DNA of 64,000 bases from the NCBI GenBank assembly GCA_013368445.1, contig JAACJO010000015.1, positions 62,001-126,000 of the forward strand, written 5' to 3'. The notes beneath the pieces were generated by a model. It did not search any database. It was not told where the DNA came from and saw nothing but the letters and a program-made list of their open reading frames with translations. The position numbers were made by a program, and so were the translations under genes. How positions within the stretch are numbered: position 1 is the stretch's first letter; every line of letters starts with the position of its first letter. Below, one piece after another: positions 1 through 64,000 of the stretch. The stretch comes from Leucocoprinus leucothites. Its lineage: Eukaryota > Basidiomycota > Agaricomycetes > Agaricales > Agaricaceae.

Positions 1-2
1 TA

Positions 3-413
3 ATCCAACATCGACGCATGATTATCGAGCGTTTCGGAGATCACGCACCCTCACTTCGACATCTTCAGATTGCCAGTATTTTGCTGCAGTCTGCTGCAGT
101 TAATGTGCCAATGTCAATTCTTGCAGCGGTTGGTATCGCTCCAAATCAGGTTCTCGGATGGGTGGTCGCACCTATTGCATTCACATGTCAGGTTGGTTAA
201 ACTTCCGTGACCCTTAGTAGACGGTGCTCTGACGATGACGTGCATTTGTAGTCCTTTTGCTCCATTCTAATCATTCACCAAGTTGCGTTGCGGAGGGTGA
301 TCGATGAGCAGAAGCAAAGCTATCAGGGGAGAACTGAAAGAGAGGAACTGACAAGCGGTATCATACTCTCCGGCCAGTCAACTGCAAACGCTCAGACGAT
401 CAACCAGAGCTAG
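3..413 (+). CDS. 3' end of an unidentified membrane protein gene (partial)
   Basis: An open frame enters from the left edge and runs to 191. A 60-base GT-AG intron (192-251) follows, and the last exon ends at the TAG at 411-413. The visible 117 residues contain two hydrophobic stretches (around PMSILAAVGIAP and VLGWVVAPIAF, then SFCSILIIHQVALRR across the splice). A short polar tail ending in TINQS follows. Joining the exons at CAG|TCC keeps the frame. This looks like the last membrane segments and cytosolic tail of a multi-pass protein. I cannot name the family. The start lies outside the window. Confidence 0.5.
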
Positions 414-1066
414 AACTCTGTGCATCAAACGGGTACTATCTTGAATGCATTCGAAGATCATGACGGCTCCAATCCCAACTTAAAGCATCACGCTGTTCAG
501 TGATGCTTTCGTCGTCTGGACCTTGCTATAGGGGACTATATCATGGTAGTGAGGCTGAGCCTGCTAGCGTTGAAGCGGTAGCCGGGATTTAGGCACCGTC
601 TGACATATCAGCTTGAAGCTTAAGTTCACAGTTTTTGCGCTGGAAATAGTCAGACTCCTGTAGCAGTTTTCTATCGCTGCATCTTGGGCTGTCCGGGGAC
701 CAAGCAGGTGACCGGAGCGTCTTTTCTTCAATCTTATTTTTTCTCTGGTTGTCGTTAGTGTCCTTTTTTGGTGCTTCAGTCTCCTGACATTGCCTCCGCG
801 TGGAAAAATCAAGAGGCCTCAAGGCCTCAAGATTGTACATTAAATTGACTGACTCGGTCGTTGTCAGACTCGGTCATCACAGAAACCTAGCTATGCCAGA
901 TGCCTATCATGTCCAAATTCAATTAAGTGGCGAAGTTGCATTTAACGCCAACTCAGATCGGCATACTCCCAGACTTTGATTGCCTTACTCTCCCGGTTCA
1001 ACCCAATATCTATCAGACTCAGACGATTTCTCGCTCTCCGCCATAAGAGTTCATTGAACGGTCTTG
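414..1066. other. Intergenic, no gene seen
   Basis: This lies between the stop of the partial membrane-protein gene and the dioxygenase start. The minus-strand frames of about 80 residues here have biased, non-conserved composition and no splice-supported extension. It should hold the terminator of the left gene and the promoter of the right one. I see no clear TATA box. Confidence 0.5.
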
Positions 1067-2267
1067 ATGACAACAGTATCAAACACGACGTCAAGGCCAT
1101 CAAAATTGGCCAGTAAACCACCCCATGCTGCTCAGCTTGTAGATCCGCAAGAGGCACTCGGAGCTGGCGATTCGCGTGTGGTTTACGATTTGCTGCCTCC
1201 TGAACTTGCAGGAAATGCTTATGAAAAATTGGTCGAGGAAGTAGAGTGGATCAGGATGATGCACCGTGGTATGTTATACTTGGACGCGATTACTGGAATT
1301 AATTGAACTTTTGTTCACCTGTAGGTGGAGAGGTACCAAGACTAGTAGCCCAACAAGGCGAGATCCTGGATGCAGATGGAAGGTAAGTTACACTGCTGGT
1401 TCCTTTTATTGGCTAGAATCGTAACCATCGCCAGCTATCCAATCTATCGACATCCGGCAGACGAATCGCCTCCTCTGCTCCTATTTTCTCCTACCGTCCA
1501 ACTCATCCGCGAACATGTTCAAAAAGTATGGGTGCTCCGCCCTCTTTCATCCTGTTAACTGCTCTAACACACAATGTATCACGATCCACTAGGTCTTGAA
1601 CCACCCAGTCAATCATGTCCTGATCCAACACTACCGCACCGGCGCAGACTACATATCCGACCATTCCGACAAAACAATCGACGTCGTCCGCAATTCTTCC
1701 ATCGTCAACGTCAGCCTCGGAGCTCAACGCGTAATGACCCTCCGTCTCAAAAAAGACAGAGCTTTGAAGGAACAAGAACGGAGTCAATCCACTAATAATA
1801 GCACACCAACTACTACCACCTTCGATAATGACTCGACCTCGACAACACACACTCACACTCAACCACCACCGCGCTTAACACAACGCATTCCACTACTAGA
1901 CAACTCTCTTTTCATCCTGGGCCTAGAAACGAATAAGAAGTGGCTTCACGGTATCTCAACAGATAAACGACCCGTTTCGACTAAATCTCCTTCTGAGCAA
2001 GTGCATGAAGGTGCACGAATTAGCTTGACGTTTAGATGGATTGGGACGTTCATCAACCCAGTCAAGAACACCATCTGGGGTACCGGAGGACGCGGAAAGA
2101 CGCAGGAGGATGCAAGGACGATCATCAACGGCACCACCGAGGAAGGGACGAAGGAGGCAGAGAAGCTGATCTGGGCTTTCGGTGAGGAGAACCAGGATCC
2201 AAACTTTGACTGGGATAAATGGTATGGAGAAGGATCTGATGTTGTGAATTTCAAGAGCGTTAGCTGA
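1067..2267 (+). CDS. AlkB-like 2-oxoglutarate/Fe(II) dioxygenase
   Basis: Four exons (1067-1268, 1325-1382, 1435-1525, 1593-2267) give a 341-residue protein. The first in-frame ATG is at 1067. The fold signature is clear: NHVLIQHYRTG precedes an iron-binding HxD (H141, D143) in ISDHSDKTIDV, then NSSIVNVSLGAQRVM forms the core strand. The distal ligand is probably H236 in KKWLHGI. The 2-oxoglutarate-binding arginines are in ARISLTFRWIG (R259/R265). Family members oxidatively demethylate DNA, RNA or protein; the substrate here cannot be told. A Thr/Ser/His-rich low-complexity insert of about 40 residues (roughly 175-215) separates the metal ligands, which is unusual. All introns are 52-67 bases. 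Confidence 0.85.
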
Positions 2268-3023
2268 GCCGTATATACAACTCATTTCAATACCCATCGA
2301 TTCTCGTTGTCCAGGAGCAATAGAAATGAAACTAAATCTGATTGATAAGACTAAACAAAAAACCACTGAACCAAGTACAAATCCAATAAATACAAATGCG
2401 TTTGCCAATGAAGAAAAGAAACTCGTCAATTATCTTGTTTGCCAAACTGAAATTCCATAAAGGAGACAATAATAGTTCGTAAAAACCAGGATAATAACGC
2501 TGTGTAACGTGTAGTCGCTGTTTTTAGCTACTACGTAGTAATTAGTCGTGGAAAACATAAAGTCGTCAAAAAAACCGCAAAGGCGTCGTGACTCGTGAGG
2601 AGTTGGAATCAACGTTTATCGCGCGTGAGAGTAGAAGCGGAAGATGAGAAGGGGGTTTCCTATAAGCGGATAGAAGGGAAGAGGTCGCAGTAGGGAAGCA
2701 AGCAAGTAGACTAGAAGAATCTGAGAAATAATATGCAATATGAAACAAGGTAGATCACGCCCTCCTAGCGAAATTTCGGGGGGCAACAAGCATGAGAAAG
2801 TAACTTGGGGGAATGATGATCAAACAAAACAAGAAAAGCAAGCAGTAAAACAACAGCAAAATCGAGATCAATGAAGAGAGGAGGACCACATTATGAAAAG
2901 CAACACCAGAAAAATCTTGACCAGAAAATGAGCTCACGAGCTCCGCAGTCGATACACCACGCATTGGCCGCACGTCGCACCAAAACACCACGTATCATCA
3001 TCAATGAACACAAAGCAGCCACC
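2268..3023. other. Convergent 3' intergenic region
   Basis: Two genes converge here, the dioxygenase (plus) and the large membrane protein (minus), so it should contain both 3' UTRs. It is A-rich, with several short poly-A runs. No conserved reading frame is visible on either strand. Confidence 0.5.
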
Positions 3024-6000
3024 TCACCGCTGCCTCCAATCACCCATCGTGTCTCCCCTCTCCGGTCCAATCCCACCAGGTCCAATCCCCACATTCCCAA
3101 TACCAGCACCCCTCATTGCTCTCGACGTCGCAACATTCCACGACGATTCATGTAAACTCCCCTGTTCAGTTCTCCCTTCACTACTCTCCGTAGTCGTCAC
3201 TGTACCCTCCATCGTCAAAGGCGCCGTGACAAAACTCGGGGCGGCCGTACTGATATCCGGTGGTGATATTCCCGTACCGGAAGGACTACCGCTGCTCGTT
3301 TGACCTCTGTTGATGGACACTTGAGGTGGACTCGAGCTCGGTGAGCGTTCACTCTCAGCTTGCCAATGCCTTTGTGGTGGTGTAGCACGTTCGAGGACTC
3401 CATACGGCTCGTTCAGACGGTAGCGTCCCCATGGAATATCAATTCTATGACTGCCACTACTTGTACTTGGTCCAGCTTCAGCGTCATAAGCATCGTCGCC
3501 TTCAGGAGGTGTATGTGATCGGAGAGGTGAAGTCGCTCTGGGAGAAGCTCTTGCTGAGTGGAAAACCTCCATGGCGGACGCGGTTTCAACGCTAGCCGAC
3601 ATGGGGGTAGCACCTGGCATTCCAGGGCCCACAAGACCTTGTGGAGGATGTGTAATCTGAGGGGTCCTTACAGGCCCGAAATCACGAGTGATCTCTTGAA
3701 CAGGAGGACTATCTCGCCGTGGGGCATTCTCATTTGCTTCCTCTTCCCGAGAGCTAGAATCACTATGAAGCTCTTCACGGAGGTGTGAAGCGGGAGCAGG
3801 GCGCATGAAGGGCATAGGTTGACCAAACGTCCAATTTTCACCACCACTAGCACTCCCACTCCTCGAATGTGAATGCGAAGACGAAGACACATAACCACGA
3901 TCCTCCCAAGCTCGAGGGTCAGAGAACGAATAAGGGTAAGAAGTTTGTGATTCCTGTGTCGAGCCAGAGGCATCTCGCGTACGCGCTACAGATGGCAACT
4001 CGGGTAACTGATGAGCAGCTTCTTCCTCTAATCTCGCCATAGACGAATTCGTCCTCGACCGAGTCCCAACGACACCCAAGCTCGTAGCAGAAACGTTCTG
4101 CAACATCGACTGTGCACGCGATCGTACAGCAGCACCGAAAGAACTGACTCTAGATCTGATGGCAGGAATAGATGGTTGCGACCGTACGGAATTAGCTCTT
4201 GATCGTGCTGACGAGCCAGTTCTCGATCTTGACGAAGTAGAGGCTAGCTCTGCTCCACCAGGTACAGCAAGATTAGCATTGCTAGCCCCGGGACTGAGCA
4301 GTCCAACCTCGTCTTGGTGTTCATCACTAGCCGATTCACCGCTCGAAATGCTCTCTGCATCATCTTGCATCAGCTCCGCGCCCATTGTCGTTACACCCGG
4401 TAGAATGCCACTATCAGCCCTCAAGCGGATGCTAGGGAACTCAACAGCCGCAGCAGAAGGTACTACAGGGAGAGGAATGGCGGGAGGCCTTGTTCGACTT
4501 TGGGGGTTGGGATGACGGGGAGGCATGGGAATACCACTACCTCCGCTACTCTGGCTAAGACTCGCGCGAGGACGAGCATCCGAGCTGCTCGAGGGGGAAT
4601 CAGGTGAGTCGGTAGATGGACGGTTGCCAGTCGACTGAGAGACGCCGGAATAGGATATACCAGAGTGGGATATACCAGAATGGGATACACCAGACTGTTG
4701 AGAGGGTCGAGATTGATGCGAGCGGGAAGATGTGCTGTTGCCTCGCCCTCCAGGGTGACGGAACCCGAAGGGATAGCGACGAGATGGAGTAATAGGGTGA
4801 CCGAGGCTTGACATCGAATTTGAGGCGTGTCCTGCTGAACGCTCTTCACTCTCCTCAAACCCGTCCTCGCCTTCCGCTTCATCATCATCATCATCCTCCT
4901 CTTCCTCGCTGTCATTCTCCGTACTCCCACTAGCGCTCTCGGTAGAGCCAGAGCTGGATGTAGACTTTGACGTGGTGTGGGAGGTGCCGGATTGGGAAGT
5001 TGTCTGCTTGCTCTTGTTGGGCGAAGGTGGGAAGAGTACTCTGTCCTGACTGGAGACCTGGGCTGAGCCTTGCTGGTTGAAGGGATATGGTAGAGTCGAA
5101 GGACCAACGCCCTTATCCGACTCTCGGTGCTGAAGTTGAATTTCCTTCTCATCTTTGGGAGACTCAAAGAAATCATCCGTAATGACTCGACGCCGCGCAG
5201 GAGGAGGAACAGTAGGTATCCCGACAGCCGCCAAAACACGTTGCACCTCAACCGGATCAGCATCTACGACCTCCTTGCCCTTCTCCTGTTTCCAACCAGG
5301 ACTAGGCAGTGAACTGCTACCCCATCGAAGTCCAGGGGCATTCGAGCACAGTTCATAGGTATCCTGAATCCTCAACCGCGTACACTCTTTCCAAGTCCAG
5401 GCAAGAGCATCAACATTGCGATTAGAATCATTGTCGGTGCTGTAAATCGATGATCGCGTCTTCTCGTTATCTTCTTCCTCCCATCTATACCGCGGTCCAC
5501 ATATACCAGCACACCCTTGCCCACTGAGAATCCATAGCCCAATCCAGCTAACGAGGAGCACCAGAATCCGCCAGGCGGCCCATGTGGCATTCGCAATCAA
5601 CACGCCCCTTGCATATCCGGTAAGCGTCCCGTCACCTCTCCTAAAAAAGGTAGGGTCTCGATTACTGATCCCCATACTTGCTAGAGCAAGAGTTCCGGGT
5701 TCTGGAGTCGAAAAGGCAAATAGGAGGGCTAGACATAGTCCAGCACGAGGCAGCAGCAAGGCTACAGTGGGGAGATTCTGCGAATACCAGTAAAAGGTTT
5801 CCGCAAGGCCATCTCGGACACTGCCGTTTTCACCGAACCAGGATTGTAGCCGTAGATAGAGGAGGAAGCGGAAATTGGTGTAGGACGTCATGGACACGAA
5901 TGTATACGCAGGAGACGAGAGGTAGATAGGCAACATGAGGGGTCGTTCTATTCAGAGGAGTACGTCAGCTTCCCATTAGTATAGGGTACCATAGGAGAGG

Positions 6001-7015
6001 GTACTCACTGACGCGCCATCGCCGAATGAATGAGTACACCAGTTCATACAGCAGGAAAACACAGACAATCCATGCTAGCCAACACGCAATGTAGGCCGCT
6101 GCAGCAAGTGCCCAGTTCCTCCCAGAGCCGGGAACACCGGGTGCCTCTGGATTTGGGTTCTTCGAGACTCTGCCACAAGAGAGAGAAATTAATACCGGGA
6201 ACGTCCATGCCATCGATAATGAAACAGGGAATGACGCGAGAAGCGAGTAAGTGACGAAGCATAGCGCTAAAATGATAGCCAACAGAAGGTTCAACTTGGA
6301 AGGCGCCAAGCTGCGCTGGGGTATGAAAGGAGGTCGTTGGAAGGAAGGAGACTCACTGGATGAGGATGTAGGCTGCATTGAAGTCGAAGTAGGTTTGTAG
6401 AGGCAAGTGGGCAAAGGCCAGTATAGGGAAAATGAAGAAGTAAAGCCGGGCTAAAATCGATGGGTTGGCTACGGGCTTCCGGAGGTCGAGGTTCTTAGCA
6501 TTGAACTTGGGCTGAGGTATCCGTGTCGATGTATAGTAGGGATAAGAAAAACCACCTTGCTCGTCGCCGGAGGACACCGGTGGGGCAGTTCCGCGGGACC
6601 AGACCTTTGCAGGTTGTCCCGGACGAGGGTTTTCCTGTCCGCGGGGACCAGGTCTCCCAGGAGGGTTCACTCCATGCAAGCTGACGATGCGCACCGAGCG
6701 CGGTGTTGGCTTGCGACCACCAATACTAGCAAAAAGCTCTGGGTCGGTATCCGGCTCAGGCTCGAGCACACCAACTGAGGAATGCATGGTTGACGTGGGC
6801 GCGGGCGGTGGTGGTCGTTTGGGTAGCCAAGAAGGATAGCCCTCCGAGTCCTTGGACATGCGGGGAGGGGGGTTGGAGGAGGATTGAGAGGTATCCGCGA
6901 CGTTGTTGTTGGTGGGAGAAGGAACAGCACTAGATGGGCTGTTATTATGTGAGCTGTTATTCGGCTGCGACTCTTCTGGGGAGCCTTGACGAGGGAGCTT
7001 TGAAGGCAAGAGCAT
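3024..7015 (-). CDS. Large polytopic membrane protein with long Ser-rich disordered tail
   Basis: Three exons (7015-6357, 6310-6009, 5947-3024) join in frame to 1294 residues. The junctions are ATC CA|C and GTC A|AA. The first ~190 residues are polar and Pro/Ser-rich. About six hydrophobic segments then follow between residues ~190 and ~480, including LNLLLAIILALCFVTYSLL, WALAAAAYIACWLAWIVCVF and ILVLLVSWIGLWIL. The remaining ~800 residues are low-complexity: Ser/Arg repeats, an acidic stretch (S-E-E-E-E-D-D-D-D-D near 3' position 4870-4910), SGVSHSGISHSG-type repeats and Pro-rich patches. The tail should be cytosolic and heavily phosphorylated (inference). I do not recognise the family; this organisation is common in conserved basidiomycete hypothetical proteins. 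The +1 frame at 4463-5263 is a shadow. Confidence 0.75.
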
Positions 7016-8327
7016 GATGGTTGGAAATAATTAGGGGAATAATAGTGGAAAGCAGGTTGCAAAAAGTAGAATGAAAAAACAATGGCGACTGAACAAAGAA
7101 CGAAAAGAAGAAGGTCGCAAGGGAGATTAGGGGTGGAGTTAAGTAGAGAGATAGATAGGGAGGCAGATTTTGGGCGATGAACGCGCGAGCCTCGTGTTGC
7201 GGCAATGAGAGCAAAGCCTGCCTCGTGTTTTGCCTTTGACGGACCACCGTGGGCGGGACGGAAAAAGCCACAAACGCGACATCCATGCCTAAAAAACCCG
7301 TGCCTGAATTCAAACATTCCCTTTCTGGGTATGTGCTAACAACAAGTGACTTACCCCACATGGAAACCCTAACCACACCGCGTTCTCAACTCGGCGGCCA
7401 TTTGCCCCCGCCAGACCTTCCATTTCGGCGGATTGGCCCTAGAATCATTGTTTGCGTAAGGCCTGGGATAACCTGGGAGTTTTCTCTGCTTTCAAACGTC
7501 GGGTACAGGTCTGTAATTCAAACCTGCGTACGGCAGATTCAATTGATGTGGTGATCATCAACCACGAATCAAACCTTCTTCCAACTCTGTTTTGAACAGA
7601 AGGGATCAACGCCGCAAACGTCAGTGCATGCGAAGACATCGAGGGTGCATGGCCTCCATCGGGTTACGGATCACCAACAATATGATAGACGAAGATAATG
7701 TATAACTGACACCCATAAGTTTAGTTCAAAGCCTGATCAGTGCGCTGAGCCTACCTCTGAGGATCCTGGTGGTTTTGGTGCGAACAAATACGCGTTTACG
7801 ATAGAAATTTGAAATACGACGTCATGACCACGATCATTTACCCCGCATTCAACAAAAAAAAATGCTATAAATATCCTCCTCTGCTCGATCACCATCAATC
7901 CAATAAGGTCCTCGAACCTTTTCCAAAACCCACTGTAAACGTGTACTGCGCAAGGCGGCAGGCGGAAACCTCGAGAACTGGGCGAGGAGTCGGTATGAGC
8001 GGCTATCGAACTTACCCCCCTCCTCGATATATGAAGCTTATTCACGGCCGTATATTCAAGGCCGTATCCCTTCTGGGTTCATATCCGCGTCCTTCGCAGA
8101 AGTTGGTTACTCTTCTAATGCCTTTATGTCCCCGCAAGTATCAGATTATCCGGATACATTAATCAGATAGACGTGGTTACCAGCCCTCCAACACTCGAAA
8201 TTATCTCGGACTCTGTTGGTTCGACGAGATCTAGAAATTTCCAACGAGAGGAAGCACAGTCAAATGATCAGTTGGAGACAATCCTCTTTATTGTAATTCA
8301 AACCCGACGCGTCTAAGTACTACCGAT
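7016..8327. other. Intergenic, 5' of the large membrane protein and 3' of the hydrolase
   Basis: About 1.3 kb without a supportable gene. The frames on both strands are shadows with no conserved motif. The promoter of the minus-strand membrane-protein gene should lie at 7016-7400, where the sequence is A-rich on the plus strand (T/C-rich in the transcribed direction), as in many fungal promoters. Confidence 0.45.
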
Positions 8328-9605
8328 CTACACCAGAGGATTGGAACTGCTTGCCATGACACCATTAATCCATCTCAACATTTTCTCGTTAAACTCCTCC
8401 GCAACCCGTTTATCCGTCTTAGACCAGGGCACATGTGATCCTCCTTTCACAACCTCCACAATAACATTCCCCCAATTCTTATAACACCCCGGTAATCGAT
8501 CCACCAAAACCAATTCATCCCGGTCTCCATAAATCACCAAACAAGGAATCATCGTCTTCCCTACAGCTTCATAAATCCCCTGGTCTTGTTTTCTGGTACG
8601 AATGGAACGTATCATCATATTCCGCGGTTGTGTCATAATACTCCCTAAACACATTTGTCGTACTTCGTAAGGCAGAGTACGACAGCAACCATCAATGAAT
8701 TCTGCTGCCGCTTCTTGGAATTCTTCGACGGTCGGCGCTAACATGATTTGATGAATGAGATGAAGGACGAGGGGTGTCCCAAGCTGGGTTGCCATTTCCT
8801 CGTAGATGTATGTTGCACCTGCGATGTTGACGATACCAGCGACGTAGTCGATTGGATGATATGACAGAATATCCATTAGATGCGAGGCTAGATTGAAAGA
8901 AGTCCGGTTCACAAAACTAAGCGAGCGAAGGTTCAGTCACTTACCTCCCAGGCTCCTACACGATTAAAATTAAAATCACAGTCAACAAGACGGCACGACC
9001 GTAATAACTTCATTAAATCTCAACTTACCAGCCCACCACAAACGGCCTACACAACCCGAACGCATCAACCACCGCATCAAAATCCTCAGCAAGTCTCTTC
9101 GACTCCCATGCTTCATCCGTGTCCGGTTTACCGCTCCTTCCGTGTCCCCTAGCATCATATCTAACCTTCAAATCCCAACCCCAAGCCAAAAATACGCATG
9201 TCATTAGTGTGGTGGCTTTGTTAAGAGTAGAAAGAATCTCACAAGGTATAGTTGACTCGTCCACTGAGGATCATTAAAAATATCATCAAAAGCTATCAAG
9301 CTCCAACAGAACCCATGTATGAACACGATAGCTTGATTCATAGGATCGCCGACAGCGTTCGCGTAAATTTGAGTTCCATCAGCAGAAACAAGCATTCGTG
9401 TATCACTGCGTGTGGTGATTTCACTTGGCCGCTTTGCCTCCCTTTCCTTCTCCGAATTTCTCTCTAAACTATGACATTCAATTTGATTCACCTCTGGTAC
9501 ATGACCATGGCTAAGGTCCTCCGAGATTGAAAGTTTCTCTTCCTCAGGGGTTAGAATCATCCATGGTGAATCACGAGTAATACCAGCGACAAGCGTTCCA
9601 TTCAT
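8328..9605 (-). CDS. Alpha/beta hydrolase
   Basis: Four exons (9605-9243, 9165-9029, 8955-8945, 8887-8328) encode 356 residues. The third exon is only 11 bases, yet it supplies most of the nucleophile elbow G-W-S-L-G-A (Ser168). The frame closes exactly through it. Upstream is the oxyanion segment VFIHGF and the RYDARGHGRSGKP strand. The acid is probably D294 in YGDRDELVLV and the base H322 in GGSHVPWS, so the triad is complete. The family covers epoxide hydrolases, haloperoxidase-like enzymes and esterases; the substrate is unknown. The first in-frame ATG is at 9605. The frame stays open upstream through a hydrophobic stretch (RWLVLLLV) but has no earlier ATG. A TATA-like site lies near 9758-9763. 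Confidence 0.85.
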
Positions 9606-11172
9606 GACAAGCAACAACACCAACCAGCGGAGTAAGAGGGACGATACCGATGGGGAGCCGCCGGTACGTAGAAGCGAAGCAGAGGAAAGCGAGCGCAGAG
9701 GCTTGAAGAGACTCTTTCCGATACAAGCTCAGAAAAGTTCCGTAGCACACGAAGGGTTTATACCTCGTTTCCTCAAGAAGAGCTAGCCAGTAACCTTGGT
9801 ATCTCTCCTTCCTCGTCGGTCATCGAGTGGATTACATCTCAGTCAAGCATCGATCCTCGGACTACGTGTATCAAGCGTCCACCGTGAGGCCGGCGGCGTC
9901 GAAGGTTGATAAACTGATCGAGTCTTACCACTGAGTATGAACGACGCATTGTGCTCGAGATATGAACGCGAGGCAAGTATACTGTCGAATTTTCGGCTCC
10001 GGATAGGAGCTGAGATTCCATTGAACATCATCCAGAGTTCCTGTGTTATATAGAGTATAAGTGACTTGGAGGATCGGATATACTGTCCAACTAACTCACC
10101 TTATGTGAGCTATCCCACTCAATACAAAGGAAACCCAGTGTCGCATAGTATGACCATGAGGTAGAGCGACACAATGACCAGCCGCACAGCCCACGCAGCC
10201 AAGCACACACCTTTCCCAACCTCAACCTCCAAGTACAGTAATGCCAACACACGGTATCATTCCTCCCTTCGGCCACTCAACCACCTATCGCCCTTCTCTT
10301 CTTCGATTACCGGCTTCTCCACCCGGAACTTACATTACAGCCTTGGCCAACTGATACGTCAGTTATGAACCAATCCTTTACAAGCGATCGAATGACCGAG
10401 TAGTAGCCTTCCCACTCGGAGCCTTAGGCACTATGAAAGAGTCGGAACCGGAAGTTCGAGCTCATCATCTGTCCAGTTAGTTGAACTAAGCTCTCCTTCT
10501 CCAGTGCTATCAATACAATACAATGTCAATTTATCGGCAGATCTAACCCCGCTTTGATTCTGTCCCGCATGGCCCAACATGCCTCGAGGCATCAAACTCA
10601 AGATCACCGCGTCCTCAAATGTGTCAACAGGTCTCATTACCTCGTTGTGATCAGTACTTGACTGACGGCTTGGGATACCGGCTTCCCGAGGACAGACCTA
10701 GCCTTAAACATTTCAGTAGCCGCCGATGGTGGTTGTTGATCCGTAGGAACTAATTCGTCTGCCGGTACCTGGCATCGAAGGTGGCAGCTAGTGTTCGTGA
10801 ATTCTTAAAGCATGGTATTAGAACGAAAATATAGTTGATAATTTCGTCTTCCAGCCGGAAGCTCTCCGAGAACATAAAAACAGACCTGAGAAGAAAATAT
10901 TGGCGATGAATAGATATGGGACGATAGCATTATGCGCGAGTGGCGCTTCTGGAAGGCATCGGTCATACTGGCATGAGAAAAAGGCCCAAGTACATTCCTT
11001 GCGATTGATGCCATTGGTGCACTCCATCGTCAGCAGGGGGGACATGAGCCCGACTTTTGTGACAAATGGAAACCAGGAAGAAAAGAATCATTGTCTAGAA
11101 ATTTGTTAGGCGCTCTTGGCTACATATAAGATACAAGCCAGGAAACAATCCACATATCTTTTTGTGGCAACA
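9606..11172. other. Unassigned 1.6-kb region with possible gene remnants
   Basis: No gene could be rebuilt. On the minus strand, short hydrophobic frames appear near 10105-10260 (LAAWAVRLVIVSLYLMVIL) and 10860-10960 (HNAIVPYLFIANIFFSGLF). Polar frames end at 9843 and 10431 and look like C-terminal tails. These could be exons of one or two small membrane-protein genes, or decayed copies. I could not link them by splice sites with a continuous frame, so no CDS is claimed. Confidence 0.35.
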
Positions 11173-12668
11173 ATGAGAGTAACAATTTTGCTTGGTCTTC
11201 TCGGTATATCAACAGGTCAGTCAGTCCCAATTCCAACCTGACAAAAAGTAAAGTCGATCTTACTTCAACTACTAGTCTATGGTCAAATCCAAGACCCCTT
11301 TGAACCACTCTGGCCCCCAGGCCCAGGTCAACCAGTGGTTCCTCAAGAACCCAGCGCAGAGCTAACATCCATGCTCTCCCAAATCGACCCCAAGCGCATC
11401 GAGGCCATAATCACCAAACTCGTTTCTTTCGGAACTCGGCACACCCTCTCTAGCCAAACCGATCCCAATCGTGGCGTCGGAGCTGCAAGGGACTGGATTG
11501 CCTCCCAGATGCAAACCTTCGCAGCTACCTCTGGAGGACAGATGACAGTCTCCACACCTAGCTACATCCAGCCCATTGCCGATCGCGTTCCTTTCCCCGT
11601 CAGGATAACAAATGTTGTAGCCACACTCAAAGGTTCAACCGATCCTAACCGCGTTTACGTCGTTTCAGGACACTACGATTCTCGCAATACCGACCCGAAC
11701 AATTTCTCGGACGATGCCCCTGGTGCAGACGATGACGCATCCGGCGTTGCGGTATCTTTGGAGCTCGCTCGTGTCATGGCTAGACATAAGCCCGCGGCTA
11801 CCATCATGTTCGTTGCAGTAGCAGGAGAAGAACAAGGGTTGTTTGGTTCAAATTTCATGGCAGAAACGATGAAAAATGCGAGCGTAGATGTCCAGGGGAT
11901 GTTGGATAACGATATCGTCGGGAGCTCCACTGGCGATGACGGGACAAAAAACCCAACCTTGCTCCGCATGTTTTGTAGTGGCATTCCCCAAACGGAAACA
12001 TTCCAACAAGTCACTGCAAGGGCGAACATTGGAGGAGAGAACGATTCACCTGCAAGAGAACTTGGCCGCTTTATTGCCGAGGTCGCTCAAAACAATGCAA
12101 CCGGTATGAGAGGTAAGAAATCGAACCCCAATACAATCGAGCGAAATAGCTCACCGTTATGGCAGTCCAAACGATATGGCGTCCAGACCGCTTCCTCCGC
12201 GGAGGCGATCACTTGTCATTCCTCAGAAACGGCTACCCAGCAGTCCGCTTCACAGAACCCGCCGAAAATTTCGCTCACCAACACCAAGACGTCCGAGTCC
12301 AGAACGGCGTCCAATTCGGTGACCTCATCGAATTCGTCGATTTCGACTTTACAGCGGGCGTCGCTCGCGTCAACGGTGCCGGACTCTGGTCGCTCGCAAA
12401 CGCACCAAGAACCCCAAGAGGAGTGGTCATTGACACTAGGCAACTAGATAACAACTCCACTCTGAGGTGGACCAACGATCCTCAAGCCGCGAGCTACGAG
12501 GTTGTATGGAGGCCAACCGATCAGACATTCTGGACACACGCAATTCCAGTAGGAAAGGTTACATCCGTCACACTTAAGCTGTCGAAGGATAACGTCGATT
12601 TTGGTGTGAGAGCCGTAGGTCAGAACGGGATGAAGAGCCCCGCTGCGTTCCCTGCGCCTAGTGGGTAG
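11173..12668 (+). CDS. Secreted M28-family zinc aminopeptidase
   Basis: Three exons (11173-11215, 11276-12112, 12166-12668) encode 460 residues. An N-terminal hydrophobic segment ([14 protein letters not shown]) split by intron 1 is a likely signal peptide. The M28 di-zinc site is complete: H147 in VSGHYDSR, the bridging Asp in GADDDASG, the catalytic Glu pair E199-E200 in GEEQGLFGS, an Asp in MLDNDIVG, and H295 in GGDHLSFL, which lies just after intron 2. The last ~100 residues ([13 protein letters not shown] onward) resemble a small beta domain, possibly fibronectin-like. It should remove N-terminal residues from extracellular peptides. The plus-strand frame that runs past 12112 is intron readthrough. 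Confidence 0.9.
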
Positions 12669-13032
12669 AGGGTAGTGATCGACCCTAATAACTTGAACAT
12701 GTAGTAGATCAAAAGAGAATCTAAAGAAAGAATAAGTACATGTCGTCTCTCACGCATCCACTTCGCCGCCTGAGCTAGAGCCGATCACGAGGCCAGAGAC
12801 ATCAATGCAACAATCCCCGAGCCAGATTGTCAACACATCAGAAACACACCAAACGACGTGGAAAAAAAGCCATAGCTTGGCATCAAGATTGAAAAAATTG
12901 CATTAGGACAGCAGTGGACTGACGAGTTCTCTTTGCACATGCTGGTGTAAGTCGATGGCATAAACACACAATTAGATTGTAGTAAAAAAAAGGTGGCGAG
13001 TTCCTGAAGAAAGAAAAAGAAGAACATGCTGA
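12669..13032. other. Convergent 3' intergenic region
   Basis: Short gap between the aminopeptidase stop and the SUMO stop. It contains both 3' UTRs and A-rich runs, with no gene. Confidence 0.5.
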
Positions 13033-13762
13033 TCATGATGACCCTCCAACCTCTGTTTAATGGAATAAAAGTCAGCGATGGTAAAGGGTACAGAACAAGG
13101 AACCGTCACATACGTTCAACCATGACATCAATGGCATCTGTCCAGAAAGAAAATAGAACAACAGTCGTCACATCGTCACTGCTGTACTACAAGACAAAAG
13201 TGGGCGAAAAACACATACCGCCGTCCTCCATATCTAGGCTTGCAGGTGTATCATCATCGTTTATTCGGTTACCATCATACAAAAACCTGCAAAGTTCATG
13301 CCTCTATAAGCCCAGGACACAAGCCAAAAAGTTTATTTACAACACACCTGATGCTAGTCACATCCTTGCCGACCTTATTCGCATAAGCGCCCTGAAGCTT
13401 GCTAAGCTTCGTGCTCCTCTTGATCTTGAAAAACACTTCATCATTGGTTGAGCTCACAACCTAGAGCGATGGAGCGAAAATCGCGTAAATTGGCGGCAAT
13501 TGGCGGATCACAAGGCGAGTCATAGGCACAATTGAGGTGATAAGACACGCAGGAGCGTCGATATTGGATGGGTAACGCGAAATCCGACAACAGCGCATAA
13601 AAAGGGCGCATAACGAAGGCGAAGGAACGCAGACACAAGATCAGTTCGTGTAGATAGTGAGTAAAGTAGATATAAACATGCCTTAACATTGATCGGGGCA
13701 TTAGGGTCCTCCTTCATGTCCTCACCGCCAGAGGGAGAGTTTCTCGGCTCTTGGTCAGACAT
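13033..13762 (-). CDS. SMT3: SUMO (Smt3-type ubiquitin-like modifier), with an apparent one-base insertion
   Basis: Five exons (13762-13682, 13460-13348, 13287-13219, 13137-13114, 13052-13033) would encode about 101 residues. The conserved core is unmistakable: NAPINVK|VVSSTNDEVFFKIKRS, KLQGAYANKVGKDV, RFLYDGNRI, NDDDTPASLDMEDGDAID and MVEQVGG. The diglycine is followed by SS, which a SUMO protease would remove before conjugation to lysines. Two oddities stand out. Intron 1 has a GC donor (AAG|GCATGT) and is about 220 bases, long for this window. In exon 3 the run TTTT (plus strand 13260-13263) is one base too long, so FLYDGNRI and NDDDTP lie in different frames. SUMO is normally a single essential gene, so a homopolymer sequence error is the simplest reading. 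Confidence 0.88.
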
Positions 13763-14153
13763 CTTCAATCACGGAATTATCAAGACGGATTTGACGAGAT
13801 AGAGTGGTATTAATGAAGCAAACAGCAGCGGAAGATATCACCCGGACGCGGTGCAATGGTGCGTTGCAGGTGAAGAGATGATGGAATGAAAGAGAAAGCT
13901 GTTCTCTGTGGCTTGTCTGGCTACGGTGGGTAGATCATTCTCATTTACTTCGCTTAGTCATCAACCATCCCATGTTGACTCCGATCTGCCAGGAGGCGAG
14001 GAAAATAGATTACAGAGTGATTAGTTACAGCACATGAACAAATTGGACTACAACAACAGCTAGAAAATAAGCATATAAAATCAAACTAACGGTACGATAG
14101 CATATTAAAGAGCACAGCCAAATCAGCCAAAAAACCCCAGGAAAAAAAATAAA
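13763..14153. other. Intergenic: SUMO promoter and 3' flank of the scaffold-protein gene
   Basis: 391 bases between two minus-strand genes. It should contain the SUMO 5' region and the downstream gene's 3' end. No reading frame or repeat is visible. Confidence 0.45.
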
Positions 14154-17100
14154 TTAATATCCACGTCCCGCCCTCGCGAGCATCATCTTCGCTTGTTTGT
14201 ACTCCACATCCTCATCACTATCGTCGTCCCAGATAGTTTTGCTTTCGCTTTTCTGCGTCCCATATCGCTGTGGTACCTGCTTGATCGGGGGAGGCAATTG
14301 ATGCTGGGTTGTCGGAACAGCAGCGCCAGAAGCGCCTTCCTCTCTGAAAACATAAGGCGCCCTGTCTTCCTCATCCTCCTCATCCTCTATAGCCGGCGGT
14401 GTTGGAGAAAAGGTCGGGTTTAGTGAAACGCGAACACTTTTTCGCCTCGAGGGGGTCGAGCTAGGAATGGAAGATACTAACTGAGGCGGGGTGCTTGACC
14501 TCATCTGTGAGGTTTGTGGATGTGAATAAGTGGATTGGGGCGTAGCAAGGGGAGGAGAGCCATAGCCTGGTCTCCTGTCAAAGTATTCTGCCCGCCTCGG
14601 TTTCGACTGTGAAGCTGGGACCGCATTCGTGAGACCACTGCTCTTCTTGCGTCTAGGCCTATCCAGCTCATCATCGTCGAAATTCTCATGCCCAGTTTCA
14701 TAAGATGAAGTCGAAGGAGAATCATCGTCATCATCATCCACGTCATCATCCTCAACAGGAGGTGGAGGCCCATTTCGATCTTCCACTGGTAAGGACGACA
14801 CGGACGGCAACACTCCCATCGGTACAATGCTATCCTTCCCCGTTCCGGTAGAATAACCATGGGCGTAACCTCGGCCATCTTCAACAAACTTCGTGCCATC
14901 CGGTGAGGGCGACCTGCTCATCCTCATTGCACTCTTCAGGGGCCGTTTCTCCGGAGACCCATTAACCTGAGTAGCCGTGTATGTTGTGGTTGGGTGTGCC
15001 CTGCCAGGAGAGCCCGGCGTTGACTTCAAAGAGTTCATCAACGCCTGTCGGTCAACCCTCGGTGGCGCCTTCAGGGTACCACCACTCATCCCCTCGCTTC
15101 CCGTATGTGAGGCCCCGTCCACACTCGTCCTACGAGCTCCAGCATCCAACCTCATTCCATTACGAACCCCTCCCATTGAACTGCCTCCCACACCAGCTGT
15201 CGAGTAACCATCATTCCCAGAAGGAACGGGCCCTAAGAACACAGTCCCATCTCCATCCTTCGTTGTACTCCTCGACCTGTCCACCTTTGACTCCATCAAT
15301 CCCGTATCCCAGGCCCGCCGGTTATGCCTCGTGACATTATCCACAATGCTCATTAAGCTCTCTTGCGGAGCCCGCGACACCCGGGCGGTAGAGCTAGAAA
15401 CTGTGCGTGCTCTAGGTGAGGAAGTGGTCACCCCACCAGGCCGGCCGTAATCCACGCTAGCGGCCTTCCGATTTGAACGAGTACCCGAAGTAGCCTGAGG
15501 GGTGACCACACTGACACCGACAGAACCATTCCTGCCACCCAACCCAGTGCTCATCCCTCCTGGTGCGGTAGCGGTGCTCAAGATTGACGCATGTCTACCA
15601 ACATTCGCACCTTCACTGGTAGTGGCTGGCGGCATGGATGTTTTCTTCTTGGATGGTTTACGGGTAGTGGAGGTAATGACAATGGCGCCGGTCGGGGAAA
15701 CGAATGCAGGGGCAGCCGGTAAACCATCTATGCGAGACGTGGGTACCGAATTGACTGTGTCGCTGGCATAACCTCTGTCGTCTACAACACCCTTGGCCCT
15801 ACTGTGTGGTTGAAACTTGGCGGATCCCCCATTCTGGCTGTTAAGCTCCTCTCGGAACCGAGTGTCTGCCAGGTGGGGCATGGAGTTAAGAGCTTGAGGA
15901 ACTGACGCAACCATACTTGAGCCAGCGGTGGAACCGGCCATTGCACTTCGCTCCCCGGGAGTTCTCGACGGACCTGCATACGTCTCGCGAGGAGGAACAC
16001 TCGAACTTCTGGTAACTTTGGCGCCGCGTTCGACGACGAATGATCCTCTCTGCGTTCCACTACCCACATCAGCAAAACCCCCAGCATCTCCGCCTCGTCC
16101 CTGGCGATGTTGGCGCTTGGCCTCCAGAATGCCTCCCTTTAGATTCTTCTCCAAGTCTGTATTCTTCTTTATGACATAGCCATTGATCACTTCGCTACCT
16201 GTCCCTTGATCAAGGCTCCCCCTCTCGGCATCTGAAACGTTGCGATCCGTCCTCGGTGTCCGCTTGTCAGTCTTCCTCCCTCCCGCCACAAGCTTACTGG
16301 GTCGCACTTCCTGGCGGTACCTCGTCAGACTATCATCATCCTCCACGAGCATTTCTTCTTCAGATTCCTCCGGGACAAGTAGACTTAGGTGACGGCCCTG
16401 TGCCTTAGCCTGCTTCTGCGACTTCTTCACCTTCGCTCTCTCATCCTTCTCTCGCTGATGCTCTTCCTGCTCTCGTAACCGCTCCTCACGTCTTGACTCA
16501 CGCTCTCTAGCCTTCTCCTTTTTCTCTCGCTCCTTCATCTCCTTCTCCCTGACTTTCTCCCGTTTCTCCCTCGCCTTCTCAAGCGGAGTTGACTCGCGAT
16601 GTCCACCACCGAAAACTTTCTTCAAGCTACCCAGGAACCCAGATTTCTGAGGAGATGGAGAGCCTGGACGCTTTCCCCGTTTCTTTGGCGTTTGCGGCTC
16701 CCCAGTAGGAACAGACGAAGGGACGCCCGGAGGCTGTTCAACAGGAGGCTCCGGCAGCTCAGATTCCTGCTGAATTTCCCTGACACCAGCGACATCGGGC
16801 TCCTGGTGCAATGGACCATCCACCGCTGGGGCGGGAGGAGGAGTAGAGGTAAGGATCGGAATTGGAACTGGGGCCGGAACTGGAGTAGGCATTTCGATCC
16901 TCCCATTGGTAGGTGCGGCGTCAACGTGAGGAGGTTCTGAAACAACGGGTGCCTGGTGATAACGAGGGTTCTCAACAACTTGAAGCTTTCCCTCCTTTAC
17001 AAGCCGCTGTTCTTTGGTAAGATTAGGACCTTCGTCGTCGCCGTCTACATCAACGTCCTCATCAACTTGAGTAGCTCGATGTCCTGTTGGAGCTTCCAGA

Positions 17101-18511
17101 GTTGACCTTGAGCCATCCTCGTTTGAGACAGGAGTAATGTACCCACTGTCTGTCCGCCGAGGCTCCGGTTGGGCGGGCGGGGTAGAGGTGACCGTCGGAA
17201 TTGTGCCATCACGAATGGCGTGCGCTGGTGGAACCTGGATTTGACTGGTTTCGTAGCCAACAGGCCGTTGATCAGCATGAACGACATTAGCCGTGCTATT
17301 TGAACGATGGATAGACATAGCAAAGGGCGAAGAAGAGCGAATGGGTGGTGGCAGAGGAGGTGTAGAACTCGGTTTAGACACAGTATTTGTAGACACTACA
17401 GACTCTTGTCCGCGTTGGATGTCACTTCCGTTTGCACCCAGTATTGGATTGGGGGCGTTGGGAACGACAGACGGGTGATCTGTGGTAGATCGGTTAACGA
17501 TCATGTTCACTTGAGAGGCAGATTGAGATGGACCAATGGATGACAAGTCCGAAGACAAATGATAACCACGCTCAGATCCTGTCTCAGCTCGCATGTGAGG
17601 AGGTAATGCTTTTTGACTTGGGAGAGACTGTTGTGGGGCCGAATAGGGTTCCCGGGAGTATTTGGGTGCGTTTGAGTCTCCTATGATCAGATGAACACAC
17701 AAGGATGATACGAGTGAAAATTGAGTGCACACCTGGTTCGATGAGACTCTCTGTCGCGTGTAACGCATCTCTGCCCATCTCTGCCCACGACATACCACAC
17801 TCGATAAGGGCACTGCAGCGAATACGTAGTCCGTCACGGAGTGCAGTAATGCGAGCTCCCTCCAGTTGCCTTTCTTTCTCGGCCAGGTGGACTTCACAAG
17901 CTTGAAGCTCAGCTTGCGCAGCAGCAAGTTTGCTGGAGGTAGGAAGAGGGGTGCTTGGGGCATAAGAATGTTCAAGGGAAAGGGAGAGTGAGGAAGACGA
18001 AGGAGCACGTTGGTCGAGGACGGAACTACGCCGAGAAGATAAGTTGTTCCCCTTGTCCTTGGGAGGTTTTTCATTTTTGGATGCCTTCAGTAAACGAGAG
18101 ACACTAAAGGTCCTTAAAATCGAGATTCTGACTAGAAGATAAAGAGACGACATACAGTATCTCTCTGTCCCGCATGATCGTCGAAACTTCGGCTTCCATG
18201 TCCTTCAGGGTTTTGAGCTGCTCACGCCATGCGTCAACCGCGTCCTTGTAACGACGAAGTGCATCGTCTGCGCTAGAGAAGTCGCCAGCAATTGAAGTTA
18301 TGACCCTCGAGACAGGTTGTCCAGTTGCGGCAGCATATGCAGAAAGCGAAGCCAAGGATGAATACGACGAGTCGAGCAGGGATTGAAGCTCTTTTGAGTA
18401 GTCCTTTTCGTGGGATATTAGGTTTGAAAGCAAGCGCGAGTCTGATGGCCTGTGGACCATCGGTTCGTCTGCTGCCTTTTCTCCCTTCTGCCCGTAGAAC
18501 CAGGTCAGCAT
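14154..18511 (-). CDS. BAR/IMD-like membrane or actin scaffold protein with long disordered tail
   Basis: Three exons (18511-18156, 18103-17733, 17680-14154) give 1417 residues; all junctions keep frame. The first ATG is at 18511; the open frame above it has no ATG. Residues ~30-240 are helical and heptad-like, with LLSNLISHEKDYSKELQSLL, the AL/RRYKDAVDAWREQLKTL segment and AQAELQACEVHLAEKERQLE. They resemble the BAR/IMD superfamily, which senses membrane curvature and links to actin. The rest is low-complexity: Pro/Ser-rich blocks, a strongly charged Lys/Arg/Glu coiled stretch (about 16420-16600), acidic runs, and a conserved-looking end with KTIWDDDSDEDVEYKQAKMM. It probably acts at the plasma membrane or endosomes. 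The family call is moderate and the exact orthologue is unknown. Confidence 0.72.
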
Positions 18512-19731
18512 TGTATCTGGTAGAGAGACGTAGTAGCTACCTTGCTGAGATATGTCTTGTGTGTGTGTTCTTGCTGAAAGGCTCCCCACCGGTTTCACTT
18601 ATTTAGGACATACCCGCGTCTCCCACGCTTCTTGGTGACATCATCAATCGCCTCGTTGATCGCACTGCTTATGCCCGATCAAATTCAACATGCGATGATG
18701 CTATGAAACCTTTCAACGCCCTCGAGGAAATCAACCCTAAAGCTAATTTGAGAAACTGACTCTCGTCATGGTCAACTATAATAAGAACTAGAACCAGGTG
18801 TTTACTCTGTCTATCTCCGAAATAGGTCTACAAACCGTCCCCAAGGGCCCCAAAGATTGAATCCCTTTCGCGTACACAAACAATTACAACTGACTCACCC
18901 ATAAATGTACACTGCCCCAATATGCGACAGCCAAGAGATTATGTCGGATTGTCGTATAATTTCCCATTCGTCGTCTCAACCCCCATTGGAGGAAAACATA
19001 GTTCACTAACAAACGAATCATGCATCCTGGTACGTATGCGCCTTCACCAGCGTTACCACCACCATCACAAACAACGAGAGCCAGCCAGAACTAGCGAGAT
19101 TATTGAGAAAATTCAACCACTCCCCTAAAGGTGCTGATCAATCCCCGAACCACAAGCATTGCTACATATATAGACCCCCATCGTCATTTCGAGCGCATGA
19201 TCATGTGGCGACAGTGGGCACACTACATGGGCATATGATTCTGGACCCGCCTTCCTGGTTGATCCAGTCACATAGGCTATAGCATAGAGTTTAACTGACC
19301 TGGGAGAGTGACATTCAGGTGCTTGAACTATGTGGCTTATCGCTAGGAAGAAGAAACTGATCGATTACGGGGGGCTCATAATCATCTTGTTCTGGATTGG
19401 TCAGTGGCTATTAGTCCGGTGTGCTAGAACTTTGACCCAGAAGATCCTTTACGCCGCTCATGTGCACAAGATGTGTGAGGGCATAAAACACGAGGCGATG
19501 GCTTTGAGCAAAGATACAAATCGTAATCATCGAGCATTCGGCCATACCGAGCTAGGAATGTGGGGAACGAGGGTCTGGATCATTCAAATTCAGCGTCTTT
19601 CTTTGAGGCAATTGAGTCTGAATGTGAAAGATTTATAAAGATGATCTGTTGGCACCCAGTTGAATTTTGAATCCGCGAGCCTGCGAAGTGGAGGTGAGAT
19701 ATCCGTTACTGGATCCGCACGCTGAAGCCGT
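18512..19731. other. Intergenic, no supportable gene
   Basis: The promoter of the scaffold-protein gene should lie at 18512-18900. A plus-strand frame at 19330-19638 (102 residues) has one hydrophobic stretch (GGLIIILFWIGQWLL), but it has no recognisable family and no splice support, so it is not called. Confidence 0.4.
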
Positions 19732-20002
19732 TCAGACAAGCACATGTGAGTCGTAAAGAATCATATCGCCTAGAAGTAGATTTAGCAAAATGGATATCCT
19801 GAAAGAACCAGCCCCGGCTCACCTCCAGGCTTCTTGGTCTTCTGCCGTAGTCCTTTCTCGAAGGCTTTCTGTTCTTTAAGGGTAAGAAATTCTTTCAATT
19901 CCCCATTAGGGTGGCTTTTTGGACGATAATATTTGACAAGAACGTGGTTTCCCTCTGTATCGCGAATGATAAAGCCTGAATACCATAGAGGGAGAGATTC
20001 AT
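19732..20002 (-). pseudogene. Truncated, frameshifted copy of coatomer zeta subunit (zeta-COP)
   Basis: On the minus strand, MNLSLY starts at 20002. One missing T near 19969-19975 then shifts the frame into FIIRDTEGNHVLVKYY. The segment LTLKEQKAFEKGLRQKTKK is the zeta-COP signature. A 53-base intron (19822-19770) follows, then DMILYDSHVLV and a stop at about 19732. The remaining ~110 residues of zeta-COP (the adaptor-like domain that contacts gamma-COP) are absent. The retained intron shows that this copy arose by DNA duplication and not by reverse transcription. Zeta-COP belongs to the COPI vesicle coat, so an intact gene should exist elsewhere in the genome. Confidence 0.75.
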
Positions 20003-20786
20003 GATATATTATCATAATAACTAAAATCATAACAAATTTAATCCCACTTGACGCCTCCGGAAATCTCATCAATGCATCAAAATAGCAATTAAACGGCAAC
20101 TACTCGACTTGACACCCATCCACTGCGTAGCTCTGCGTCTTCACCACGAGGTGTATCAGATAAAACGCACTAGTGAAAAACTTACCAAATATTGACGGCA
20201 AAGTTTCTTGAGAACGGAGGAGTTTAGCTCAATGTTTGACGCCGAGGACCGGTCGATTCCCTCTCGCTTCACCTCCCCTATGGCCGGCCTCGCCAGTCAT
20301 GGGGTGGATTCACGTTCTTGATCGATCGAGTGATAGAACTCTTCACCTTCGCAACAATCCAGTGCCCTCTCGCAGATACCGGCAAACCCCGAAACCGTAA
20401 ACCAAATCGAAACTCGGAGAAGGTCTAGAGCTCGAGTGGCTTTTTGTGCTCGAACAGGTGTTGAAAATGCTTTTCAGCTGCTGTGGGTACTTCCATGACA
20501 GTAAAACTGGTTAATATTCAGACCTCCAGTACCTCTATCCGAGGACTTGCGATCCGAAATTTGGGTACAATCGTGGCTTATTCCCTGAGGTGTCTTTCAT
20601 ACGACATCTATACATCGTCGTCTGACGTTCGTGACGAGTCAGGTGCATATTCTCCTTCTACATGCAAGAAGCATCTTTGTCCGGGCCCGATCCCAGGCTC
20701 GATGGTTCATCCGGGGATTTTCCAGGCTCACCTTTCGCAGTTTAAAGGCAGGGAAGCCAAGAGAGCTTGATACGTCTACTGTACAA
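20003..20786. other. Intergenic between two divergent broken genes
   Basis: It lies between the zeta-COP fragment and the MFS pseudogene. Frames at 20483-20918 run without conserved motifs into the pseudogene start. No promoter element is recognised. Confidence 0.4.
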
Positions 20787-23130
20787 ATGTCATCCGATCC
20801 TTCCATTACTCGCGAAAGCAGGTCCTCTTTGATAGTAGACGAAGACGGGCTACCGCTTATTCCCCAACCATCGGCTTCCCCCCTAGACCCGCTGAACTAT
20901 CCTAACGTCTGCCCTTAACCTGTTTCCTGCCGATTTACCCCTCATCTCCCTCATATAGTGGTTGAAATATTGGACCCTCCTAGAGCTATCGCTTCTTGCT
21001 TTTATGTCTTCACTCACGGGCTCCATTATCAACCCTGCAGTGCCTGAAATTGCGCGCGAGTTCAGGATATCGCCTCATGTCGCTACTTATCAGGCTACTG
21101 CTTATACTGGACTCACCGCGGTCGTGGCCCTTATTCTGATTCCTTTTGCAAACACATACGGGCACCGCATGATATTCATACTCGCTTCTTTCCTGACTGT
21201 GGTATTCTCGATCATTGCTGCGGAGTCGACGTCCTTTGGGATGTTGATTACATTCCGTGGCCTCTCCGCTTTTCATGACGTCAACATCGTACTAGGCATT
21301 GCGGTCATACCCAATATCTTCTTTGTCGGTCAACGAGGCAGAGCAACCGGGTTTTATATTTTTGTGCACCGGCTGCAGCACTTATCATCCATTGTATGTC
21401 GCCTACCTTTGTTGTCTCTGCTGGCAGGTCATTCTGATTACTGGAAACATAGATAGGGGGATACATCTCATTTCGACTAGGCTGGCGTTGGACGCTCCGT
21501 TTCGGTGCTATACTCCAGGGTAAGTGTCATCCAGTCCTCTTCCTCAAGGCCCTTGTTGACGCTAAGAGCGCGTTGAACCTCAGGTTTAATGGTCAGCATA
21601 CTCGTAGTCTTACTCCCAGATACTCTGTTCCAGAGACCTGATACAAATGTCACACTCGGCCTCCGCCATGCTCCCTCCTCTCAGATGCAAAACCATACCA
21701 ACCGCCTCGCATGACCCTGCCGACATATCTGCGCTGCCTTCGCCTTATGGATCCCGAACGTATGCCTAAACAAGGTGTACGATTCACGGATATTTTCCTG
21801 CGTCCTCTTCGACTGCTCAGATACCCGTCGATTCTACTTCCTGCCCTTTCCTAGTTAGTTAATTCATTATGACTCGATATCGGTCGAACTGCATGATCGT
21901 GACTAACTTATATTGCTCTTTTCCAGCGCTGTTGTGGATAGCTTGGGTACCCATGGGCCATCGATCATCGGTCCTTCTCAATTCACCGAAATTTTCAATT
22001 TTGATTCGGCTCAGAATGGGTGAGCATTATCCATGTTGAACCTCTAGCTGCGGATCCCGAAGTCCTGACCTTCAATTCCAGCCTTGCTACTGGCTTGTCT
22101 ATCGTTATTGGATCGTGCGTTAAATGATTATCCATGAAACACTCATATATCTATCGTTTCTCAAAGGTTAATCGGCGAGCTCTTGTCGGGATGGGTTACA
22201 GACCTTCTTATTCGACGTGCCAGAGAAAAAGCTTCAAAATCTGGGGAAGTTGTTCAAGCAGAACTTCGACTTCGAGGGTTCTGGCTCGGTGCTGTCATTG
22301 TCCCTCTGGGACTACTGATGTAAGCTATCCTACCCGTCTGCTATCAGAGTGCCTACTTATTTCTGTTACATGTGTAGGTGTAAGTGATCGCCTTGTTCGA
22401 GTTGAGACTCCCTGCACCGCATGCTCATCGGGGCGCCTTGAACTCTATAGTTGGTTTTACGATCCAATATGCCGACACCCCCATCGCTCCATGCATAGCC
22501 ATTGGTGAGTTATATTTCTCACTTTCCTTTCTTCAAAGCCTCATCATATTTTTGATTAAGGTTTTACATCAATCGGTGGTAGATCCCTCCCCCTACTTCG
22601 TCCACGCGCAAGATGATGACTGATAGGACTTATTAGCCCAAATCGTCATCTCTGTGTGTTTCGCGTACTCGTGCAACGATTGTTATCCCATGCAAAGTAG
22701 TGACATAAGCCAGATCTTCAAGTCCGTAGATATTGTTGATCCCGGCGTATTCTTATTCCAGCATGAGCTCACTTTACCACCAGTTTTTTCAAGGCTTTAT
22801 TTACTCTTTCGCTCACGTTTTACGAGTGCGTTCTTTGTTACCTTATTAACTGAGCCAGATCAGTAAACTCCAGTTGGCTAGGGTGCCTCTTGCTCGGAAG
22901 GTCTGCTCTTATTCTCACTCTGAAGGCGCCCCCTCACTCTTCACTCCTTAGATCGGATACCAGTGGGCATTTATAGCCTTCGCACTATTTTGGTGCGTCC
23001 TCTCCCATCCTCGACTAAACCAGCTTGAGGTTAAGGTCTTCTTCCCAGTGTCATCATTTTCTCTGGTGTTGTTACCCTGGTATTCAAGGGTGCAGAATGG
23101 AGGAAAAACACGTCAGACATACCTCCCTGA
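20787..23130 (+). pseudogene. Degenerate major facilitator superfamily (MFS) transporter
   Basis: Exons can be traced from MSSDPSITRESR at 20787 to a C-terminus FKGAEWRKNTSDIPP at 23130. Recognisable MFS blocks are LDPLNYPNWLKYWTLL, the first helices (LSLLAFMSSLTGSI), a GRATGFY loop, GGYISFRLGWRW, MDPERMPKQGVRFTDIF, SAQNG, GELLSGWVTDLLIRRA, and YPMQSSDISQIF. At least three defects show. A pair of compensating shifts lies near 21360-21400. A frame change falls between PDTLFQRPD and DAKPYQPP (about 21640-21690). An in-frame stop follows the acceptor at 22378. Further drift occurs after 22760. Basidiomycete relatives export drugs or small metabolites. If intact elsewhere it would be a 12-14 helix plasma-membrane carrier. 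Confidence 0.72.
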
Positions 23131-24808
23131 TCATTATCCCGGTGGAACGAGCTTTTAATTCACATACCGGTATCCTCCTCAGCTTTGTTTAGCCTCAGAC
23201 TGATCCTCAGTTACACACCCTCGAGTAGAGGCTTTCTTCCAAAGCATTTCGTGGTCTTCCTTTCCCGTGCTAAGAGCCTTGGGTTAGATTTCGTGGTGTA
23301 AGCCAAGATAGTTGTCAAATTTTTATCTCTAGATAACGGCCGTTCCATGCATCGTGTTTTATTTCGCTCATGCCATCCTCCCAAAGTCGATGATCCTAGT
23401 AAGCAAGCTTGATGGAACGAGTGGCCACATATGCAGATGCTCCACGGCCATTCGCCTGAGTTTGCGGCATCAGAAATTTCGGGAAAAGCGGCTAAGACAT
23501 TTTAACACCTTATATTGCTATAAATTCAAACGATAATGGATTGTAAACTGGGCATCATAGTCCGATGACACTTTATCGGGTTTTCCGGTTTTTATGGTGC
23601 TATTCCTAGCCAATTCTACAAAATTATATAATCATAGTAAATGATCATCATTTCCACTTTCTGGTATTCACCCTGCTGAAATATCATAGCATGTATCGTT
23701 GTTCAGCCCGTGAAATATCTAGATATCGTGCATTCGCTCAGGAATACTAGCTTATCCATCGCCCGTGTGTATTTTTCACTCAACCACCGTAGAATTTCTG
23801 TCCTGTATCCTTGCATTTTTGCCTCCCGATATGCTTTCTTCTCGTTATTATCCAAGTTCCTTTAAAAACTACCATGGTGAGGTTGTTAGGGTAGAGTTTG
23901 TGTATCCTGGAGGTGCTTTATCCGTTAACTTTGTCTTGCCTTTTGTTGAGTAGATGCTACGGGTGGAAGCTTGCTATGGACGCAAACACATCCCGCAAGC
24001 AGTACTCAGAGCCTGTGTTTATACTTAGGAATGGTATTTCTCGAGGTTTGGGGGTATATTTAGAGTGAGAAGGGAGATTTGTCAAATGGCGTCCATCTCT
24101 CGGAGTCCGTGCCTGTTGGTCACTGCAATCATCTGTCATGGTAAATCATCATCAGACATTTCCTTTCATATTCCTGTCCCATCTCAACACTCAACACTCG
24201 TATCTCCGACGCGCTTCAAACTTGTGTTTTTTGTGCCAAGGAAAATACGAGAGCTGTTCTAGGTCTCCCGTTTCTTAAGTTCTCGAGCGTTTTGGGGAAG
24301 ATAGGAAAGTACGAGCAATGTGCTTTTATTCAGCCAGGAACTGGTCTGATTTCTTGTTGCATTGATCTCGTTCTGATAAGTAAACCTGTGGACCAGGACA
24401 ATTCAGGGCGTCCAAACCCTATATATGAACTCAACAAATTCGATAAGGCAAAGCATGAAAGAAGAACACCAACCAGTGACGGCGGCTGTGGCTGCAAATT
24501 GTCCGAGTTGTCCGAGTCAATCCAGGCATCAATATGACATCACAAATCAATTGGCCAGGACTGAGCACAGCACCAATCGTCCACGACGCCAGAGGAACGT
24601 AATAAGCACGGGTTTGCGTATGGGTGCCGAATAATAGGACTCACTCGGGACTCACTACAGACGATATCATGGTTCTATACAGTGACTTATACTCAGTAGC
24701 AGGTATTCGACGCCGAATATAGCCAGCTTTACATTACTGATGAGATAGACTATTGCTGAAGCGAATACTACCATCACACGAAAGTTCTAGTATTTAAGTA
24801 TACACCGT
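23131..24808. other. Gene-free region of 1.7 kb
   Basis: Only short unsupported frames occur on either strand. It is AT-rich around 23480-23760. I see no family motif and no transposon terminus. Confidence 0.45.
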
Positions 24809-27421
24809 TCAGGAATCAGATTCATGACTATTAACCACTTTCTCTTCCTCTATATCCCATTTATCAGAAACAAAATCCAAGTGAAAGGGTACAAACCCCA
24901 CCTTTAATCTGCTTTACAGGACCCGTGAACCATTTCCTTGCTGATATTACCCAAAATCCAGTGGAATACACCACTACGATTGCAACAGCGACTATAGCAT
25001 AGTTCAACGTCTGCGAATTTACAGGCTTGATAGAGAGCATGAGTATCCCAATAATCCGATTGAGAGATTCTTGCGACATACGTTGATCTGTGGGAGAATG
25101 AACACGATTGAAATAAAGGCTATCCAAGTGATAGCACCAAGAGCCACGATGTAAGAGAACTTTCCAAGGTGGAAAGGTCCGCGCTGGAAACGATCTCGAT
25201 AGATCACACGCAAAGCGATAGGTATACCTATCTATCATCAGAATCGCACTTTCAGGGGCAGTAGGAAGCAGAAGAGTCACCATAAGAGATGTAAAGCCCA
25301 ATCGTGGCGATGGAAGTAGCCGCCGAAAAAGCAACCGAGCTTCCAAGACTAGGCAGACCGAGAATGAAGCTAAGAGTGCACGCGAGCCATACTAAAGTCG
25401 TCTAGCATTCGATGATGAAGTCCATCAAAGCATGCAGGTCACCTACCAGTGCGGATCGGGGACTTCCATTTATCATCCACTTTGGCAAAGAACTTATGGC
25501 CTGGTATACCACCATCTCTCGCGAAAGCGTACATCATACGGGAGTTTGATGTTATCGAGAAAGTCCTGGAAACAATACATAAGGTAAGAGGCTACGGCGG
25601 AAGACTTTGGATGTCGCTGACGTACCCACAAAAATACATAGCACCGATGACGATAACCTAGAAGATCACGAATCAGAGTAATACTTGAGCAAGACCAAGG
25701 TCAGCACCTACCATTAGCACAATGGCTCCATTCTCACCGACAGTGTCAAGGAAAATTTGTGTGACAGGTTGGCCAGTTTCCGACGCAATTGTCCTATCCA
25801 AGTCCTGGATGGAAAACAGGAGGCCGAGAATAAGAAACCAGCCAAGGACTGCAGACACTCCAATCGCCATGACAATTCCAATACTTCCCGACATCGCCGC
25901 ATTTCTCGTTTCTTCGGTCATCTGGAGGGGTCCTGTTCAGTCAGCTAACATTGATATGTGTCGAATGGACCGACATGAGCAGAAGCATCAAACCCTGAAG
26001 TTTCGTAATTTGAGTACCGCATTACCAATACAAAAAGCGAAGTTCAAACCCTTACCAGTGAGTGTATACTACCTCAGTCAGCTCAATTAGCACCTGCAAG
26101 CATATACTCAGCGCCACATTGACAGACCTGTGCCATTAAAACCTCAAATAAAGTACTTCAGCACTCCTGATTACAGCTACAATAAACTTTACTCAACTCA
26201 CCCCAATAACAACAACATATGCGTTGCTCGCTCTAGCCCCCCAACCAACGCTTCCATCTACTCCCGTCCCGTCGATGAATGTTTGGAAAACAAATCTTCC
26301 TGTTTGGTGGGTCGGCGCCTTCGCGAGAATGGCGACAACAAGTGAGAACGTTCCAACGGCGTGCCACCAAACAGAAAGGTTATTGAGATAATGCAAGAGC
26401 TGTACTCCGAACGTGTTTATAAGACCCTGGGTCACCAGCACGGCCGCATATATCCCGATAGTACTATTCGGTGTCGGTACGAAGCTTGATTTCAAGGTAC
26501 AAGCCGTGGAGAGGAAATTGGCACACGCAAAACTTTGAGAGCATATCGTCACTGAGAAAACATAATTATGAGGGATATTAGATGCACACTATACCTAATT
26601 CCTGTGGTTACTGCGACTTGTCCAAGGAGATTGAACCAGCCTAAAAGATGAGTACTTTATGACCAGATCCCTAATTGGATGGTACAAGCTTTCACTAACC
26701 AGTAACCCAGGAAGCCAGGGGTGCGTCTGATGGATTGGATAACATGGCTGCCCAAAAATAAGGTCCTCCTGAAGTTGGGTGCGCACTGGGGAGGCCCTCT
26801 GCTTAAATTCCAGACGAAAAATTTACCATCAAAGTTGAACTTACCTGCATACCTCTGGTAACGAGTCAGCAAAGTGAGATGGAAGAATATTCAAAGAAGA
26901 AACGCACCAGCCATTGCCAGACCAACTAACATCGTGCAAAATGCTTACGGAATGAAGATGTCATTCGTCAAAACAAAACCATTAAAGGATCAAGAGCACT
27001 CACAGGCAACTACCCAACCCCAGACCATGACTACTGGTCCACCAGTATTCTGACAGTTCTATTAGCCACCCAACCTATCTGAGAGCAGGGAACTCACCAA
27101 TCCATAGAGGAACAGAGAAGGAATACCGGTGATGACGGAAATGATGGAAAATGAAACCTGGTAGATGGATTCGAACATCAACTTGACAATGTAAGCACAA
27201 TCTAATGACCACACAAACCCCAAAATTCTGAAGCAGACCTAGCTCTCTCCTGCAGATAAGATATTTTAGCGTAGAGTCTCGAAAAAGAATAGATGACACA
27301 CGGACTTCAGTTCCTGTTTATACCCCATTCGAGCCAATTCGGCTTCATCTCCTCCTGTCTGTCCTGCTTGGAATGTTGCTGTTTCAACCACGGCAGAGTC
27401 ACCACTTGTATTTTTCTCCAT
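24809..27421 (-). CDS. GABA/choline-type amino-acid permease (APC superfamily)
   Basis: ATG at 27421 (MEKNTSGDSAVVETAT), stop at 24809-24811. About fourteen exons join in frame to roughly 530 residues. Motifs in order are YKQELK, RELGLLQNFGVSFSIISVIT, GIPSLFLYG, NTGGPVVMVWGW, HPTSGGPYFWAAML, GWFNLLGQVAVTTGI, FACANFLSTACTL, SVWWHAVGTFSLVV, GFDASAHMTEETRNAA, FSITSNSRMMYAFARDGGIPG, KSPIRTVWLACTLS, IALRVIYRDRFQRGPFHLGKFS, GPVKQIKEEEKVV. These match fungal Uga4-like permeases, which import GABA or related amino acids at the plasma or vacuolar membrane. Three consecutive microexons of 15, 13 and 20 bases (26128-26142, 26056-26068, 25975-25994) encode the VLMAQ-YTLTG-FDASAH segment. No broken frame was found, so the gene should be functional. 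Confidence 0.88.
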
Positions 27422-28509
27422 GATGGCGAGATCTTCGGAGCTTGGAGCCTTGACATCCAGCCCACATCAGGGCTTTCCGGTCTTATATAGCTGCATGAAC
27501 TAGTGGGGTTAACTTTACCAGTGGCCTTCTCACGATGATAAGAAGTTCTTGCCTGAATAGTTTAGTGTAACACCTACACCCCATGCATGACTCCTAATGC
27601 CATAAAACGTCGTTAAGCGAGATTAAACATGCGGTTGAAGTTAACTCAGATATTCGGGGAAGAAATAAGGGGATATGAGCCCTTTGGTAATAGGGCTGAA
27701 ATCATTTCGGCGATTCCAGAATTGACGCCCTGAGATTGAATACTGAAACCTAGATTTAACGGAAGGCAACAACAGATCTGCATTTTCTCGAGGAATTTTA
27801 AGTGACTGACCAAGATCTCGTATGTCACCTAGGCTGGTCACAGTCGGTACCCACACACAACCTGGAGAAATTGCTTGACTCCAGCTACGCCAGGCTTTTG
27901 AGATTTTATTCAGAAATAACGTATGAGGGAGGGTTTTCAGGACGAGGTAGAGAGTGTATTTCACCACGAGAAGACCCGCACGGAAAAAAAGTTGAAGGTT
28001 GGATGTTGGGCTGAGCTGGTGAGCGGGAAGTCATGACCTGGTGATGGGTCCAAAAATCGTAATTTAAATCAGTAGCAATTGATCTCAGGAGCTTGATGCG
28101 TCCGGCTGAAGTGTAAGACTATCGGGATTGGTGAGCCCCTTTAGTGACCAGGCAAGGCTTGGCGTCTTATGGACAACCCAGGGGAGGCAAGGTGAGGATT
28201 TTCAAACATAAGTCAGTGCAAAGATCTACAATCAGCCTTCCACTTGAACCAGGGAAGAGAATACAGGAGGTTGTCTGGCCTGGGACTTGAAATTTTGAGA
28301 CAAGCATACAAGCCTCCGGGAACATAATTTCAGACTGACATACCGACAGAACAAATTGTGACCGTGGGAATATATTGTAAGCCTATGCTGATTTCCATCA
28401 ACGAAGCATCGATTCAGCCAACGAGCTATGATCCGGACCACCACTTTCCTCCTCATCAGCCAGCTGTACCACATCATCACCGGACGACTTGAAACCTAGT
28501 GCTACTGGA
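27422..28509. other. Divergent intergenic region
   Basis: It lies between the permease start (minus) and the DPH3 start (plus) and should hold both promoters. A minus-strand frame of 108 residues at 27641-27967 has no recognisable family and no splice extension. The frames at 28232-28480 are likewise unsupported. Confidence 0.45.
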
Positions 28510-28909
28510 ATGGGTGCTTATTACGACGAAATCGAGATTGAGGACATGACATGGGACCCAGACAAGCGAGTATACCATTACCCATGTCCCTGTGGAGATC
28601 GCTTCGAAATATCGCGAAAACAGTTGGCCAGCTATGAGGACATTGCGACATGTCCAAGTTGTAGCCTTATAATTCGAGTGATTTACGATCCTGTAAGCAC
28701 CGTTTTGTTTAGAAACTTTCGGAGCTAAAATCCTTGTCTAGCTAGATTATGAGGACGATGATGAGGAGGAAGCTGGAGAGTCTGGTGAAGAGGACGAGGA
28801 CGAGGACGATGAAGATAGCAATGACTCGGGCGATGATCACTTTGAGGACGCGCTCGAGAACCTTCACATCGGCGGTGATCCCGCTCCCGCTATCCCAGTC
28901 GCAGCCTGA
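28510..28909 (+). CDS. DPH3: Diphthamide biosynthesis protein 3 (CSL zinc-finger protein)
   Basis: Two exons (28510-28692, 28742-28909) encode 116 residues. [26 protein letters not shown] and [15 protein letters not shown] form the CSL zinc finger with its four cysteines (CPC...CPSC). DPH3/Kti11 passes electrons to the Dph1-Dph2 iron-sulfur enzyme in the first step of diphthamide synthesis on elongation factor 2, and it supports Elongator tRNA modification. After the finger there is a long acidic tail ([15 protein letters not shown] onward) ending [10 protein letters not shown]. This makes it longer than the usual ~82-residue yeast protein. The 49-base intron sits exactly between the finger and the tail. 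Confidence 0.9.
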
Positions 28910-29650
28910 CATTTAACAAGGCTACATATATATATAAAGTTTGTCATCTTGCATATTCTACAATCTTCATAATTGGTTTTTAAATTGTAGGCTATTTAAT
29001 TTTCGCCTTCCTGTATCGGTATGATTTTCTGCCTCACTGCCACCGCAGTCAATTTCAGACGATCGCATTCCATCGTTACAAGCACATTTTTCATATCATC
29101 TCGAAGATTCCGTTTGACAAGAATTGACCTGGGAAGGGCCTTAGACTTCTAGTAATTGATATTTTCGAACTGCCTCTAGAAAAATGATGTATTGATGTAT
29201 CGCCCTATCAGAATTCCTGTAGTATGTACGGTACATGTGGTCAAGAGGTCTCGCCCTCTTGGCTTTAGCTTCAGCTAGTCACATGCCTGTCACATCCAAT
29301 AGTCTATATACAATCTTTCCCACTCCACTACATCGGGTCGTATACGATTTACGCTTCAAGGGCTGGCTTGATCATTCCCATCACTGGGCGGCGATTGTAA
29401 GTGCACCGTGACAGGATGTGGAACCTCGTCCCTCCAAAAATACCTCGCCTGGGATTTTGAACAATAAACATAGAAAATAACCGCCAAAAGTCCCTTGCTA
29501 CACCCTATTAGCATCAGTCTCTGTCAACATCAACATCAAAAAAACTGCTTCGCTGGTGACGAGGATACCCTCATTAGGCAGGTCGTGGGCTCATAAATTG
29601 CACGTCACTCTTGGCTTTATTACCTGTCCCCTCCACTTAACCGCCTACAC
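28910..29650. other. Intergenic: DPH3 terminator and promoter of array gene A
   Basis: The first part is AT-rich (TATATATATA at 28925-28940), just after the DPH3 stop. The second part carries the array-type upstream element at 29431-29456. No gene is seen. Confidence 0.5.
29431..29456 (+). promoter_or_regulatory. Shared array upstream element (gene A)
   Basis: AATACCTCGCCTGGGATT here matches the element before most other array genes. It lies about 200 bases before the ATG. Its conservation in otherwise divergent flanks suggests either a regulatory site or recent duplication of promoters. Confidence 0.5.
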
Positions 29651-31315
29651 ATGGAACCCGCTTCAACGTCGTTGCCGGGAAATGCACCTCTATTGTAAGC
29701 ATGACTGCATCCCAGTAGACTTTCAGGCAAGCTCAAATATTATTTTTCAGATTAGGGCCACCCGTCAGTGGATGCTACACAGATATCTTGCACTGAACTG
29801 ATCGGATTTGTAGCTCATTGGTGTAGCCCTGAACTGGTGGCTTTATGGCATCTTTGTGATGCAATACTGTACGACCCTCGTCATATTGGTCTACTTCTCC
29901 AACTGACTCGTAATAAAGTTATGTATCTCAATAATAGCAGTAGAGATGGAGCGATTCTTCGAGGAGTAGGTAAGCACTTGTGAGTCTCTCCTTTGCGATT
30001 CAACTCCGCTCAATTTCTTCCCAAGTGCATTTCCTTTTCTTGCTCGACACAGCCCAAACCATAATGATAATGGACGACACCTTCTTCTGGTTTGTTCGCA
30101 ACTTCGGCGACATTAAGGCGTTGAGAAAGTTCAATCTAGCGAGTCTCGATGGCCCGCTATTGGACGCTATCATTACATTTACGGTGCAGCTAGTGTACTG
30201 CTGGAGGTTACGTATTATCGGAAAGTGGAAGGTTTTGCCTGTAATTTCTGCCATGGTGAGTGGTGTCCTAATATGTATTCATTGTTAGAGGAACTTAAAT
30301 CATTTTTCGGTAGTTCGCACTACTCTCGTGTGTGAGCGGGATGCTCGTTGGAATTCGTGTAACCATCATTTTCTAGAATGTTTCGCTTTTCTGATGACCT
30401 GCAGGATAAGATAAATCCGACTAATTTTAAAACTGCAGCCTACGTTAGTGTTCCTTACATGAACGAAGGATCTAAACCTCATATTGTACCAGGTCTGGCT
30501 ATTCGCAGGTGCTTTCACCGACATATTGATCGCCAGTTCCATGGCCTACCTGGTATGAAATACCTATTCCTTGTCCATCTAAGTTGTCCCGGGCTCATTC
30601 TATTGCTATAGCTGATGAAGTACCGAAAAGCCAATACCAGCCAAACTACGATGGCAATCGTCAAGCGAATTTTATTGCTGATACTGGAAACAAACGCCTT
30701 GACAGGTGAGGGGAAAAAGTGTTTCCTGGAATATACTAACCTCCACTTTTTACACAGCTGCATTAGCAATCGCGCTTGTCACTGTCTTCCTCGTCCCGTC
30801 AGTCACTCCTCCAGTGAGACTCCCTTGTTCATCTGCAACATATTCAATCGCTCACATGAATCCTTCCATAGGTAACCAACGTATATTTAGCACTGTAGGT
30901 ATCGATCCAAAGTGACTAGAGGATAATTCACTAAATCTCTTTTCAGTGGATACACACTCGGTAAAATGTACTGCTAGCGATAAGTATTCCTTCGATCGTG
31001 CAAGTCACTAACTGCTATATCGCTGCTAGGTACAGTAACTGCTTTATGGTGCTCCTCAACCAGCGCATCTATTACGATGGGCCCAAGGGTTCCACGAGCG
31101 AAAGTGAAACGTTTAGTTCCGTAAGCCATAGAAGTAGAGGATTCATTTCGCGTAACCGGGATGGTCTGTCCCACCCGAACCCGGCCCTGGGCCAGATATC
31201 TGTCATACGATTTACCGAGACGAGGACCGATGAACCTTCGGCAATCGAATTGAACGATACTCACAAGGCGACAAATGGTCAGGATTTCAAGTCTAGCTCC
31301 GATGATTTTGCGTGA
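29651..31315 (+). CDS. DUF6534 seven-helix membrane protein, array copy A
   Basis: Thirteen small exons follow the array plan: MEPASTSLPGNAPLL, LGPP, LIGVALNWWLYGIFVMQY, VMYLNNSSRDGAILRG, the large exon 5 (HFLFLLDTAQTIMIMDD, FTVQLVYCWRLRIIGKWK), FALLSCVSGMLVG, VWLFAGAFTDILIASSM, KRILLLILETNALT, ALAIALVTVFLVPSV, TNVYLAL, GYTLGKM, YSNCFMVLLNQRIYY. It has about seven hydrophobic helices and a polar C-tail with ISVIRFTETRTDE. The family is restricted to basidiomycetes as far as I know, with a GPCR-like layout and unknown role. Exon 7 (DKINPTNFKTAAY) differs strongly from the DPxxxRxxRPVEE loop of most copies. Copy F is the closest relative. The gene converges with P450-1. Confidence 0.85.
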
Positions 31316-31731
31316 AGATAATATGATCTGCTTTTATTAACTGACGGTTTGTTATGACCGGACTGGAGTCTATTTTGGTAGCTACTTTGGTTTTCAATTG
31401 TGTATATCAGCAATAACAGGGGTCTATCGGTTGTTCGTCCCTGCTCTACTTAGAAGAGGACAGGTGACAGGATGGGAGGCTCCGGCCCTTAGTGGAGAGA
31501 GAGAGAGGGCAAGGAACAATGGCAGGATTAGAAAGTGGCACGATACCTGAATAATCGATGACTTGGGAATGGCTGACCGCTCTGGCTGAATTCGACTACG
31601 GTACCAGTGCTAAATTTGTGGCGTTGACCATGAGAGACACTCCAAAGTTAGGAATACAAGTAATCAACAAGACAAATGATTCTTGATAAGCCTAGGGCCG
31701 GCGCTTTGAAACCCATTGAGATAACAATAGT
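31316..31731. other. Convergent 3' intergenic region
   Basis: It separates array copy A (plus) from P450-1 (minus). A GA-rich tract (31495-31515) is visible. No gene. Confidence 0.45.
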
Positions 31732-33845
31732 TCATTTGATCGGGACTCTTCTCTTGAAGGAGAACTTTGCCTTCGCACCGGGCTCCATAAACATACCAAG
31801 GAAATCCTTTGGCCTTCCAGCCTTTTCGTCTGTCAACTTGATGTCATAGTCAAGTAGAATTCGAGCAACAGCGGTCTTTAATTCGGTGGCAGCAAAGAAT
31901 CGTCCTGGGCTTTGCGTAGCAAGTTGGTCAACCAATGATCACCGATAGGGTCTCTACATTCAACTTACCATGCGCGTTTTCCAATACCGAACCCCATAAA
32001 CTCGAGGCTGAGGGACGCCAACTGCCACTTTGAAGGGTCCATATCGACATAGCGGAAGCCTTGGAATTCATACGGGTTCGAATAGATTCGCTAAATGTTC
32101 GTCAGAAATGATTCAAGGTCCAGCAGTCTGCAAAGAATTCACCTTATCGTGATTGATTGCATGACCAGCAACAGCAAAGCGGGTCCCTTTTGGAATAAAA
32201 GTACCATCGGAGAAGGTAAAGTCGCTCACGGCCAATCGGTCACTCATGACTGAACGGAATGAAGGAGTGAGTGCTTTGTGTTTGCTTCAAGGTAGTACAA
32301 GTTGCCTCACCAGCATCAGAACCATGAACCCGTTGCGACTCTTTCATAAAGCTATCTAATTTTTTCATTTTCTCGATCGAGACCTTATTCCATCCTTCTG
32401 CTTCTACGATGGTTGAAATTTCCTCCCGTAACGGCTCAATATACGACTTGTATATTGCCAAGTCAAACAGGACATGTGTCAAGATCTTCAAAAGGAAGTT
32501 AGTCTCGTCCGACTGTCATACACAAGCCATGAATGAACGACTCACAGCTGAGGTGGTACGGATCGCTGCAACATTAAGCCAGATAATACGGATGGCAATG
32601 TCGTGCAGCGTGCGTTGAGCCTCAGGTGCAGCGTTCCATAGCCAAGTAATTAGATCATTCTACAAGAAAACTGGTCAATAAGCTGAGCGGATTAGCTCCT
32701 GAGAGTAGGTAAGCTCACTGAATCTGCATCAGGGTTTTCCATGTCACCCCTTTCCAAGCGTTCCGCAAGGATGGGACGCAAGTATTCTTCGATCTCGCGG
32801 ATATTTCCTTCCGTATCAAACTGGATGCGACTTACGAAGCTGTATTCGGGACAGTTCAGCACGGGGGAATGCAAAGTGAGATCAACACGGCTCACGGTCT
32901 AAGCCATCCCGGAAGCAGGCTGAGCATTCCACCATCCTTCACTACGTGAACAGCGAATTTCTCCATTATCTCGGTGTACTTTGGGTTGGAGCCTAAACCA
33001 TTATCAGGAGTTACACAAGAAACCAAAAGCCGATGACATACTGAGCACCGGGCCAGAAAAGAACCGTGCGCTGAGCCTCGAAACAATTTGAAGGGCCGAG
33101 GGGAAAGCGGTCAGGTGTAACCAGTCTTCAAGGCGGCTTTAGCGTTAGTCGATAAGTAACTAAATGAGCATGTACCTTTGTCCGCTCCTGCAAGGAGACT
33201 CTCCAGCGTCTTATTCATTTCATCTAAAACATCAGGATAACGCGCGCCAATGTTTTTTGTCATCACGCCACGAATAACCCTAATATGTGCATCATCGGCC
33301 CGCAGCCTTGGGCTGATTGTGTGGTCAAACTGAACTGACTAGAATGCGGTGGCGTTACTTCTAGTCAGCGGCTGATTAAGCGAAGGGACTTACTGCGTCG
33401 AGAGCAGCGAGAAAAGATATTTGTTCATCGCTAGCCTTTCTCATGTCCTCTAGAAGCTCGGGACCAGCAACAACCAGAAGCCAGGAGGAAAATGTTGGTA
33501 TTTTGAATATAGGGTACTAGATTTCTACCTAAGAAAAGTAGTGTAGCGCTGCAGAAAGCAAATACCCACCTTCTCAGAACCCTCCTGGATCATCAGAGGA
33601 CCATGACGGAAGCTTCTCATGGCCCCTATCCATGAAGTGAGTACTCCAGATGGTCCTACTGTAGGAATCTTGTCGAGCTATTGCCTCTTCATCAGCGACA
33701 GCAACAAACTACAGTTGTATTGCGAATAAGACATCATACATACAGGCGAGTTTCTCTTCCTCACAGCAGCGATAGCATAGCTGAAAAAGGCAAACCCAAG
33801 AACCGCCGAGTAAGGACTGCTTGACAGGTGGTCAACGAGGTGCAT
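31732..33845 (-). CDS. Cytochrome P450 monooxygenase, copy 1
   Basis: ATG at 33845 (MHLVDHLSSSPYSAV) and stop at 31732, with more than ten exons. An N-terminal hydrophobic anchor (VLGFAFFSYAIAAV) is followed by IPTVGPSGVLTSW. The I-helix region reads RIIWLNVAAIRTTS, the K-helix ExxR is ESQR in SFMKESQR, and FQGFRYVDMDPSKW precedes the heme loop. The heme signature FMGFGIGKRACPGRFFA is complete; its cysteine codon is split by an intron (GCA TG|C). The CPGRFFA form puts it with the fungal ent-kaurene-oxidase-like P450s, which hydroxylate terpenoids and other lipophilic compounds on the ER. The substrate is unknown. Every exon reads through, so it should be active. It is paralogous to the copy at 38.2-40.3 kb. 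Confidence 0.9.
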
Positions 33846-34553
33846 GTTCAAAGTCGCTAGAACAACGTGCGACCAGAGTGGTTTTTTATATATAGATGAC
33901 CCACGCCATGCGCCTAATCACCAAGTGGAGCAGCCCTTGTGATGGTTGATACTACTCAGAAAATGATTGATGTGGCAAAAGATGAAAGTATTCAAGAAGC
34001 ATTCAAGACCTGGGCTTTTAGATCTGATCGATGATCCTTGGGGGAAAAAAAGGTCAATGCTTTCTGTAGTTAGGAACAGAGGGGTGGGTAAAACACATCG
34101 CATGAAAGGTTGACCCGAAGCTTGCATTGGTTGTTCATCCTACTGAGCCTGTTCAATTGATGATCACAAACAGACACACTCTAGTAGGAATCAAAATGCG
34201 AAAGGTTAGGTCGTTCATCAGACTCAGGCTGTCAGGTCTGCTAATCCCAGGTTTGCGTATTCACAGGCAGGCCCGCGGAGCTAGAGATCTGTTAATGTGG
34301 TGGCAAAGGTAACAGTAGTGTAGTAACAAACTCTCGGCGGAATGTGGTCATGGAGGTGAGCAGTGCGTCATGACTTGGTATGTAGAGGGCTTGAGGTACT
34401 TACGTGGGAGACCGCAATTGAGGTCAATTGGGTGTCCTTCCCACAATGGTTATGATTCAATATTCATTCATGACTGCACAATAAGCTGGAATGATTACAA
34501 GCGATTTCGTTGGATCAAGTACAAATGGCTAATAATGCTCCGAATATATTTCT
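33846..34553. other. Intergenic between P450-1 promoter and 3' end of array gene B
   Basis: The P450-1 promoter is at the left. Small frames at 33918-34582 show no family motif. Array gene B ends at 34554. Confidence 0.45.
33887..33894 (-). promoter_or_regulatory. Probable TATA box of P450-1
   Basis: TATATATA lies about 45 bases before the ATG. The adjacent sequence CGTGCGACCA (plus strand) recurs at the same place before P450-2, so the two core promoters are homologous. Confidence 0.55.
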
Positions 34554-36247
34554 TCAAACCGTGTTACCAGGGAGCGAGTTAATCAAACCCTGGCCATCGT
34601 TCGACTCAGCGTTAGCCTCAACAGCCGTTCCTATGTCCATGACTGTCCTTGATTCCTTGAATTGTAACATAGATATCGACCCGGTGGTGTGGCTCTGGCC
34701 ACTGTGTTGAGCCCAGTCACTCCCACCACCGAGAACAGCCACCGTCCCGCTGGACTTGCCGTGGTTATTATAGTAAATGCGCTGGTTGAGGAGTACCATG
34801 AAACAGTTGCTGTACCTGTGAACGGATCAGTAAGGAGTGGCTGTGCGTCAAGGATAGTGATCCGTAGTACAGTTTACCGATCACATATCCACTAGGAATT
34901 GCATGATGTTACATGATTGAGTGAAAATCCATTCAAGTTATTTCCAATGAGACTACTTACAGTGTTATGTATACGTTGGTTTTCTAACGATTTCAAGGTG
35001 AGCACTGCGAAATTGACAGATGAACGATTTGAAACCCTCACAGGGTCTGTGATTGATGGAATGAAAAAGGTAAGGACAAGTGTGAACGCAAGTGCAGCTA
35101 CGTAAGGGAGTGTGTCAATATCTTGCCGAAAAAATCCTGGTTAACCTGCTTACCTGTTACGGCGTTTGTCTCCAACGTTAACAGGAGAATTCGTTTCAGC
35201 ACAGCTATCATACTCGGGCTTATTAGACGGTTGTCTTTGCGATACCTCATAAGCTGCAAGACAGAATGAGGTTAACAAACTTTGGATAAATAAGATTTGA
35301 AACCATATACCAGGTAAGTCATAGAGGCGGCGATTATGATATCAGTAACGGCACTTGCTAGTAGCCAGAGCTAACAGCGCATCACATTAATTTCAGTCTT
35401 TTCGCTGGGACTGAGAGTGCTGACCTCCTCGACATGCCTGTACTGCCTGGCGAAGACTGGATCTATGATAACATCCTATGGCTTGTTAGCACTAGGGACT
35501 GGTACAGAATAAAGTCAAGGTTTACCTTGATGCCAATGAACATCCCAGCAACACATGAAACTAATGCAAGCTACCCAGAAAATGAATTAGCACCGTATCA
35601 GAAACAGCTTTATTCACTTACTAATGCAGTCGTCGCAGGTAAAATTGTCCACTTGCTGAGCTCTCGCACCCTCCAGCAATATACAAGTTGCACCGTGAAC
35701 ATGATGAATGCGTCGAGAAATGGACCATCGACGGTTGCAATGCTGAACTGGAATAGCGCAGTGTAATCGCTGAAATTGTAAACATACCAAAAGAACAGGT
35801 CGTACATAGCCATGAAACTCTGGATGGTGTCGAGCAAGAATATAAAATGCACTAGGGGACAGTCCGGATTAAGGTTCTATAATAATAGATCCACTCAGGT
35901 GGAGCTTTACGTACCTGCCGTTCGAGTCCATAGCTTATCTCGATGTCCACTGTTGAGGTACATGACTTCAGCCACGAATTTAGTGAAGAGATATAATCAT
36001 GAAGGTGCAGCGTGTGACGTACAGTACTGCATCACTAAGATGCCATAGAAGAACCAGTTGAGAACAATCCCAACTATCTATGAGTCCAGTCCTCAGAATT
36101 GTCTCGAAGTATTTCTGAAGTATACCAACTAACCGGTGGTCCTAGTCTATAGAAGTTTCAGTTCATAGTGTCAATGAATCTTGCAATCTCTGTGAGACGC
36201 AGTTAGACCTACATGAGTGGAGCATTGTCTGGCAAAGGTACCGCCAT
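34554..36247 (-). CDS. DUF6534 seven-helix membrane protein, array copy B
   Basis: This is the only array member on the minus strand. ATG at 36247 (MAVPLPDNAPLM); thirteen exons follow the array plan: LGPP, IVGIVLNWFFYGILVMQY, VMYLNSGHRDKLWTR, HFIFLLDTIQSFMAMYD, FTVQLVYCWRVRELSKWT, LALVSCVAGMFIGIK, DVIIDPVFARQYRHVEE, WLLASAVTDIIIAASM, KRILLLTLETNAVT, YSNCFMVLLNQRIYYNN. The C-tail has SISMLQFKESRT. All reading frames close. It is nearly a duplicate of copy D, including the promoter, in inverted orientation. The role is unknown; the layout is receptor- or channel-like. Confidence 0.85.
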
Positions 36248-36392
36248 CGATGTCAGATGCTAATGAGTGGTTCAAGGGACAAGCCAGTCCATTTAAATGG
36301 CCTTACTTTGGTTGTCCCGACTTACCTAAGGAGCACTGTAAAAGTAGTAAATCATGTTGATCCTATAGGTGGCCTGCATAACAAGTTGCTGA

Positions 36393-36430
36393 GCTGATAA
36401 TCTCAGGGCACTGTTGGAAAGATGGAAGCC
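36393..36430 (-). promoter_or_regulatory. Shared array upstream element (gene B)
   Basis: On the minus strand CCATCTTTCCAACAGTGCCC then TGAGATTATCAGC align with the element before copy D. It lies 150-180 bases before the ATG. Confidence 0.5.
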
Positions 36431-37313
36431 TAGATCGTAAAATCAAAGACGGATTATGTTCAACGGCTGCTACTGATATTAAACAGCGAGAATATGATGA
36501 GGCCTATTGTTTTAGGGAAGAATCAGACAGTTTTGGATGCCTGTAAAATACCGCAATCAATAAAATATAACTCCAAGGTAGTTCCAACGGGAACGGCGAT
36601 ATAATATTACTACTAGTTCCTATGATATTCTTGAGTTTGGCTTCAAGCTTCGCGCTCTAAGGGGTGACGACGTGGCCTAGGAAAAACCGGTCAGTCCCGA
36701 TAACGCGACATAGCTGTGTGTAGATGATTTTGATGGATCAATGTTGGATTATGAGCCGTTACACCGTGTTATCGGGCCTGTCCTGTTTTTCAGCAATTCC
36801 AAGCTGATCTGAGGCTGTGACCCATCAGCTGGTGCTCCTACCTTGCCCACTACCGTCTCCCCCGCGTTTCAGGCGGCTGCAGGAGGCAAGGTCCGCTTTA
36901 ACAAGTATTCTGAGCCTCTTCGGTCTCAGTGTCAGGCCAGAAAAAAGAGCGGCAAGCATCCATCATGCACACTACTTTCAACTTGATCGTGATGTTGATG
37001 ACGCCTAATAGATATTTTCCTTCCTCCGCCATTTCTTCTAAATCAGAACTCTGCGTCGAGTCAACATCAACGGCCATCACAACTTAAAGAAAACATTCTG
37101 CTATGTCCACGGGGCTACTGGTGACCGGACTTGGTAATTTTACTAACTAATCTGACAAGTATGTCCTGCGTCAAGCCAGTTGTTGAGTGCCAGGTGCCTT
37201 CGGTTAGGTTACAAAATATCCAAACTGGATACTGCTCTCGTTAGGGCACCAAACAATTGGGTGACCTTCCCACGATTTTCTTCGGCATTTGCCGTAACTC
37301 CCGCTCTACGTTC

Positions 37314-37351
37314 TCTCAGCCGTCCTTGTACATCTCAGCCGTCCTTGTACA
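37314..37351 (+). repeat. Two tandem copies of a 19-base unit
   Basis: TCTCAGCCGTCCTTGTACA occurs twice in a row without mismatch. It is probably a replication-slippage product. Confidence 0.85.
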
Positions 37352-38187
37352 TAAGTCGGTTAAAATATCTCGCTCTCAAAGTGGAGATGACGAGTTCAAA
37401 CGTCAGCTATCACCAGGTCAAGCCGTCTCCTTGGAACATACTATTATAGCAGGTCAGGACCTCATGACCTGCCAAGCTATCCAACATGGCGGTCATCGGA
37501 AAAGTTAGTTTACCGCCTGGAGAATGCAACTCCCCGAGCCTTGGAATTAAATAAAGGCATAATCCTAGTTAAGGTGGAGAGACAACTCCGGGAACGCACA
37601 TCGGAGCTCGTGGATTTAATGCGCAGTACCTGAGAGAACGCCGATCAGCAAATTTACCGCTAATTAGGACCCTTCACCTTCTGAGAGAAGAGGCGAGGTA
37701 CGTAGATCACGAGTAAAAGCGAGTGAAATGGACCTCATGTGTAACTGAATTGGTCCGAGTTGGCTTAGGTGCTATCCCACGATAAAATCTCAACTCGAGC
37801 CCTCGGACATGGTACATAGGCTCAGCCTGAGAGAGCCCACTTCGCAGTTTGAAATTTGACAGTTGTCAAAGAGAACCTAGACTTTTGGCTGCTACATAAA
37901 AGTTTCCAGTAGGGGCGCTAGGAAACCATAAACGGATCTGAAGCGTGTGATCCGCCTGCTAATTATCATAGAAACCAATCGCTCTTACATACTTACGGAT
38001 CGAAGTTCATCACCACCCTGACATAGGGCATACCTGTGTTCATGTATCTCACAATATATTTATCAGCGCCAATAGGCGAGGTAATACTCTACAAGCGAGT
38101 AAAAAGACAGATCCTGCCTAAGAATCCGGTTTGCGTACAAGAAGAGAATCTCTACAATATAGCTAATCAACGCTCAACTCATGCCGC

Positions 38188-40285
38188 CTATCTGGCCGAA
38201 TCTCTCTTCTTCACGGAGATCTTCGCGGTCCTGCTAGGTTCTCTAAAGATACCCGCGAAAACAGTATCTTCAGGCCTTCCAGCCGCTTCGTCTGCCAATT
38301 TGATATCGTAATCAAGCAGGATTCGAGCAAGGACAGTCTTCAATTCAGTAACAGCGAAAAATCGTCCTGGGCTATTCAGATAGAGGGAACTGGTCAGCCA
38401 ACGGTCATGTAATGGAATAATCGAATGTCACTTACCATGCCCGCCTGCCAATTCCAAATCCCATAAATTCCAAGTTGAGAGATGTCATCTGCCATTTTTG
38501 GGGGTCCATATCGACGAAACGGAATCCTTGGAACTCGTCCGGGTTGGAATATATTTGCTGTTAATACCTCAGTAACAGCGGACAGTAAAGATGTCTACCG
38601 CAAACTTACCTCGTCAAAATTGATTGGGCGACCAGCTACGGCGAAGCTCGTTCCCTTTGGAATGAAAGTGCCGTCAGAAAAGGTAAAGTCGCTCACGGCC
38701 ATTCGACGACTCGCGACTGATTAGAACAATACAGGATTGAGTACCGTGTTCCCGCTTAAATTCAGGTGAAATCGCTTACTATAGCTTGTACCGTGGCGCT
38801 GCGACTCCTTTACGAAGCTATCCAGTTTCTTCATTTTCTCAAATGAAATCTTGTTCCATCCCTCCGCGTTTACAACCGATGAAATCTCTTCTCGCAGGGG
38901 CTCAATATACGACGGGTATGCTGCAAGGTTGAATAGAACTTGTGTTAATGCCTTAATGATGAAAAGATCAGTTAAGAAGAATTCCTGAGCACAAAATAAG
39001 GTCTCACAGCTGAAGTGGTACGGATAGCCGCGATGTTGAGCCAAATGATTCGAATGGCAATGTCATGAGTCGTGCGTTGAGTCTCTCCCGCGGCGCTCCA
39101 CAACCATGAAATCATATCGTTCTTCCATAACAATAAGCCCGAATCAGGTCCTAAGAATAGAGGCCAACTCACTGATTCTGCGTCCGGCTCCTCCATAATT
39201 TCCCTTGACAGCCTCTCTTCAATGACGGGGCGGAGATAATCCTCAATTTCTCGGATCTTTCCCACCGTATCGAATTGTAGGCGGCTCACAAGACTGCAAA
39301 GATGACTTAGCGAAGAATGTTGCGCAGCGGGAGCTATGATACGTACGGTCTCAACCACTTTGGAAGCATGCTTAGCACTGCACCATCCTTTACTACGTGG
39401 GCAGCGTAAGCTTCCATTATCTCGTTGTACCTTTGGTTAGCGCCTAAAAGTGATGATTAGAAGTCGTAGACTGAATCAAGAACCAGGGACATACTGAGCT
39501 CCGGACCGACGAAAAACCGTGTACTGAATCTTGAAACAAGCTGGGAAATTGTGAGATAAACAGGTATGTCTATCCAACCTTCATAGAGTCTTAGTGTAAG
39601 CAAATGGGGACCTATCGTGATACGTACCTTTCTCAGCTCCTGCCAGGGCAGTGTCCAATGTCCTATTGATTTCTTCCAAAATGTGATTGTAGCGAGGGCC
39701 AATATTCTTCGTCATAACACTGCGGACGACCTTAATATGACAGTCATCTCCTTTCAGCCTAGGGCTGATTGTATAGTCAAATTGCGTCATCTTGAATTGA
39801 GGCTTAATCCCGGTCGATATTATGTGACAAAGGGGCACTTACCTCGTTGAGAGCGGCAAGGAAAGATATTTGTTCATCACTAGCTTTCTTCATATCCTCC
39901 AGATGTTTTGGCCCAGACACAATCACAACCCAGGAGAATAGAGTCCGTATTCTGAATATGGGGTACTAAACTGCCACTTGAACAAAGCAGTACCACCTCA
40001 AAAATAAATGCTTACTTTCTCGTAGCCCTCCTGGATCAACTGCCCCCCATCTTTCAAGGCTCTGAAAATTCCAAGGCGCGAGGTGATTATCCCAGATGGT
40101 CCTACTGTCGGAATTTTTTCAAGCTATCCAATATTTTCTTAGTAAGCAAGGAACATGGTTGGAACACGAATGGGATATCGTACGGGGTCGTTCAGTCTTC
40201 GCACAGTGGCGACGGCATAACCGAAAAGGGCAAGCCCTAGAGCAGTTGAATAGATATTGCCTGACAGGTATTCGGTGAGAGACAT
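38188..40285 (-). CDS. Cytochrome P450 monooxygenase, copy 2
   Basis: ATG at 40285 (MSLTEYLSGNIYSTA), stop TAG at 38188-38190. The exon plan is the same as copy 1. The anchor is GLALFGYAVATV, followed by IPTVGPSG. The core has RIIWLNIAAIRTTS, ExxR in SFVKESQR, FQGFRFVDMDPQKW, and the heme loop FMGFGIGRRACPGRFFAVT with the intron inside the cysteine codon. All expected motifs are present, so it is probably an active ER enzyme of the ent-kaurene-oxidase-like group. The C-terminus differs from copy 1 (EPSRTAKISVKKR versus EPGAKAKFSFKRR). With copy 1 it flanks array gene B, which suggests duplication of a P450-containing block. Confidence 0.9.
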
Positions 40286-41444
40286 GTTGGGAGCCACTCG
40301 AGGGCCGTGCGACCAACGGGTGGCTTATATACAAGCTATTCGAGCCGTTGATGGCAGTAATAGGCCATGACATACACGTAACGCGGCCAACAGAGGTGAT
40401 CCAGTCCATACCAAAGCAAGCCGCGTTCCGTGACAAAGAGGGTTCTCGATCATTAAGAGGCTTCTACTGGAGCACAGTCAGAACGAGACCCCTCAGCGCC
40501 CAGCAGGGGGTCTGACTAGGACGACCCACCTGAGTCCCTGGGAATGGAAGACTCAGCTCTGCCGATAGTGACTGTGCTGAGATCAGAAAGATTCGGGGGA
40601 GTTAATTGAACACCAAAAGCCAGGGTTAGTTTTCACGTGCCGACCGATAAGGCAATGATGGCGGCCTCCTCCGTGCCTTGGTCCTCGGAGCACGGAGACT
40701 CCTTTCCCGTATTACTACTTACTGCTTATCATTGTGCTCTGGCAACGTTCAAGGCTGAAGATAAAAACACTTAATATTAAACTATACGAACTTTACTTTC
40801 TCGTCGTACCGGCTCGCAACACTCCGGTCTGCATTATACGCCAGCTGCCAGCGCCTGCTTGTTACCCTGTTACGGCATCTCATGTCGGTGCCCTCAGGAT
40901 CACCCCATATCGTAACAACTCGGTAAGAACTTCACATGTCGTACCACGGCGGCCAAACTAAAACATATTTTCCTGCAACCGTTTCAGAGAAGTTGCGATG
41001 CAGCACAAGTTCACAAGTTCTACAGGCCTTTGGTATCATCGCTCTCATATCTTTTCACTTGTGGTGATGTTGACAGTCGTTGGCTGTTGCCAAAATTAAC
41101 GGCTTGACCCACTCTTGCCGAGATCTAGTCCAAACCCCATCAAGAGAATTGTGATTACACTGATGTTGTGACAGGCTGTGGCATTTGAGAAGATTGATCG
41201 CGTCAACAATAGGACTTCGCCTGAGATTGCACGCACAAACACAGAAGTCCCGCCCCTTGGTACCTCACGACGTCTTCTGACCATCTGCTTCTACCACCTT
41301 GGCAATCAGCGGGGGTTATTTTAGCGACCCGGGACACCCGCTAGGCAAGGATCGTACATAACATACATAGATAAATTCGGCATTGCCGATTTGTTGTACA
41401 CCCCCACCACTACTTGTCCTACCGCTTGGTTAACGTTATCCACA
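40286..41444. other. Divergent intergenic region between P450-2 and array copy C
   Basis: It holds the P450-2 promoter and the copy C promoter. A weak version of the array element (TTGGTACCTCACGACG, about 41260) lies ~180 bases before copy C. No gene. Confidence 0.45.
40325..40332 (-). promoter_or_regulatory. Probable TATA box of P450-2
   Basis: TATATAAG on the minus strand lies about 40 bases before the ATG. The CGTGCGACCA block between it and the gene is shared with P450-1. Confidence 0.55.
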
Positions 41445-43141
41445 ATGGCGCCCGCCTTGGAACCTAGTTCAACACCACCGCCTCATGCACCACTCGTGTA
41501 AGTCACAGCTATGTCCTCGCTGGTTTCAATCAGTACTGAAGTGAGATATCACATAGCTTGGGGCCACCGGTGGGTCTATTCTAAACAATCACTTCGACTA
41601 ACATGGAGCTGATAGAATCGATAGATCATCGGTGTTACACTCAATTGGTTCCTCTACGGTATTCTAGTGATGCAGTATTGTACGTACTATGGCCTACACT
41701 TATCCACTCTCCTCCTCACTTGCATTGAAGTTATGTATCTCAATAATAACACCAAGGACAAGAAGTGGCTCCGAGCAACGGGTACATCATGTTACATGGC
41801 TTTGACTTCTCAACAGCTTCACTAAAGCCCTTCCTCAGTGCATTTCCTGATGGCACTTGACACAGCCCAGACCTTGATGGCAATGGACGACATCTTTTAT
41901 TGGTATGTTTACAACTTCGGCAACTACAGCGCGCTGCTCGAGTTCAACATCGCGACTATTGATGGGCCGTTCTTGGATGCCCTTATCATGATCACGGTGC
42001 AACTCGTCTATTGCTGGAGAGTCTGGGTTCTTGGGCGGTGGAGGGTCGTCCCGATTATTGCCTCCTTCGTAAGTGATCTCAAATCTCCGCCGCCGATGGC
42101 GAGACTAATTCCGTCTGTCAATAGCTTGCGTTCGTTTCGTGTGCTTGTGGGATGTTTATTGGCATCAATGTAACGCTCCCTATTCTCTATCTCCGTTCCC
42201 TTGACTGACGGACCACAGGACATCATTGTCGATCCCATCACTGCCACGAGATTCAAGCCTGTGGAACTTGTCAGTATTTTCTGGTCCACCCAAAGAGGGC
42301 GTAAATCTAACGAAAAGATTAGACCTGGTTGTTTGCAAGCGCCGTCACTGATGTGATGATCGCTTGTTCCATGGCTTACCTGGTATGCATCGTCGAAATT
42401 CTAAAATGTCTAATGATCGTTGGCCTCATTCCTTTGCACAGCTTCTCAAATATCGACAAGAGAAGTCAAGCAGGTCGACAATGAGCCTTGTGAAGAGAAT
42501 TCTGCTGTTGACACTTGAAACCAACGCTGTGACTGGTAAGCAAGCGAGCTGTTATTATCCCTAGAAGACACCTGACTTTTTTCGTTTACATAGCTGCGTT
42601 GGCGATTGCACTTATTACTGCCTTCCTTGTCACTTCGATTGAACCTCCGGTGAGAATTCCCCGTTCACAGTATCTGCTGTCAGAAGTTGCTCAGACGTAT
42701 TGATCTACTGTAGAAAACAAACGTATACATGCCAATGTGAGTTGCAATTTACACAGCTCAGGGAGATCTTCGCTCAATCATTCAATTTTTAGCGGTTATA
42801 TCATCGGCAAAATGTAATTGAATCCATGTCGTTATAATTTCACAGCCACTCGATACTGATCCGTTTACAGGTACAGCAATTGCTTCATGGTGCTCCTCAA
42901 CCAGCGTATCTATTATGAGAAACCAACGAAGACTAGCGTGACGATGAACTCACTCAGTGGTGCGAGCGACCTTGGTCGGATCCAACAAGGTGCCCAGAAC
43001 CAGACTACCGGCTCGATATCTATGATACGGTTCAACGAGTCAAGGACAATGATGGACACAAGGACAGCTATTGAGTCCAACGCTGGTGCGAAGGATGGTC
43101 AGGATTCGATGAAGTCTGTCCCTTCAGGCGATTATGCTTGA
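41445..43141 (+). CDS. DUF6534 seven-helix membrane protein, array copy C
   Basis: ATG at 41445 (MAPALEPSSTPPPHAPLV). The exons give LGPP, IIGVTLNWFLYGILVMQY, VMYLNNNTKDKKWLRA, HFLMALDTAQTLMAMDD, ITVQLVYCWRVWVLGRWR, LAFVSCACGMFIGIN, DIIVDPITATRFKPVEL, TWLFASAVTDVMIACSM, KRILLLTLETNAVT, ALAIALITAFLVTSI, TNVYMPM, GYIIGKM and YSNCFMVLLNQRIYY. The tail carries SISMIRFNESRTMMD. The GKM methionine codon is split AT|G across intron 12. Copy H is the closest relative (WVLGRWR). It has about 350 residues, seven hydrophobic segments, intact frames and unknown function. Confidence 0.85.
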
Positions 43142-44611
43142 TCCTGAGGAGTATTCCGGAGTCGGAGGTTCATCTGTCGTTCGATGAACAAATTTTACGA
43201 TATTCTGTTGACATAGGTTGATGGAAAGGATTTCATGATTGATGTTGGTTCTGATTTTGAAGGTTTGCGTGCGATCATGTATTGGAGGAAATTAAACAGG
43301 AACGTATATTAATACTAGCGATTAAGTTTGTTCCCCGACCACCAGCGTTTGATATGTAAAGTAGAAATTTTAAAAAATCTTCCTGACGCATGATGCTTTA
43401 TCCTTTGACCTCTATCATCATGAGAACAGGCAGTTGAGAGAAGCACTGCGATAATAGTCTCATCAACAACATCATACGGCAGTTCTGTCCTGGCTTCACC
43501 CTAAGATACGGGCATCCGTTTTGCTGGGTCCGGCTTCCAACCTTTTTTTATTCAACTTCATGTTCGCCGATCAAAATGATACTCCGAGTAGAATTATTTC
43601 TGTATGTTGGATCATGGGAGCTGCATCCAAATCGGATACTGTGTAACCTAACCGATGCGTAGGCACTCAGCAGTTGGTTTGACACAGGACCTACATGTCA
43701 GGTTAGCTAGTAAAAATACCGGGTCCGGTTACCAGATTGATCGTGGCCCCGTGGACATAGCGGAATGCTTTCTTTAATTCGTGATGGTCATTAATGTCGA
43801 CTCGGCGCCGAGTGCAGATTCAGATGAAATGGTGGAGGAAGGAAATGATTTATTAGACGTCGTTCACATGACGATCAGCTTGAAGGCAGTGTGCACGATA
43901 GATGTTTGTCGCTTTTTTTTTATGCCTGAGATAGAGATAGAAGAGGGTTAGAATTCTTGTTAACGTGGGCCATGCCTCTTGCCGCCGCCTGAAACGTGGG
44001 GGAGACGGTAGTGGGAAAGGTGAGCCCACCAGTTGATGATGGACCGCAGGACCACGTTGTCACCTCTTGGAGGGTGAAGCTTGAAGCCGCACTCGAGAAT
44101 ACATGAACTAGTAGTAACGTTGCCGTCGCGGTTCCTGTTGGCACTATCTGGGGGTTATATTTGTCGATTGCGATGTTTTACAGGCATCCAAACCTGTCTG
44201 GTTTTTCTCTTCAACAATAGACCTCATATTCTCGCTGTTTGATCACCTCAGTAGTACCGGTTACACAGAATCTAACTTTAATTTTATAGCATCGTTCTTC
44301 ATTGTCATGAGGCCAGATCTTGTACCAGTTCAAGTGATGGTTACCCTTCCTTCAGCGAATTTGTGCATAATTTATGGGGGAGGCTTTCGACTTTGCGTGT
44401 AGTAATACTCCATCGTTACCCATGCGGTTTCCCTAAACCTAGCCACACACGCAAGTTAGTTCGCCTGCTGATACGAAATTGTAGTGTGAGTATGCTTTCC
44501 CTAACCCTCAAATGCTCCCAGGATTCGGTTCGATCACTTAAAATAACAATGCGTGACCAGCCCTTTTGAGGGCGCTATGATGATGGAACATGACAAGTAG
44601 CCAAGTGGGTA

Positions 44612-44652
44612 GGCTTCCATCTTTCCAATAATACCCTGCCTGGGACTATCAG
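44612..44652 (+). promoter_or_regulatory. Shared array upstream element (gene D)
   Basis: CTTTCCAATAATACCCTGCC followed by TGGGACTATC, about 190 bases before the ATG. It is the clearest match to the copy H element. Confidence 0.55.
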
Positions 44653-44738
44653 CAACTTATCAGCAAAACCACCTATAGGACTAGCATTTACCACTTTTAG
44701 AGTGCTACTTAGGTGGGTCGGGGCACCCGAAGTGAGGA

Positions 44739-44745
44739 TATATAA
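44739..44745 (+). promoter_or_regulatory. Probable TATA box of copy D
   Basis: TATATAA in GGATATATAAATTG, 72 bases before the ATG at 44817. Confidence 0.5.
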
Positions 44746-44816
44746 ATTGACCGTCATTGTTTGCTGAACATCATTCGACTAGCTTGTCCCTTGAGCTGTT
44801 TAACAGCGTCTCACAT

Positions 44817-46513
44817 ATGGCGACACCATTGCCGGATAACGCTTCACTCGTGTAAGTCTAATTGCGTCTCACGTTAATTGTATGGTGGACTGACATGATA
44901 AAACCTCCCTAGACTAGGACCACCGGTTAGTTGGCGTACTTCGGAAAATACTTGGAGGTTACGTTTTCTGAGGACTAGCCTGCTTATAGATAGTTGGGAT
45001 TGTCCTCAACTGGTTCTTCTATGGCATTCTAGTGATGCAATATTGTGCGTCACATCCTGCACCTTCGTGATTATATCTCTTCACTAAGTTCGTGGCTGAA
45101 GTCATGTACTTCAACAGTGGAAATCGAGATAAGATATGGATTCGAGCAGCAGGTACGTAAAGTTCTACCTGAGTGGATCTATTATTACAGAACCTCGATC
45201 CGACTCTCGCCTAGTACATTTCATATTCTTGCTCGACACCATCCAGAGTATCATGGTTATGGACGACCTGTTCTTTTGGTTTGTTTACAATTTCAGTGAT
45301 TATACTGCACTATTCAAGTTCAACATTGCAACCGTCGATGGTCCATTTTTCGACGCGTTCATCATGTTCACGGTGCAACTTGTATATTGCTGGAGGGTGC
45401 GAGAGCTCAGCAAGTGGACAATTTTACCTGCGATGACTGCATTCGTGAGTGAATGAAGCTGTTTCTGATACGGTGCTGATTCATTTTCTGGATAGCTTGC
45501 ATTGGTTTCATGTGTTGCCGGGATGTTCATTGGTATCAAGGTAAACTTTGACTTGATTTCATGCCAGTTCCTAGTGCTAACGAGCCACAGGATGTCATCA
45601 TAGATGCAAGCCTGGCCAGGCAGTACAGGCCTGTGGAAGAGGTCAGTGGTGTCTGTTTCAACAACCATGCTGGATCTAATACGACCTGCTACTAGCTCTG
45701 GCTACTAGCGAGTGCTGTTACTGATATCATAATTGCCGCTTCTATGGCCTACTTGGTATGTGGTTTCAAATTCCTGTTTATCCAACATTTGTTAATCTCA
45801 TTCCCTCTTACAGCTAACGAGGTATCGCAAAGACAACTATGTAATAAGCCGGAGTATGATGGCCGTGTTGAAGCGAATTCTTTTGTTAACGCTGGAGACA
45901 AACGCCGTGACAGGTGAACAGGCTAAGGGCTTTCCTATCAGATATTGACACTCCTTTACCTAGCCGCATTTGCGATCGCCCTCGTTCTTACCTTTTTTAT
46001 TCCGCCAGTCGCAGAACCTGTGAGGGTTTCGAATCGTTCATCTGTCAACCTCGCAGTGCTCACTTTGAAATTCTTAGAAAACCAACATAAACATAGCACT
46101 GTAAGTTGTATCATTGGAAATAACTTATAGGGATTTTCACTCAGTCATGTAACATCATACAATTCCTAGTGGATATATCATCGGTAAACTGTACTACGGG
46201 TCCCTATCCTTGACGCACAGCCACTCCTTACTGATCCATTCACAGATACAGCAACTGTTTCATGGTACTCCTCAACCAGCGCATTTACTACAATAACCAC
46301 GGCAAGTCCATCGAGATGGCAACCACGCTCGGTGGTGGGAGTGACCTAGGCCGGGCTCAACACAGTGGTCAGACCCACACGACCGGGTCGATATCCATGA
46401 TACGATTCAACGAATCAAGGACAGCGATGGGCACCGGGACGGCTATTGAGGCTGACATCGGGTCGAAGAACGGTCAGGATTTGATCAAGTCGCTCCCTGG
46501 CGATGTAGTTTGA
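44817..46513 (+). CDS. DUF6534 seven-helix membrane protein, array copy D
   Basis: ATG at 44817 (MATPLPDNASLV). The thirteen-exon plan is LGPP, IVGIVLNWFFYGILVMQY, MYFNSGNRDKIWIRA, HFIFLLDTIQSIMVMDD, FTVQLVYCWRVRELSKWT, LALVSCVAGMFIGIK, DVIIDASLARQYRPVEE, WLLASAVTDIIIAASM, KRILLLTLETNAVT, AFAIALVLTFFIPPV, KTNINIAL, GYIIGKL and YSNCFMVLLNQRIYYNN. The tail has SISMIRFNESRTAMG and ends LPGDVV. It is the closest relative of copy B and belongs to the VRELSKW subgroup with G. All junctions keep frame. Function unknown. Confidence 0.85.
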
Positions 46514-47300
46514 AATATGAAGAAAGATATTCGGAGCACAATTAGTGTACTTGATTGAACGAACTGCCTTGTAAAGATGTTGGAATTTATCCTTTTTGGG
46601 CGATTAATGGGTTTTCTACATTTGGTCCGTCCCCTTTCAATGATAAATCTGTAGTAGAGGAAGTTAGAGGAAGAGGAGGAATAGGTTTAAGAACGCGGGT
46701 TTCCTAATGAGCTCGCAATATAATGTCACGTGTGGAGAAGTCGCGTCGCGTGGTTTACCTAATACCTCGAACGCGTCACTTGGTATGTGTCTTTCAGTTC
46801 TGGTCACCGGCTGCACACTACCAGACTGACAGTTGAGCTCAAAACCTGGCCTCCAGATAACTTCTGCTCATACCGTCTGATTACATACACCTTGAATATT
46901 CTTGCCAAAACATCAAGGTCACAATGTTCCTCACTTATCCGGTTTCAGTCATGCAGTTGCGCATGAATTCATAGGTATGACTTGCTCGTGTGTGCCAAAT
47001 TCCTACCCGTCTTCATCGATCCATCTCTGGTGCTGGTTAATCTCAGAACTTGGGTGTGTTAGCTTGAACCTCGGAGCTCCTGGAGACAAACGACCCTAGC
47101 AATGGTATAAACGGTGAGTGTTCTTGAAGGTTGGGTTCTCCCATGGACTTTTAGACACGACCAACCCTTCCCACTGAGCAAGGTTATCTGGCTCCGTGGT
47201 TTACAATACGCACTGGTGAAGGCAATTTATTTTCGTGTAATTCAACTAGGGAGAGGCGGCACATGCCGACGTTGGGTAACTGTAAGCCCTATATATCCTC

Positions 47301-47730
47301 ATACTATGGTCCCCCCCCCCCCCTTTCGTGCACCACCACCCCTTCGTGCACCTTCGTATTCCTAGCCCCCCGTTTACTCTCTTGGCACAATTTTTTGCAC
47401 AGGAGTAAAGCACATTATTCTACAGTTTTGGACAGTTTTTTGAAATGCGTAGCTCAAGTATGTCAGAAGATATGTCTTGTGGTGATTGTCACGCTTGCTA
47501 GGCGATGCCGTGTCGGAGTGTAATTGCAGTGATCGCATCATTTGCCTGTTTTGTCCACATATCCACAATGACGACATAAGACCGCTCCCTTCCATAGTCT
47601 ACGTTGTCGTAATATCCAGTGACTCTAGTCCATTCAATCATCACCCGGCTTGCGTCGGCCTGATGTGACGGGTGTGTGACCCACGAAGGGGTGGTGGTGC
47701 ACGAAAGGGGGGGGGGGGGGACCATAGTAT
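47301..47730. mobile_element. Putative non-autonomous element with ~48-base terminal inverted repeats
   Basis: The left end starts ATACTATGGT and runs into 13 C, then TTTCGTGCACCACCACCCCT. The right end is the reverse complement, with 14 G and ACCATAGTAT at 47721-47730. The interior of about 330 bases has no clear transposase. Target-site duplications are not obvious. It may be a MITE-like element or a palindromic remnant of a larger transposon. Confidence 0.5.
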
Positions 47731-49620
47731 TCGATAAAGTGAGGGAGAATCTTGTAGATCGTTGAGTTTGGATCGTGAGTCGTTAACCATAAATTCAAGT
47801 TGTCACGATGCGACTGCCAGATAATCCTTCTACGACACTTCTTGTAGTGAAAGCCGGCGCCAAAGCTGGACTCGAGCTGCCGTATCACTTCAATGCCCTT
47901 ATCGTGCCACAAACTGCCATTTCGGTTATTGCCATTGCTTGCGCAGATTTACGAGCAGGTGCGTGACACACTATGCGCGTGATACAAACCAAAAGCACCT
48001 CTCATCCGCTCTCGCCTCCCAACCTTTCTCTCTCATCGGATATGAAGTTATAACTTGGCAGACTGTGCCAAAACACCACTCGAGCATTCCTACCGCTACT
48101 CTCGAGGAGATTAATGAGGACGGCGAGTTTGGGTGATTGAATAGAGAGAGAAGACGAAGGGCTGGGAGAAAGGTACAGGATTCGTCATAGTAACCATCTA
48201 CAAATATGCCAGGTGCAGCATGGACATGTACAGCCACGTGGCTGAATGCAAATGATGCGCTCCCAAGTGCCGTTGCGTCCGACTTGCCATTTCTAGGAAA
48301 CACCTATCGCCCGAAGTGTTTGCATCTCGGCATCAGTGAGCATAGGCATCCATTCTTACCACCAATGATTGATTGATCCCTCCTCCGTTACCCGCCTCGC
48401 GCCCGTCCATTCTTACGTACTCAGCGCCATACCACTGTTACCACTTGTGCGCCCTGGTGTATGCTTGCCCCACGTTCTCCATGGAAGAACCTTGTTAGCT
48501 GGTGATCTGTCCCCTGAACCATTTTCCTTCTGGGCCACTTTATGATATCAAGCTCGGACAGCATGTCACTCGCCTTAACATCAAAGCAGAACATGCGTGT
48601 GTTTTGTTGATACCGAGATCGAGGGCATGGGGCGAAAACTCGAGTGTAACTCGCGTTCTTGGAGATTGCACGAACTCTTGTAAGCGTTGCGAAATACGCG
48701 AGCTTCTTGTAAGTAACTCTATACTCCAGTGTTTTCTGAGCTCAACTCTGTCTGCCGGGTGAGGTAGATCGACCGAGATATAATGATCAGGCGAGGAGCG
48801 CTTGGGCACCTTCGCATCAGTAGTGCTCCCGCTCCCACTGCCTCTGTAACGCTTACAAGCTCGGGTTTCCCTTTGTTGTGCCCAATTATAGCTGATCTGT
48901 GCCTACATGAATCGCAGATTCTCGACTAATGATCCTGGTATCAGCGGTATTATCCCGCCCAACGTTGAACCTGATTTCAGTAATTGTTACCGTCTGCCGT
49001 ACAAGTACCCATTCCATACCTATGGAGTCACGTCCGCGTTTGAGGCGAATACGATAGAACATGTACTTCATGTGCCCTTGCCATTACTGTTAGTTGTTGA
49101 TTTTCTAACACATCTCTCAACAAGTCAAATATCTCCACTGTGCCCGACGGATCGCCTTGCACGTACATATCTCATTCCAGACAGTGGTATTTCATATATT
49201 TTCCTGACTCCTGACAAGAATCCCTGATTCACCCTTAATTCCAGTGATCAGGCAGAGGCAGAACCTCTTCTCAAGTCCCCCAGCATAAACTATCGATCTC
49301 GCCGGAGTCAGACCTAAGTCAGGCCATCGTGGTAATTGTCTCGACCTTTTATATACTAGACTGGGGTTTGTGTGACAGCTTGTAGGAAGTTCCACGGTTC
49401 TAAGCTTTTATTTCAAACTCAAGTTCTTTAGTGTCACTTTCTTCTCACCCAGAAAGCGCTATTGATTCCTCGCTATCAACATGAGCGTTGAAGCCAGCGA
49501 TACCCGGATGATGATTCCCTTCCAACCATGGACCAGGTTCATTGATTATTGCTTGGAGTAATAAAACTGATCAATGGTGGGTACCGTGACGATGTGGCGC
49601 TCCGAGAAGATTGATCTTTC

Positions 49621-49650
49621 TAATATTGATGCATTGCCTGGGATTGTTGA
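49621..49650 (+). promoter_or_regulatory. Shared array upstream element (gene E)
   Basis: TAATATTGATGCATTGCCTG then GGATTG is a weaker match to the array element, about 200 bases before the ATG. Confidence 0.35.
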
Positions 49651-49826
49651 CAATTATGGTACTGCTTTAGCACCAATTTCTATCAGCTTCTCACCCTCTA
49701 AACTTGGCTCCTGCTGATGACCCAGAATACCGACATCAACACATGGCGCGGTGCCGTGGGCTTCGGATATATCAACACCGCTACTTGCTCAAACCGCTAG
49801 CAACCCCTCCAGTTCACCCTTCACAA

Positions 49827-51530
49827 ATGGCACCTGCTCCGGTACCACTACCAGCCAATGCATCCCTCGTGTAAGTCTAAATTGTACCTTCAATGGATCT
49901 AGACACTCACAATAAAACTTCATAGACTGGGACCACCAGTGAGTCAACTATGAAAAACGTTCCGTCCTCGCGCTCACGAGACTGGATTCCCAGATCGTGG
50001 GGATTGTCCTCAACTGGTTCTTCTATGGCATCTTTTTGATGCAATACTGTACGTCTTATGTTCTATAATCATAACTAACTTTATTCTGACTCTCACTCTG
50101 ACGCAAGTCATGTACCTCAACAATAGCAGGACAGATAGCAAATGGCTTCGAGCGGTCGGTATGTAGAGTTCCGTAATTTCCATCTGCAAGGCCAGCGCCA
50201 AGACCTCTCTCAGTGCACCTTCTGCTCCTGCTCGACACTGTACAGAGCGTGATGGCAATGGATGACCTCTTCTATTGGTTTGTCTACAATTTCGGCGATT
50301 ACAACGCATTGTTTCACTTCAACGTTGCAACCGTTGACGGTCCTTTCTTGGATGCCTTGATAATGTTCACGGTGCAACTCGTATACTGTTGGAGGCTACG
50401 GGAACTTGGAAGGTGGAAGATCTTGCCTGCAGGCACTGCCGTGGTGAGTTTCCTGCAATCACCCTTTCTAATCGTGGTAATCATTGTTCACATTTTCGGT
50501 AGCTGGCGCTTGTTTCGTGTGTTAGTGGGGCTTTCGTTGGTATCAATGTACGCCTTTTCTCTCTCTCTCAATACCGGCTCTCCATACTGATGGCCTACAG
50601 GATGTGATTGTAGATCCTGTCACCAGCAGGAATTTCAGGCCAGTGGAAGAGGTGGGCAAACTCAGCTGTGGTGTTTTGTAAAAAGAAACTATGGGAGTCT
50701 AACGGGATCTACTCCTAGCTCTGGCTAATTGCGAGCGTTGTTACGGATATCATCATTGCTTCCTCCATGGTTTATCTGGTAAGCAGGCTCAAATCCCCTG
50801 TCCCGGGGTTTGCCGGCCTCATTCCGTCTTTGCAGCTCCTGAGGTATCGAAAGGAGAGACTGAGCACGGGTCTGATGGATACGTTGAAACGTATCGTTTT
50901 ATTAACGCTGGAGACAAACGCCGCGACAGGTGAGTAGGCGGAGGCCCCTATTTCGAAAGAAGTTGACTCTTACTTGTTACGCAGCTGTCTTTGCAATCGC
51001 GCTCGTCCTTACCTTCTACATCCCACAGATTGCAGAACCTGTAAGTCTTCCTTCTGGATACTCATTTGCTAAGCTCAATTATCTTTTTCTCAGCTAACAA
51101 ACGTTAACATTGCATTGTATGTCCCCTTCAAATTGTCCAAAAATCTTCAACCGCTTAATGGCTTTTCAGGGGCTATATTATCGGAAAATTGTGCTACTTT
51201 ACCGCTCGCGTGAACTTGACAGTCACTCATTATCATTCTGTTTACAGGTATAGCAACTGCTTCATGGTACTCATGAACCAGCGCATCTATTACAATACAC
51301 AAAACAAATCCAGCATTACAATGGGCTCATATAGCACCGACACCCAAGGCAGAAGCACACACAGTGGTCAGACTCAAAGCGCAAGACAGCTTTCTACGAT
51401 ACGGTTCAATGGGCCGAGGACAACCACAGAAATGGAGACGGATGCACCTTCACAAATTCCCATGGTTAGTATAACAAAGGCAGAAGAGGGCCAGGGCTCG
51501 ATGAACTCCTCCACTAGCAACGTGGTATGA
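49827..51530 (+). CDS. DUF6534 seven-helix membrane protein, array copy E
   Basis: ATG at 49827 (MAPAPVPLPANASLV). Exons: LGPP, IVGIVLNWFFYGIFLMQY, VMYLNNSRTDSKWLRAV, HLLLLLDTVQSVMAMDD, FTVQLVYCWRLRELGRWK, LALVSCVSGAFVGIN, DVIVDPVTSRNFRPVEE, WLIASVVTDIIIASSM, KRIVLLTLETNAAT, VFAIALVLTFYIPQI, LTNVNIAL, GYIIGKL and YSNCFMVLMNQRIYYNT. The tail has LSTIRFNGPRTTTE, a divergent form of the tail motif, and a longer acidic end (KAEEGQGSMNS). It belongs to the VRELSKW-related subgroup but is its most divergent member. Frames are intact. Function unknown. Confidence 0.85.
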
Positions 51531-52277
51531 AGGTCGATTCGGTGAAATTGTTGACAATACCCGAATCATGACCATTACTTTATGTTTTTACTGGGATGTG
51601 ACTTGATACACAATGAATTTATTTTTCTCGCGTTTGTATGATGTTTGAATCAAAAGCCCTGCAATATCTCTGGAGCCAAGTTCGCCATAAATGGCCATGG
51701 GCGAAAGGGGAATTGTGCAGGAGCGCCATGACTGATTATTCAGTCAGTAAGCAGTCAGTGTAAGTTAGCTCAGCCTAGTTGGGACCACTGTGTTTCCTTG
51801 ATATATGTAAGATTTCATCCCATCTGAATATTCTCAGTACGCCTTCTGGTACTTGAGTATAGTGTCTTATGGCTATCTAGTAAACAGCTGATTCAGCAGG
51901 ATTTATTTCATTTGACGTGCTCAATTCTCTGATCTTAACGTAAAGATGTATAACCTGATCTTATCGTTGTCGAGCCCGCTCCGACATCGATACAATCGCC
52001 GAAGTTGTGATCAAAACCCATACTGGGCTGAGAAAATCATGACGGAATTGGGTAGTTTGTTTCCATTTATACCACCGTGTGGGACTACATATGGACACAA
52101 ACAAGAATCACCTGTATTTCCGCAATACATCTAATGTGGCCGCAAGCCACCAAGATGGTACAAGCTTCACCATCGAGATGGGCTACTGGGATTAGCCAAT
52201 CATGGCCACTCGAAGAAGGGTCCGGTTCAGATAAATTGAGTACCTCTGTTGATCAGACCGGTCTCAGCGATTACTCT
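51531..52277. other. Intergenic between array copies E and F
   Basis: It contains the 3' flank of E and the promoter of F, with the array element at 52061-52087. A frame at 51946-52134 runs through the promoter and is not conserved elsewhere. Confidence 0.45.
52061..52087 (+). promoter_or_regulatory. Shared array upstream element (gene F)
   Basis: TTCCATTTATACCACCGTGT then GGGACTA, about 200 bases before the ATG. It is a diverged match. Confidence 0.4.
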
Positions 52278-53935
52278 ATGAATTCTACTTCAGCCAAGGT
52301 GCCAGACAATCTGCCACTTTTGTAAGTTAGCCCTTTGCCCCGCCTGTTACCTGGACGAACTTACGAGTGATCTTCTCATAGGTTAGGACCGCCGGTAATT
52401 TCACTATAGTAAACCACGCCAAGGCCGCCCTCATTAACGAATACATAGATCATTGGCGCTGTCCTCGTCTGGTTTCTATATGGCATCTTAGTGGTGCAAT
52501 ATCGTATGTTATGCATTTCACTGTTAATTCTCCTTTGAAATCCTTATTTTCACTAAAGTCATGTATCTCAATAACGCCAGGCCCAAAGACAGGAAGGTCC
52601 TTCGAGGGGTAGGTATGTAGACATCTGTCTACTTTTTAGCGCCCTTACTAATGCCCTCCAGTACACTTCATATTCTTCCTTGACACTATTCAGACCTTGG
52701 TGATAATGGACGATGTCTTCTTTTGGTTTGTTTACCACTTCGGCGATTTCTCTGCCCTATCCGAATTCAATCTCTCGAGCGTTGATGGCCCATTGTTGGA
52801 TGCAATCATAGCATTTACCGTACAGCTTGTGTATTGTTGGAGGGTATGGGTCATCGGTAAGTGGAAGGCTTTGCCAATAGTCACGGCTCTGGTAAGTCTC
52901 CTTCAAAGGGCCGGGATTGTTCTATTGAGAGAAGTCGACGAAGCTGATTCTGAGTAGGTTGCACTTGCTGCATGTCTGAGCGGGATGGCTGCCGGTATTC
53001 ATGTAAGCTCCAGTTTCTTGATGTCAGTTTCGCAATTGCTTATAGATTGTAGGGTATAATAGAATCATCCCATACCGAAGCCGTCAACGTCAGTGGCCCT
53101 GACACAAGAAAAGTCACGAGGCTAATTCGACACTAGGTCTGGCTGATTTCAAGCGTTATCACTGATATATTAATTGCGGGTTCCATGGTTTATCTGGTAT
53201 GTATTCACTAACTCATATCTAAGAATTGGTTGGCTCATCCCATCCTCGAAGCTCATGAAGTATCGGACAGAGACAGCAAGTAGAAATACAATGGTTATCT
53301 TGAAACGAATTTTGTTATTGACGCTGGAAACAAACGCGCTGACCGGTGAGTAGAAGAGCTGCTATCTTCAGGAAGAACTGACCCTACCCCCTTCCTTAGC
53401 CGCAGCCGCGATTGGCCTTGTCATTGCCTTCCTCGTCCCATCAATTGCTCCTCCAGTGAGATTTCCTTGTCACGCGTTTCAACTCCGGTCCCTTAGACGT
53501 ATTGTTCTCTACAGAAAACCAGCATATACCTGATACTGTAGGATTTGACTGCAGATAATTACAGGGTTTGGACTGACTTCCTTTTCAGTGGTGATACACT
53601 CGGTAAAATGTGGTCTGATCATTGGCCCTTTTATTCTTGTGGCTATTTATTTCGTATTTTATTACAGGTACAGCAACTGCTTCATGGTACTACTCAATCA
53701 ACGCACATACTATAGAACAGCTGGCAGGGTCATGGGGGTGACAGGGTCATTGAATTGGGAAAGCTATCAAGGTAGAGGATCTACTACGCCAAACCAAGGT
53801 GAAATCATAGGCGAGGCATCCGCGATACGGTTTACGGAGGCACATACAGATGAACACACATGCATTGAGATGAATGTTGTTCATAGGTCAAAAGTCGGCT
53901 CGGAGTTTGGGTCGATCCCCCGCGATCTTGTATGA
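52278..53935 (+). CDS. DUF6534 seven-helix membrane protein, array copy F
   Basis: The start is taken as ATG 52278 (MNSTSAKVPDNLPLL), which matches the exon-1 length of its relatives. An upstream in-frame start would add a long unrelated tail. Exons: LGPP, IIGAVLVWFLYGILVVQY, VMYLNNARPKDRKVLRG, HFIFFLDTIQTLVIMDD, FTVQLVYCWRVWVIGKWK, VALAACLSGMAAGIH, GIIESSHTEAVN (exon 7, no DPxxxR motif), VWLISSVITDILIAGSM, KRILLLTLETNALT, AAIGLVIAFLVPSI, KTSIYLIL, GDTLGKM and YSNCFMVLLNQRTYY. The tail has ASAIRFTEAHTDE. Copy A is the closest relative; the two share loss of the exon-7 motif. Function unknown. Confidence 0.82.
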
Positions 53936-56347
53936 GATACTCAGAATCTGACCACTGACCGCCTGGGCAATGAAACCCTAATTTAAATATTGCTGTGTCT
54001 GCGCACCATGCGAGGGCTCTCCAGCTCTAAGTTCTGCAGCTACTGAAATAAGAAAAAGAGACTCCATTACCTCAAGAACCGCCAATGTTGTCCACGCATG
54101 ATCAAATCTCCTTATCTTCCACTTCAGTCATGGTAATGTAAACTGTTGACCCACCGAGAAGGCTTAGGAGTTCCCGTTGTTTCTTCGATCGGGACCACTC
54201 AGCGTACTTTGCACAGCAATACATTGATATCAGCTTCTGGGAAGTGGGGTGTGTGAATGGCAGAGTGCCTGCCTGATTCGGAGCTGTCGTGTTTTGATCC
54301 ACCATTTGCCGGATCAGTGTGATTCGAAACCAGCTCTGAGTCGGAGTCCGAGTGACACTAAGTCACGCGCACGACCACGATCACGGCACATATCGATCCG
54401 TCCTTCCCTCTGTCGCATCTCTGCTTCCTGCCTCTATTACCTGCCTGCCTGCGGCAACTCTGTGGATTTACAATCTATTTCCAGGGCCTCAGAACCTGCG
54501 ACTCCTCGTTCTCTCTGTACTTGACTTGATCCCGAGTCTGTGATGGCCCTTCAACACACAAGACCCGTCCACAGAAACTGACCTAGTCTCGCATTTTTAC
54601 AGCGGCACTAGATCCATAGATCGCTGGGTTAACTGGCCTGATGTACTTCTCAAGCCGTATGGACCGGTGGAGATCGGTTGTTGTCAGTTTCGTGTCATTA
54701 CGACCACTATTATCGCGAGAACAAGCTCTCGCAACTTAATCGCTTCTGTTCTGATAGAGCGATCGTTAGAAGAAATCAGTGGGTCTAGTAAAGGCCGTGG
54801 TCAGGCTAAATTTCGTCCTGGGTGCATGGTATACGCTTCTGTCGGTGATAGCTTGCCTTTTGCAGTTGCCGCCCAAAGCTTGAAACAGGCATGCGCCGTC
54901 TTGCGCATTAGCTACGCTCCAGGGGTCTGTCATCCAGAGGTTCCTGTGGAGGCTCCAGCTCCTATCGAGACTTGTATACACACAACCCCGGTCGTCAATC
55001 AACCTCTAGTAGGTAATGTTACCTACATTGCCGGTTTAGTTCTATCATACCCAGACCATCCCTCCTTTCATATTCATCTCCTCAAGAGCGATTTCCGTCC
55101 TCTTTCTAATGTAGTTCTATATGCGAAGCAGCCCACGGTGAAGGCCTCCACTTGTACTTTGCGTGTCACAGCCCAGTCCAATCACCTCTCCTGTCATCTC
55201 CTGAAGGCAAACTCGGCGGCTTGACATATTCTCTTTCCTTCTCCAACATGTCCTATCAAGGCCTTTACGTGACAAACAGTCCCGGTATCATTCCAAATCA
55301 CGATGCCGCTCTGAGCCGCCTCCCATCTTCTGCCCCAGGAACCATGTCAGAACCCTTTAGTATGGCCCTTTTACTGTCACCCCGTTCACCCACATACCCC
55401 ATATATGTGCTCCAATCCACCCAACCTCTCGATTCCCACATATCTACCATATCCCTGAACATATGTACACTACCACATTGCTTCTCACGAGAGGCTGGTC
55501 TAATGATAGCACTCGTCATCCATCGCGTTCAACTAATGCCCCTACTCTACCACATAGCTCCGTCCATAGGAAACACGGACACCGGGATGGAGTTGAAGGA
55601 ACTTGTGGGACGTGCACTCGAACGCCGAGATCAGGCACACATTGATAGGAGCCATTAAGGGCTTCATTCATGGACCCGCGGACTACGAGGACGTTGCAAT
55701 GGGTTTGGGCTAATGTCAAAAGCCTTAAATGGTTGCAATCATGCAAGTGACCTATAGCTCTCTGCTTTCTAAGACGAACTCCGGCTTCGGCTCGATCAGG
55801 AGGAGAAACTCAGTTTTACGACACATTTGAGATGACGGATACCGGTGAGTATCACTCTGTCGCTATTCTGGTCACTCCCTGAGAGTCTAATTCGGTCTTG
55901 TTTCCCAGGTATCCGGGAATGTCAGCCTCTTCCCGACACCACAGCCTTTGCCTTTTTCTGTTGTATCTTGGTATCTTTTAACACCATGAATTTTTTTTCC
56001 ATACCTAAGATTTTCCTTGGCCGATTCTAGTTGACGTTAACGCCCGCCTAAGATTTAATCTTCCCTCAGTCCGATACAACGGATATCATACCTGGAGTTC
56101 CTGAGCCCAACCTGTTATTCCGACAATACTATCATCAGTCGTTGGTTTGCCAAGACTTACTCTCACAATCGACTTCGCATCTTCACATTTCAGGACCCTG
56201 TAATTTTACTTTCATGTTGGATTTGTTGACCCACTTTCTCCGAGATCCAAAATCATTCTAATTAAGGACTAGCCCAGCAACTTGGAACAACAGTGGGTGA
56301 ATTGAGCACGTTGTGATCTGAGGTACACATGGAAGCCGGGACTCGGG

Positions 56348-56386
56348 AAGCCTCCACCTTCCATTAATACCTCGCCTGAGATTATG
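56348..56386 (+). promoter_or_regulatory. Shared array upstream element (gene G)
   Basis: TTCCATTAATACCTCGCCTG followed by AGATTATGG, about 155 bases before the ATG. Confidence 0.55.
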
Positions 56387-56469
56387 GTCACATAATCAAC
56401 CTTTCCCAATGGCATTAGTTTACTTCGCCATCAAAGAGGATGCTTCGGCGAACCGGGATGCCCGTATGA

Positions 56470-56476
56470 TATAAAT
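56470..56476 (+). promoter_or_regulatory. Probable TATA box of copy G
   Basis: TATAAAT in TGATATAAATGC, about 45 bases before the ATG at 56519. Confidence 0.5.
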
Positions 56477-56518
56477 GCAGGCCACACAAGCTAAGCTACC
56501 TCCTCCACCTCCTCACAA

Positions 56519-58218
56519 ATGGCGCCTACTGCGACACCGTTACCGGGCAATGCGTCACTTGTGTAAGCCTGAATTGCGTCTTCGATTGACTTTGAAAGTA
56601 CTGAGATGATAAATTTCACAGACTGGGGCCACCAGTGAGTCAGCTCCGCAAAACGCTTCGTTTTTGCGATCCTGAGACCGAATTCGTAGGTAATTGGGAT
56701 CGTTTTCAACTGGTTCTTTTATGGCATCTTAGTGATGCAATACTGTACGTCCCATATCGAACTCTCAAGATTGGCCTCTCCTCACATCGTCTCCAATCAA
56801 GTTATGTATATCAATAATGGCAGGAAAGATAAGTTATGGCTGCGAATAGCAGGTACGTAGAGTTGTACAGTTGATCTTGGAGACCTCACCTAAATTAACT
56901 TCCAGTACATTTCATGTTCCTGCTTGATACTATCCAGAGCATCATGGTCTTGGATGATCTCTTCTACTGGTATGTTTACAACTTCGACAACTACACCGCG
57001 CTCTTCTCGTTCAACATCGCAACCGTCGATGGACCGTTCTTTGATGCCTTCATCATGTTCACGGTCCAAATCGTGTACTGCTGGAGGGTGCGAGAGCTTT
57101 CGAAGTGGAAGTTTGTACCTGCGCTCGCTGCTTTGGTGAGTGTGGCCCAAGATTTCCGCTGTGGATTAGGGCCAAACCGCTTTTCCCTTAGCTTGCACTC
57201 GTTTCATGCGTTGCTGGGATGTTCATCGGTATTAAGGTAAGCCTTTAGTCTTTGTATTCTATCCCGGCCCTCGATATTGACAAACTATAGGATGCAATTA
57301 TAGAACCCTCCACTGCCAGCAGATACAGACCAGTGGAAGAGGTCAGTTTGCTTAAATCCGAAAAAGTAGCGGAATGTGAATCTAATGGGATACGCTACTA
57401 GCTTTGGCTATTAGCGAGCGCTATTACCGATATCATAATCGCTTGCTCCATGGGTTATTTGGTACGCGGACTCACATTCTCATTTATTCTGAGTTTAAGA
57501 GTCTTATCCCGTCTTTGCAGCTCATGAGGTATCGAAAAGAGAAAATAGATCAAAGCATCCTAGCTCCGGTGAAACGAATCCTTTTATTAACGCTGGAGAC
57601 GAATGCGGTGACGGGTAAGTAGATTATGGGTCCTTCTCTAGAATGTGCTGACCTTTGCTTTTTTCACGTAGCCGCATTTGCGATCGCGCTCGTCCTTACC
57701 TTCTTCATTCCATCAATCACAGAACCTGTAAGAGCTCTTATATCTGTCATTCCATCATGACTCAAGTGAATTGTATTCACTCAGAAAACCAATGTAAACA
57801 TTGCACTGTAGGTCCCATTGCAAATAGCTGAGAGTGATCTTTACTCAATCATTCAACTCTTAGCGGCTATGTCATCGGTAAAATGTACTTTGATTGTCGC
57901 CTTCGTAACTTTATGGCTGCTAATCACACTTTCATTTGCAGGTATAGCAACTGTTTCATGGTGCTTCTCAACCAGCGCATCTATTACGATGAACCCGAAA
58001 AATCCAGCATGATGGTAATGAACACACTCGATAACGCGGGTAACGAGGGCAGAACGGACCACGATAATCAAACCACAGGACAATATCCAACCCTGCCGTT
58101 TAACGAATCAAGGACGTTTATGGAAAGGACAAATGGACCTGCACAAGTCCCATCGGACGGTGTTAATGAAGCGAAGGGTCGAGAGTCCATGAAGTCCGCC
58201 TCCAGCTCGGCAGTATAA
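56519..58218 (+). CDS. DUF6534 seven-helix membrane protein, array copy G
   Basis: ATG at 56519 (MAPTATPLPGNASLV). Exons: LGPP, VIGIVFNWFFYGILVMQY, VMYINNGRKDKLWLRIA, HFMFLLDTIQSIMVLDD, FTVQIVYCWRVRELSKWK, LALVSCVAGMFIGIK, DAIIEPSTASRYRPVEE, WLLASAITDIIIACSM, KRILLLTLETNAVT, AFAIALVLTFFIPSI, KTNVNIAL, GYVIGKM and YSNCFMVLLNQRIYYDE. The tail has the motif variant TLPFNESRTFME and ends SASSSAV. It is of the VRELSKW subgroup, close to D. Frames are intact, about 350 residues, function unknown. Confidence 0.85.
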
Positions 58219-60770
58219 AGAAATGGTCGGAATGCTCAGATTTGAATAACACATCATATTGATGCTAATGCCTTTCCTGTTATTGTTGATCTACGTCGGT
58301 TATTGTTGTAATGACACCGCTCCAATAGTGATAGCAACGAGCGCTCTGTCTGAATTATGGTTCCGAGGGTGGTACTGCGAGTTGAGAGAATCATCATGGG
58401 AGATATTGAAGTGTGGAAGAATGCGTTTCCGAGAAGAAAATCATCAGAGTACAGGGATTAAAATATTCAAGTGATGCCAAAAGGCGGGCAGTTAACGCGC
58501 CTGAGCTCGTATTACGGGGGCATTAGGTATATCAGGAGGCCGTTTCGCCTCACCTTGAAGCAACACTCACATCGTGAGGACAGTGCTTTGCTACTTCAAT
58601 GCCCTAATCACAGTGTCCAATTGCGATTGCGTGGATAGATTGGAAGCCCGTGGTAAGTTCAAAGCCGTGGGAAAGCTCGTGATTAAGCCGAAGGTGTGCA
58701 CGTGAGGCATCATACTTATTCCTCCTGAGCCATTGTTCCCGCCTTTTCATCGTTGAATGACATAATATAGGTCATTTCGACACACCCTATGGGCAACCAT
58801 ATCATCCACGATCAATATGTCCCGCAACAAGGGGCACTAGTCGCACGGATTCGACCAGCATACCCACGAAGGTCCGTGGGTCCGTGGCCTTTCAGAGACG
58901 TGCTAGAGGCTGAGGTCCTGCACTTAGCTCCCATGTCTCTCCATCACGCTTGCAACGTGATTCCGACGCAAGATGACCCCAGCCATACTCTTAGGTCTTT
59001 TGAGTTGCTTGTTGTTCCTTTGAGTATGCTCAAGCCACGAACCGTCTCTCGTCTTCTTTCCAACACACAAGAGCTACCTCCCTTTCTATCACTTAGATGA
59101 GGTGGGCACATAAAAACGCGAAATATCCCGCGCAGACGACTTCACATTCCGTGTAACACAATGCGCTCGGAGAATTATCTTGCCAACACCTCCAGCAGCA
59201 ATCCCAGCGAGGATAAAAGCCACCACGGACTACTCATCCTACTCCTTGAGTCATCATCAAAGTTTGATGGTACATTGACTCAACCAGATATAGCTGCCTC
59301 TGTCACTCGATTCGATGTTTCTCACTCATTCTTCGACACATCAAGGCCGCCGCCTAGGAATAGCGCCAGTATTCTTATGGATTTCGGATATCATCTTGAG
59401 GCGCATCTTGCTCGGCGTCTCTCACTCACATCCTCTGCCCCGCTCCGTTGTCATCATATCGAGTGTATTTGGCGACGGCAGAGTCAATTCCTTTCCTTGA
59501 AATTCAATCCATCTCGTCCAGCCCCGATTCCTCTTCAACTCAACTGCCATTCATGAACATATGTCCACTATTGCGTTGCTGTCTCGTGTGACCAATGATT
59601 ACACCAGGGAACCTTCCGAGAAGCTGTTCTGTCGATAAGAGCGTGAATCATGTATACTCTACACAACACACTGTATAACCATGGGAACAGAATGAATTTG
59701 GCAGAACATTCGAGGTGTATCCTGGAACGTCGAGATTGGATGTGCGCTGATGCAAGCCGTTGGATTCTTCCACGACCTTGCGAGCGTATAGGGTTATCTA
59801 CGTGAATATGCGGCACTTCCAAGTTATGGTTTGGATGAATATAATTATACGCATCATCCGAAGTCCTAAGCTTTCACAAGCTGAATTCTGCTTCTAGCCG
59901 GGTTACAAGGGCAAGATCGAAGACGACAAAGAAGTCGAAGAGGGCCAAGGGAGGGGAGAACGTGACCATAACTTTGATGAGGTGCTTGAGAGTGTGCGTA
60001 TTAGTATCTTGCTGACATTCTTCCGATCGCCGCCTGAGAGTCTTACATGTCGGTCGTATTTTACCGCTACCTGGACTGTTTACCCCTTCTCCATACATCA
60101 GAGTTTTGATCCCACTGATCTATCTCAGTTCCATTTCGTACCATGACAATCTCCCGTTGAATTGACAAGATTTCCTTTTTCCGTTCCAAATTCACACATC
60201 CCACATCGGCCCACGAACCGCACGTTGTCCATTGTGAGCGGATTTCTCGAGGCATTTAACTTTTCCGATGCTACCATTATAAGCCGCTGACTTGCCAAGT
60301 TCTGGCTCTATCATTGAGACTCTGCGTTCCCTGATAGGCTAATTCACCTTACCCAGGACCATGGCGTGTCACATGTTGATCTGAATATCGAGTGGCTCCA
60401 GATTGATCAAGGTTGACCCACTTTTCTCGAGCTTAAAATACTCAAGATTTACACCTTTTTTTTTTTTTTGATGAGAAGCTTTGACGCTGAAGGATCACCT
60501 GGCCCAGCATAAGGCCAGAGTGGAAAGGGCATCAGCGACTGTGGAGCATATCAAGTTGACAACCTTCTATCTTTCCAATAATACCTCACCTGAGACCGTA
60601 AACAGCAAATATAGCCCATAACACTAAGTCCATCACGGTTACTATCAAAGGGGCTACCTGATCAACCGAGTAACCCATTTGGCATAGTAAACCACATAAA
60701 TTGATCACTGTTGGTCTTTGAGACCCGTTTGACGAGTTTAACCCTTTAGTCGTCTATCTACAGTTCAAAT
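58219..60770. other. 2.5-kb spacer between copies G and H
   Basis: A 131-residue plus-strand frame at 59161-59556 has no recognisable family and is not called. The segment around 59540-59750 resembles part of the F-G spacer. A T11-12 run lies at 60459-60470. The copy H promoter is at the right. Confidence 0.4.
60562..60598 (+). promoter_or_regulatory. Shared array upstream element (gene H)
   Basis: CTTTCCAATAATACCTCACC then TGAGACC, about 195 bases before the ATG. It is almost identical to the copy D element. Confidence 0.55.
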
Positions 60771-62460
60771 ATGGCGCCGTCCGCATTGCCAGGCAATTCT
60801 GCGCTCATGTAGCTCTAAATTTGCTTTATGTGCATTTCTGGTTGTACTGACATTGCGAAACTTCAATAGTCTGGGGCCGCCGGTGAGTATCTTTTAAAAT
60901 ACTTAACGCTGACGCTCCTAAATGCTTTGCTTGATAGATAGTTGGAATTGTTCTCAACTGGTTCTTCTATGGCATCTTGGTGATGCAGTATTGTGCGTCT
61001 CACACCATATCCCTGATAATTCTCGCTCCCTTATATCTACACCAGTTATGTATCTCAACAACGAGAATAAAGATAAAAAGTGGCTACGGATAGCAGGTAC
61101 GTCGAGATCTACGGTCTATTTTCTATGAATTTCACTCAGACTGTTTCTCAGTCCATTTCATATTCTTGCTTGATACTATACAGAGCATCATGGCCATGGA
61201 CGATGTCTTCTTTTGGTATGTTTACAACTTCAACGATATACTTTCGTTGTTCAAGTTCAACATCGCAACTATCGATGGACCTTTGTTGGATGCCCTTATC
61301 ATGTTCACGGTGCAACTTGTGTATTGTTGGAGGGTGTGGGTACTAGGGAGGTGGAGGATCGTACCCATATGTGCTGCCTTTGTAAGTGCTCTTGAAGGTT
61401 AGTTATATGGACAGTTGGGTTGATCCAGATAGCTCTCGCTGGTTGCGTGTGGCTGCGGAATGTTTATCGGAATCAACGTAAGCTTCTCTTCTCTACATTA
61501 TCACCCTTGTGCCAACAAAACACAGGATATAATCGTAGATCTAGCGACTGCTAAACGACTCAGGCCTGTGGAAGAGGTACGTTATCCCAATCTGTTGAAA
61601 TGAGCGTGAACCTCACGGAATTCTAGACCTGGCTATTAGCGAGTGCCGTTACTGATGTCACGATTGCCTGCTCTATGGGCTATCTAGTATGTGATGCTGA
61701 TATTATTCATCTGAGCTTCGTCAAACTTGTGTTGTTCCCACAGCTCATGAAATATCGAAAAGAGAAAACAAGCAAGAGTACAATGGCCCTTGTTAGACGA
61801 CTTCTGTTGTTAACTTTGGAAACGAACGCGGTTACCGGTGAGCAGAATGATGGTTATTGTCATCGAAGATATTAACTCTTATCTTTACTCAGCCGCAATG
61901 GCGATAGCGCTTGTCACGGTTTTCTTTATCCCATCAATCAGAGAACCCGTGAGGCTTCCTCTTTCATGTATATCATTTAAATTTGCTGAAAGGATCTCCA
62001 CTCGCAGAATGCCAATATATACGAGGCCCTGTATGTCTTTGATCTCAGTGATTAAGAGAATTTTTTGCTTATTCGTTTACTTTACAGCGGCTATACTATC
62101 GGTAAACTGTATGTCTACTATTGCGCCGAGAAACTTACAGTCACTTATCATCATTTTGTTTATAGCTACAGCAATTGTTTCATGGTGCTCCTTAATCAGC
62201 GGATCTATTACCATACATCCGAAACAATCGTTGAGGGGACTCAAACTTCATTTGGCTTTGCGAATCGCCGGAGTACAGATAATCGCAATGCGTCCGCCAA
62301 CCAAAATCAAACAGCAGGAACAGTTTCCGTGATACAATTCTCAGAGACAAGGACGGATGCTGAAAGTGGCGGAACGGAAATGGGTGGCATCCTTGAAACC
62401 AAAGGCAACTTGAAGCCTGTGGGCTCACGAGAGTTTGGAGGAGAAACGACCATTGTTTGA
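60771..62460 (+). CDS. DUF6534 seven-helix membrane protein, array copy H
   Basis: ATG at 60771 (MAPSALPGNSALM). Exons: LGPP, IVGIVLNWFFYGILVMQY, VMYLNNENKDKKWLRIA, HFIFLLDTIQSIMAMDD, FTVQLVYCWRVWVLGRWR, LSLVACGCGMFIGIN, DIIVDLATAKRLRPVEE, TWLLASAVTDVTIACSM, RRLLLLTLETNAVT, AMAIALVTVFFIPSI, NANIYEAL, GYTIGKL and YSNCFMVLLNQRIYYHT. The exon-6 acceptor needed care: only CAGATAG|CTCTCG gives the family sequence. The tail has VSVIQFSETRTDAE and ends EFGGETTIV. Copy C is the closest relative (WVLGRWR). This is the last copy in the window. Function unknown. Confidence 0.85.
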
Positions 62461-64000
62461 GTAAATACCTCGTTCAGTCAGGACCTGGAAGTGGCTTTTC
62501 GACTTGTCTGTCTGCTTCTACTACTATTTTTTGTGTTACATAGCTATATTGGAAAGAAGAAATCTCGTCGCAGACCCCGGTCCATCGTAAAGGGTTTACC
62601 TCCTCAGAAGTTGGAGCTACCTGATTCACAATGAACAGTTGAAAGAGCTCTTGGCAATGACAGCAAGAATCCCGGAAAGCGCACGGTTCGTTAACCTCCT
62701 TTTTTGTTTTTTTTTGCGCGAGTCAAGTGGCCAGACCGCCAGAGTACACATTCATGTCGTTATATCCTGTACTCACATAGTCGAGCCAGCCATCCACAGC
62801 GTTCAAGCCACCATTCTCCCTCAGTAATGAGCGCTCAGATCCGAGTCTCTGTGCCTTAATACACCCTCGTACCTTCAACGATAATTTCAGGGGACATTCG
62901 AAAGCCTTGTTTGAGTTTCGCAATGTGAACTGTATACCACTCCCGAGCTTGATAGATCGTTCTTTTTGAGAACGTGGACGATGAAATGAATAGAAGCGGT
63001 GTATCAAAGGTGTTCCTGGTAAAACACCACCTTGATTGCTTTAGTTAGTATTGACGTGTGATTGGGCATTGCAATGCACTCACCGGTGGATTTTGCCAGG
63101 CGGTGTTTAGCCAGTCACGGTGTCAGTATCAATGAAGTTGAAGGAACTTAGGTCACAATCATAATATATCCCGTACTTCCCGATTGGTTCCCCCGTAGTG
63201 GAATACCACAGCTGCTTCAGGAAATACCTAACAGAATTTCAAAAAGCAAGGGCCACCCATGAGAGCAACATAGGGAACGTCAACCTTGTCTGAGGTTGAT
63301 AGCAGACCGCTCTCGTCAGTTCGGCTCTTTCACCCTCCAAGAAACCAATTCCCACTGTATTCGAGCGCGGGTCCACGTCATTGTATGTTTAGTTGAAGGT
63401 GCTGGATATAATGCTAGTTGCTTCGGGCTTCTTGCTGTTCCAAGCCATAACACAATCTAGAAAAGAGTGGAAGCAGCGGGGTCCGCCTGTCGGGTCGCTA
63501 AGAAGTTGCCTGACACTGCGAAAATGATCTCGGGGAGTGCATCCCAACGTGGACTGATCTACTCAGGACGTTGTTTGAGGGTAGTGGGTCAGATAATATC
63601 AATGAACATTATCTGGGGACCGTAAGGCTTGATTACAGGAGGCTGTGGTGATCTCAGCACTGCGAGTCTGCCGAATATTCATTGCACCTACCTATCGCCA
63701 AAGAAAAATAACGAGCTCCCCTGCAATTTAATACAGTACCGTAAATGTGCTCCTTCACCTCGGTTTTGTGTACAAAAGCCTCAAAAGCCCAGCTGTTTTC
63801 AGAATCCCAGGAGATTGTTTTTCGGGGAGTCGGTTTCCCCTTAGCTGGAGTTCGGTGATAGCAATGAAGGGAAAGAGGAAGAAGCTAAATGGAGAGATGG
63901 AAACGATACACGGGCAGTAGCTATATGGCGATCACTGGTTTTAGGATGCTCTCGAGTCTCGAGAGCTCCGAACCCGGGTTTCCGTTATCTCCGTTCTGTC
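62461..64000. other. 3' flank of the array, no gene seen
   Basis: Short frames only (for example 62723-63007 minus and 63629-63844 plus), none with a known motif. A T9 run lies at 62706-62714. The array may continue beyond the right edge. Confidence 0.4.

Follow-up and report, generated by a model that had tools for sequence, protein, structure and literature searches.

DUF6534 proteins are numerous in Agaricomycetes, and in 2025 they were proposed as a candidate class of G protein-coupled receptors (GPCRs; PMC12842992), so that the absence of an assigned role asserted in an initial annotation of the DNA described here is dated. According to the available parts of that survey, DUF6534 proteins make up 96% of the largest cluster of seven-helix proteins without an assignment across 1357 fungi, and the proposal is based on machine learning and on AlphaFold-Multimer modelling with G-alpha (PMC12842992). 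The support that these parts themselves offer for DUF6534 proteins as GPCRs is thin; nine of 6376 receptor/G-alpha pairings were of high confidence, all of them in one species. In the same parts, Ste2-like receptors were detected in Ascomycota only, and 4.2% of the Class XIV Pth11-like receptors are located inside biosynthetic clusters (PMC12842992). The Pth11-like receptors of Pezizomycotina likewise constitute a large lineage-specific receptor family; the Pfam domains given for them in the accessible text of PMC13308352, PF05730 and PF20684, are absent from the Pfam matches of the proteins described below.

Elsewhere, the portions of the literature available to us mention DUF6534 in passing, in a Pfam list in Ganoderma and, in Flammulina, as a single transcript that is regulated under carbon dioxide. 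Within these portions no tested role of the family was found, and searches on DUF6534, basidiomycete GPCRs, P450 clusters, tandem receptor arrays, Leucocoprinus leucothites and L. birnbaumii yielded no report of the array presented here or of a DUF6534-P450 pair. The main text of the 2025 survey, as far as available, makes no mention of Foldseek, structural similarity or tandem, and its P450 passages do not concern DUF6534 (PMC12842992). To what that survey says of the same family we add the nearest solved fold, namely a Ste2-like fold predicted for two distant members, the anatomy, size and history of an array of DUF6534 genes, and its conserved linkage with cytochrome P450 genes.

Organization of the array

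The window, i.e., the whole stretch of 64,000 nucleotides that was analysed, corresponds to positions 62001-126000 of contig C15 of the L. leucothites genome. The features considered here are listed in window coordinates.

29651..31315, plus strand: DUF6534 copy c1, 338 aa, 13 exons, clade II
31732..33845, minus strand: P450-A (D9756_009061), cytochrome P450, 497 aa, 12 exons
34554..36247, minus strand: DUF6534 copy c2, 333 aa, clade I; inverted duplicate of c4
36287..37237, minus strand: block upstream of c2, three pieces 73-79% identical to the c4 upstream block, inverted
38188..40285, minus strand: P450-B (D9756_009063), cytochrome P450, 498 aa, 12 exons
41445..43141, plus strand: DUF6534 copy c3 (D9756_009064), 340 aa
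43618..44751, plus strand: block upstream of c4, three pieces matching the inverted c2 upstream block
44817..46513, plus strand: DUF6534 copy c4, 335 aa, clade I
49827..51530, plus strand: DUF6534 copy c5, 341 aa, clade I
52278..53935, plus strand: DUF6534 copy c6, 332 aa, clade II
56519..58218, plus strand: DUF6534 copy c7, 339 aa, clade I
60771..62460, plus strand: DUF6534 copy c8, 343 aa, clade I; equals database protein P0004

The DUF6534 copies were modelled with a spliced aligner, the donor of intron 7 being set from proteins P0003 and P0004. In agreement with the initial annotation, all eight are intact paralogues with one exon plan: every spliced model starts with ATG, comprises 13 exons, shares its 12 intron phases with the other copies, and is free of frameshifts and internal stops. 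Seven copies are encoded on the plus strand and c2 on the minus strand. The motifs LETNA.T and YSNCFMVL.NQR are present in each copy, as is VQ.VYCWR, which reads VQLVYCWR in seven of them and VQIVYCWR in c7. Family membership was substantiated with the Pfam profile PF20152, which was matched by all eight copies above the curated cut-off of 28.2 (45.8 to 62.4 bits). This scoring used our own models for c1, c4, c5, c6 and c7 (with c4 and c5 being 3 and 8 residues shorter than in the final models), the NCBI model P0002 for c2, and database proteins identical to the final models for c3 and c8. Of the final models, only those of c3 (P0003) and c8 are identical to a database protein listed, and all models except these two and both P450s are based on homology and splice rules. 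P0004, which matches c8 exactly, originates from a contig of 2,697 bases whose source bears the tag lgn; since the c8 frame is uninterrupted on it, spliced RNA is implied, and the contig is probably transcript-derived. The public model D9756_009066 (P0173) represents a fusion of c5 and c6, and those of c2 (P0002) and c4 (P0001) deviate from the family exon plan. When 17 proteins served as tblastn queries (to E 0.01), the gaps of the window yielded no decayed DUF6534 copies, and a Pfam scan of two gap ORFs gave no match.

The array had initially been described as comprising eight copies between 29651 and 62460. These positions do mark where c1 begins and where c8 ends, but the array runs on beyond the window, where tblastn over 60 kb of further sequence revealed five more DUF6534 genes, c9 on the plus strand and c10 to c13 on the minus strand (C15:126599-145081; window coordinates 64599-83081). 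The whole array thus comprises 13 DUF6534 genes in about 53 kb, with two P450 genes within. Twelve of the 13 (c1-c8, c9, c11-c13) have 12 introns and no frameshift; c10 fits the distant references poorly and with one frameshift, and an ab initio model instead gives an open frame of 309 aa. Other DUF6534 arrays are located on contigs C11 (six copies) and C37 (at least seven copies), and the genome harbours at least 87 DUF6534 loci according to a hand-merged list.

The left flank (1067-28910) encodes a 2OG-Fe(II) oxygenase (AlkB-like), an alpha/beta hydrolase, an M28 peptidase, an MFS transporter and an amino-acid permease, and near 28.5 kb a zinc-finger protein which, judged by eye, we take to resemble DPH3. 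The use of ab initio models was restricted to flanking genes and to the neighbourhoods on contigs C9 and C20 described below.

History of the array

A tree of 58 proteins recovered three groups, each with support of 100/98: c2, c3, c4, c5, c7 and c8 together with the C11 array; c1, c6, c9, c11 and c12 with members from L. birnbaumii and L. gongylophorus; and c10 and c13 with proteins from Macrolepiota and Agaricus. The array is therefore a mix of old lineages, and its growth may be pictured as birth and death of three old subfamilies. One recent tandem burst is ruled out by the tree, given the three subfamilies and the 1:1 orthologue of c3 in another species.

The eight copies share 47-79% pairwise protein identity, two of the models compared being still preliminary. 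Values of dN/dS between 0.12 and 0.31 were obtained for 27 of the 28 pairs, with no value for the remaining one; these ratios are rough because dS exceeds 1 in 25 of the 27. With a dS of 0.34, c2 and c4 form the youngest pair. Their upstream regions, over about 1 kb each, also share three blocks that match at 73-79% in inverted orientation, so that either the c2 block was copied from the c4 block in inverted form or the c4 block from the c2 block. The c2 block is now located between P450-A and P450-B.

Predicted fold and topology

Two AF2 models of DUF6534 members that are about 30% identical to each other both feature seven long helices, and for both the best VIA-align match was the class D GPCR Ste2 (PDB 7ad3, 7qa8, 7qbc), at an identity of 8-12%. 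The comparison set these predicted models against the solved structures that were re-ranked; within it, the models appear to share the overall fold of Ste2. The Ste2 profile PF02116 produced no match to E 10 in eight proteins or to E 1 in four, with HMMER filters dropping most matches above about 0.1. In view of this negative result, we do not file DUF6534 proteins in the Ste2 family and rather say that they look like class D receptors, a likeness that does not imply a role in mating.

Counting positively charged residues by the positive-inside rule predicts an N-out/C-in topology for all eight copies, most weakly for c1, and the inner halves of the helices are more conserved than the outer halves. 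Fold, topology and conservation pattern, the first two being predictions, fit receptors better than carriers, and the initial designation of the proteins as receptor-like is thereby both supported and sharpened. A Ste2-like fold predicted for two so distantly related members provides a concrete structural reason to test DUF6534 proteins as GPCRs and, if true, would extend the class D fold beyond Ascomycota. All 90 DUF6534 sequences aligned have a lysine at one position of helix 7 (K250 in c3 numbering), and D75 and E212 are invariant as well.

Linkage with cytochrome P450 genes

The two paralogous P450 genes among the first three copies, recognized in the initial annotation, equal D9756_009061 and D9756_009063 letter for letter. 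P450-A and P450-B match PF00067 with 138.7 and 156.6 bits, respectively, and contain the haem cysteine motif (FGIGKRACPG and FGIGRRACPG) and ExxR (KESQR). Fungal P450s named ent-kaurene oxidase or paxP account for three of the 120 P450-A relatives listed (P0063, P0075, P0089). The helix I motif reads AAIRTT in the DUF6534-linked P450 clade, whereas most relatives have histidine in place of arginine: among the 120 relatives listed, the site is occupied by histidine in 91, arginine in seven and proline in one, and is unread in 21 (histidine in 91 of 99 readable). Six of the seven arginine-bearing relatives fall in or beside the DUF6534-linked clade.

Linkage of the two families is conserved in L. 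birnbaumii, contrary to the absence of synteny from all relatives that the initial annotation had named as speaking against its view. A tree of 23 P450s paired P450-A with g4898 and P450-B with g4899 as 1:1 orthologues (100/99 each), and in the 58-protein tree c3 is the 1:1 orthologue of g4900 (100/100). All three L. birnbaumii genes are assigned to a 41,350-base contig; taking their consecutive tags to denote neighbouring genes on one contig, P450-A, P450-B and c3 were linked before the species split. Within the L. leucothites array, c1 and P450-A are arranged tail to tail, 416 bp apart. A second pair of this kind is found on contig C20 (L008-L009, C20:652426-656540), where a DUF6534 gene (652426-654129, plus strand) and a P450 gene of the same clade (654442-656540, minus strand) are separated by 312 bp; compared with lgn proteins, the former is identical to P0019 and the latter differs from P0055 at one of 496 positions. 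Block duplication of c1/P450-A to C20 is unsupported, as the C20 DUF6534 protein groups with L. birnbaumii g46/g47 (98/88) and not with c1. Ab initio models point to a third tail-to-tail pair on C9 (L028-L029, C9:1908448-1913010), whose P450 matches P450-A over only 71 residues (36%) and looks like a member of another family.

The initial idea of a meaningful clustering with P450s is partly supported, by the retained P450-A/P450-B/c3 linkage and the C20 pair, but no general linkage emerges from the genome at large. Of the 106 P450 loci listed, four have a DUF6534 locus at a distance of up to 5 kb, where 1.5 are expected (p 0.066), and five at up to 10 kb, where 2.6 are expected (p 0.12), neither of which is significant. 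The count was compiled by hand from the matches listed, with exon matches standing for genes, P450 matches within 1.5 kb merged, and matches on contigs C77, C36, C35 and C69 left out as apparent second copies of C8, C23, C24 and C16; one P450 search behind it missed the two P450s of the window. These figures agree with the P450s being passengers, i.e., tandem duplicates placed by chance at the array edge whose linkage in L. birnbaumii reflects slow rearrangement within the genus. To this explanation, which concerns the P450 link only and is compatible with a receptor function of the DUF6534 proteins, we give an even chance.

Several further results bear on it. In the P450 subfamily formed by P450-A, P450-B, the C20 gene and two further genes (C1a, C1b), the 10 kb analysed around each of the latter two contain no cluster of DUF6534 matches longer than 500 bp, and no P450 of the A/B subfamily was found in the stretches examined of the C11 and C37 arrays. 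Conversely, three of the five subfamily members are linked (two of four with p 0.0012 if the array is counted once, a post hoc value for a subfamily chosen after the pairs had been seen), and both the C20 pair and, with its apparently different P450 family, the C9 pair argue against chance placement. A candidate shared promoter site, TGACCCA/GACCCAC, is present upstream of c2, c3, c4, c5, c7, c8, P450-A and P450-B and was the best of about 4,000 7-mers, weak after correction. As the mark of a common regulator it was rejected, since of 22 held-out upstream regions only one contained it, compared with a background occurrence in 11% of 600-bp stretches, a failure in line with passenger P450s (the held-out regions represent 22 of 31 modelled genes other than the eight copies and two P450s, the remaining ones lacking a usable start). 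Copies c3, c7 and c8 have the site at a similar distance, probably through common descent. Likewise in line with passengers, no lgn entry among the matches listed, in a database clustered at 90%, equals c1-c7, P450-A or P450-B.

Transport and light sensing as alternatives

If the locus served a metabolite, its P450s would alter a lipophilic product for the membrane proteins to carry or handle, the latter acting in transport and not in sensing. A DUF6534 gene is reported within a dimethylallyl-transferase cluster of Laetiporus sulphureus in the available part of PMC9602373, and in our window an MFS transporter and an amino-acid permease are encoded at 20-27 kb. However, eight gene models (five in the window, three beyond) and two gap ORFs contained no core biosynthetic enzyme (PKS, NRPS, terpene cyclase or similar) in a scan that left out most of the 37 ab initio models, including large ones at 3024-7015 and 14154-18644. 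Thirteen paralogs per two P450s would moreover be a poor ratio for a transporter, and the nearest predicted fold among the re-ranked solved structures is that of Ste2. We regard such a transport locus as unlikely. Sensing of light or aldehydes, with the invariant helix 7 lysine binding a retinal-like chromophore as in microbial rhodopsins, is most improbable, given that PF01036 had no match to E 10 in eight proteins, that Ste2 scored about 3 Z above structure 2brd, and that a crude ungapped reading against 2brd puts this lysine about one turn off the presumed position of the retinal lysine.

Proposed function

We assign a probability of roughly 0.57 to the array encoding plasma-membrane receptors with seven helices, from a family that is large in Agaricomycetes and has a predicted fold closest to Ste2; these receptors would relay a ligand signal to a G protein and are linked to P450s. 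The ligand of each copy is most likely an extracellular cue of small or lipophilic nature that binds in the variable outer half of the helix bundle; from there the signal would pass inward via the conserved inner half, i.e., the basic inner loops and the end of helix 7 on the inner side, with a heterotrimeric G protein as its probable target. P450-A, P450-B and c3 form the conserved core of the array, with the P450s possibly making, changing or clearing the receptor ligand. It is tempting to go further and to view DUF6534 proteins as the basidiomycete branch of the class D (Ste2) fold with tens of members per genome, and the P450-A/P450-B/c3 trio as a self-contained signal unit whose P450s produce or remove an oxidised lipophilic ligand sensed by the linked receptors; so broad a view is speculative and, for now, unlikely. 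Ligand identity is the main gap for fungal orphan receptors, and the trio and the C20 pair offer specific receptor-enzyme pairs for a ligand search.

Two further genes may be mentioned. In the right half of the array (about 68327-72266 in window coordinates), one fused ab initio model covers a Rab-type GTPase and a distinct protein of seven-helix appearance that has no Pfam match. Farther downstream, at 111565-113359 (C15:173565), there is a single divergent DUF6534 gene, whose product matches PF20152 with 63.1 bits.
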